Source of the DNA: Xestospongia bergquistia | Lineage: Eukaryota > Porifera > Demospongiae > Haplosclerida > Petrosiidae | DNA length: 64,000 bases | Direction of reading: 5' to 3' | NCBI GenBank assembly: GCA_963965975.1 | Contig: OZ014416.1 | Coordinates: 5,146,001-5,210,000, forward strand | Part shown: positions 1-64,000 of the stretch, in pieces | How the letters are laid out: each line of letters begins with the position of its first letter | Position numbering within the stretch: position 1 is the stretch's first letter | Notes under the pieces: generated by a model | Told to the model about the DNA's origin: nothing | The model's database searches: none | Seen by the model: the letters and a program-made list of their open reading frames with translations, nothing else | Translations under genes and position numbers: made by a program

Positions 1-3000
1 AACGAATGTCAGCTAAAGATCCAGGAGGAATTATGTACTCTTCAATTATACATGGGCACAACTGCTTTTGAAGAGAAAGAATCAGTTTTATAATAGAGCA
101 ACACATTTTTTGACTTTCAACTTCATTAACATTGGAAACAAATACAGTGACACATCTATTATCATCTGTCACTTCTACTACTACATCATTTCTATGTTTC
201 CAAAAAATACCATTCTTCCAGACTGTACATCGACGATTCAACTGTTGTATAGGAGATCTTTTGTCTAATTCACCAAGTTTACGATGACGAGGAAGGGAGT
301 ATAGATATGCTAACCGAAGCAAAAGAACATGAAGGAAACGAACAGAGAGGAATTGAAATGAATTAGGGCAATATAAACACCAACCAAATCCATTTTGGAA
401 ATGCTCATTCAAATTTGAAGGAGGCTCAGTGGTGACAAGGGCAGGAAAGAACAGGACTTCTAAATCAGAAAATTTATCTGATGAAGACAAGTTGGTAGTA
501 ATAGTATTCAGTGTGTCTAAATCGATAACATGACAAAATTCCATACATATTAAAAAATCAATAAGCATACTTGTATCATAGGTTGGAAAGAGCTTTTGCA
601 AAACAGAAAGATGGACAATGCCAGTGTTGCTAGATGTTGGTATAGGAAGATGTTTGATGTTCTTATTAAAAAGAACACCATTAACTTCAGCAAGGAGAAA
701 TGATTTCTTTACTACAATCCAACTGTTAGAAACTATTTTATTTCTCAGAAACAGAACAAGACCTTTGTCACTGAGAACTGACAAGTAGTCAAGTAAAATT
801 GTTTCATCTGAAGGGAGGGAAGGATCATTAAGATCTTTTAAACTTTCAATAAGTTCTTTAAGGCTAATAGCTACTTTCTGTAGTTTTTGGAGGTAGGCAT
901 AATGCACATGGCAGTAATAACTAATGCTGTCACACTTATCAAGGACAGCCTTACAACTTTCACGAAGATGAAGGATGAATTCAGGAAAACCTTTTCCACC
1001 TGGGCAATGACAATCCATGGCAACAAAACTTCTATACTTTTGCTTATGAATAGCATCTTTAACAACATAATTCACACGCAACTTGAATTCATCATGACTG
1101 TTGGTAAATTGATCAGCAAAGCTTCCAACGACAATTACTTGAGAAGGTTTAGTTAAATTAGCACAAATGTTTTCAATAAAGTTAGACCAGTAATACAACT
1201 GATTCTCAAAGTAGTCAAAACCTTTGGTTGAATCTATCACTATTATAAAAACTGCAGGAGTTCTCAACATAAGATTCTCTAGTACAGCTGCATGACTACT
1301 ATAATATTCTTGATGACCAGCAAAATCATAAAGAATAACATTTCCAACTTCATGACTACGAATATTATGATAGTTAATACCAGCAGTTTCCAATTGGACA
1401 CCTTCAATGCATTGAGAAGGGTTGTAGTGATAATCAGCAGGTTTATCAGCACGATATATAATACATTGGGCTAATGAACTCTTTCCAGCTGTCATGTTTC
1501 CACAAAGGAACACTTTTCTATATGAATCAACTGGATAGTCATGACAACTTTTCTCAAATGGCTCAAACATCTTCAATATTTCAAATCTATTTGGATCGTT
1601 CAGTCGGACTTCTTCTAGTGGAGTTTTCCGAAGACGGTTACAATAAAGTGGATTGACTTTTCCAGTGTGAAGTAAATATGATATTACATCTACTTTACCA
1701 TTTGCACAAGCAAGATGTAAGAGAGAGTCCCCATACTGTGAAGAATAAATAAATACAATAATAGTTATTATCAATACAATCTAGATTATATATATATATA
1801 TATATATGATAAATGCATTATGTTCTACAATCTCCTAGAGAGCAACAATGAAAATTTTGTAAACAATTTTGTTATATGTATGTTAATTTCCTTTAAAATA
1901 TTGATAATAAAAAGTCAATAATGTGTTATGTACATTGGATGTTAAAGGATAAAAACATAATACACATAGACAGAAATGGACAGAATCCTACAATTTGAAA
2001 CTAGTGGATTCAGATATTAGTCTATGCTGCTTCCTGCATCCTTGTTGTTTGATTTAAGTGCTATATTAAAAAGACCATAAAAATTCAATGTTTTTAACTT
2101 ATCATATGATTGACATCCAGGTAACATACCGAAATGGTAAGATGTAGTTCATATGGTGTGATGTTTTGCAAATGACAGTTCACTGAGGCACTAAGGTTCT
2201 TTTGCTAAGCCATAAATTTAATAGAATTATAATTTTGTAACACTTACTACTCTCTTTGCTATATCAAAAAAAATAAGAAAGGAAACTCGAGAAAACTCCT
2301 CAACCGAGTCACTTACAAGTGCAAGTTATAAATTATGTGATAACTATAATTATTCGTCAAATATACATAGACATCTGATGTTAACAGAATAAGGTAAGTT
2401 AATTACCATAATTTGAGAACAAAATATTGTAGAAAATTTCCTTGAAAATTTAAATAATTGATTATTGTATATACAGTAATTTTCTAAGTGTGATAAACTC
2501 TGCTATTTCGCATGTAACTCTCGCCAATGCAGTGACTTGTGAGGATTAATAAAAGTCATGTCTCATGTTGTGAATATTGTTAGTGATAACCACTAATAAT
2601 ATTTACAATTGTGTCTCTGTATTTTAAACATACATATAAACATAAATTATCTGTTTATATTTGATATACTTTAAACTGTCTATAAAATTTTATCATAGTA
2701 ATGGCTGCTGTAAAAACAACTATTGCTTTGCTAATGCTGTTCAGTCATATCAATCAATTAACAAACTATATTAGTAAGGAGTATGCTCTATCATAAAAAA
2801 TAGGCCATACCTACCAATAGCTTCCAATAACAATGGTTGTTAATCCTTTACTAATGTAAAATTAAAAGGATAAATCAATATAGAAATTGTTAATTATCAT
2901 GCCCACTATTTCATAAAATCTTATATTTAATGGTAGTCCTTTTGTTAATTACTAGGCTCATAGCAAGTTTTTTAGCAAAGAAAAGGAATGATTACATTCT

Positions 3001-6000
3001 AGATCAATCAGTTACAGTCACTGACATTTTTATGTGCATATGTATATATGTGGAAGGTGGTAGAATTAGCAAAGATTACACAGAACATGCTACTGTTTGC
3101 ATATTAATTATTCATGATATTAATTATTTGGCCATTAATGAATATAGTCATTGTTGATGTAGCGACAATAGGCTATGTTTGATACACTGCATGTAAACAT
3201 CAAAATTTGATTTTGGATTATTATTCTCAGAGCATTTTTTGCTTTAGACAAAATGTTATCAAATTATTGGACAGTTTGGGTATACTTATTAAAAATGCCA
3301 TCAATATTAAAGACATTATTAAAAGTTCATACTTTAAAGAGAATAAATCATTAGCAACTATAATTTGACTTACTTTGTCTATAGCATTTACATCAGCTTG
3401 TGACACTTCAATTAATAGCTTTAGAACACCAACATGACCTTTTTCTGCTGCATAATGTGCTGATGTTTGTTTAAGCTAAAGAGATAAGAGGAAAATTTAT
3501 TCAATTTTTCGAAAAGTGTAGGTTCTATAATTAAATAAAACATGTAGTGAGTGCAATAGTCAACAATACAGACAATCATAGTTATTTTATTATCATGTTA
3601 ATTTGGCCAATGTCAGGGAAGAAAAATGCGAAGAAACTGACTAAGATATTAAAAGTGTGTCAGTTTACAATAAACATTGCCATCAATGATAAACTAGAAC
3701 ATTTGGTCACAAACATATAGCTTAACTACCACACTTATAATGATTATCAACTCTATTAACATGATATATATATTCAAACTTGACTTTATGACTACATTTA
3801 AAAGGTATATGGTATCCAATTATTATAACCACTGAGAAGGTTCTGTTCTGAACATGGTGTCTTTTATAGTGAGATGTTCACTGTAGACACTGTCTAATCA
3901 TAAAATCATTTTGCAAAATAACTAACAAACATTTTTCTCTGTCTTGATTGATTGATGTTAACATTACTTTTCCTTAATAACAGAACAGATTATGGGGGTG
4001 CATGGACTCAATTTGAGCTTAGTATATATGTATTTTATAAGCCATACCACTGACATGCAAAATAGTGCTAGCTTGCTAACAGACAGAGAAATTATTCTTC
4101 AATAATTTTGAGCCGTTGGCAAGCAATTGCAATATAATATATGTCCAATATTGCCATCAATGTTAAGTTTTAATACTTAAGGAAAGGGTCTAGTAATATT
4201 AGTAACCACAGGTAATTTAGATGTGTTAAGGCAGCCCCAAATAAGGTACATGTTTCTATGAGTAATACTTTATGAAATCATTATTACCAGTGTTATTAAT
4301 AACCACAGTATTTTAGACAATTTCTTAGTAACACCCAGATAATATCAAGTTAGTACTTGATTAAAACATCTATTGTATGATACACCCTGTCTGAAAATTA
4401 AAATGACAGTACCTCACTACTGGCTATTTTTCTTATGTTCCAGTGTTTAGTGTTTAAGTTTTATGATGGGTATCTAGTAACAGTTTAAAAGTATAGTGTA
4501 ATGCTGATAATTCAACTGTTAAATCATCAGAACCTTTTGACACAATGGTACAGTATGTCTCAAACTACTAATATGCTTTTAATGATATGCACTATTATTA
4601 TAACAGCCCACACCCACTGATAGCTGACACTATGTTTGTTAATCATTCGTTAATCCTTTACTAAGAAAACTCTAAACAAAAAGTCGATATAGAAATTTGA
4701 AACAGTCCCAACTAACATATTTTATATCTATATTAAATACTGATTTAAATCTAGTAACATAATTATAGCAATTTCTACATAAAATGTATGCTGACCTTGT
4801 CATAAACATTAGGATCTGCATTGGAGTCTAACAGTAGCTGCACAATATCACAGTGACCTAATGTTGAGGCTAGATGTAGAGCTGTTACTTGAAACTAGAG
4901 GAAGTACATGAGTATTTATTGTTGCTATATTAGTATAAAGATCTATAATAAATTATAATAAATAAACCTCTGACAAAATTGACTACATATTAAATTAAAC
5001 AAAAATAAAATTGTAGAATGTTTCCTAAGATAGTCATACTTCTGATTACACTGGTTATGCTGTTTTCCATATCATTGAAAAATAGAGGTTTGAAGTAGTT
5101 ATCATAGGATAATAGAGAATTCTTATTATTAAAAGCTGAAAGGCTAGATTTGTAAGAACTTTTTCTCTCTTCAGGTTAATTGCTTAACACTTGGTCTTTG
5201 AGCAGTCATGCTCGGGTTGAATTACTGATGGAAAGAATACATTAAAAATTTATTGGTTGCTAAGTGTTTTGGTAGTTGTTAAAAGCAGTTAAATTTTATT
5301 CACTATTTCAATATCGATACAAACAAGTCCAAAAGCAGACATTGAGTATCATAAAACACAGTCAAAACTTATAACTGTCTAGCATATAAAGTGAACCAGC
5401 AAAAATAACAATAACTAACTACTACAAATACATTAATAATTTATAAAGTTCAGTGATATAAATACAATTAATTAATTAATACAAGTATTAGTCTGGTCTG
5501 AAAAAAAAGAATTAATAAAACATTATAATTTCATAATGGCTACCTGTATTATTACTACCAACACCATTTTCTAACCACACCTCTTAGGAACATCCAGATA
5601 AAATCAACAATGTACTTGATTTACTTATCTAGTGGTACCTCCATTAAGGATTACCTGGTGTAATATTGGCCCACAAACTAAGTAGACTTCAAACTTTAGT
5701 CAACAGGATTTAATGATAAAAGTATTCATGTTATTTGTGGGCTGATATTCACTGACCATGAATATTATTTACCAAAGGACAAGATTATATCAATAAATAC
5801 AAGTCTACTAGGTCATATAAATAAAGTAATTGTCTATTGCTAAACTTGAATTTTGCAAAAGGTTATACTGATTGTGCAAGGTATTAAGGAGCTTTTCCAA
5901 AATGTCAAAAAAGGCATATTAAAGGTTTGGGTCAAAAATTCCTTGTTCATTAACATTGTATGACAATGTCAACAGAGTAAATGATAGAAAACTCTTATGA

Positions 6001-9000
6001 ACATAAGAAGAGATAAATTAAATTGCCTTCTAAATAAAACAATGTCTACAAGAGTGAGTGAGGATAAATCTCTTCACTACCTATGGATGCCCTCCTTTGT
6101 TACAGAATATATTACTTTAAAAAGTAAATGTTAACAAACAGCAGTAATTTATTGCTATTTAATCAGCAATTAACCTCATAATGATGGACATTGATATTAG
6201 CACCTGATCCAAGTGCTAGAGTGACATTTTCTATATCACCATTTTCGGCTGAAGTCAAGAGTAAGGCATCCTATTAAAATTAATAATATATTATGATTGT
6301 GACATGTACCCACATATAATTATGTCATGTTTATAATATGTCATAATATGTAAGATCACTATGTCAATATAATTATATACAGTAAATATATTATTACATT
6401 TATCACTTACATTTCTAACCTGATCCCTATTTCTTGCTTCAACAGAACATAAGAGATGAACAATGTTATCATGACCTTTCCAGTAAGCTAAATGAAGTGG
6501 AGATTGTCCCCACTGCAAAAAAATATTTAATGATAACCATTGATTAAAATTGTTGAAGTGACATATCTAGGAATATAAATGTACACATGCACCAAAAAAA
6601 ATGAACTGATCAGGTTTAAATTTCTACAGTGTCTAAACTCACATGAAAACACCAATATTCGATTTTTGACCTATAAATTCAATCTAAAACAAACATCAGC
6701 AACTTTAACCTCATCTACTCTACACAAACTATACAATAGCATAACATTGTGAATAATGTTTTATTTTATGTGATATTACATAGTTACTCACAACAATTAT
6801 AAGACAATACTATAATTTGTTACTATAAACTACACTTAAAAACAATAAAATACAACTTTATAAAAAGTTACAATTGAAGCCATTAGAATAAAGCATGGAA
6901 GTTTTTAAAAAATTATGTATAATACTATAACATATACCATAAATTAGACTATTATTGTCTAAGTCTTAATAATACAGTTTACTAGACTAAGGATATAGCA
7001 CTATTATAATAGCTCCTTTATCTTCTAAAAATATAATAAACATAATCTAGAGCTCATAATATATATGATGTATACATAATAGGCAAGAGGAGGAAGCATA
7101 TTGAATGTGACCTCACGAATAACTAATATGTAAAAAAAGAAAGAAGCAAAATTCAAAGTATGATATTATGCCTCAATAGATGTAGTAATGATAAGAGAAA
7201 AGATGGTGGATATTTTGTAGACCATTCCAAACTGATATGTAAATAAGTGTGGGAAAAATATTTAATAATAGAAAAAGCATGGTTATGACTCATTAAACTG
7301 TTTTTTAAATGTATGTTTTGCTACTATCAAAGAAAATAACTTTTGGCATTACTAAGATTGTAAAATCCAGTTGTATTAACAATTGTTTATATATCATAGA
7401 AGGTAAAGATAAAAGACTACAAATAAGAGTTACTTTTGTTCACCCATACAGTTTACTTGAAACATTAATTAAATTGTGTGAAAAGGGTTAAGCCATTAAT
7501 TGTACTCAAGTACTCATCACATTGACTTGATCTATATCCTGTCCTACTAGACAGTTAGTACTACATGTATGTACATGTTGTAGAAACGACAAATAAAAAG
7601 AAACTATACACAATACACACTGACCTTGTTATAAATATTAGGATCTGCATTTGATTGTAGAAGAAATTGGACTATCTCAATGTCACCATTACTTGAAGCA
7701 TAATATAAAGCGGTACTGTGATCCTAATAATAAAACAATAAAGAATGAAAATATGTCTACTACAATTTGTAAAATACTAAAGTAAAGGTGTATAATTAAG
7801 TCAACTAATCAGTAACAATATAGTGAAGATATCACAGCAATATTTGACATGATATTATAGAGTTAGCAAATTAAAAAAATATGTCTGTGCACAGATGAAG
7901 CAGTGACTTTGTTGATGACAGACTTAGTCTAATACTTGTCAAGAATATAATAAGATTGTTTAGTTAGATAGTAAAAAGATTATCATCATAAAATTGTCGT
8001 AAGCTTATTTTGATGGCCTGATTCTCTTGGTATAAGGGATGGGATTGTTGTTAACTTTGAAGACTAGAGAGTTGGCAAAAGCTATGGAACTGGTCAAAGA
8101 TGTTTTCTCAAGAAATATAATTCAGTTACTCTGAATTTGAAGTGCTCATAGTAAGTAATGCTATGTGCATCAGTGTTACAGTATGCAGATTAATTTCATT
8201 TTGTCAATCTCAAAAGTGGTATACAATGGTATTGTTTTTGACTGTTTTGCATGCTGTGTGTGCCAGATGAAAATATCTAGAATTTTCGGACATAATTATA
8301 CAGCTGCAGTTCCCATAATTTGAATCTGCTTTATATGAATTTTCAAATATTTCAAACACATTTCATTGTCCCTTAATAAGGCCAATACCAAAAATTAAAT
8401 TTAGTAAACTGTTCAGTCAAAAATGAATATAAACTTTAATATAAAGAGTACTATGTAAATCTCACAAAAATTACTTCTTCCATAACATGTGATACTCAAT
8501 TTTGCAATTGACAAATAAAAGTTCTAGTGTGAAATGGTGAGCTTAAAGTACAAATCAATAAAGTGTAAGCTTGTGATTATTCCAGACAAAGTGGAAAATC
8601 TAACAGGAAGAAGATAGATATTGCTGTTGAATATGACCTTCTTCCAAGTACTCCTATAGCCCTAGTGTAAAGAACAAAAATTTTCTACAAGAAAACCATA
8701 TTGATAAAAGTGTAAAAGAGAAGCGTCAGAGGGATCCTAAATGTGTTGACATTGATACTGTATTATTTATTTGGTTCACACCAATTGGTGTCAAGACAAT
8801 TCCCATCAGTGATGAAGTAATGAAAGTGATGGCTGATGAATTAAGTAACAAAATTGACTCCACAGTGGATGAACCTGCTCTAGTTGTTAGCTTTCTCAAT
8901 TGAAATGATGATATAGCATCACATTCTGTTTTATTTGTGGAAAGAATGCTGCTGTGGATTAAGTAAAAAAAAATTCTGGACATTGGGACAGTAACACCAT

Positions 9001-12000
9001 ATGGTATATAAGAAAATTGAAACATTAAAAAATTAACTTAACAAAGCTAGCATCAATTAGACATGTTGCAGCCAAAACCAGAAATTTAAGGCAATGAAGC
9101 AATTAAAGAAATGTCAATGCTCAAAGTAAAAAAAAGGAAAGATAGAAAAGTATGTCTTTTATTATGAATGAATTGCACTATCAGTATAATATTATAAACG
9201 TAGTTAAATCGTTCCTATAGTAAGGGGTTTGTTACTTAAATTGGGTTTTAGCTTTTTTCAACTGTGAATGATTTTGGATTATTGCTTTTTGAACATTTTT
9301 GCTAAATTGTTATATCAAAACATTTTAAGTAGTGGACAGTATGGGTATAAGAAACATTCATATTAATCTTGAACTCAGCATTAAATCACATACCTCAAAG
9401 GAAATAATATAGAATTCACTACAATATGACTTACTTTGTCTGTAGCATTTACATCAACTTGTCCCACTTCAATCAATAACTTCAGAGCATCAACATGACC
9501 CTCCTGTACAGCGATATGTGCTGGTGTTTTTCCATACTAGAAAACAAAAAAAGAAAAGTTTTTCTATTACAAAAATCATAGGAGCTGTCAAAGAATAAAG
9601 TATATTTTCAATGTAGCAGCAATCACTGGAAATAATTGTAGCTAATGTGTTACCACATCAAATATAATCAATGAAGCAGAAACTAACAAATCAGAAGTGT
9701 TGATAGGTGAAACGTAATGGCAATCTCATTAGGCAAAAAAGTGAACATTGTGAATATTGTTAGTAATAATATTCACAACTCACCTCTTTGTAATTCATAG
9801 ATTTTAAATTATTGATAGTATTTTATCATAGTAACAGCTGTTGTCACAACAACTATTGCTATGTCAATGCTGTCCAATAATGTCTATCAATTGAAAGTAA
9901 GGAATATGCACTATTATAACCAGAAATACCTAATGATAGCTGCTTCTGACTATGCTTGTTAATCACATAAAACTAAAACAAGTTGTACCCACTATTCCTT
10001 AAAAGCTAAACTAATAGTAATAAGAAAGAATGCTCTTGATTCCTAGTCTTGTATGCATGGCCATTGTTTGGCAACTACAACAACCTACTGCTTTATTGTG
10101 ATAACAGCTAGCTCTGTATTTAGAAATGCATAAGACATGTCATTGACACTGTATGAGATTTTAGCTCAATAATTTCCCTACATGTAAAAAGATGATTTCT
10201 AGCAAAATATCCACTTTGTGAAAGTCCTATGTCACTACCTTATAACATTAAAAGAAGTTATTATGTTACTTAGGGTCCTATGTCAGTGCAAACATAATAG
10301 ACTGGTAATATTACAAAAATATATACATGTAATAGAGACAACAAATGAAATACAAACTATACATATTACATTCTGACCTTGTTACAAATATTAGGATCTG
10401 CATTTGATAATAAAAGAAATTGGACTAGCTTGGTGTGACCATTGCCTGAGGCTAAATGCAAAGCTGTATCACCAACCTAATAAAAAGGTAAAGAATGTAA
10501 ATAAAAATATGACTACCACTTTTTAAAATTATTATAGTAAGAAAGTGTATCTAAGTCTGGTAATCATAAACAGTATAGTAAAGATATTACAACAATGTTT
10601 GACATCATACTCTAGACTTATTAATAGTTTAAAAATATATTTGTACACAGATAATTTATTGATGACAGACTTGGTCTAATTCCTTGTCTATTACAGCAAG
10701 ATCATCTATAAGTATCCAGTTACCAAAAAGGTTATACTGCTAACAAAAACATTATATCACTCTAATTATCTCTAAACATTAATCGTGTTTTATACAGGTT
10801 GTGGTTTAACAGACATTTCAATTTCATATCGTTTTATCCTCATATAGATTCCTATATCACAATACCATTATGTAACAGTAGAGCTCCTAAGTTTTGAATA
10901 TTTTTTGACACACAAAAAATGTTAATTTTCAAAGCACTAAGTAGTGTATATCTAACTTCTTGTGAAAACATTATATTCTTTATAAATAAATTTAAAAATG
11001 TAAATTAATGAGCTGTTTTTAATAGATCAATTAATAATTATTATAATTAAGTAATAACTTACTTTATCTAAATGTTGATCATTTATATCAGCATTCTTCT
11101 CAATAGCTTCTTTCACCATATCTACTAGTCCTCTTACAGCAGCTGCCAGCATAATCTCATCCTAAGAAATCATAATAAGTAAAATTTTCAATTTACATTA
11201 TAATAAATACAACAATATACACTAGGAATACATGTGTATATAAAGCCATGCATAAGGTAACAGAGCATGCTTACTGTTCATTTTGATATAACATCAAAAA
11301 CTAGTAGGATTATTGCCTGAAATATTTTTAATTTTAACACTTGTGACCAAATAAATCTGGTATGACTGCTATGTAATTTAATACTTTAGTTAATCCTTCA
11401 ACATTTCTTTGCAAATATTATATGAAGTTAATTGGTAACACTGTTGTATCTTATAGTGTTATATGACATGTTTTAAACTAATGATTTAATAATAGTTACT
11501 AGCTAGATAATAGTGTTGTTTTAGTTAACAATAACTAAAACTAAAACATATTTTAGTAAGGCACTTTTCCTATACTAAAACTAAAACTAAAATTCAAACT
11601 CCATAGTGCTTATAACAATAACTAAAACTAAAACTACTGGTGTCTAACTATAACTAAAACTATAACTGTAATTGTGACTGACATTAACTAAAACTAAAAC
11701 TAAAATTGTACAGTATTAACCAAAACTATTACAGTATTCAGCAGAGGTGTGACTTCTTAAAGTAGGTGGGGCATTTGTTCACATGTACCATTAACAAAAT
11801 GGCTGATAACTCATTTACTGGTTCTTTTGAGCGTTCTGCTACTTATTTTCCTCCACCACCCGAAGAGAACGAGATACTTAGTTGTCTTATTTCATTAGTA
11901 TTATGATAATTAATTATGATGATTTTTTACAATAACTAAAACTAAAACTAAAAGAATTTGGTGACGAGAACTATAACTAAAACTAAAATACAATTTAGAA

Positions 12001-14699
12001 TTGATAACAATAACTATAACTAAAATTGTTTTTCAATTGCATTACTATAACTAAAACTAAAACTTAAAGTAAAGAGAGTAGGAAAACTATAACTAAAACT
12101 AAAACTAATTTACCATACTAAAACAACACTACTAGATAAACAATATTAAAAGAAAGGCAATGTGGAAAAGAGCAAAACTCAGGTACACAGCAATTATCAA
12201 TAAAAAGTCGTACTAATTATCCAAAAAATGCATTGTTATGTGAATAAGAACTAGGGCAAAAAAGGAGACATTATAACATGTAGATGTACATAAAATAAAT
12301 GTAACAACAAATTAAACTCTTCAGTTATTCTAAACATTGACTTCAATTACATACATGTATACACTTACATAATCAGGAGTAGCACCAACACTTTCCAAGA
12401 ACTCTACTATTGTGTTATGAGCATTGACGTAAGCTACAGTATGAGGTGTCGTTAATGTAAGATACCGACCTTTACCATCACGAATCTATATAATAAACAA
12501 GCATATTCTATATATGAAATAAAATCAACTTACACATATCTGTAAACATAATACAAATTATTTAATTTATATTAATATGAATAATTAATTAAGACATTAC
12601 TATCACAAAATGTAATGGATTTCATTCAATTAAATTATAACCAATATTAAAAAAAGATCATGTATATTATTAATTGTGGATACTAATTCAATAACTTTAC
12701 AAATAGAATAATAATTAATAAATTGCGTAAATGTTGCTTCTAATTAAAGTATATGTGTGACTAAAAAGAATTAATACTCAATAAATATTATTTTGAATGA
12801 ATTACGTAAGTTAGTACACACAAATAATAACAGTAAGTTAAAAGGAAATTAATATCATCTTACATTAAAACGACATTTGAAGTTTGCTCCTTTTTGAAGT
12901 GCTTGTTTGACTTTCTCTAAATGTCCATATTCAGCAGACCTCCAAAGATCAACGTCCTATACGTCATAATAAAATAAGTAATAGTAAATCATACATAACT
13001 ACATGTATTATACGAGACTAATAAAACTATAGGACAGATCCAATACACTATTCATAATGATAAAATATTTATATAAAAAGAACATGATGTAATTAGGATT
13101 ATGTATATAACTAACAAAGACAATTAAACTATATTAAAAATAAAAGAATTACACTACTAACAATAAACAGTTCAATTGATTTTATATACATAACATATCT
13201 ATAACTAGAACTAGAACAATAAGTGAATATCAATGACACCAATATTTCTTGATATATGAAGACACTAACATGACTTTTACACATTGAATAACAGATTTTC
13301 ATGCACGTGACTGGCTTTCAGGCTGTAAAATAATATCCTCAGTATATTAATAAAATTGAAACTACATTCAAATATACACTTAATTACCAACTTAATAGAA
13401 GTTTCTACTACTATGATTCTACTGTCTAAGCAACCTTTTAGACTCTTAAAAATATATTCTATTGCCTTAAAAAATTTTAGCAATCAGAAATAGCTATAGA
13501 TTGAGAAAATCTTTCAATGATCAAGCTCAAAAATAGGTAATAACATACAAAAACTTTTCTTTAAACATAACCATCTTACTTTAAACTCCTGTTGAACATA
13601 AGCTATCACTTACTGTTTTATAAATACATATATATGAGAAATATGAATATATGTTTTGAAGCTATAATGTATTAACAATCTATAGCAAATCTTAGGAATA
13701 ACTCTGACTTTGGCGTTTTTAATTATTAATGTCGGTAAATGTTGCCTTCAAATGTTAGCCTTCCTTCATGGTGAATAATATTGCGTAGCAGTTATACAAG
13801 GTAAAACAATAGTATTGTTTTGATAAAGATCATGTCTAGAATCCCAGCAGAAAAAGCAATTCTTCAATGTCAAATTAATACTATAACCTAGACTCTTAAC
13901 CATGGAACAATAGCTGTATTGATTTTACATTTAATAATGACTTTTTTCCTCCGGTACTGTAACATGAACTAGACAATAAAGGATATCATTATTATTAACA
14001 AAACTAGTCACTATTAATTTAAATAACACAGCACTATAAGCAGTAGTTGGAGTATTATCAAATACATATCATAATTGATTGCAATGTAAGTATGATAAAA
14101 GTCATTTTAAAAATGTAGTATGTAGGAATAGCAGTGTCAAAAAATTCCTAAAACAAAGTACTAAGGTGAACACACAGAGACAGGTCCATATAATGATAGT
14201 AAATACAAGCATTGCTTACATAACTAATAGTATTTATCATGTGGTAATAACATGATCAGTTATAAATTAATGAATATTAACAGTGTAAATAATTATCATC
14301 TGTTTACACAATTGTCACAGATAAATAGATAAAATGTCCCTCAACAAAAAGGCTATAGCTTGTAAGAAACTATCACTTCATGAACAATTTGAGTTAGGAA
14401 GAAGTTGTGTACATGCTATTATGAGGAAAAATGAGAAACATTTTGGTGGCTTAGGTAGCTCCATTTTGTTTATTTATGTAAGACTTAATTATTCAATTTA
14501 ATAGCTATATGATTGCAATATACTGTAATCAATAGAATTCAACAGCCATTTTTCTGACGATATTTTTACATATTAAGCACTCCTCTGCTTAATAATAATA
14601 TGTAATGTATTGATTGTGTAGTAAAACATGCAAAATATTGTATTATACTAAAATACTTACAATTTTGTTTTTCTGTCTCTCTGAAAGTTGAGCTGTCAT
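1..14699 (-). CDS. Ankyrin-repeat / ROC-COR GTPase protein (3' end outside window)
   Basis: Twelve exons read from the reverse strand: 14661-14699, 12864-12956, 12369-12485, 11063-11161, 10378-10476, 9435-9536, 7625-7723, 6411-6512, 6175-6270, 4796-4894, 3374-3475 and 1735 running off the left edge. All are phase 0. The start ATG (14699) opens MTAQLSER, matching the MAAQLSER start of the 33-kb paralog. Exons 2-11 are mostly 96-102 bp, each about one ankyrin repeat with TALHLA- or TPAHxA-like motifs. The large exon stays open for 578 codons: a last ankyrin piece, P-loop GNMTAGKS (about residue 428), switch II DFAGHQEYY, a GSFAD motif in the NKxD position as in ROC domains, then a COR-like region with two VLFL/VLFF strands. 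In known ROCO proteins ankyrin repeats bind partners and ROC-COR is a dimerising GTP switch. Death/CARD tails are expected beyond the edge by analogy with the paralog. Some donors are unusual (GTCAG three times, GTTAAT once). Confidence 0.88.
1785..1807. repeat. TA dinucleotide repeat
   Basis: A short (TA)n run in the intron just upstream of the large ROC-COR exon of the minus-strand gene. Confidence 0.8.
8560..9020 (+). mobile_element. pogo/Tigger-type DNA transposase relic (N-terminal part)
   Basis: Plus-strand frames give KLVIIPDKVE, DIAVEYDLLPSTPIAL (psq-type HTH) and then RDPKCVDIDTVLFIWF...IPISDEVMKVMADELSNK, which is the CENP-B/Tc5 HTH pattern (the family form is close to IPVSGxxLxxKAxxLA). 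The frame changes several times and the DDE catalytic part is missing, so it is a dead 5' piece. It lies in the intron between exons at 7625-7723 and 9435-9536 of the minus-strand gene, opposite to the gene. Confidence 0.65.
11511..12131. mobile_element. hAT-type MITE made largely of ACTAAA repeats
   Basis: Inverted ends TAGTGTTGTTTTAGT and ACTAAAACAACACTA bound a 621-bp element. The 8-bp sequence CTAGATAA lies directly outside both ends (11503-11510 and 12132-12139), the target duplication size of hAT elements. Most of the inside is AACTAAAACTAAAACT-type low-complexity sequence on both sides of a unique core near 11740-11900. There is no coding capacity. Confidence 0.85.
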
Positions 14700-15349
14700 A
14701 GTTAGACCAGGATTAATAATAAGAACCTTATCTCTAGTAGAACATTATACATATACATACATGCATATATATAACATATATATATAACTATAATATTATA
14801 ACAATTGTGTCATTTTGATCAAGGCCTTGGTTACTGTAGTTTCATTATGATGCAAACCTAATACTAAATTACCACAAACCAAACCAGTCTACCTCAATAT
14901 GTATAAAACTGTCAAAGTGTAATATTTGTATTTTTTGTCCAATATTTCAAGCACGAGATTGATACTATTTCAACTGAACTAATCAGTATACTAGTTACTA
15001 TCATTGTAACTGTTAAAAAGATTGTCCTGCTACCAGAATTAATTTTAAAATACACAAAATTATCCAAAGAGATGTACTTTGTCTCTAGAGTATCCACTAT
15101 GATGTTTATATGAAGTAACATATCTCGTATATGTAGTCAACAATTCAAGTAAACATTGTAATACGTACTGTAAGCGTTAATATGATATATGACACACGTA
15201 TTATGAACATAAAGTACTACTAATTTACTTGTACTTTATATTACTTACCAACTAAGTTACTGGTACACTATATCTTGAACACATACCGCGGTTTTAAGAT
15301 CCACCTACAGGAATGTGCTGCTGCACGAATGTGCTGCTAACTTCAACAG

Positions 15350-15490
15350 AGTTATATCTTGCTCCTATCGCGCGATGACAGTGACAATTATGGGTGGGGC
15401 TCAAATCATTTCCAACTACAGGGGCTACCTCAGGCTTTTCATTTAGCAGTAATTTAGTCTGACAAGCTGAAAGCTGACTTTTCAACTATC
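15350..15490 (-). promoter_or_regulatory. Shared promoter block of the 14.7-kb ankyrin/ROC-COR gene
   Basis: On the reverse strand, about 700 bp before the start ATG: AGTTGAAAAGTCAGC (15488-15474), GAAAAGCCTGAGGT, GAGGTAGCCCCT (15420-15431) and TGATTTGAGCCCCA (about 15395-15408). The last two recur with the same order, spacing and direction upstream of the 33.4-kb paralog. A 63-codon open frame on the same strand covers this block but has no homolog I recognise. Confidence 0.6.
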
Positions 15491-15689
15491 CATTCTTTTA
15501 TTCATCTATTCAATCATCTATAAATTAATGTATCTTTTGACGTTGTTGGATATAAATGAAATATCTACTTTTGGTCTTCTGGGGGAATGAGAATCAACCC
15601 CAGAGACAACCAATGTTAAAATACCTGTCTTATTATTTCAAAAAGTGAGCATTTTCATAAAGCAATGTCACCGTTATTTTGTAACTATC

Positions 15690-16897
15690 ACTATAGACTC
15701 AGGATGGATTACCTCATATTACATCATTAACAGACATAAATGAAAAGAGAACAGCTCCTGATATACATCAAAAGTTTAAAGGAATACTTGACTATAATTA
15801 CTTGTTTAATTAAGGCAAGTATTAATTACTTAATATTCATTTTTCTAAGACAGAAAGAAAGTGCCCCTGTCATTGAGTCCCCTCCAATTTTTTATCATTC
15901 TGAACACCATAAAACATCTCCAGAATTACCTAGATTTGCATTATTTGTATCTGTGTAATCATCATCTTCAGAGAAGTAAAAGTAAAGGATTATTTGGTGC
16001 AATCAGATATGTAAGTTAACATTTATAATAACTCTAATTGTGCCTGTTTGTAAAAATATCTCTGTATATTTATTGTATATTCTACTGTTGTTATAAATGG
16101 ATATTGATACAATGTAGTTTTATTAATAAAATAATGTCATTTATTAACATTCTTAGAATCCTATATTTGGGAGAAAGAATAAGACTACTACTGATATAAA
16201 TACTACTGATGTCATGTTGATCTTAGACCTAGGATGGATTATGAAGAGTGTTATTAATCAGGTATAAGATCAATAAATGTATTGGTAGTGTAAAGGACGC
16301 AAGTACAGTGTTCAGTAGGAACAAGATATGATGTCATAATAGTAACATTTGCTATATTTCCTGCTTTATAACTGGATAAGAAAATACTGACATTTGTATT
16401 AAACAATGTTTAGTTTAAGGTGTCATTTTCAAATTTAATCATCAAATGAAGTGTCTAATTTTGTTATGTGGTATATTGTAACAAGTATACAATCAATTGG
16501 TGTGTAATGTTACGTTTTATTGCCAGGACTTTCAAATCGAAATTACCTCTTCCTAACAGACCAAGTTTAAATGTGAGTTTCCCACTGTTCCTTTTTTCTT
16601 TTCTCATACAGTTATTATATTCTCTGTAGCAATTTCATGACGTCTTTAAAGATGAGGCTATAGACCCTAATATCAGACACAACGAAGGATATACTGCTTT
16701 TTATTGGTATATTTAGAACCACAGAGATATGTTACTATTATTGTCTTCAAAGTGGGTGTGGTTTTGATATTGGTGCAAAAGATCACTTTTATAATACTCC
16801 ATAATACATTGCAGCTGAGATATGTTTTAAAAAGAATTAAGCCTCTTGTTAGAACAATTTTATTTTAAGTAAGAAGTAGCTTTGGAACTAAATTATG
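15690..16897 (+). pseudogene. Decayed ankyrin-repeat gene fragment
   Basis: Exon-like pieces lie in order on the plus strand. 15694 onward gives DGLPHITSLTDINEKRTAP and ends at a stop. About 15930-16010 gives LQRSKSKGLFGAIRY before a GTAAGT donor. 16156-16260 gives FGRKNKTTTDINTTDVML, with a TTAG acceptor and a GTATAA donor. About 16529-16573 is followed by GTGAGT. 16631 onward gives DEAIDPNIRHNEGYTAFY and then DIGAKDHFYNTP and YIAAE, which are ankyrin-repeat phrases, but with stops and frame changes between them. The splice sites are good while the frames are broken, which points to a once-spliced ankyrin gene now dead. It runs away from the promoter of the minus-strand ankyrin/ROC-COR gene, head to head with it. 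Confidence 0.45.
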
Positions 16898-16949
16898 GTA
16901 AGTAACGATAATATTGGCTATAGACTACATCTGTATATGGATGATTGTG

Positions 16950-17175
16950 AGCCTAGAGTACTGATGTTCACTAGTCTAGTGCTTACTAATGGTATATCAC
17001 TGTGGGCTGTAATCTCCTATTAGTGAACATCAATATTTACCACATTGTAAGTACTGATGTTTAGTAGTCAAGAGCTTACTAATGCTAGATATCCTAAGTC
17101 ACTGGTAAATACTGGTATTTACTATAACTAAAGCTTACTAATGTTAAGTAACCTAGGTCACTGTAGTAAGTAGTG
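16950..17175. repeat. Three degenerate ~75-bp tandem repeats
   Basis: GTACTGATGTT...GCTTACTAATG recurs near 16958, 17050 and 17112, with a partial inverse (AGTGAACATCAATATTTAC) between. Noncoding. Confidence 0.5.
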
Positions 17176-18478
<1,303 letters not shown>

Positions 18479-18946
18479 ACAAAAGAATAACAATGCCCTG
18501 CTGCATGATATATCTTGAGTACACTCATTCAACCAGTAATAACGAAGAAAACACGTTGTGAATATACTATAACTAATTCATAATTCAAATAAAAATAACA
18601 AACAAGTAATAAAAATTTCTAAAAAAAATCATTAAATGTAGGAAGGCACTAAACATCACAAAGTAGGAAGGGCAGTATGGACATCCCTATATAACAGTCA
18701 CATAGATATTTTTATATTTGAAGCTATATTTTATTGCATTGTTAGTACATTACTTCAACTAAATCCTCACTTTATACCTAACTAAACAGTCTTTTACTTT
18801 AAACTTCTTGTGCTACTGTTTGCCTCATACAACTATTCCAACAAAACATGATGTCCATAATGCCATTCCTACTTTGGGTTTGTCTGAGATGCCATCCTTA
18901 CACTTTTTTAGAAATTTTATTCAGTTGTTATAACAGTCTGAGTAGT

Positions 18947-21720
18947 TCATTTGCTAGAGGTCATCTTTTCAGCAAAAAGACGTGATAGTGTAACAAATTG
19001 TGTCTTAAACATTTCTTCTGGAGAGGAATGACCTGTTAATTGAATTACTACACTCATAACACACACTAGCTATCAACAATATATAATAATAAATATTACA
19101 TACTTGTATCTTGTGTAGTCTCATTAGCTGATACCGTACTTGATGCTCCTTCTTAAAAGAACCTGACTATATCTAACATAACGGATTACTTACCATGTCT
19201 AAGAGATCGTATAATATATATCTTCTTGTTATTAGGATTGATTCCTTTTAATGGCATACTATAGTTTATTTCAGTGACTGTATCAGGCCCATCTTCAGCA
19301 GACACGGTGATCATTAAAGAAGGATAAGATGGAGGATCTACAGAAGCAAACATGTCCACGTCACTTTTATATAATACCTATAAAAAGTATGTACATGTAG
19401 ATTATGTAATAATATATAATCCTACTACATACTGGATCTGTGTGAGGAGAAATACTCCACCCATTGTAAGGATACTTTTGTTCTTCATCAAGGACCAATT
19501 CAATGTAACCATTACTATCTTCAAATGTAAAATTAATGTTGACACCTCTTTCAACATTAGATGGAAGACTGGTCCTCACAAACTATATCCATTACATAAT
19601 AATTGTGCGGTTATATTACATCTATACTCATCTCTAGTAAATGACTGAGACTTTTACCAACAATAAAGTGCATTATCCACTCCCTTTTATTTAGTCTTTC
19701 ATATACAACATAAGCAACATACTTATCTAGTTGTGGTGACAGAGGTTGGCAACTGGTTGTGTTATTGACATCTATCAACAAAGTTATCATAGCTTGAATT
19801 GTGTGTATATTATGCAGTATAGTTCACCTTCCTTGTCTCTTGTTAATTTCTCAATCTCTTCTTGTTTCTCTATACAACATAACCATATATGGTATGTACT
19901 ACTAACAGTACTATAGCTTACCTTCCTTCTCTCTCATCAATTTCTCAATCTCTTTTTGTTTCTCTATACAATATAACCATATATATGGCATGTAATACTA
20001 ACAGTACTATAGCTCACCTCCATTCTCTCTTCTTAACTTCTCAATTTCTTCTTGTTTGTCTACTAATACTTTATCAGTAGCTATGAACATAACCATGTGT
20101 AGTATGCACTACTAATATTACTATAGCTTACCTTCTTTCTCTCTGGTCAACTTCTCAATCTGTTCTTCTTTGTCTACTAATACTTTATCATTAGCTATAG
20201 AATATAACCATACATGGTATGTACTAATGACAACACTTTAGTTTACCTTTTTTCTCTTTGTTCAACTTTTCAATCTCCAACGTCTTCACTTCATTCATTC
20301 TGTCCAATAGTTTCAGTTTCTCTGTTTACATTAGTTACATAGTTATATCTCACTTAATGTATATGTACCTGATAAATTGTCATTTGATAAATGGTCTTGT
20401 TGTTGTTTAGAACAACAAAATAATCAACATATGCAAAATAAAACTGAATAATATATATTGAGCTATAAGTACAACTAACCTTTGTTTTTACTAGGATATT
20501 CTGGTAATTCAGTACTCAATCCCATTTCCTGAAACTTTAGCTGAACAGGTGAAGACTTGAAATATTCTAGAACATCAGAGAAATCATGATATATCTCTTT
20601 CTTATTTCATCAAGTAAGCATCATTCAAACCAGTTCAGTCCCAAAAAATGTGATCCAGTCAAAGATAGTTTTATCTTGCCAATATTTGTTAAGATTAAAC
20701 AAAAATTTTTTATAACCCAATGAGAGCCGTTGCTTTGAGATCAGAAAGTTAATGAAAGGACATAAGATTCTTACAGGAGGCATTACTAATGACCTTGACA
20801 CATGACTTTTTATACTTTTCAAAATTATTATAAATGCTTTTGTCTTTAGCTAATTTATTGATATCTTTCAAAAGGACATAATTAAGATTGCCAATAAAAC
20901 AGTATTTAAACAAAAAAATCTTTAAAAGGATCACTCATATTTCTAATTCTGTTATGCTTTTGCTGACATTCCTTAATCTATTGCTCTCTTGATTTGAATA
21001 TTATATGTTATTGTATCATTAGTGAATATTTTAATATCATCCAGACTAATACTTTTAGATATAAAAGCATTTTGAGTAATAAATGAAAATCTCTCTTAAA
21101 TGTATTTGCTATCATCTCTAAATCATCTGCATTATCAATTACAGTACATAAAAGTCAGTTGGTCTATATAGAGCACACACTGTATGTGACTTTGATGATG
21201 TTAATACATCAAGTTGCAATAGAACATACCATTATAAGAATTCTCTATCCAATTATCATATGCAGAGACTGTCTCTTGAGGAGGACATGCCAATGATTCA
21301 TGAAATTTTGCTACTTGTTGTAGAGGATATGATAATGAACTAAAATTAGTTACATAATAATACATTATTATTGTTAAGTTATAATCACATACCAGTCAAA
21401 TTTGATAGCTTTTCTTCGATTTCTTTCCCAGCATCTCCCACCGGTCCACCAAAGTCTAGAAGAATATCAATAAAACATTTATACCGCTGTTGTATCTCTG
21501 AAATACTCCCACACGACTCAAAGCCAGTTTTGAATTGTTCAAATATACTGGCAAATTCTATTAATAGTGAGGATATAAGTCGCATTGAATATGCTTTGCT
21601 AGCAAAATCCTCCATGTTTCCCTTCAGTACAGATCGAATTCTGTCATAGTATGAGACGAAAATATTGATAACAGCTCTTCTGTAACTTTTAATATCCATA
21701 GTTTCAGTGTTGGAAGCCAT
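18947..21720 (-). CDS. CARD-like domain plus coiled-coil protein, unknown C-terminal domain
   Basis: Thirteen exons: 21393-21720, 21230-21313, 20480-20566, 20247-20321, 20132-20194, 20018-20080, 19922-19963, 19828-19869, about 19662-19771, 19433-19582, 19194-19377, 19104-19148, 18947-19032; about 452 residues. Start ATG is 21720, stop TGA 18947-18949, and an AATAAA lies at 18916-18921. Exon 1 encodes a helical domain (AYSMRLISS) resembling the CARD-like C-terminus of the 33-kb gene. Exons 4-8 are short, phase 1-1 and each encode a Lys/Glu-rich heptad piece (EEIEKL, KEIEKL, EQIEKL), giving a coiled coil near residues 165-260. The C-terminal ~190 residues look beta-rich (RGVNINFTFEDSNGYIELVL) and I do not recognise them. 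Two junctions are uncertain: exon 2 may begin at 21344 instead of 21313, and the donor near 19658-19662 is non-standard. The product could be a coiled-coil adaptor that meets ROC-COR proteins through its CARD-like domain; this is inference. Confidence 0.75.
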
Positions 21721-22029
21721 TTACAAAAAAAGGGCGTATAAGGGCGAGGTCTATCAATTGCACATCTCAGTAAAACAATAATTGGGTGGAGCTCATTTGA
21801 AGGTTTTTCAATAGTTTCTTTGGCTGTTCTAAGGGCAGTCATTCTCCTAATACACAGTATATATCTATATTACAACAATGCACTCAAAATAAAATTCTAT
21901 ATTTATATTCAGCTTCTCTTCAATATTGGCAATCCATCATAAGCTATACTACTAATGTCTTGTTAATGTGGACCTCCTTATTTACTAAACTCTATAAAAA
22001 TAAGTGACAATATTTAAATAACTTCTGAC

Positions 22030-22920
22030 CATCAGGCATAATGTCAATGCTTGACTTGTATTCTCTCATCATGTCACAAAAATTAGCTGCATCTAGATCT
22101 GGTTGATTCAGATATTAGATCATGACAAGACATTTCTACAGCAAATGATTTAATAGATGCCTTCAGAAAACCATCTGAAGGACCATAACGCTGGTAAGAA
22201 CATCTTGTATAATTTTTCTAGCTTCGTTAACTTCGTCACCAGATAACACTGAATCCTTCGAAGTAGCAGTAATTTGAATTTCGGCTGCAATATATAAATC
22301 AGTAATCAGTATATTCAAATTTGTATAAAATTTCAACTGTTTCTCTTACTTGTATTACATGTTTGTCTTAAAAATAAAATGATGAAAATCGCAGTACACT
22401 GTTCTACTCCTACTAATGGAACTTTGTAATGAAGTCTCTTTGCCATGTCATTTCCCTCATGTGGATACACATCTAAATGAAACATGAATAGAGGCTCTGA
22501 ATACATCCTGCTTCCAAACTTTTTAATGGACATATGCCTTAAATCTGACGTGTCACTTTCTTCACTTCCTCTCATAGAAATACCAATTACACTAAATTGG
22601 GCAAGAGAAATGGAACCATATTTGTTTTCTAGAGTGAAGAGACCTCCTGGAAGAAATTGAAATCGAAAAGGAAGTGTTGCATCATTGACTGGTGTTCTCA
22701 CTAACTGGAGAAGGTTACATTGTTTTAGTGTCTCCAGTAACACACATTTTTGTATACCAACAGTGAAAGTGGTTTTAATTGTGGCTTTGAAATGGAAATA
22801 GCATAGACAGTACAGAAAAGCTCAATGTCTTTAGGGTCACCTTCATGATTATTAATATTCTGATTGGTCTATATGTGAATGTCATCTGGGTAATCTTGCT
22901 TCAAATACACTAGTACTCAT
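22030..22920 (-). pseudogene. Broken gene of unknown family upstream of the coiled-coil gene
   Basis: Coding-like sequence reads on the reverse strand in several frames. About 22860-22760 gives EGDPKDIELFCTVYAIS. About 22790-22340 gives a long open stretch with FRFQFLPGGLF, FSVIGISMRGSEE and FMFHLDVYPHEG. About 22285-22030 gives AEIQITATSKDSVLSGDEV, then after one frame change DGFLKASIKSFAVEM, then after another ANFCDMMREYKSSIDIMPDG. A plausible acceptor (TTGCAG) precedes the last part near 22285. The pieces are protein-like in composition but need at least two frame changes that introns do not explain, so I call it a pseudogene or a badly sequenced gene. It ends about 310 bp before the coiled-coil gene on the same strand. 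I do not recognise the family; a beta-rich ZU5/UPA-like domain is conceivable but unproven. Confidence 0.5.
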
Positions 22921-24155
22921 CTTCATGCATCTTCATTACTAAGAACCTGTTCTGCCTTAAGACAACTACTATCATAGTCTATAACAGGAACTATTTATGA
23001 CTATTTGTGATACATTATACTGGCAAGTCACATGACTATGTCTAGTCTAAATATATTAACTCCTAAAATCTTGACCTGGCATTTTAATGAATGACATCTT
23101 TCTCATGGCACACTCTTAATATGTCTTAAGCAGTGAAAACTATCATATTGAAAAGTCTCACTGACATTGACTGTCAAAAGCTGACTTTGTACATGTATAC
23201 ATACATTAGGTCATATTGTACTTATAAACTATAATTTGCTTTGGTGATAGCTTTACTAGAAGGCACATAACATACATTTTTCTACTTTACTGACTTACTT
23301 GACGTCCATATTTTGAGCTTTTCTAGTTCTACTAACTAAAATACTCTCATCAGTTTCTAACTAGTACCAAATTAATATGATATAATATCAATGGAATAGA
23401 CATACTTTAAAGAAGAAAATGAAAGCATTAGGTGACTAATGTTGAGTTAATACTAATAACTTTGGTACTTGTCATAAGTGAAGACTCAATGATGTTGATG
23501 ATGATATCTTGTGTTCAACTTAACAAGAATATAAAAGAGACTATGTCAATATACACAAAAATATCTGTAGTACACTTCTTAAAGAGGTTTACTATTACAT
23601 GTATATTAATTATTTAAAATTATTTCCATTGCATAAACAACTCATTTATTAGATTTATTAGATGCAAGTAATAGTAAGTTCAAAGTACAGGTACAACTAT
23701 ACTTGTCTCATATTACGACATACATAACACAAGTGTCTCTTATTAACACTTAGTCTAGTTAAGTAGTTCTTCCTTTTGAAATGGGTCTAGAGCTAAAGAG
23801 AATTCCAATAAGATCTAATGTTTATACTGACCTTTATTTTTGCTAAATTATCACAAACACTACTTAAGAGGAAGGTCTAGTTTGATAACCTAGTACATTT
23901 CACTTATTATATCATTAAGATATATGAAGAAGTCAGACACAGCTGCTACCAGATATATCATATATTGAGAGATGTTCATTAATGGACTAATAACATTAAG
24001 ATAATGTACATAGTTAAATATAGTAGTGAATGGGACGAAAATAGAATGAATTAGTTGACTTGGATCTAGAGTAGCAGAAATATCGATATCAAAAAAAGAC
24101 TATAAAATGAAAAGCACTAAAATACAGAATGCTTGCCACAACTATAGTATGATAC
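22920..24155. other. Gene-free AT-rich spacer
   Basis: I see no exon, repeat array or element ends here; short open frames have no recognisable features. Confidence 0.5.
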
Positions 24156-26170
24156 TGTAATATTAGTTGACTTCATATTGTAATGTAAATTCTAAGTGTA
24201 TTGAATGCAATTTTGTCATTTTATTCACTATATTGTTTTTGGTTACAACGTTTATGGTCCTGTCATTATTGATTGTGTAATTGTGTGTCCTTTACAATAT
24301 AATAGTCTGTAAGAGTGATATATTGTAATGTAAATTCTAAGTGTATTTAACTCAATTTGACATTTTATTCACTATATTGTTTTTGGTTACCATATTTATG
24401 GTCCTGTCATTTCTGATCATCTAAATTTGTGTCATTTACAATATAATACTCTGTGTGATATATTGTAATGTAAATTTTGAGTCTATTGAATTCAATTTTG
24501 CCATTTTATTCACTATATTGTTTTTGGTTACCACTAATATAGTGCTGTCATTACTTATTATCTAAATGTATGTCTTTTAAAATATAATAGTCTGTAATTG
24601 TGATATATTGTAATGTAAATTCTAAGTGTATTGACTATATTGTTTTTGGTTACCACATTTATGGTCCTATAATTACTGACTATCTAAATGTGTGTCCTTT
24701 ACCATATATTAGTCTGTGAGTTTGATATATTGTAATGTAAATTCTGATTGTATTGAATTTAATTTTCACATTTTATTAACTGTATTGTTTTTGGTTACCA
24801 CATTTATGGTCCTGTCATTACTGATTATCTAAATTTGTGTTCTTTTCCATATAATAGTCTGCAAGCGTGATATATTGTAATGTAAATTCTCATTGTATTG
24901 AATGCAATTTTCTCATTTATTCACTATTTTTTTGGTTTTTGGTTATCACATTTATGGTCCTGTCATTACTGATTATCTGATTGTGTGTCCTTTACAATAC
25001 AATAGTCTGTAAGTGTGATATATTATAATGTAAATTCTGCTTGTATTGAACGCAATTTTGTCCTTTTATTAACTATATTATTTTTGGTTACCACATTTAT
25101 GGCCTTGTCATTACTTATTATCTAAATTTGTGTTCTTTTCCATATAATAGTCTGTAAGTCTGATATATTGTAATGAAAATTCTGATTGTATTGAATGCAA
25201 TTTTGTCATTTATTCACAATATTTTTTTGTTTTCGGTTACCACATTTATGGTCCTGTCATTACTGATTATCTAAATGTGTGTCCTTTTCCATATAATAGT
25301 CTGTAAGTGTGATATATTGCACTGTAAATTCTGCTTGTATTAAATGCAATTTTGTCCTTTTATTAACTATATTGCTTTTAGTTACCACATTTATGGTCCT
25401 GTCATTACTGATTATCTAAATTTGTGTTCTTTTCTATATAATAGTCTGTAAGAGCGTTATATTGTAATGTGAATTGTCATTGTATTGAATGCAATTTTGT
25501 CCTTTTATTAGCTATATTGTTTTTGGTTACCACATTTATGGTCCTGTTATTAGTGATTATCTAAATGTGTGTCATTTAAAATATAATAGTCTGTAATTAT
25601 GATATATTGTAATGTCAATTCTGATTGTTTTGAATGCAATTTTTTCCTTATATTAATCTATTGCTGTTAGTTACTACATTTATGGTCCTGTCGTTACTGA
25701 TTATCTAAATTTGTGTTCTTTTCCATATAATAGTCTGTAAGCGTGATATATTGCACTGTAAATTCTGCTTGTATTAAATGCAGTTTTGTCCTTTTATTAA
25801 CTATATTGCTTTTAGTTACCACATTTATGGTCCTGTCGTTACTGATTATCGTGTGTCCTTTTCCATATAATAGTCAATAAGTGTGATATATTGTAATGTA
25901 AATTCTGATTGTATTGAACGCAGTTTTGTCCTTTTTTTAACTATATTGTTTTTGCACTGTAAATTCTGCTTGTATTAAATGCAATTTTGTCCTTTTATTA
26001 ACTATATTGCTTTTAGTTACCACATTTATGGTCCTGTCATTACTGATTATCTAAATGTATGCCCTTTACCATATAATAATCTGTAAGTGTGATATATTGT
26101 AATGTAAATTATGATTGTATTGAGTGCTATTTTGTCATTTATTCACTGTATTTTTTTGTTTGTGATTACC
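24155..26170. repeat. Satellite array A, about 145-bp units
   Basis: Roughly 14 head-to-tail units, each with GATATATTGTAATGTAAATT, TTGTTTTTGGTTACCACATT and TATGGTCCTGTCATTACTG. Unit starts near 24315, 24455, 24600, 24722, 24868 and 25014 give a 122-147-bp spacing. Units differ by several to many bases, so the array is not newly made. Confidence 0.9.
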
Positions 26171-26910
26171 CCATTTTATGATTGATGAGACAACACTCCT
26201 ATGCATAGAATAGTTATAAAAATGACTATTACAGACGTTTTCAAACCTTAAGTTACCAGCAATAATTCTCTTTCTTCCTAATATTCAGGGTAAAGACACA
26301 ACACCCAATTTTATGGTTGCCACAACAACATTCATATGGATAGAATGGTTATAAAAATGACTATTACAGATAATTTCAAACCTTAAGTTACCAGCAATAA
26401 CACATTCTTCCTAATAATACAATACCCAATTCTTCGATTGCCACAACAACACTCCTATGCATAGAATAGTTATAAAAATGACTATTACAAACATTTTCAA
26501 ACCTTAAGTTACCAGCAATAATTCTCTTTCTTTCTAATATTCAGGGTAAAGACACCACACCCAATTTTACTTTTGCCACTCCTATGCATAGAATAGTTAT
26601 AAAAATGACTATTACAGAATCTTAAGTTACCAGCAATAACACATTCTTCCTAATAATACCACACCCAATTCTTCAGTTGCCACGACAACATTCCTATGCA
26701 TAGAATAGTTATAAAAATAACTATTACAGATAATTTCAAACATTAAGTTACCAGCAATAACTCTCTCGTTCTTCCTAATATTCAGGGTAAAGACATCACA
26801 CCCAATTTTATGGTTGCCACAACAACACTCCTATGCATAGAATAGTTATAAAAATGACTATTACAGACAATTTCAAACCTTAAGTTACGAGTAATAACTC
26901 TTTCTTCCTG
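26170..26910. repeat. Satellite array B, about 120-bp units
   Basis: Six units carrying CTATGCATAGAATAGTTATA, AAAAATGACTATTACAGA and CTTAAGTTACCAGCAATAA. The same core appears in the larger array at 28.6-32.1 kb, so B and that array share an ancestor although 1.7 kb of unique AT-rich sequence separates them. Confidence 0.88.
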
Positions 26911-28650
26911 GAATATAATCAAATCATTGTTATGTACACAACACATACTAGATAACTTTATGTCATCTACTCCAATATTACTTACAGAACACAGGTACAT
27001 AGATTATATATCTATTATATACATGTGTAATTGGTAATTTAATAATTATGGCTACTTAACTTTTATATGACAATTAATGACAGTAGACATTTATATTATA
27101 TAGATCTCCCTATCAAAAGCAACAGATACCTTACCTTTGTTTATTACTGAAGTACAATAGAGACTAAAATGTAATGATATAGACTACATATATATTGTTC
27201 ATATAGAAGGTGACAATTACCTAAATAATGAAACATTACACAAAATCTTATATCCCTAACAACTAATCAATTCTACAACTAATGAACTACATGACTTGTC
27301 ATTAGTTTATTATTAATAAGAACAGTTACTACTTTACAGTATCTCATTATATATTATTCAATAGTAAATATCATTTATTGATTAAATTAACTGATCAATT
27401 TACTATTCTAGTTGTTTTATAGATGAAAGATTCAATTAACAAACTAGCTTTATTGCATGGACTTTGAAACTGACAAATTATATTTCATTGAACAGTATTA
27501 TTTATTCTCTTATGATTTATTAAAGTCAACATAATGTTTAATATTATGATAATTATAATTAGGACATAATTTATAGGGAATAGTATGATGGATTCCTGAC
27601 CAGCTGTGACACATTTCACAGTTATTTGGTGAAGTAGATGTGTTAAATAGTTATGCCATTACAGTCGTAGACTTGGCTTCTTCTATTCTCTTAAAAACAT
27701 TTTGATGCAATAGTACTGCTAGTAATGTGATTGATCTCATTGACAACCTCTTATAATGTACATAGTCCAGTGCTCATTCTACTTAGTCAAAATTTGATGT
27801 CAGTTTACATGATATTATTGTAATTGTTATTTCCTTGTTTCCTTTGATCATGTTAATTATGTTAGTCATTGGACTGATTCAGACTATATCTACAAAATAT
27901 TTAATTTACTAGCTGGTAGCTCCAGCTGTTACTGTTACTCCTGTGATTAATTCCTTTAATGTATCTGGTCCCAATTCGTTTTATAATTGGGATGTAGTTG
28001 TTCTGTAAGTGTGATTTATCAACAGTAGGTAGACCAACAGTATAGTCTGTCTAAAATATTCAAGCACTGCTGCTGGACTAGATTGAATGAGTTGAATTAC
28101 ATGACGTATGAATATGAAGGCAACATTCTCTGCAAAATGAAACACTTCTCCAGATCTTACATTGGATAATGTTCACTTTTAACAATTGATTATTAAACAA
28201 TTATTCTTAATAAATGTACCATAAATGTTGTTTATCTACACACAGTAAACAAACATGTCAATTATTTATAACTCATATTAACTAAAAGACATCATCATAT
28301 AAAAAGGTAATACAGACATCATATTTAGTCAAATGTACATGTACAATTGTTCCATGTACTTCAGGAAACATATAGTTTTAATATCAGTAAATTTGCTACA
28401 CGTATATATTAAGCTCATTAATTACAAGCCTGGTTATTACATACCTGTTCTATATGGTATTATCATAATGAATACTATCATCATCATCTATGTACTTAGT
28501 AGAAGGAATTAATCTTTTATTAATAAATAAATTGACTTACAGTGATGTGTCTTAAAGTACATAAAATTTATATCATTATTGTTTGATATTTGTTCCATTA
28601 ATGAATGATAAGTTGTTTACAATAATTTATGATTAGTTTAATAAATTTAG
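26910..28650. other. Unique spacer between satellite arrays B and C
   Basis: AT-rich, unrelated to the flanking repeats, no credible coding exon on either strand. Confidence 0.5.
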
Positions 28651-31600
28651 TGACAACTGTTTCTTTAACATATTCTGCTATTTCTGGGAGGAGACATCAT
28701 GCCCATTTTAACAGTTGCCATGGCAACATTCCTTAGCATAGAGTAGTCATAAAAATGACTATTAAAGACAAATTGTAACCTTAAGTTACCAACAATTTTT
28801 AACAGATTCTGCCATGTCTGGGAGAACACACCACACCCACTTTTAAATTACCACAACAACATTTCTATGTATAGAAGAATCATGAAAATACTATTACAGA
28901 CAACTTTAAGCCTTACCTTATGAGCAAAAACTGTTTCAACATATTTCGGCATTTCTGGAAGGAGACACCATGTCCACTTTTGAAATTGCCACGATATCAT
29001 TCCTATGTATAGAATAGTCATAAAAATGACTATTACAGACAACTTTAAATCTTAAGTTACCAGCAATAACTATTTATCTAACATAATTATTCTGCTCTTT
29101 CTGGCAGGATACAACCACACCCATTCTTTAAATTGCCATGGCAACATTCCTATTTATGGAGTAGTCATAAAATGGCTATTACAGACACCTTCTAACCTTG
29201 ACATATTCTGCCATTTCTGGGAGGAGACACCACACCTACTTCAATAATTGCCACAACAACATTCCTATGCCTAGAATAATTATAAAAATGACTATTAGAG
29301 ACAATTTTAAACATTAAATAACCAGCAATAACTGTTTCTTCAACATAATCTGCTATTTCTGGGAGAAGACACCACACCCATTTTTTAAATTTCCATGGCA
29401 GCATTTCTAGGTATAGAATAGTTATAAAAGTGACTATTACAGACAATTTTAAACCTTAAGTCACCAGCAATAACTGTTTCTTCAACATATTCTTCTATTA
29501 CTGGGAGGAAACACTACACCCATTTTTTAAATTGCCATGGTAACATTCCTATGTATAGAGTAGTCATAAAATGGCTATTACAGACACCTTCTAACCTTGA
29601 CATATTCTGCCATTTCTGGGAGAAGACACCACACCTACTTTAATAATTGCCACGACAACATTCCTATGTATTTTAAATCTTAAGTTACCAGCAATAACTG
29701 TTTCTTCAACATATTCTGTTATTTCTGGGAGGAGACACCATGCCCATTTTTTAAATTACCACAACAACATTTCTATGTATAGAAGAATCATAAAAATACT
29801 ATTACAGACAACTTTAAACCTTACCTTATGAGCAAAAACTGTTTCTTTAACATATTTCGGCATTTCTGGAAGGAGACACCGCGTCCATTTTTAAATTGCC
29901 ATGACAATATTCCTATGTATAGAGTAGTCATATAATGGCTATTATAGACACCTCCTAACCTTAACATATTCTGCTATTTCTGGGAGGAGACACCACGCCC
30001 ATTTTTTAAATTGTCATGGCAACATTCCTATGTATAGAGTAGTCATAAAATGGCTATTACAGACACCTTCTAACCTTCACATATTCTGCCATTTCTGGGA
30101 GGAGACACCATACCTACTTTAATAATTACCACGACAACATTCCTATGTATAGAATAGTTATAAAAATAAGTATTACAGACAACTTTAAACCTTAAGTTAT
30201 CATCAATAGCTGTTTCTTCAACATATTCTTCTATTACTGGGAGGAGACACCACGCCCATTTTTTAAATTGCCATGGCAACATTCCTATGTAGAGTAGTCA
30301 TAAATGGCTATAACAAACAACTTTTAGCCATAACATATTATGGGAGGAGACACCACACCTACTTTTACAATTGCCATGGCAACATTCCTATGTATAGAAT
30401 GGTTATAAAATGACTATTACAGGCAATTTTAAACCTTAAGTTACCAGCAATAACTGTTTCTTCAACATATTCTGCCATTTCTGGGAGGAGACACCACACC
30501 TACTTTCACAATTGCCACGACAACATTCCAACATATAGAAGTTATAAAAATGACTATTACAGACAACTTAAAATCTTAAGTTACCAGCAAGAAGTGTTCC
30601 TTCAACATATTCTTCTATTACTGGGAGGAGACACCACGCCCATTTTTTAAATTGCCATGGCAACATTCCTATGTATAGAGTAGTCATAAAATGGCTATTA
30701 CAGACACTTTCTAACCTTCACATATCCTGCCATTTCTAGGAGGAGACACCACACCTACTTTAATAATTGTCACGACAACATTCCTATGTATAGACTAGTT
30801 ATAAAAATAATTATTACAGACAACTTTAAACCTTAAGTTATCATCAATAGCTGTTTCTTCAACATATTCTGCTATTACTGGGAGGAGACACCACATCTAC
30901 TTTTACAATTGCCATGGCAACATTCCTATGTATAGAATGGTTATAAAATGACTATTACAGGCAATTTTAAACCAGCAATAACTGTTTCTTCAACATATAC
31001 TGCCATTTCTGGGAGGAGACACCATGCCCATTTTTTAAATTGCCACAACAACATTTCTATGTATAGAAGAATCATAAAAATACTATTACAGACAACTTTA
31101 ATCCTTACCCTAAGAGCAAAAACTGTTTCTTTAACATATTCGGCATTTCTGGAAGGAGACACCGCGTCCATTTTTAAATTGCCATGACAATATTCCTATG
31201 TATAGAGTAGTCATATAATGGCTATTATAGACACCTCCTAACCTTAACATATTCTGCTATTTCTGGGAGGAGACACCACACCCATTTTTTAAATTGTCAT
31301 GGCAACATTCCTATGTATAGAGTAGTCATAAAATGGCTATTACAGACACCTTCTAACCTTAACATATTCTGCCATTTCTGGGAGGAGACACCACACCTAC
31401 TTTTACAATTGCCACGACAACATTCCTATGTATAGAAAAGTCATAAAAATGACTATTACAGACAACTTTAAATCTTAAGTTACCAGCAATAACTGTTCTT
31501 TTAACATATTCTGCTATTTCTGGGAGGAGATACCACACCTATTTTTTAAATTACCATGGCAACATTCCTATGAATAGAGTAGTCAAAAAATGGCTATTAC

Positions 31601-32140
31601 AGACACCTTCTAACCTTGACATATTCTGCCATTTCTGGGAGGAGACACCACACCTACTTTTACAATTGCCACGACAACATTCCTATGTATAGAATAGTTA
31701 TAAAAATGACTATTACAGACAATTTTAAATCTTAAGTTACCAGCAATAAATGTTCATATTCTTCTATTACTGGGAGGAGGCACCACGCCCATTTTTTAAA
31801 TTGCCATGACAACATTCCTATGTATAAAGTAGTCATAAAATGGCTATTACAGACATCTTCTAACCTTAACATATTCTGGGATGAGACTCTAAACCTACTT
31901 TACAATTGTCATGACGACATTCCTATGTATAAAATAGTTATAAAAATGACTATTACAGACAACTTTAAATCTTAAGTTACCAGCAAAGTGTTCCTTCAAC
32001 ATATTCTGCTATTTCTGTGAGAAGACAACATGCCCATTTTTTAAATTGCCATGGCAACATTCCTATGCATAGAATAATTATAAAAATGACTATTACGGAC
32101 AATTTTAAATCTTAAGCTACCAGCAATAACTGTTTTCACT
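28650..32140. repeat. Satellite array C with about 250-bp higher-order units
   Basis: Alternating short and long subunits, each with CTATGTATAGAATAGTTATA-like and CATTTCTGGGAGGAGACACC blocks. The line TTAAATTGCCATGGCAACAT returns near 30.00, 30.26, 31.29, 31.54, 31.79 and 32.04 kb, mostly about 250-260 bp apart, a two-part higher-order repeat. TTGCCATGGCAA is a perfect 12-bp palindrome. Open frames on the minus strand here are by-products of the repeat. Confidence 0.88.
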
Positions 32141-32383
32141 CAATATTACGTTTTGAACTGAAAGTTTGAAATGTTCATAATGACAACTAGATGGACTTGG
32201 TCTGATTTACTTATGTCTGTATCATAGAAGGGATCAGAAACATCATATGAAGATTATTGTCATTATTACATTTTAGATGTTAGAGTAGACTGTGTTGATA
32301 GCTGATTAATGAAGTGGGGGAGACCTTAGTTGCTCAATCTGTTTATCTGCATGCTATCAGATAATCTGGTCCTTTCTTTTAGT

Positions 32384-32490
32384 GAGGAGGTAGCCCCTAA
32401 ATGAAGATGATTTGAGCCCCATCTTAATCGTCATTTGACGCAATTATCATCACGTGATAATAACTGCCAAATTAGGCGCTCCCCCCACTG
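32384..32490 (+). promoter_or_regulatory. Shared promoter block of the 33.4-kb ankyrin/ROC-COR gene
   Basis: GAGGTAGCCCCT at 32387-32398, GATTTGAGCCCCA ending 32421, the palindrome CGTCATTTGACG at 32429-32440, ATCACGTGAT at 32449-32458 with the E-box CACGTG, and TAGGCGCTCCCCCC from 32473. It is the richest GC patch between the satellites and the gene, about 900 bp before the ATG. The order of the parts agrees with the two other copies. Confidence 0.6.
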
Positions 32491-32997
32491 AGAAAATAAC
32501 CTGTATATTAGCAGTGACTTAGTAACAACTAACAACTAGGTAAGTATGTAAATTAGAAGTATGTAGATAATGTGAGTCATATGTCATACTGACGTTTGAA
32601 ATGCTTCAGTCTCCCCTACATACTTATATGAGATATGATACTACTGATAAACATCTGATTACTGAGGAAATATACTCCTTTTTATAATTTAGTGTATTGT
32701 TGAGTTAATTCTAGTATATAGTCAGTGTTTACAACAGTTACAAAGATAGTATAAACCCATTTAGGTTATATTTTTGTTGTTCAAAGTCAGCACAAACTAA
32801 ACCATCAATGTTTGAAAGGATGATACTTCATGATGATTATTTATTGTATTGTTCAAGTTATTATTGTACTTGATCTATTGAGATGATATTGAGCTATTGT
32901 TATAATCATGTTGTATATGATTTTACACAACAATAAATGAAGAGCATACAATTTATTGTCTTTGTTATATAAAGTGATATATAAATATAATACATTA

Positions 32998-33300
32998 TAA
33001 TATAACTGATATATGTACATTTATATATAACTGATATATGTACATTTATATATAACTGATATATGTACATTATATATAACTGATATATGTACATTTATAT
33101 ATAACTGATATATGTACATTTATATATAACTGATATATGTACATTTATATATAACTGATATATGTACATTTATATATAACTGATATATGTACATTATATA
33201 TAACTGATATATGTACATTTATATATAACTGATATATGTACATTTATATATAACTGATATATGTACATTTATATATAACTGATATATGTACATTTTTATA
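32998..33300. repeat. 25-bp minisatellite before the 33-kb gene
   Basis: About 12 copies of a TATATAACTGATATATGTAC-type unit at 25-bp spacing (CTGAT at 33006, 33031, 33056...), with a few 23-bp variants. Copies are almost identical, so the array is young or actively homogenised. It ends about 65 bp before the start codon, probably within the promoter or leader. Confidence 0.92.
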
Positions 33301-33367
33301 TAATGTCTTATTATAGAACTAGATCAATCTAACAGTACCAATCAAGGGCTGCCAGCCCCTCCTGGCA

Positions 33368-36300
33368 ATGGCAGCTCAACTCTCAGAGAGAGATCAGAAA
33401 AGAATTGTAAGTATATTAATAACTAATCTATTATACTACATGTGTTAGTGTACAATCAATACATTACATGTTATATGATAAATATGATGATGTAGTAAGT
33501 GAGTACTCTTATAGTAGACTAGTTTATGGTATTGTTAATATTAGTTGTAGTATAGTCTAATTGTATCTGTTAGTTATATTGTACATAATACTATTTACAT
33601 GATGTTCTTTTTTATGTATTTGACCTGTCCTATAGTTTTATTAGTCTCATATAATACATGTAGTTGTGTATGATTTACTATTTTTAAATATAATGACTTG
33701 TTTTATTATTATATAGGACTATGAACTTTGGGAGTCTGCTAGAGATGGAAATGTAGACAAAGTGAAACAATTACTTCAGAATGGAGCAAACTTTAAATGT
33801 CATTATTATGTAAGATCTTATTAGTTTATTATTTAGTTTGTTATTATTTGTATCTACTAACTTAAGTAATTAATTCAAAATATGTAGTTTTAATGATTAT
33901 TAATTGTTTTTAGCTGTGTTTATATTGCGTATACACAGATATGTAATTGGATTTATTTTGTATATTAAAATGTTTTTGTTTTTGTCATCATATAGTATTC
34001 TATGCTTAAACCTCTTACAACACCTCATACTATAGCTCACATCAATGGTCATGACATAATAGTAGATGTTCTTGAAAATGCAGGAGCTACTCCTGATTAT
34101 GTAAGTGTATACAAGTATAGTATGTACTTGATGTCAATATTTATAATTACTAGAATACTTGTTTGTTATATTGATATCATGTACATGTACATACTTGTAT
34201 ACTACATGAAAATGTCTCCTAGTTATTATCAAGTCCTAATACACATATCAATACATATATTGTTTATGTCTAGTTTTCTCCATACTACCTTTCTTATTAC
34301 TAGCTACTAACTGTAGTATTAGTTTAAAACATATTATGTCACACTAAGATACAGCATACAGTGTCAACAATTGCCATCATATTACAGTTACCGTAAGGGT
34401 ATAAATTTTCGTGGGGGATTTAATTTCGCTATATTCGTGGGTTGTTGCTTTAACACGAAATTTAACTTTTATTCCACCCACACACAATCACGTGATCTCA
34501 ATAAAGCGTGTAAATAACGGCTACTGTAAAGAGTTACTTCTTTCTATTTTACACTGAAGTACTTCTCCGTCAACTGCCTCCCAGATTTTCTTGTATACAT
34601 GGTACCCTCTCACCATGGATTCAATGGAATACGTAGCCATACTTCGGGAAAATCACGCTTGCGTTCACAACACGTGTCTGACACCACACCCCTTTAATTA
34701 ATACTTCACACCCACTAAACACGAAAATTAATACCCACGAAATTTAAATAATAAAGCAAAATTTAAGAAACACGAAAATTTAAACCCTCGAAAATTTGTA
34801 CCCTTACGGTATAAAAGTTGTCACAGATTATATAAACAATTGATGTCACAACAGTGACACCCACATACATTCCTCACAAGTGTATATATTAAATTCCAAT
34901 GCTACTAGCTTATTAGAGCACAGAGTTAGCATTCTTTGTTACCTAATCTTATACTTTGTTAGAAGCCTAAATTTATTCCACATCAATATCTGGAGCTGTT
35001 CATATAACAGACACAATGTTCATTTTAATAGAGATCCTATCATTCTATCTACATTTAGAATAATATGTAGTCATTTTTGAGATTTAGTACAAAGTATTCA
35101 GTAAATCTGATAGACTTGTGTCAAACATTTATACAATAATTATTAGAAGAATACATGTATATATAAAGAACTGGGAAATTAATTAGTTGTTTGTTGTACT
35201 AGTCACAATTATATGTAATTAAACTCAACACTTGTATATACTGTTGTATTTATTATGATGTATATTATCTGTATTTACTTGTTATGATTTATTAGAATGA
35301 AATTATGTTAGCAGCTGCTGAAAGAGGACTAGTAGACATAGTGAAAGAAACTATTCAAAAGAAGGCAAATGTAAATTATCAGAACAAAGATGGAGTAAGT
35401 TATTATCTTATAATAATACATTATTATTTACTAGTAATAGATAGTTTTGTTGTCATTAATTTGATAATTACAAGTTTGTAGATAAGTTTTAGTTTGTTAA
35501 TTATTAAATATTATTTATAATTGAAGTTTTAGGTATAGCTATATATCTACAAAAAAGTAAATAAAAAACAATTTCTATAAATAAAGTAACTTAGTGATGA
35601 GTAACATCATTCCAATACAGAGAATACAAACAAGACAGTAGGAATGACAATTGCATTTTCCCTACATATTAGCATAGTCATGGAATGCAAGAATATATCA
35701 CTGATACTATTTTAGTGATTATGCCAACTGTGCTATTATGTAGAGATAATATAATTGCCATCCTTACTAATATTAGTCTATGAAAGATCTTTCTATGAAC
35801 ATTCTATCAGCTTTATTGTCTCCATTACAAAGTTAACAAATGTTTCAGATGTTTCCTTGTTGTGTTGTACATAGAAATTTGGACATATGCTTGTGACACA
35901 TTGCTTTGTCTACACAGACAACCATAGGGGTAGGAACCAGGGGGGCTAGGGGGGCTTTAGCCCCCCTAATGTTGATTAAAGGGGGGCTTACCCCCCTAAT
36001 ATTGTTAAGAAAGTAAAGTTACTCTATTTTTAAAAAAATAATCATTAATTTATTAAGTATCGAAAAGGATTTTGTAACCAGCAACAAGAGACGTGTAAAC
36101 TATTTTGGACATTATTAACCTATTTTATTAGGTCATGTGTATATATGTCATTTCTTTAATTTAGTCATAATCATCTGTTATCAATTAACATAATTTTACA
36201 AGTTTTCAAATTAAAAACTTCTGGGAATGCAACCCCCTGCTCATGGAACAGTTATTACTACTGATAACATTTTAGCCCCCCTAATCCCTACTATCTTCCT

Positions 36301-39037
36301 ACCCCTATGCAGACAACAGTATGTTAGTTACAGATTTCTCTGTGTACTCATAATACACTTTTAAAATTCACCTATATAGATAAGAGGTTACAACCCACAA
36401 GCCATAAATACATTTTAATTTTATGTTATATCCATATATGGAAATACATATAACTGTAATTTCAATAACAGTTAATTATGAAGTTATATGATGCTCATGT
36501 ACTTCTGATAATAAACAGCAATCATTCTCAATGTCATTCTCTACTATCCACTATTAGGATATGAATATTATCCATCATATTTTTAGTAATATTCCTAATA
36601 ATATAAAGAGAGTTAGTTGCTAATTGGATTAGGTTTTGAGATAATCATTGTATACTATAATAATGTAAACAAAAGATATACTTCTAGTAAAACCTCTAAC
36701 ATTCATTGTTGTAGCAAATAACTTGTAATGTTGTTATGATATCGATATTGTCACTATGATGTAACTGATTGACTTTGTACATTCATCTACTGTAGTATTG
36801 AACAGTTATTAGTAATTAATTTGTAGCCACATTATTTACTGTTCATTCTTTCTATAGGCTCATCAGACTGCTTTGCATTATGCTTCAAGGGCAGGACACA
36901 TTGAGATAGTCCAGTTATTATTAAGTGCTAAGGCAGACAATATTTGTGACAAGGTTTGCATTATATAGAGAGATGGTTTATATTCCATGTACTTGTGTAT
37001 TGTGTTCACTCCATGTACATGTATGTAATACTACTAGTATGTATTATATCAGTACAGGATATTATAATAATATATATGTACATGTACATTGCTAAACATG
37101 ACTCAGACAACATAAACCAACAATCTTACACAACTCAGCCCTGAGTGTTGAAAGTAAATGATCATTTTCAATGTATTTTATTTAAGCTTTGTACTTTTTC
37201 GAAGAGAGATTTTAGATAGTGCCCACATTCTCAATCAGTAAATCCAGTTTAGATATATATGGTGATGCCCCATCAGACCCCACCCTAACACAAATCACAG
37301 GTATGATGCTCACAACATCAGCACTCCTTTGCAGTTCAAACCTAGTCACCCCATGACACTTCATCCCCAATACACCTGGCTGTCCACTTCCTTCCATGCA
37401 TTTTCTATTGTTCTTGAATCCTTGCAGCTTGGCGTGAAAGTGAGCTGGTGAATGAATTTGGGCATGTGTTAGACAAGACTAATGTTATTTGGTAGCAGCT
37501 CTTACAGTTATTCAAACTATATTATAATAACCACACAATAAAAATGTACTAGTAAAACTTAAAGCTAACATTATTGTAGTAAATAAGTTGTAATGTTATC
37601 TGATAGCAGTGCTTATAGTTATTCAAACTATAATGATTAGATTTTGTCCACCAGTATCCCAGGTGTTGGAGGTAAGACCCTTGATAGAATAATAGAGGGG
37701 TGGCGTAATGAATGTAGAGCTTGATGAGAAGCCAGATAATGGTGCTAGACCAATTGTGGCAAAGTCAGGGTCAACAGTGGGCACAGGGTCACTCTAGACT
37801 TGAAAGAGAGTCAGGTGTGACAGTCACAGGGGTATGTGCACCTATAAGGTAGTAAATTAAGCAAACAGAGAAAAGATACAAAAAATAAAGGAGTGTGGTA
37901 AGCAGCTTTCAACTATTGTACTGACTGACCAGAGGATTTGTTGGTGTTTGGAACTGTTGGTCCTTCAGTTCTGATACCACAATAGAGCAGATTGGTGCAC
38001 AACATAATATTCCTCTGCTCAGGACTTCTCTGAGTTACAATAAATGTTCTGTTATGTAGATTTTCTGTCTCCTTGGAGCCTGTTTGTACCATCAAGTACT
38101 TGAAAGTGAAAAGAGCCTCAAACTAGAAATAACAGTAGCAATTCAGGCTTGTAGGTTATATTGGCACACTAGCTAGACTGACCTTGATATATGTGAGGTT
38201 GAACTTTAAAGAAAGTGTCTGCTATTGTGTTTACGAATTTACCTGACTCCCTGAACTTGGTTGCTATGGTACATCTATTATGTCAGTTTATTATAGTATT
38301 ATACCACATTCTACTAGATATTATATAATGTCCATCTAATAACATGACAGTTTTCTAGCAAGTCTAAAGATTTTAGTTTATATATGTGGGTGTGGTTTTA
38401 TTTTCTTGTTCACTGTCAAATTTTGTGTCTTGATGTGTTAGCTTGTTTAGAAGTCAGTTCTAATATCATATAGTAATATCATGTGACAAGATATAGCTAA
38501 TAATGAGAATATGTTATTACTACAGTTTTTAATTGTTATAATGCAATACAATTGTTATGATGATGTGTACTGATGACTGGTTACATTGACTATATAGTTT
38601 ACTGTCTAATAGTTTATGTTCTTTTGTAATTAAATAACTTTGTCTCTTATGTTTCTAGTATGGACGTACACCTGCACATCTTGCAGCAATTAATAGACAA
38701 AATGACATAGTAAAGTTGTTAATCAAAGTGGGACAAGCTAATATCAACACTAAGGATGAAGTAAGTCACAGTAATTGTATTACAAGACTATCATTGTATC
38801 AAATTATGACCAATGAAGTAATTCAAATTATTTTATTTGAGTTTAATAAATCAATAACACATGATTTGAGTTGTATTACTGATTCAATTAGAAACCTGCA
38901 CTCTATAAAACTGTTATTTACCAGTTCATGATTCTTTTAATAAACATTTCAATGATAATGGCATTATGTAGTATTGCTGAATTCAATTAGGAAATTAGCT
39001 GTATTAGTACTCTCATTATATGACTTGTAGCGAGGTT

Positions 39038-39070
<33 letters not shown>

Positions 39071-42000
39071 AACAGGTTTCTCTCTGTTAGTCATGATACT
39101 ATTAATCATAGCCACTTGTAGTATAATACAATCATACCTGAGATCCTTACTTTTCTTGACCATTATACTTTGTGTTAACCACAAAACATGTTATAAACAC
39201 TTTATCAGAAACTGTTTATTGCAGTTACTATTCCAAATTTCTCAGAAACAATGTCAAACATTTTTAAATGCTTAATTTATATGTATTCATCAATCACCAT
39301 GGAAATTTTGAAAGAATTCCTTAACCCTTAGAAGACCACTGTCACAAATTCACAAATTTGTGACACATGGAATGTTAATTTTAAAAATGTTTCTTATATA
39401 CCTTAAATTATTTATAGAAAGCTTAACAAATTATTATTTAATAATTATTGCTATAGAACAACAAGTGATTTCGATGAGGTTTTTGAAAATTGCTCAGATA
39501 TTAAAACAGAAGGAGAGTGTTGTTACAATTATGACTATAGTAGCAATGATTAACTGAATAATGAAGTCCTACTGATTGTGTTCAGATGAATGTTTTAATA
39601 AATGCCATTTTTGACTGTAACTAATAAATCATAGCCTTTCATATATGATATATTCATAGAAAAACAAACATACCATAGTGGTTGATGGGTAAAGCAATTT
39701 GCTATTGAGAAAACAGAAATTGAAGCATACATACAGTGATTGTTTTCATCAACAAACTCCCATTTTTTCACCTGGATCTTGTGGCTTTTAAGTGCAATAA
39801 ATTAAATAGGCATTGTCCTTTAAGATTTAGCCTAAATGTACCAATTAAATCATATCATCATAAAAGAAAGCAATAGCACATAATTTATTATAGCAACAGC
39901 ACATATGTCATCATAGCAACAGTTACTAAGTAAAAGAAAGCATGTCAGCATAACATGAATTGCTACAGCAACAGCCTGTATGTCACCATAGCAACTTTTA
40001 TATAACAACAACACATGCGTAATGATAAAAAACTATTGTCTTGGTGACTATTGTCATTATACGACTATAGTATAACAACAATTAACATTGTCATAGTTAC
40101 CATAGTAACATTGTTATACCAATTAGGTATGTATCGTCATGATAGCAATGATTTCCATGGTAACAGTTGTCATAACATCATTGCTATAGCAACAACATAT
40201 AGATATATTACTATATTAATGTTATTTATAACACTATGAGAATTGAGCAAATTGTTGTTTTAAGATGAAAATTATAGCATTATGCTTTGATATGTTTGTC
40301 AAAATCTACAAAATATTTAATTAATGACCATTATTTAATTTTTATGCATAATTGGCAAGTTTTGCTAAAAAGTGACATTCAAGAATGGCTGGATGAACAT
40401 AACATCACTTACGAACCTACAAATATTAAAAAGACATTACTAGATAACGTGAAAACCAAAACCTATATGTCTGACTGATGAAGTTGCTAATGAGTATGGA
40501 CATAACATTGTCTTTGACTTCCTGTTTGGCATTGTGAACTCAATCCAATTGAGTTGGCATAGGCTTCATTAAAAGGTTACGTAGCAAAACACAACACACA
40601 CTACAACCTGACACATGTTCAACAGTTAGTACCAGAAGGATTTAAACACACAACAATAGATATATGGTGAAGAAGAGAGTGATGATGAAAATAATGATGA
40701 TGATGAGTTAATTGATAATGCAGACAGACAACTTATTGACAGAGCTTTATGTGAACAATCTACAACAAGTGCAAGCACAAGTGACATTTGGACTGACTCC
40801 AGACAAGAATTAGACAGTGACTTCCTTAGCAGCTTTGACCCAATTTTCATTTAACTGACTGATTGTCCTTATATTTAACATTTAAATAATATTATAGCTA
40901 TCATATAACGTATAAATTAGCCTTCAAAACTAGCTACTTACTGTAAAATCTTGTCTGCAATAAAACTTCAATCCTAGTGCCATTTTGATCATTGACCACC
41001 CCCAATATACGTATGAACAATTCTAGTGGTCAGTGGTAAGCTTATACTTCACATATGGACAATACAGCTAACTTCAAAGTATACATCACAGGTGATTTTT
41101 GAAATTATCAGTAGATACACAAGTTAAAAGGGATCAATATGGTACTTGAAATTTTGAAATCTGACTAGTAATAAGGAAGTTACAGTGAAAAAACCAAGTG
41201 CCAGGTGAACACGAATGGACTGATGATGTGTACTGATGACTAAAAGTCCATTCATGTTCACCTGCCAGCAGAAGTAGTTACGCAATAAAAATTGTAAGTA
41301 ATAAACCACTAATGAAAATATTTTTGGTTTACAAATATGTACAAATTAACTGCGAACATCATGAATGCACGTGGAACTTCATGTTTGATGAGCAGAAACC
41401 AAAGTTAGTTAAAAAAGCAGCCAAAGGCTGAAGAATATATATATATATAATTTCAAAAGCAATTGTACCAATGAAATCACAAAATAGAAGGAGTCATATA
41501 ATAAGCACAACAGCATATAATTAACTATTGCAACAGTATATAATGTCACCATAGTGACAATCACTACAGCAAGATCATTAATGTCATCATAGCAACTGTT
41601 ACTATAGCAAATAATAGTCACAATGGTTGTTATTAATGTTTATCAAATCTCATAACCTGCTATAAAAACAAAATAATGGCAAGCCCATTCTCACTATAGT
41701 GAGTAAATTGAGACTTATTTGTCAACCATAGTGAATGCATATCAAAGTCACAGTTTACTTCCAGTAAGAATTTTCAGTACTATGTTCCCATTGTTCTTAT
41801 TAGCAATAAAATATATATACTACAATATTTTTTTTACATTACTATAAAGTAATTTGATAAGACATGTTATAGTACATACAGTAGATTGTGAACCCACAAG
41901 TATTGTGAACTGTATATATCATTGTTGATTGAGAGTGTAGTCATACAAAGTAAGTACATGTACATATGATGTTCATAAGATATTCTTTTACAATCTGTAC

Positions 42001-45000
42001 CTTGTAAAGTTGTCATTATTGTGTATAGTTTGTTTGATTGGAAAATCAGGACAAATTTCTTTAAAAGTACAGTTTCACTTCTTTGTAGTGTCTGTGATAT
42101 AAAAGAGCATAAATTATCTTTTATTTTATTGGATCCTTATATTTACTTATTTATTGATAACTGATTACATTGACTATTTAGTTTATTGTCTAATAGTTGT
42201 TCTTTTGTGATAAAATAACCTTGTCTATTATGTTCTTAGGATGGATGTACACCTGCACATTTTGCAGCAATGGAAGGAGATACTGACACAGTAAAAGTGT
42301 TAATTGAAATTGGACAAGCTGATATGAACACTAAGGATAGAGTAAGTCACAGTAATTGTATTACAAGACATATCATTGTACCAAATTATGACCAATGAAT
42401 TAATTCAAATTACTTCATTTGAGGTTAATAAATCAATAAGACACATGTTTTGATGTGTATTGCTGATTACTAAAACCTGCACTCTACAGCAACTGTTCTT
42501 TACCAGCTCATGATTATTTTAATATGTTTTTACCAAACATTTCAATAATAATAATACTAATGTGTATTATTGATGAATTTAATTAGCAAATATGCTAAAA
42601 TTGTACCATTATGCCTTATGTTAACAACAAAAACATTTTATAATCATTTTAGCAGAAACTGTTTATTGCCATAACTATTCCAAATTTCTTAGAAACAATG
42701 CCAAAAGTTTCTAGATGTTTAATTGTATGTATTCATCAATCACCATGAGCAATTTGCAAAAGTTTCTTCAACCAAATGTACCCATTAAATAATAAAGTCC
42801 AAGGAATCATGTCATCATAGAAGAAAGCAACAGCACATAATTTATTATAGCAACAGTACATATGTCATCATAGCAACAGTTACTAAGCAAATGAAAGTTC
42901 GTCACCATAACATGAATTACTCAGTAATAGCAAATATGTCGCCATAGCAACTGTTGCTATACCAATAAGATATGAGTATAAACGACTATAGTATAACAAG
43001 AATAAACAATGTCATAGTTACCATAGCAACATTGCTATAGCAATTAGGTATGCATCTATCATGATAGCAATGATCTCCATGGTAACAGTTGTCATAACAT
43101 CATTACCATAGCAACAACATATAGATATATTACTATATTAATGTTACTTATAACACTGACAATTGAGCAAATTGTTGTTTTAAGATGAAAATTATAGCAT
43201 TATGCTTTCATATGCTTACAAACTTTGTCAAAACTTATAAAATATATAATTAATGACCATTATTTAATTTCTATTCATAATTGGCAATTTTTACTAAAAA
43301 TGATTTGCTATCAAAAGTTTAACATATAGTTACTGTGACCTTTTTATACATATTTTGGCACAAAACAATTTATTGCCATAATTATTCAAGTTTTGTTGAA
43401 AACAATGCTAAAACATACTATATCTTTAATACATAATTATATATTCATCAATCTCTATGAAAGATTTATAAATTTCAAAAGCAATTGTACCAATAAAATC
43501 ACAAAATATATGGAGTCATACAATAAGCAACAACATATAATTCACTATATCCATGGTATGTAATGTCACCATAGCAACAATCACTATAGCAACAGCATTT
43601 ATTTCACCATAGCAACGGTACTATAGTGTCACAGTGTTTGTTATTAATGATTATTGTAATGTTACTCGTAACTCAAAATAACTCTTTTACAAACAAACAA
43701 CGACCTCTCTTCTTACTAAAGACACGCATGATAATAATACAAAACTGAGCATGCTCAAACATTACAATAACAACACAATATGAATAATCATAAGATACAT
43801 ACACAAATGCAATCCATTACATCTCCCCTCTTAAGCTAATAAGTAAGTCTGTCTGGGGGACGAACAGTTATTCCTGAGCGAGAACGGGTAGTAATACTTC
43901 TAGGTCTAGTTTCCAACTCTGTATCAGTTGATTCTTCACTTCTGACTCTAAGGTCTCTTTGATTTCTACGAACTTGTCCAGATGGCGTATTGACTAAATA
44001 AGATCTAGGAGTATTAGAAGGTTGAACAATTTGACCAGGTACCTGTCTTCCTCCAGTATTCACCCACACTGATAAGTCGTCTGGATATGGTGGTAAAGGT
44101 CTGACTCGATGACGACAGTCATAATAACGCTTTTGTTCCACCTTGAGTTTCTGGTCTAGCCTCCTGAAATTCTTAATATATGGCCATTTAGGAATAAAGA
44201 GATGTTTAATCTGTGGAACATTAGTACGTACTCTGCGATCCATTAATAATTCAGCTGGGCTGAGTCCACACCAAGGCATAGGAGTTGCCCTGTAGGTTAA
44301 AAGAGCCAAATGAATGTCTTGTGAATTTTCCAATAGATCTTTACTGTCCTCTCAGCTAAGCCATTTGACTGAGGGTAATAGGGACTGCTTGTAACATGTA
44401 CAAAGCCATACGACTGTCTAAACTCATTCATTTCCTCAGAAACAAACTGGGGTCCATTATCACTCATAAAGGTTAGGGGAATTCCATGCAGGGAGAAAAT
44501 AGACTTTAAACCTGTTATTACATTCGTGGAGGTTGTAGAGGTGAGCTTTTGGACTTCCACAAATCTGGAATAGTAATCCACTACCAAAAGATACGTAGTC
44601 TTCTTCAGTTCAAACAGATCTGCTGCTACTCTTTCCCAGGGATGGCTAGGAAGAGGAATTTGTAACAATGGTTGAGTAGGAGGGGGTGTGGTCTTCAAAC
44701 ACTGTGGACAGGATTTAACAAATGTTTCTACCTGTTTGGCTACACCTGGCCACCACACTGCTCAGGAGACTCTCTGACGACAACGATGAATACCTTGGTG
44801 ACCATAGTGAATTTTAGAAAGGGTTTCGGCCTGTAAATTTTTGGGACAACAATATGAGTACCAAACAACAACAAATCATCCACAATGCTAAGTTCACTCC
44901 TCACCTTCCAATAGCTTCTATACTTTTCTTCGATTCTATGACGGCCTGGCCATCTTTGGTTGCAGTAAACTATAATTTGGGAACAAATAGGGTCAGCTTT

Positions 45001-48000
45001 TGAGCTTGACAATAGACCTCTAAACGATCAGGATTGAGTGGTAGAGAGGAAACAATAGCATGTAGAAATGATTCCATATCCATATTATCAAAACAGTCAC
45101 TTGAACTGATGATGGGAGCTCGAGAGAGGGTATCTGCTGTATAAAGCAGTTTACCAGGAATATGAGAAATGGAATAATCAAATCGTGAGAGATGAAGTCG
45201 GAAACGCAAAATTCGAGGTGGTAAACTATCAAGATTGGCTTTTCCAAGTAATGCTATGAGAGGTTTATGGTCTGTTTCTAACCTGATATGTTTACCTAAA
45301 ATGTAGTTTGAGAACTTCCTACAGGACCATACAAGGGCTAATGCTTCCTTCTCGATTTGTGAGTATCAACGTTCAGTGTCACTCATTGACCTGGATGCAT
45401 AGGCAACAGCTTTCCACTGGGTGTGTTGCTGTTGTTGTAGAAGGACCGCTCCTAATCCATATGTAGAAGCATCTGCACATATCTTCGTTTCAGCTGCAGG
45501 ATCATATAGGGCTAGAACAACTGGTTTTGTTAGCTCTCTCTTGACATTTTCAAAAGCAGTATCTTGATGGTCAGTCCAAACCCAGGCCCGCTTAGGGCTG
45601 AGGAGCTCACGAAGAGGTTGAGAAAGGTCGGACATTTGAGGGCTGAATTTCCCTAACTGATTGACCATACCCATGAATCGTCTAAGTTGGGTGAGTGTCT
45701 TAGGTGTTTCCATCTTGAGAATAGCAGCTGTTTTACTAGGGTCTGGAGAGATTCCACATTTATTGATCTTATGACCTAAAAAATAGAGAGAGTCTTTAAA
45801 GAACTCACATTTATTCTTGTTTAGAGTCACTCCTGCTGCTAAGATCTTCTGTAATACTGAATGAAGTCTAGCATCATGTTCTTGACAATTTTTCCCAAAG
45901 ATAAGGACATCATCCATATGACAGAGTACTCCTTCCTCACTGGCTAGCATATCGCTCATCCTTCTTTGGAAGCACTCAGGAGCACTACATATACCAAAGG
46001 GTAATTTGTTGAACCAAAATCTACCAAATGAAGTTATAAATGTGATAAGAGGTCTTGACATCTCATCCAAAGGTATTTGCCAAAAGCCGCAATTGGCATC
46101 TAATTTACTAAAAACTGTAGCTCCAGCTAACTGAGCTAAGGTCTCGTCTACCGTTGGCAATGGATGTACTTCTCTCAATACCCCCTCATTGAGTGGCCTG
46201 AAGTCAACACAGATACGGACATTCCCTGACTTTTTTGGGACCACTACCATCCCGGCACACCAATCAGTTGGCTGGTTAACTCTGGAAATGACTCCTAGAG
46301 ACTCCATTCGTATTAGTTCTTCTGCGACCTTTTTCCTTAGTGGAAGGGGAACGTTTCGTGGAGTAAACAGGGAATATGGTTGAGCATCTGCCTTCATTTT
46401 GATAGCATAACTGACCTTGAAGGTACCTAGACCTGTAAACAATGCTGGATATTGATCAGTGATCCCTTGAGTAATTGTGTGTACATGCGACAAAATTCCC
46501 AGAGCTTGAATGGCAGATAGACCAAGAAGGTTCTCTCTCAGTCCTTTCACGACATAGACTAACTGATCGCATGACTTTCCTTTGTATGAGAGTGATGCTA
46601 ACAGCTCACCCAGAACTGACAAACGCCTTTGGTCTGGACCACACAGACTCTTCGACAATTTCCTTAGTTTTTTCAAATTAAGTTGTGTGAGAATGTTCTC
46701 AGCTAGAACAGTAACCTCGGCACCAATATCTACCTTAAAGGTGACTTCTTTCCCATCAACCAACACTTTACAGTTCCATGATTTTGATTGACTCTTAGAA
46801 ACAACTGTGTTCAGGTAAAATCCCTTTTCTTCCTCATCAGATTCTAAAGAGGGTGTTACTACATTAGCAACAGACCTTGAGAAACACTGGGAGCGGTAAT
46901 GCCCCTTCTTCTGGCAGGTATGACACACAGCATCCCTGGCAGGGCAGGTCTGTCTAGAATGTGGGCCTTTGCCACACCTTGTACATTTGTGGTTAGTCCC
47001 TGACCTTTGTCTGGGGCCTCCTTTGGGTGGTACTCTGAAGGGTCTCCTTTGTTGTCTAGAGGTTTTTTTCTCCTTTAGTGTATCCACTGTCTTCATGTCT
47101 CCCTGACCACACTTTAAAATCTCTTGTTGCTCATGCACGGCCTCACGCTGCCTCACCATTTTCTTAGCTTTTTCCAGTGTCAAGTCCGCATCTATTTGCA
47201 TCCGCTCTGATAACGCACTATCACGAATACCGACCACAATTCGGTCTCGGATCATTTCTTCTTTCATGGCTGCAAAATCGCAGTTCTCTGCTAGACTGTA
47301 CAAACTGGTTATAAATTGCTCAACAGACTCCCCTTCGCTCTGACTACGCCGATTAAATCTGGCGCGCTCAAAAATGGTATTTCTTCTAACCTGGAAGAAG
47401 GCATCAAATTTAGTAAGGACTGCCGCGTACGATTTCCGGTCATCCTCGGAGATGTTAGTAGAAGTAAGGGTATCTTCGGCATCTTCGCCCATACAATATA
47501 ATAGTGCGCTGACCTGTCTCTCATCAGATTCACCGGAGAGACCAGAGGCTAGTCTATATTGGTCGAATCGTCGTTTCCACTTAGACCACTGATCAGGTGT
47601 CTTGAACGAGAACTGAGAAGGAGGCTCTAGTTGAATACTGGCCATCCCACTCCTGACACCACGTAATGTTACTCATAACTCAAAATAACTCTTTTACAAA
47701 CAAACAACGACCTCTCTTCTTACTAAAGACACGCATGATAATAATACAAAACTGAGCATGCTCAAACATTACAATAACAACACAATATGAATAATCATAA
47801 GATACATACACAAATGCAATCCATTACAATTATCAAATCCCACATAAAAATAACACAGTGGGAAGCCTATTCTAGCTATAGAGAGTAAAGAAAGCCTTTT
47901 TGTCAACCATAGTGAATACAAAAATACAAATAGAAATAGACATGCACTGTTTGGTACAAGCAAGTAACATATTAAAGTAAAGATTTTCAGCACTATGTTC

Positions 48001-51000
48001 TCAATGTTCTCTATTAGCAATGAGATGTATGTATAACATTATTTATTTTTCACAATACTATATTATAGTAATACAAATACAACATATTGTACACACAGTT
48101 GACTGTGAACCCACAAGCATTGTGAACTGTTGTATAATATAAATATATCACTGTTGATTGAGAGTATACTCATACAATAAAGTACATGTACATATAATGT
48201 TCCAAAGATATTCTTATATCATTTGTAACTGTTGATCCCATAACCTGCTGTAAAAATAACACAAAGTTGAGAATGTTTCACTATAGGGAGTGGAAAAATA
48301 CTTCTTGTCAACCATATTGATTATAAAATACAATACAAATACGTATACACTGTGTGGTACAAGCAAGTGACATAAAATCATAGTTTACTTGCAATAACAA
48401 GTGTCAGTGCTATTACTTAGACATTTAAAAGGTGTTGGTTGTCATAGTTACATTTGCTCCTATGATGATCTTGAAAGATTGATTCAGACCATTTAATGAG
48501 ACAGTTACATACCACTGATGTCTATCTCCACTAGTCACTGCTATTTCAGATTTTACTGTTCCTAGAAAAGTGTTCTTATCAAATTCTCTGACTCTTTTGA
48601 GTCAATGACACATAACCTCATAATGTCCCCATTTACAACACTTTTACAAATACTTTCCTGAGCTGGACATATCAATCTGTTCTGACTTGAGGTGACTTTC
48701 CACGCTTTGTACATCTATACTATTAGAGTCCACTGATCCTTTCCTCTTCACTTTACTATGAAAATGAGTTCATGTCCCTCTTGATCTTTTTCTTGACTGG
48801 GCAATACAGCTTTATGAAAAGTTTTTAAATCTTTTCCATGAACAACGGTCTGTCATTTTTAACAGTTTACTCTGTCCAACTTCAATAATAACTGTCTATA
48901 ACTTGAGTTCAGCATGTAACTGTTTTGCTCTGACAGTTTACAAATCAAAATTCTGACTAAAATCTGATCTCAAATCATCACTTCTCTGAGATCACTGTAT
49001 CTACAGTGCTCAGAGAAGGAGTATATCAACTGTTTAGCATACCTCTGGACATACTAATTAAACCTGTCTCTTTGAAGCATTAGATTCATCTGCTTCATGA
49101 AATGAAGCTGTGTCATATTTCTTTGCTTCTTCCATATTAGTCCAAAAGATTACAAGATATCATCAGTTTCCTCACCCTCAGTGATATAAGTGTCTTTATT
49201 TGACTCTCTTCTGCCTTTATACTAAGACAAAATGCCTAACAGTATCTGTCAAAATATCAAATCTATATTTGTCATTATTCAGGCTTAGTAAAAGGAAAGC
49301 TTTCAGGCTATATAGAAAATACCCATGTGGCAGTTAATGTGTCCCAATCCATTCTATTTAAATGTTAAATGTAATGTTTATTATTGTTAAATTTCATTAA
49401 GATAATTAGCAAATATGCAAAACTGGTACTTTCATTATGTGACTTGTAACAAGACTATTCTGTATGTGTAACACCAAAAAATAATAAATAAGATGTCAAG
49501 GTTTCTATCTGTTAGTCATGATGCCATTCATCATGGCCATTTGTCTAACCAATAGAGTATTGTAATCATGTCTGAGATCCTTATTTTTTGACCATTATTC
49601 CACTTGAATTAGCCAGAAAAACATGAAACATTTGCTATAACTATTCCAAATTTATCAGAAACAATGCCAAAATTACTAGATGTACAATTAATATTTATTC
49701 ATCATTCTCCATGACAATTTAAGAATTTCAAAGCCAATCATACCCACAAAATTCAATATGTTTACTAATATTACATTCTGAACTGTACAATGATTATTAC
49801 CTAAATAAAATAGATTATGCAGAAAAACTAACAAAAACTAAAACTACAAGCCAATAACTATAACTATAAAACTAAACTAAAACTAGATGTGCAATAAACA
49901 ACAACTATAACTAACTAAAATATTTTACTTGGACTAAACAACTAACTGTAACTAAACTAAAACTAAATTTCATAACTAAAACAACACTAGTGTTGTCGCA
50001 AGATCAAGAGTGATTATTTTAGGCAATATATGGAATATACTCAGAGCTGATTGATTCACATAACATTAATTTCATGTTCTGTTTTGCTATGAACACTGTT
50101 TGTGTGGACAATTAGAATTAAAAGAAAAAAGAAGATAGAACCACATATTTACTAGATATTCCTCCAGATAATTATTCCTTTTAAGTCAAAATTTACACAC
50201 AATGTCAGAACTTGTTTCCTTGAAGTGATCCTTTTGTGCAGCTGTTCCAGGTACATTGGTAATTTTTTCACTCTTCCTACATTTCATTTCAGTGAGGTCC
50301 TTAATAAAGGTGTGTTATAGTATCACCACAAGGACATCGGAGTTATATGTGGTAATGTAGACATCTATAACCTAAGATAGGTTTTCTTTGAGTTTGCTAG
50401 TAGCCACTTAACCATGTACTAGATATGGCTTACATCATTTGCTCTGTCAGTTCTAAGGAGTCAATTAGCTTTCTTTCTCCAATATCAAAATTATATTAAC
50501 AGTTCTAATTTTTCATATACTGTGACATTATTAAATCAGCTACATGATGAAGGGCATTTTTATGATCAGAATTTTTGGCTTCAAAAACACCTGCATTGAG
50601 TTCACCTGTTTGCTAGTCTTGTAAAGTTGTATGATGTCTGTAAAACAAATGCATACTCATTAATATAGTCTGTATTTGTTGTTAGAGATGGCACTGAAGA
50701 CTAGGCATTGAATATTAATAATTAATGAACCCAACATAGTGGCATCCCTGTTAAAGTTCACAATATTAGAGCCATTCTTGTGTTAAATATAATTTAGTCT
50801 ATTGTAGAAGCTGTTGCTACAAAGAAGAGGATTGAAACATAATTGGAATGCTTTTCTGAAATGCCAAGATACACTTTTGCTACACATTTGTAGTTGGCAG
50901 GTTCCTCTTACAAGCAATGCTAACTTGAACCATTTTTACATATGAAAACTTCTTCATGTACTTAGTTTCAAGGTATTGTTCAATGTGAATTTAAGTGATA

Positions 51001-54000
51001 TTATGCTTTACATCTTTGTTACCATCAAATGTAAAAGTACCTGTATGGTTTTAACATCAGCCATGACAATTCTAATGTTAACAAACTCTTCTGTAACTAC
51101 TAAACTGGTGGATAGGTCCTTAGACTCTCTCTTACTATGTCTTCCCTAAATTTTGGCTTTCCTTCCTTTATGCTTATCTCTTTTCAAAATAAATTTTACT
51201 TTGTTGTGTGTGACTTTGTATCTACCTATGCTAAGGCATGAAACAGCGCTCTATAAGATCAAAGAGTATATTTATTGTAACAAGTTTAAATCATTATCAA
51301 TACCTTATAGATACACTGAGGTGTAGTTGACTTTGTTAATACGATTCATAGTCTTAAATCCACAGATACTATGAGTGATCTTTTGATACAAATTTTGTAT
51401 CTATACATCAACTTTATTATTGAACTTATACCTGTTGGAATTTTATTCAGTTAACTGACACCTATTAATATATTTGTCAGTTCATGTCAATTACCTCATG
51501 TTTGTGGCAATTTAAATGCCTTTCAAAATGTAATGGCTGGCCATTGATGTCTTACATCAATGTTATTTACATCCTGCACATTTTTTTGTCTTAATGCTTG
51601 ACTCTTACTATGCAGCTTGCTTTGCAAGTTATGATATTCAGTATTTTTTCATATTTTGCCACCTAGTTTATGATGAATATTAATTTAAATCACCATCCAT
51701 TGAACTATTCCATGCCTGATATATCTAGTACCACAAAATTTTTATAACCTTAGAGGAAGTTATAGCAAACTCCAGCAAAAATTATTGTATAAGAATTGTC
51801 TTTATTAAATGTTCTATAGAGACTATTTTCAAGCTTTTTAAAGTGCTACTTTTACTGTCAAAGTACTCAAAGTTAAAATAGATATTGCTGATTTAAAAGC
51901 ATAATCATATTGGTTTCATTACAAATGTTCTAGTTTTATAGTTATCATAGTTCAAACAAAATTAATTATATAAAAAAGAAAAGAACATTGTGTCATATCT
52001 AAATAGACAATGCTGTTGACTACATGATTGTTGTCCTCAAAAACACAAAAGCATTTATGTAAATTGACATTCACATTAATTGACATGTGACCCTAAACAA
52101 TCCTAGGACTATCTGTTGATATGTAGTATGTCAGTTAATTAAAACAAACTAGTCATGAAAGCAAGATACTTCCTCATATTAAAACAAATGACAACACTAG
52201 CAGTCAATAGAAGTATGACTAATTAAAACAACATTATCTTTCAGTCATTATACTCTGTTTATAACTGTTATATTATTGTCAGTGATAAAGGAATAGATAG
52301 AGCTAATTTGTGTTATTGATATTTTCAGTTTTAATATCTTAATATCTTTCTCATCATTTTGCCAAGAATATTGTATCCATGAGATATTAATAATAATATA
52401 ATTATAAAATGCAATATTATAACAAATTATTTTGCTCCATGCTATCATCTAGACCTATGTGTTATGTGTTTACTTCTTTCTCTAGTTTGGCAATACTCTA
52501 CTGCATTCTGCCTGCTCACGTGGTAGAAAGGACACAATACAATACCTGCTAAATGATGTGAAGTTAAATCCACTGGCTGTAAACAATCGTCAACAAATAC
52601 CATTAGAACGTATTCCACCAAATCTCAAAGACAAATTCCAATTACTAAAATTGTTTCAACCATTTCTTCAACATAATATAGAGTATCCAGTAGATTCATA
52701 TGCCAAACTATTCCTTTGTGGAAAAACAAATGCTGGTAAAAGCTCTTTAGCTGCTGTTATATCTTATCGTGCTGACCAGGGACGATACCGTGACTACAAT
52801 CCAGGAGAATGTGTTGAAGATGTTGTATTACAAACCACTGGAATTGACTACCACAGCATTCGCAGTATAGAAGTAGGAAACGTTGTAATTTTTGATTTTG
52901 CCGGACATGCAGAATATTACAGTAGCCATGCTGCAGTATTGGAAACTCTTTTGTTGAGGTCACCAGCTGTCTTTGTAATTGTAACTAATCTTACTGATGA
53001 GAAAGAGATAATAAAGAGGGACCTGTACTTCTGGTTTAATTTTATTGAGAATGTTAGCACTAATTTAATTAGCCCCAGTCAAGTTATAATTGTTGGAAGC
53101 CATATTGATCTTTTGCCACATGAAAATGATTACGATTCTTTTATTAATGAAATTGCAAGTAGTGCCATTCGTGATCAAAATTATATTGGGTTCCTGCCAA
53201 TGGACTGTCATAGACCAGGAAGTAAAGGTGTTATAGAATTTATGACTGAACTAAAGAAGAGCTGTGAAGCTGTTATTGACAGAGAAGATAAAATAAGCTA
53301 CAATTGTCATTGTCTACACACTTTCCTTCAACAGCTTCAACTTGTTGCTATTAGTTTAGATGACCTCTGCTCAAGAATTAAGAATATGAATGAGCCATGT
53401 CTTTTGTCAGACCGATCAACTGTGTTGAAGTTTTTGACCATTCTTGGAGAAAAGGGTCTTGTCTTATTCTTAGGAGATTGGCTAATTATCGACCAAAAAG
53501 CTCTGTTAACTGAGGTAAATGGTATTCTTTTTAATAAAAGCATTGATCGTGTATGTAAACCAGTTACCAGTAACACTGGTATCATGCCAGTGTCCACATT
53601 AGCTAAGTTATTTCCCAACCACAATACAAAAATGCTAATTCGCTTCTTAATAAGTCTACAATTCTGTCACCAAATCAATTCTCGTTCTGTTAGTAACATC
53701 ACAAACAATATACCATCTGAAGAACCTCCTGTAACTGAAGATACCAAATACTTGTTTTTTCCTGCACTTATTAAGGATGAGAGGCCCTCACCAGTCTTCA
53801 ATACAACAGATGGATTTGGTTGGTGTCTATGGTGTCCAGATCCACAACAATTTCTACCTATACGATTCCTTCATACACTACTTCGTCACTTGGCCTATAC
53901 TCGTTGTCTTCCTCCTGACAACACTGGTATTACTGAAACCAATATTAAAGTCAAGGAACTGTATCGTGATTGTACTATGTGGAAAAATGGCATATATTGG

Positions 54001-56891
54001 AAAGATGAGAATGATATCGAAATGGTGGTGGAGGTTACTGAACACAACAGATGTGTTACAATTCTAGTTTCTCACAGTAGTTCCTTGAAAAGTTATGAAA
54101 TCCGTACATCTCTCATTAAAGAAGTACTTAGTCTTAAGAGCAAGATATGCTCGTGTGAAGTGGAGCAGTTTGTTATTCCTCCTGGTAATGTCAATGATGT
54201 TATTGAGAAGGAGCAGAGACACCGTATACTCTATTCCCTCAGAAAAGTAGCCCTTGGAGTTATTATCAAATGTCCTATTGGTGATGCAAACAATAAAACT
54301 GCTAAAAGAGTTGATGTCAGATCAATTGTGGGTGAGAAAGAACCTTACCTTTGCATTGCACCCATTGTCATTGAGGCACTCTTCACAGACTGCAACAACG
54401 ACATATTATTACCACATGCTTATATCCGACACATAGAGGAAGCATGTAAGGAGATAATGCCCCTCTCATCTCATCGGACTCATCTGTCAGCGAGGAAACG
54501 CCTTGATCAATTTAGCATTTTTACTGGCCGTAATCCTTTGGTAAGTTAACAATTTAATAATTTGTAATTGTTTGGAATTTGTACATAGACTACATCCTCT
54601 CGACCTATTAGAGAAGAAGAGATACAATGTCTGCCTGAAGATGATGTTTATGTTACAAAGAAAGGTAGGTTATCAAGCCTATTCTGCTTAAATTTATTTG
54701 TTAATGGTTATAGAATCTGGTACCACTAACTCTGATCAACAAATGCAATCATTGAGTACATATGATATATCAGGTATGTTTGTTTGTCAAATTCATTTTG
54801 TTGGTAAGTAATGATCCAATGTAATAAGTTGTTAATATTAGAGATATGTAGTATGTTTACTTTGGACACTACCTCAAGCTTATATACTATAATTATAAAG
54901 AATACTATACACTGGAATGTATTAACAGTTATTTTGACCTCTTATTTTGAAATTTATAAAAAGTTTAGTTTAGCTTTTTTACTTCAGTTACTAGCAATAG
55001 TAAAAGATATTTGTGATTGTTTTATATTTCACTACTACTGCCTGTCCGAATTGTTACAACAGCCTGTTATTGTTTATTTAATACTATACTATGTTACAGA
55101 TAATCAAGAGTCAAAGTTTGGTACGTCCACTGACAATTTTAGTCATTTTCCTAAATTACGTAAGTTAATAGATTCATTTCTCAACAATTGTTTTATTTAA
55201 TTGTCCTGTTAGTTGCTCAGCCAAAAAGACCTGAAGTTTTAACTCAACTAGTATGTACTGATACTTTATGGCGTAATATTGGTAATGGTCTTGGAGTCAG
55301 TTTTAATATCCTTCAAGGTTTGGCTGAATCCAACCAGTCAAATCAAGCAAAGCTCGACCAAGTTATTCAGAAATGGCTGGACATGAATGGTAAAGATGAT
55401 GGTGCTCCTGTCACATGGATCACAATATTAGATATTCTAAAGGGACCACTTGTTGACAACAAAGCCCTAGCTATGAAGATATACCATTTATTGAAAGAAG
55501 AAAGTTCTAAAGAACAGATAGCTCCAAGTAAATATACAATATAGACACATGATGTTGATACATAAATATTTTAATCTTGATGCAGTTAATAGTTGTGACT
55601 GTGATAATATTGACATTAGCATTAATCTGCTTCGTAGATTCTGTCTGACTTAACATAATATTATTTTTGTCTCAGTTTTATGGGATGAACTAGAAGGTTA
55701 ATATATTTTTAGTGATTTTTATTGCTCTATCTCTTGCCAATATATGTTTGTTCTGACTCATATAGCAATAAGGATTATGTGTATTGCTCACATAATATGT
55801 TTTAGTGTACATACTAATTGTAGTTAAAGGCTATCCAACTATCAACTTGTGACATTCTACAAAAGATTTGTATATAACATGTCACATTTTATGAGGTTAA
55901 CTTTATATCCTATAGAACCTGCTAAGGAATCAGCTACTGCTAATACAACTGAAGGATATAATACTGACAAGTTACCTATGGAACATCAGGTATGATTTAT
56001 CTTCTTATGTTGTAAGTCATGTTAATTTTGGTCATTCATAAATTCAGTTCCTTAATGATATAATAGACAATGATTACATCATCAATCTTTCCTATTGTCT
56101 ATTTATCACATACTTATTCTACTCAACAGCAACAATCCTCACAAGAACTTTTAAATGAGCCCAAAGAAAAGACTGTCTCTAGTGATAGTACACATCAAGG
56201 TAATGTAAGACAATAATAACCATTTCATATAATATTATATGTGATGACATCAACTAATCATTGTGTCACCTACACAGTCTATGTTGTTATAGTTGGCATA
56301 GTGATGTTAAGTAGTTTACTTGGGTTAATAAATGTTGTATTACTTTTTGTTGAGATCAAAATTCATTTATTTTTTTTGTATTTTCTAAATAAACTTTAAC
56401 TTAGTTAAATTTCCTTTTGTTGTTACATTGTGTAGGTACTTCTGAGCCATCAGAAGTATTTCGAGTATATTTTGCTGATATTTGTGATGCCATTGAACTT
56501 AAACCTCTGCCCATTGTTAACCGAGTCTATTCTGCTAACTTGATATCATCAAATTTTAAAGATGATGTACAAAGTATGAGTGGTGATAATTATGACAAAG
56601 CAGACAAAGTAGTTAATGAACTACAACGACAGGTTAAGGAAAAAGGAATTGATTTTTTAATGGCTATCTGTGATTTTCTTCTGAGCCAAAACCATACATT
56701 AAAAGACATTGGCATAAGAATGAAACATCAACTAGAAAGTAAGTGGTTATATTGTATAAATCTAGTATATGACTGTCAGTTATTTTACAGTATATATTTT
56801 ATAATGTAATTTCTTGTTTTAAATGATATTATATTCAAGCAACCTACTGTATGTCTTTCTTTTTACTGCAGGCATAACTCCACCTACTTAA
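33368..56891 (+). CDS. Ankyrin / ROC-COR GTPase / death domain / CARD-like protein, complete
   Basis: Exons: 33368-33406, 33717-33809, 33996-34100, 35296-35394, 36858-36953, 38659-38760, 42240-42341, 52486-54540, 54589-54664, 54714-54773, 55100-55159, 55213-55527, 55676-55696 (21-bp microexon, doubtful), 55916-55989, 56130-56199, 56436-56738, 56872-56891; about 1229 residues. Exons 2-7 are phase-0 ankyrin units. The 685-codon exon holds a last ankyrin piece, P-loop GKTNAGKS (about 291-298), switch II DFAGHAEYY, GSHIDLL at the NKxD position (compare THLD in LRRK2), then COR-like sequence. After it every junction is phase 1 except the one between 55989 and 56130. Exon 55213-55527 (about 963-1067) is a death domain (LWRNIGNGLGVS...IQKWLDM). 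Exon 56436-56738 (about 1123-1223) is a helical CARD-like domain with VYSANLISS. The architecture resembles DAPK1 without its kinase, with a CARD-like domain added. No signal peptide or membrane segment is seen, so it is probably cytosolic. Its promoter blocks match those of the paralog at 1-14.7 kb. Confidence 0.9.
34391..34809. mobile_element. MITE with TA target duplication
   Basis: Inverted ends CCGTAAGGGTATAAATTTTC and its reverse complement with one mismatch; TA on both flanks (34389-34390, 34810-34811), as for Tc1/mariner-type elements. Sub-terminal ACGAAATTTAA / CACGAAAATTTAA motifs repeat near both ends. It is 419 bp, noncoding, and lies in the intron after 34100. Confidence 0.8.
35923..36309. 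mobile_element. hAT-type MITE with G/C-run palindromes
   Basis: Ends CATAGGGGTAGGAA and TTCCTACCCCTATG are inverted repeats, and the 8-bp CAGACAAC flanks both sides (35915-35922 and 36310-36317). Inside the left end, GGGGGGCTTTAGCCCCCC forms a strong hairpin; a TAGCCCCCCTAAT block recurs inside the right end. It is 387 bp and noncoding, in the intron after 35394. Confidence 0.85.
37180..38250. other. Intronic stretch of less AT-rich sequence, probably old inserted DNA
   Basis: Between exons 36953 and 38659 this part is clearly less AT-rich than its surroundings (near 37210-37440, 37640-37850 and 37910-38100) and looks like relics of inserted elements or retrocopies. No frame longer than about 60 codons and no recognised domain were found. 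Confidence 0.35.
39044..39070. repeat. TA dinucleotide repeat
   Basis: A (TA)n run in the intron after exon 38659-38760; absent at the matching place of the duplicated intron. Confidence 0.8.
39850..40200. repeat. Intronic CATAGCAAC-rich block with X-box-like palindromes
   Basis: CATAGCAAC or close variants recur about every 30 bases. GTTACCATAGTAAC at 40096-40109 fits the RFX X-box form GTTRCCATRGYAAC. The matching block of copy 2 (42830-43130) has GTTACCATAGCAAC at 43017-43030. Confidence 0.65.
40370..40860 (+). mobile_element. Tc1/mariner-superfamily transposase relic (C-terminal part)
   Basis: Reads DIQEWLDEHNITYEPTNIKK then DEVANEYGHNIVF, then in a shifted frame LNPIELxW-like NSIQLSWHRLH, and ends with an acidic tail (about 40660-40730) and TAA near 40855. 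This is the end of a DDE transposase of the kind with the PPYHCELNPIE motif, here degraded. The homologous intron copy at 43.3 kb lacks it, so it entered after the 3.6-kb duplication. Confidence 0.6.
41202..41264. repeat. Short inverted repeat with 23-bp loop
   Basis: CAGGTGAACACGAATGGACT and AGTCCATTCATGTTCACCTG pair with one mismatch. It is part of the sequence that copy 1 has and copy 2 of the duplication lacks. Confidence 0.8.
43655..43821 (-). repeat. 3' LTR of the Ty3/Gypsy element
   Basis: Direct repeat of 47663-47828, with TG...CA ends. A polypurine-like run (read as AAGAGGGGAGATG on the element strand) sits just inside it at about 43820-43834, as expected before a 3' LTR. The outer flank is the ATTAT target duplication at 43650-43654. 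Confidence 0.92.
47663..47828 (-). repeat. 5' LTR of the Ty3/Gypsy element
   Basis: Almost identical to the copy at 43655-43821. It is followed on the element strand by the tRNA-Leu-type primer-binding site (about 47645-47663) and flanked outside by ATTAT at 47829-47833. Confidence 0.92.
48430..49170 (-). mobile_element. Old, heavily decayed Ty3/Gypsy gag-protease fragment
   Basis: Scattered reverse-strand phrases match a Gypsy gag end, a zinc-knuckle region and the protease start, in the right order: a KQLIYSFSEHC-like piece near 49.0 kb, a cysteine-spaced piece near 48.7 kb, and a TVSLNGLNQSFKI piece near 48.5 kb. No LTRs were found around it. It carries many breaks and is far older than the element at 43.7-47.8 kb. 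Confidence 0.5.
49820..50000. mobile_element. Partial relative of the ACTAAA-rich MITE
   Basis: AACTAAAACTATAACTAAA-type sequence ending in CTAAAACAACACTA, the same terminal motif as the complete element at 11.5-12.1 kb. The left end and target duplication were not found, so it looks truncated. Confidence 0.6.
50000..52485. other. Distal part of the 10-kb intron 7
   Basis: AT-rich sequence ending in the acceptor TCTCTAG at 52485. Some stretches (50.2-50.6 kb, 51.0-51.25 kb) look like decayed coding sequence on the minus strand but nothing can be named. Confidence 0.4.
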
Positions 56892-57875
56892 TTAGTGTGC
56901 AGTGCCCTTTACATTTCACATTTGTTACTTTATATATTTCATTATTATAGTTAAGTTAGTTTATGTACACTTTAATTGTCTAGAATGTTTTACCATTAGT
57001 TTTTGATTTTATAGTTGCTGCTTTTTATAAAATATAATTGCTAAATCTATAATGTCATTTATAATCTACTGAATGATTCTAGTTCCTGAGGTAACAATGC
57101 TAACTCACTCATTCACTAAAATAATTATTCTGGAAATTGATTTACTAGCTCAAAGAACTGACCCTGCTATATTAACTCTATAGTTGTTTGTTCTTCATAT
57201 ATAACTCATAACTAATAAATTATCAGATCAAAAGCTATTGCCATGCATGCAGATAGTCAATGTAATTTAACAGCTAGGGAATATCTTAATGGAATAGATG
57301 TACATGTCATTCAACATTTGTGCAATTATATACTGCAAGGGAGAAAAAGAACATATTGTATGTGAATGAATTATGTGCTAATAAGCAATATCCTAATACA
57401 TTATTATCTGTTGATGTTCTGTATCTAACTGTATTTAGTCTATACAGAATACTGACAGTCATATTGTTTCACATGTGAGTACTAGTATGGTGAGATATGT
57501 GAAAATCACTCTAGTATGCAAGTAGGATACTTCTTTGTACACTCAAGTATCCTATTAGTATGTACAATTGGATACTCCAAGTATTCAACTTTGCTCACAA
57601 GTTTGGATATGAACTTAAATATCCAAACTATTGTATACCCCAAGTATGTAAACTAGCATACTCTGTGTATACTACCTTTGTATGCTTGTAACCCCTTTAG
57701 GATACTTAGATGTGCTAAATGTATTTTGAGATTACAACCATTTTTTATGAAAAAAATATGCATAGACAAATACAGTTAGGTGTATTGTTATTAGAATTTG
57801 CACTGTTTTGGTGACTTAATTCTTCACCACTTCAATCTAAAGATATGTCAAAACAAACATAATTTGAATTACTGG
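56892..57875. other. Intergenic spacer between the ROC-COR gene and the decayed gene
   Basis: 3' flank of the plus-strand gene, then a region (57.5-57.7 kb) where AGTAGGATACT, AAGTATCCTATT and similar words occur in both directions, perhaps a decayed small element. The two genes converge here. Confidence 0.4.
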
Positions 57876-59572
57876 TCAAGCAAAAATCTTTTGTTCACCT
57901 TGTTTAGCTATCCAATAACTATTAATAGTCCAGTCAGGGGCATTTACAGGTGGAAGAGATGTTGAGAGAGGTCCGTCCTTTCTTGTCTTACGTAAAATTA
58001 CATCACTTTTATTAAGTTTACTTTTACTGAATCTCTCATCAAGCATTTCTAGAAATCGTTGCAAGTCTATACAAAAATATAAAAATGATTATATTATTAA
58101 TTATTTACCTTCGGATCTCCAAGGAAGTTTATGGACAATGATATTTACTGCATTTGTTGTATCATCACTTTCTTGTGACATGTAATCTATGGTAATGTCA
58201 CTCCAATATTTTAACTCAGACTTTAACAGATTATATTTCTGTTAAATGAATTAAATACAACATATAACATGCATGCATGACCATACCCTATGAACCCTAA
58301 ACCTATTTTTCCTTCTTAGCTGTTTGTTCTGTTATATCTTCAATATCACTGTTATCTTCTAACAAGAATTGTCTCCGAAGACTTTGATACTTCCTTTTAA
58401 TAACTTCTATAAAATAATAATAGCTATACAAATTTGGAAAATAGCTAGTTGGAAGTACTAACTTTGAATTTCATTTACTGAATATGCACTTCCGTCCATC
58501 TGTTTTAGCAAGAAGTCAGTTACATGCTTATTATGACACGACACAGAACTAAAACAAAAGTTAAAAGTAAAAATAAACGACCGCATACCTTTCATCTAAT
58601 TTGAATTTGACTGTCTTGGTCATTGAGAACATTATATAAAGTAGATACTTTTTTCTAAAATTGAAAAGAATAAATACATATGAGCTCAGCCAGTTTCCTC
58701 AATTAAAAACCAACTGTGAATAAATAACTAAAGAAAGTAAGATAGCTACAGTCATGTCTAAGGAGGATCAAGCTTGTAAGAAAAATAAATGGTTAAAATA
58801 AATTCCTACATCGTATTAATACCAGAAAACACCTATGAGTTAGAATAATACTAGGCTGAGGAATTACAGTAATCTATCTCACGACCTTAATTATATGCAC
58901 TATGTGTATACACTGTAATACTTACAGAGAGATCACGAGCTATCCTATTTTTTCCTCTGTCCTGAGAACTAGAAGAGCTTTTCTCTTGAACTAATTCAAC
59001 AGCTCCAAGTCTATCTTCAGTGTTTTCTATCTTTGTAGCTAATTTGTCTTGTTTTACCCTAAACAATACTTGTTGTTTAATTAATTGCTGAAGTAAGGCT
59101 TGCTGCTGTTGTAACAATGCTACGACATCTGGAGAATGTAAGTTACCGTAAGCTCGTGAAAGGTGGGTTAGCGGTGTGGAGTTGTATAAGGGAGGAGAAA
59201 TATTAACTGTGGGAGTAAATACACTATTCTCAGTGGTAGCTGTTGCTGCAACATACTTATTTTCTTTCTGTTCACCTGAATCCAAATTAGTGTAGTCCTC
59301 GTTTTCAGTGCCATCCGAACATAATGATTCGTCACTAAATGTTTCTGAGGTCTTTTCTATTCTAGTGAATAGATCATCACCAGGTTCATAACATGTCTTT
59401 ATAGACTTAGATTGTGGGTAGGTCTTCGTACTTGGTCTTCCTTGACTTGATAGTTCGTTTGCCGAATTGGAACTGAAGAATTTTTTAGGGGTCAAAGCCG
59501 TTCTAAAAATGCCATCTTTCTTTTGCTTGAATCGACAGCAACTTTCTCCATCTTTATAATGTTGAACCTCGT
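57876..59572 (-). pseudogene. Decayed six-exon gene of unknown metazoan family
   Basis: Exons on the reverse strand: about 59572-58926, 58654-58589, 58548-58463, 58406-about 58320, 58238-58109, 58066-57876. The first is a low-complexity stretch with a Gln-rich helix (VALLQQQQALLQQLI) and ends in IARDLS before GTAAGT. The next continues with KKVSTLYNVLNDQDSQI and then meets a stop or needs a frame change; later pieces read HVTDFLLKQMDGSAYSV and KRKYQSLRRQFLL, then a stop just before the expected donor. The last two are clean: KYNLLKSELKYWSDITIDYM...VHKLPWRS and a terminal exon ending with PPVNAPDWTINSYW and TGA at 57876-57878. The LPWRS and APxWTI phrases recall a multi-copy uncharacterised family in non-vertebrate animals; that is memory, not a search. 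No in-frame ATG is visible at the 5' end. Two breaks make it a likely pseudogene. Confidence 0.55.
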
Positions 59573-61013
59573 GCTAATGTGGTCTAATCAACACTCCCAC
59601 TAGAGAAGGTGTGAGATCTAATCAACACTTCAATTAGATTCTGTAAAATGAAGTCGTCTCGTAGTGTCTTCTGTCCTCATTGTTCCCGAGTAATATCAAA
59701 AACTTTGTTCTTTCAGCATAAGAGACTTTACTACTTAAGAAATAGTGGAGGTTGAGTGAGCATGCATTGCATATTTCTATAGTCTTGCTTGCCAGCCCCT
59801 CCCCTTTTGAGGTTGACGAAGGACAATCTACCATTAATTTTATTCTGCTTCTTGAATAATATTTAACTGTTTGTTCTTTTGACAAAGGAATTTCTTTCTA
59901 AAGGTATAATGAAAACCAATAGCTCTATATCAAATGAAATATTTTTAAAAAATTATAATATTTTCAAATAGAGTTTGACCAAAATCAACTAAGAGCTTCT
60001 TTGATAACAACAACCAATACACAGCATACATTCATCTATATAGTGACAGCTAGGTCGTGTGACAAGTAACCATGTAGCAAGTTAACCTATAGCAACACAA
60101 GATACCTGTGATGATCAGTCATTGGCAACTCCCAAACATTTCCAAGTAGTTTGGAATAGATATTATTGATTTGAAAATTTTGAGAATATCAACAGCATTA
60201 AACATAGTCCTTTGTCAATACTAGACATATCATTTATAGGCTACCAAAATACTAGCTTGAGTAGGGCAAAGTGCATAGATGAAAATAGTGACAGCAACAT
60301 TCAAGTACACGGCCAGCTGGAAAGACAAAAGAGTAGAGCATGTTAGAGAAAGAAAGATATGTATATTCATAACTAGCCAAATATGCTAAGCATATACTAA
60401 CTTGTATACACAGTGTAGATATCACTTTAGGATAGTAACTGTATACAAATTTGGGTACTTTTGGATACTGACATGATTTTGGCTGTGTTTGATATGTGAA
60501 TGTTATGAAATGTATTCATTAATAGAGCTATAAAAACCATATGTCTTAATTAAATCAGGTAAACTAATAAATTACTATATACAACATAATATGGAAATCT
60601 GTAGCTATAATACATTGTTTATAACATGGAAACCTTATTATCTATAATTCATCAGGTATGTACTATTGGAATATCAACTGATTCTCAATAAACATACATA
60701 AATTAGTAAGTAGGGATAACAATGACATAGAAAAGTATACTTAAAATATAAATCTATATTGTTTCAAAATACTGCAGAGGATTTCTAATATAAATACAAG
60801 ACAACAATGTACATATTATAATATTATACATGTTTATATAAATAGCTAGTGACAAGTATTGGTAGAATATTTAAACTTGTAATATTTATTGTTCTCAACA
60901 AATAAATTAGACATTTACTAATTATTACAATATATAAATAAAGCACTCAATAATATAAGGTAATAAATAGAATTCATACAATAATAATGATGAGATAAAT
61001 AGGAACAGATATA
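59573..61013. other. Intergenic spacer
   Basis: Begins with a short direct repeat (TCTAATCAACACT at about 59582 and 59613). An 83-codon reverse-strand frame at 59634-59885 may be an eroded 5' exon of the decayed gene. The rest is AT-rich without features I can name. Confidence 0.35.
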
Positions 61014-61068
61014 TTTATATAACACACAAAAATAATTATAATATAATTATTTTTGTGTGTTATATAAA
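61014..61068. repeat. 55-bp near-perfect palindrome
   Basis: Two 27-base arms (61014-61040 and 61042-61068) around a single A; the arms contain TTTATATAACACACAAAAAT and its exact reverse complement. It could fold into a long hairpin or cruciform. Confidence 0.9.
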
Positions 61069-61104
61069 TTATTTACTATGAATGTTACAAGTGATGCATT
61101 ATTG

Positions 61105-61240
61105 TATTTTTAAGAGGTGGAAATGAAGAGCAGGATTTAATCTCAAGTGGTAGTAGTTCAAAGAGAACAGGTAGAGGGAAACTGTACTCTTTCCTTGAAG
61201 AAAAGATAGCCAAGATTCATATTTTCTTGAGACAAGTATG
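61105..61240 (+). CDS. Possible isolated exon
   Basis: After a T-rich TTTTTAAG acceptor an open frame reads GGNEEQDLISSGSSSKRTG then a charged helix-like KLYSFLEEKIAKIHIFLRQ and stops at a GTATGT donor. The composition is protein-like and both splice sites are fair, but no partner exon was found on this strand. Confidence 0.25.
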
Positions 61241-62112
61241 TATTTAGTTATTTTGAATGTTGGTTTTCAGAAGTTGAGTGGAAATTAGTTATCAGATTGA
61301 ATGATGGTAGGTGATGAAAATGGAGATGATAGAAGAGTATATCAGTGTACACAATAAATTCATTAAGAGGGAGTGTTTAGTGATGTGATTAAAAATGGAA
61401 TAAAAAGAAGTAATCCCAGAATTTAAATAACATAAATACACAAACAAACATTATTTATGAAGACTGATCAGAGATACGTAATCATATATTTCTCTCTTAT
61501 TATATATTCATGTCCTTTATATACCACGATAGTAACCATCAGCAATATACATAACAATAGTACCAAACCTTATAAAGTGAACAAGACATTGAAAATGAGA
61601 ACCACATTGACATGACAACAATGACCTGTACATTCTATCAATACAATACTCAATAATAATGTGATTAATTATAACCTGATTTGCAATAAGAAATCACTTC
61701 TTGAAAAGCATTTGTGACCTGATTTGTGAAATGGGACCATTGTTAAAACACATCAAAAACAACTCTGATACATACAGTTGCTATATACACAACTACTCAT
61801 TGTAACTGTATGTATTCAAAACTGTTTTTTGAGGTATTTAGTGATTATTTTTCACTAATAAGTCAATAATATTAAAATTAGGTCAAAATTACTCTGTACC
61901 AACTAAACCATCATATTTCATCCTGATTTGTAAATCTTAGTCTTGTCTTAATTCATATTGACAGTATGGGTTAATATTAACAACTCTTTGGGTATAACAA
62001 AATCCATATAATAAAAATTAATAAAAGTAAAAATTTTTAGAGAGTAATAACATCAAGTCTATCTATTCATAATAAAACATTAAATATATGTAATATGAAC
62101 ATGTACATCAGT

Positions 62113-62283
62113 TCAATGTTGCTTATGTACATGACACAAATAGGATATCAATTTTTCTTCAATGACCACACCCTTCTCTTTCTCCTTTACAGAGAGACAA
62201 AATACTTCTTCATTAAGTTTATCTCTTTCAACAACAGTCACTTTCTCTTTCCTTTGTACTAGTGTATTAGTAGCAACTACAAC
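62113..62283 (-). CDS. Terminal exon of an unknown gene
   Basis: After an ATAG acceptor at 62284-62285 a 57-codon frame (phase 0) runs to TGA at 62113-62115. It reads VVVATNTLVQRKEKVTVVER, then a charged Lys/Glu-rich stretch (SVKEKEKGVVIEEKL) and SYLCHVHKQH. The composition is protein-like and the acceptor good, but there is no ATG in frame, so it must join an upstream exon. The likely 5' exon is the shared promoter/leader block at about 62825-62990 with its GTAAGT donor at 62824; no coding exon linking the two was found in the 540 bases between. Confidence 0.4.
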   Translation of the reverse strand, partial: VVVATNTLVQRKEKVTVVERDKLNEEVFCLSVKEKEKGVVIEEKLISYLCHVHKQH

Positions 62284-62824
62284 CTATATAGAGGAGTATA
62301 GTGGTCATATTATTTGTATGTCAATATAAATATTATATAAAGACACATATAGTTAATTACAAATCATCACTGTATCATTCATACAAGGATAATGGAGCAT
62401 TAAATATACATATATCACTTTATATAAAAAGAGAATAAACTGTATGTTCTTCATTTATTATTGCCATTGTAAATCTTATACAACGTGATAATGCATCTCT
62501 ACAAAAACTTAAACATTAAAGCTAATAAAGAAACTATTTTTTCAGCAATAGAGAGTTAAAATGTTGGAACATTAAACACGGATGAAGTCTGAGTTTATTC
62601 AGCCTCAACTCTGCAACCTCTGTAACTGTTTGAAATGCTCTCTTGCTACCAGAAATAGTTACAAATATAATACGTATACAGAGGAATGTATACTTCTACA
62701 TTCAAATGTCATAGGTAGATATAATCATGACTCAAAATGTAACAATGTATTACTACAAGGGTTTAACATGACACATGGCTCTTAATATCTACGTACAATA
62801 CTACTAATTAACTTCATTACTTAC

Positions 62825-63000
62825 CGAGTAGTTAACTGACGCAACGCTTCTTTCTTGATGGGAGAGCGCCTACACGTGATTTTAAGACGTCATTGACGAC
62901 TTGGGTGTGGCTAAAAATAAGTTCATGGAACACCTCAGGCTCTTCATTCCAAAGGAAATATATTTAATCATGATTAGTCTGGCAGCAGACTTTTCAACTC
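62825..63000 (-). promoter_or_regulatory. Shared promoter/5' leader block, copy 3
   Basis: Read on the reverse strand it contains AGTTGAAAAGTC (62988-62999), GAAGAGCCTGAGGTG, a palindromic CGTCAATGACGTC overlapping a CRE-like GACGTCA (62886-62892), ATCACGTG (E-box CACGTG, 62873-62878) and TAGGCGCTCTCCC (62860-62872), and ends at a GTAAGT donor. The first two match the block upstream of the 14.7-kb gene; the last three match, in the same order, the block upstream of the 33.4-kb gene. CRE and E-box names are known motif families; use here is inferred. Confidence 0.6.
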
Positions 63001-63130
63001 CACTTTTACTTCGTGATGGGTTCAAATTTATAGTTAAAGACAGTAACATTGTCTCATCTTTTAAGATAATGTACACTGAAGATCTACATATATAATGACC
63101 AATACATGTATATTTCAAATTTTAAAACAG

Positions 63131-63563
63131 TTACATATATTTCTTCAATTGCCATGGAAAATACACATACAGGTTCAGTTGAGAAGGTGATCTAGATCTG
63201 TTTGTTGGTAATGAGTCCATCTGTGTCTTTAGATCATTGCTTGAATCCTTCTCGATGCATACGGCAATAAGAAATAAGAACTTTCTATATATAAGAATAA
63301 TTTACAGAGATAGAATTTAATGTATCAGGTCATGTTATCACAATCATTAATATAAACTTCTTTAAGTTTCTATCATTGTCATAAGACCTCAGCAGGATGA
63401 CACTGAGTGTAAAAGGTAGTGTATATATTCACTTTATACATTGTATTTCTCAATGTCTGACACAAATGACAGGACAGTTATCAGTCCATTCATATCAGAT
63501 CACTTACTTGGCTTTTACTGTGTATGCAATAAGGAGTCCACCACTAGCCCAGTACAGCCATGG
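63131..63563 (-). CDS. Last two exons of a membrane protein (5' part outside or unseen)
   Basis: Exon 63508-63563 follows an ATAG acceptor and ends at a GTAAGT donor; exon 63131-63284 follows an ATAG acceptor and ends in TAA. The split codon is consistent (AA plus A gives Lys). The joined reading has a hydrophobic stretch PWLYWASGGLLIAYTV, then KFLFLIAVCIEKD, then a polar tail with NRSRSPSQLN and a short end FPWQLKKYM. This would suit one transmembrane helix with a cytoplasmic tail of about 40 residues. The remaining 440 bases to the right edge show no further clear exon on this strand. The family is not recognised. Confidence 0.4.
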
Positions 63564-64000
63564 CTATTCTATTTCATCATATGGAATGTAACGAGAACAC
63601 TATAATTTCTATTATGTAAGATGTAGTCTGAAATATAGCTTTACAGTAACATTTATCTCAGTATCATGTATGGTTTAGTGACTATATAAATTATAATAGT
63701 GTAATTGTATGTTTGAATGTTAATAGGTTAGTTTGTAATATGAATTATGAATTTTTGTAACATAAAAAGTGTAAATGATTTTTAAAGTAAATACAAATGA
63801 TTTTACTAGTGTTAATAACAAAATAACTATTTATATCTTAAAAGTTATGTTTGATTTTGATATGTAAAAATAATAGATTTACTTAAGATTATATTGTGAC
63901 CTACTTTACTTTAATTTTATATATTATAGGTAATGTGACAATACAAGGGACTAAACTATATAATTTAGTAACTTTACTTATTTTCATTTCATGTAGATAT

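Follow-up and report, generated by a model that had tools for sequence, protein, structure and literature searches.

Two families of CARD-like domains in the genome of the sponge Xestospongia bergquistia and a possible receptor-adaptor relation between them

The window analysed here is a stretch of 64,000 nucleotides of the sponge Xestospongia bergquistia (assembly GCA_963965975.1, contig OZ014416.1, positions 5,146,001 to 5,210,000 of the forward strand), in which two predicted genes on opposite strands each contain an exon coding for a CARD-like domain (Table 1). Throughout the text, A denotes the type of CARD-like domain encoded by the exon of the receptor-like ROC gene and B the type encoded by the exon of the coiled-coil gene; both exons exist where a first-pass annotation of this DNA had placed them (56436-56738 and 21393-21720).

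Table 1. Predicted features of the window, with positions counted from its first nucleotide
Feature	Position	Strand	Basis
End of ankyrin repeats, Roc GTPase and region taken as COR (main receptor-like exon)	52486..54540	+	Roc 26.6 bits
Death-domain-like exon	55213..55530 (approximate ends)	+	Pfam Death E 0.068 to 0.13, under cut-off
A exon, C-terminal CARD-like domain, both ends phase 1	56436..56738	+	no Pfam family at E ≤ 10
Likely last exon: split-codon end, five codons, stop	56872..56891	+	splice acceptor and in-frame stop in sequence
B exon with its own start codon, CARD-like domain at the N-terminus, donor in phase 1	21393..21720	-	no Pfam family at E ≤ 10
Former second exon, with the helical exon in the middle of the gene	20482..21343	-	stops and changes that break the frame, from nucleotide alignment with the C3 relatives L012, L018 and L011
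Short coiled-coil exon array	19850..20325 (approximate ends)	-	48-84% identity to tandem 115-bp units of L103
Unnamed module, exon one	19427..19582	-	family of at least 150 exon matches forming 95 modules
Unnamed module, exon two	19192..19380, coding from near 19377	-	24 of the 95 modules with an A-type exon in the following 1 kb
Last B-gene exon, stop at end	18950..19035	-	putative splice, from sequence
CARD-like remnant downstream of the B gene	17305..17231	-	25 residues, 60% identity to the CARD-like exon of a C3 relative
Open frame upstream of the B gene	22333..22821	-	162 residues
LTR retrotransposon remains	43836..47672	-	by eye, frames resembling gag, protease, reverse transcriptase and integrase, with breaks from one to the next
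Short satellite-like repeats of ~170 bp	~24140..24500		by eye

In the main exon of the receptor-like gene, the putative Roc GTPase lies slightly under the Pfam cut-off (26.6 bits against 27, E 7.4e-6) and the ankyrin repeats are recognized by Pfam at E ~3e-4, while no COR family was found after Roc in Pfam at E ≤ 10 and the term COR is taken over from the first-pass annotation. DAPK1 is a ROCO protein with ankyrin repeats and a death domain, and the order of ankyrin repeats, Roc and death-like domain is common to DAPK1-like ROCO proteins and the gene in the window, which differs from them by an additional C-terminal CARD-like domain and by its many copies in one array. A ROC-COR-like exon was present upstream and on the same strand in 7 of the 19 ten-kilobase loci considered around A copies, six of them with a death-like exon as well. 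The genome search for Roc covered the best 150 of 452 candidates, which did not include the C6 array, and was left out of the counts. For brown algae, passages of PMC11378527 describe ROCO repertoires as exon-shuffled, with LRRs as the shuffled exons.

The gene on the minus strand is, judging by comparison with its relatives, a stray and rearranged copy with damaged middle exons. Among the matches listed, its nearest relatives are located on contig C3, where one relative has the order B, death domain, CARD-like domain and a weak TRADD-N match (E 0.13); when the corresponding death-domain, CARD-like and TRADD-N-like exons were sought in the 64-kb window, the 25-residue CARD-like remnant was all that was recovered. 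Exons 2 and 3 have indels that break the frame as well as stops in the alignment with L012, L018 and L011, with exon 3 being intact in L012 and L011 and itself broken in L018, and the second B copy of C6 has stops within the B domain. These losses are what would be expected of a pseudogene, the function of which could be read only from intact copies elsewhere, and we consider this reading a serious one, rated somewhat short of even. What speaks against it is the first exon, with a reading frame intact across 109 codons and a median dN/dS of 0.34 relative to the C3 relatives (10 pairs; 0.37 in the first run), compared with a median of 0.75 among these relatives themselves (L010-L020, 45 pairs, range 0.3-1.62; 0.72 in the first run). 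The first run included the stop-bearing relative L011 and a few non-coding codons, which were omitted from the repeat run (0.34 and 0.75). The median of 0.75 suggests relaxed or diversifying selection among the close C3 copies. As exon 1 is open and has a low dN/dS, a shortened gene is possible in the window and, since the coiled-coil exons have open frames and phase-1 ends as read by hand, exon 1 could be spliced past the damaged part.

In the parts of PMC8195603 available to us, a large expansion of TRADD-N proteins with one to three N-terminal Death-like domains is reported for Amphimedon. The C3 relative resembles these proteins in that B, death and CARD-like domains precede its weak TRADD-N match, whereas in the window those parts are gone except for the CARD-like remnant. 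A Pfam search of the genome gave no TRADD-N match at E ≤ 0.01; as no control gave a signal in this search, absence is not implied. At L103 (C3:211200-216000), near-identical 115-bp exon-intron units coding for a coiled-coil repeat stand in tandem, and the array in the window is shorter and diverged. Neither Pfam (E ≤ 1) nor the PDB sequence search gave a match for the 162-residue frame at 22333-22821, which may resemble the UPA/ZU5 part of FIIND proteins.

Both domain types are numerous. Searched against its own genome, the A exon has at least 150 matches, all at E ≤ 2.1e-4, and the B exon also at least 150, of which 143 were used in the counts (six fragments or second pieces and C1:16894801 were left out); 120 of these 143 have E ≤ 0.001, so the weaker tail may hold strays. 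No locus was matched by both queries among the matches listed. According to the first-pass annotation, the two exons in the window align by eye over most of their length with the same distance between two motifs. The spacing is in fact 34 residues in one and 31 in the other and, together with a direct BLASTP match of 9/32 identities (E 0.066), this leaves the resemblance by eye weak when taken alone; it held at the level of the families. The profile-profile alignment that had been proposed as a check was run with hhalign on 42 A and 41 B domains and gave 94% (score 43.5). Shuffling the columns yielded at most 20.7 (200 shuffles) and reversing the profile 11.0, and smaller registered alignments had the same outcome. 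With distant members taken out, the core profiles matched at 89% over 40 columns, which take in helices 1 and 2 and the LIS turn, while the corresponding values for death domains of the genome were 0.6% (core A) and 1.4% (core B). A third CARD-like set (four sequences) scored 44-75% with A and 0.4-18% with B. HMM cross-searches agree with the kinship of A and B, with both window copies scoring under the best shuffled decoy.

Other sequence searches gave less. The gathering score of Pfam CARD (PF00619) was not reached by the window A domain, and the family was weakly present in 3 of 26 A members (best E 0.0031); it was listed for none of the 32 B members, and none of the 143 B matches overlaps one of the 32 CARD matches of the genome. 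As A lies below the recognition of PF00619, it is called CARD-like here and was not filed under that family. Neither single-sequence comparison (BLASTP, Pfam) nor searching the PDB sequences with the A and B profiles settled the kinship; the caspase-9 CARD, returned from the PDB for the A profile at E 1.5, was rejected as not significant.

Structures predicted with AlphaFold from the alignments (26 A and 32 B domains) were confident six-helix bundles for both types. The A model has a six-helix death fold that superposes on solved CARDs, and CARDs occupy the leading Foldseek rows (probability up to 0.96), although nothing was found for either model at E ≤ 0.001; in the predicted structure, the A domain is clearly CARD-like. 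For the B model the best structural match is the Apaf-1 CARD, with bromodomains scoring nearly as high and making up most of the remaining matches. The earlier claim of one CARD-like fold at both genes is supported at the level of the families, the fold of B being less secure. In comparison with CARDs of PF00619 such as that of Apaf-1, B, as modelled, begins with an additional helical stretch and has no counterpart of the third helix of A, and both types fall under Pfam recognition. It could be argued from the bromodomain matches, from the restriction of the core alignment to 40 columns and from the low scores of the third CARD-like set with B that B is an unrelated helical bundle, the LISS stretch and the helix pattern being convergent with those of a CARD-like A; we regard this as unlikely, because the best of 200 shuffles reached half the score of A against B and because the two superpositions on the Apaf-1 CARD 2p1h reproduce the hhalign register, in which residue 1 of A falls at residue 21 of B. 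It is instead likely, as part of an explanation that also takes in the architectures and the mechanism given below, that A and B, with more than 100 relatives each in the genome, are sister families within a diverged type of CARD-like domain, and that each is used as a module with phase-1 ends where the junctions were read.

The two families differ in the places they take in predicted genes. B usually appears to be first, ahead of a death domain, a coiled coil, the unnamed module, an A domain or a likely membrane anchor, and a start codon lies directly ahead of it in 34 of the 40 copies fetched. Based on the best 150 of 983 death-domain candidates, B is upstream of a death domain in 18 of 143 copies and downstream in none (circular shifts: mean 0.29, maximum 3). 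For A, one of these death domains lies within 3 kb upstream in 9 of 150 cases and downstream in 2. The unnamed module that ends the B gene of the window has at least 150 exon matches (150 of 173 listed), and is without a Pfam family at E ≤ 1 or a PDB sequence match better than E 0.41. An A-type exon follows the module within 1 kb in 24 of 95 cases (shifts: mean 0.24, maximum 4) and precedes it in 5 of 95. The module itself follows B within 4 kb in 4 of 143 copies, the window included, and precedes it in 3 of 143; as shifts reach 5, the link between B and the module is not significant alone.

Two kinds of B-headed loci may be mentioned separately. L102 (C2:2473521-2475741) is a single frame of 740 residues in which B is followed by long coiled-coil repeats and, at the C-terminus, by a hydrophobic stretch; its protein resembles a tail-anchored adaptor. 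In L012, L013, L014 and L016 on C3, a third CARD-like exon type occurs after B (directly so in L013, L014 and L016), and that of L013 reaches Pfam CARD at E 0.13 only.

A-type exons were also found with NACHT domains. Within 2.5 kb on the 5' side of 23 of the 97 NACHT matches lies an A-type exon from one or other of the two A-type queries (nearest gap 365-428 or 872-907 bp), compared with none of the 97 on the 3' side and with circular shifts of mean 0.09 and maximum 3; three of the 23 loci have a second A-type exon further out. At C14:556916, read from the sequence, an A exon is joined in frame across a 58-bp intron to a NACHT exon with a P-loop. The CARD-like domain in frame ahead of NACHT that characterizes NLRC proteins is thus present at this locus, and is indicated by position in 23 of 97, so these genes would be NLRC-like. 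A crude splice scan, in which 23 of 36 A exons read to a stop before a donor-like site and several acceptors were doubtful, was not used. The neighbour counts for NACHT, the module and the B-A genes described below took in 85 of the 150 rows of a further search, mostly at E ≤ 1e-4. Taken together, in the predicted architectures the A type ends ankyrin-ROC-death and module-bearing proteins and begins NACHT receptors. In a survey of sponge NLRs, as far as sections of PMC12909245 describe it, NLRX, a class mainly without an identified N-terminal domain, is the largest. The NACHT genes here are similar in that Pfam sees no CARD nearby (none of 32 CARD matches within 5 kb of the 97 NACHT matches), and differ from NLRX, as described in these sections, in the A-type CARD-like exon 5' of 23 of them. 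A cluster of NACHT matches is located at C11:421-473 kb, with an A-type exon 5' of seven of nine and a second one further out in three of those.

A few genes combine both domains. An A-type exon follows B within 3 kb on the same strand in 3 of 143 copies and precedes it in none; circular shifts gave a mean of 0.23 and never more than 2. Two of these loci share one region of C5. Read from the sequence, the gene at C1:3166882-3167934 consists of two exons, B then A (248 residues), and that at C5:7666510-7664953 of B, two short linker exons and A (241 residues). All junctions of the two genes are phase 1, and a stop codon comes directly after the A domain, with the gene ends judged from sequence. 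FADD and ASC are bipartite death-fold adaptors, and the B-A genes are similar to them in having two death-fold-like domains with short linkers and an end right after the second, the fold of B being not secure. What sets them apart is that one domain is of type A and the other of type B; the likeness is one of layout, known here from the genes.

The presence of B and A in one gene (C5, C1), and of both beside the same unnamed module, supports a receptor-adaptor idea at the level of the families, where such a relation is plausible from these gene structures. It does not extend specifically to the two neighbours in the window, which the first-pass annotation had taken as receptor and adaptor of one pathway. 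Their exons are ~35 kb apart (34.7 kb) on opposite strands, and another A fragment lies 31 kb from the B exon. Among the matches listed, 72 A matches form an array of ~4 Mb on this contig (4.39-8.45 Mb), in which 68% of random points fall within 35,065 bp of an A copy; because of this density, the proximity of the pair means little. The two genes are probably together by chance. That they are a dedicated receptor and adaptor with CARD-like domains binding each other is very improbable. In its favour are the kinship of A and B, the open first exon of the B gene with its low dN/dS, and an A copy within 20 kb of 11 of 143 B copies (0 of 300 shifts reach 11). Against it stand the chance level of co-occurrence at 5 kb (a single case in 143, reached by 181 of 300 shifts), the distance, the opposite strands (those 11 B copies all have an A copy on their own strand), the location of the nearest B relatives, among the matches listed, on contig C3, and the damage to exons 2 and 3. 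The median net charge is the same in both families (-2), and no charge complementarity between A and B was found.

The mechanism that we propose as part of the likely explanation given above is the following. A ligand bound to ankyrin or LRR repeats would switch the ROC or NACHT NTPase, the A domains would then cluster and recruit the small B-A adaptors via A-A contact, and the B domains of the adaptors would nucleate B-headed coiled-coil or death-domain scaffolds. In the simplest reading, A would be the common output domain of several receptor classes, with B-A proteins as the bridge and B-headed proteins as the scaffolds. The sequences show the two families with their predicted folds, the domain architectures and the B-A genes, and we infer the domain contacts, their order and direction and an immune role. 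A more far-reaching reading, possible but clearly short of probable, is an undescribed two-domain code at the family level, in which A on NACHT, ankyrin-ROC-death and module-bearing proteins would recruit B-A adaptors, and the B domain of these would assemble B-headed coiled-coil, death-domain or membrane-anchored proteins. Neither an A- or B-type domain nor a sponge ROC-CARD-like family is named in the titles and abstract openings of the literature considered, and the portions of PMC8195603 and PMC12909245 at hand contain no description of A or B domains. Surveys of sponge immune receptors rely on Pfam domains; if the two-domain code is true, an ASC-like hub would escape Pfam, and some sponge NLRs at least, now classed as lacking an N-terminal domain, would be CARD receptors; if the link between A and NACHT is general, it would change the view of when CARD signalling joined NLRs. 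The small B-A genes provide a concrete adaptor hypothesis, testable with isolated proteins.

Between the two genes, the window also contains the satellite-like repeats and the remains of an LTR retrotransposon listed in Table 1, the latter with a G+C content of 0.41-0.42 compared with ~0.30 around it.
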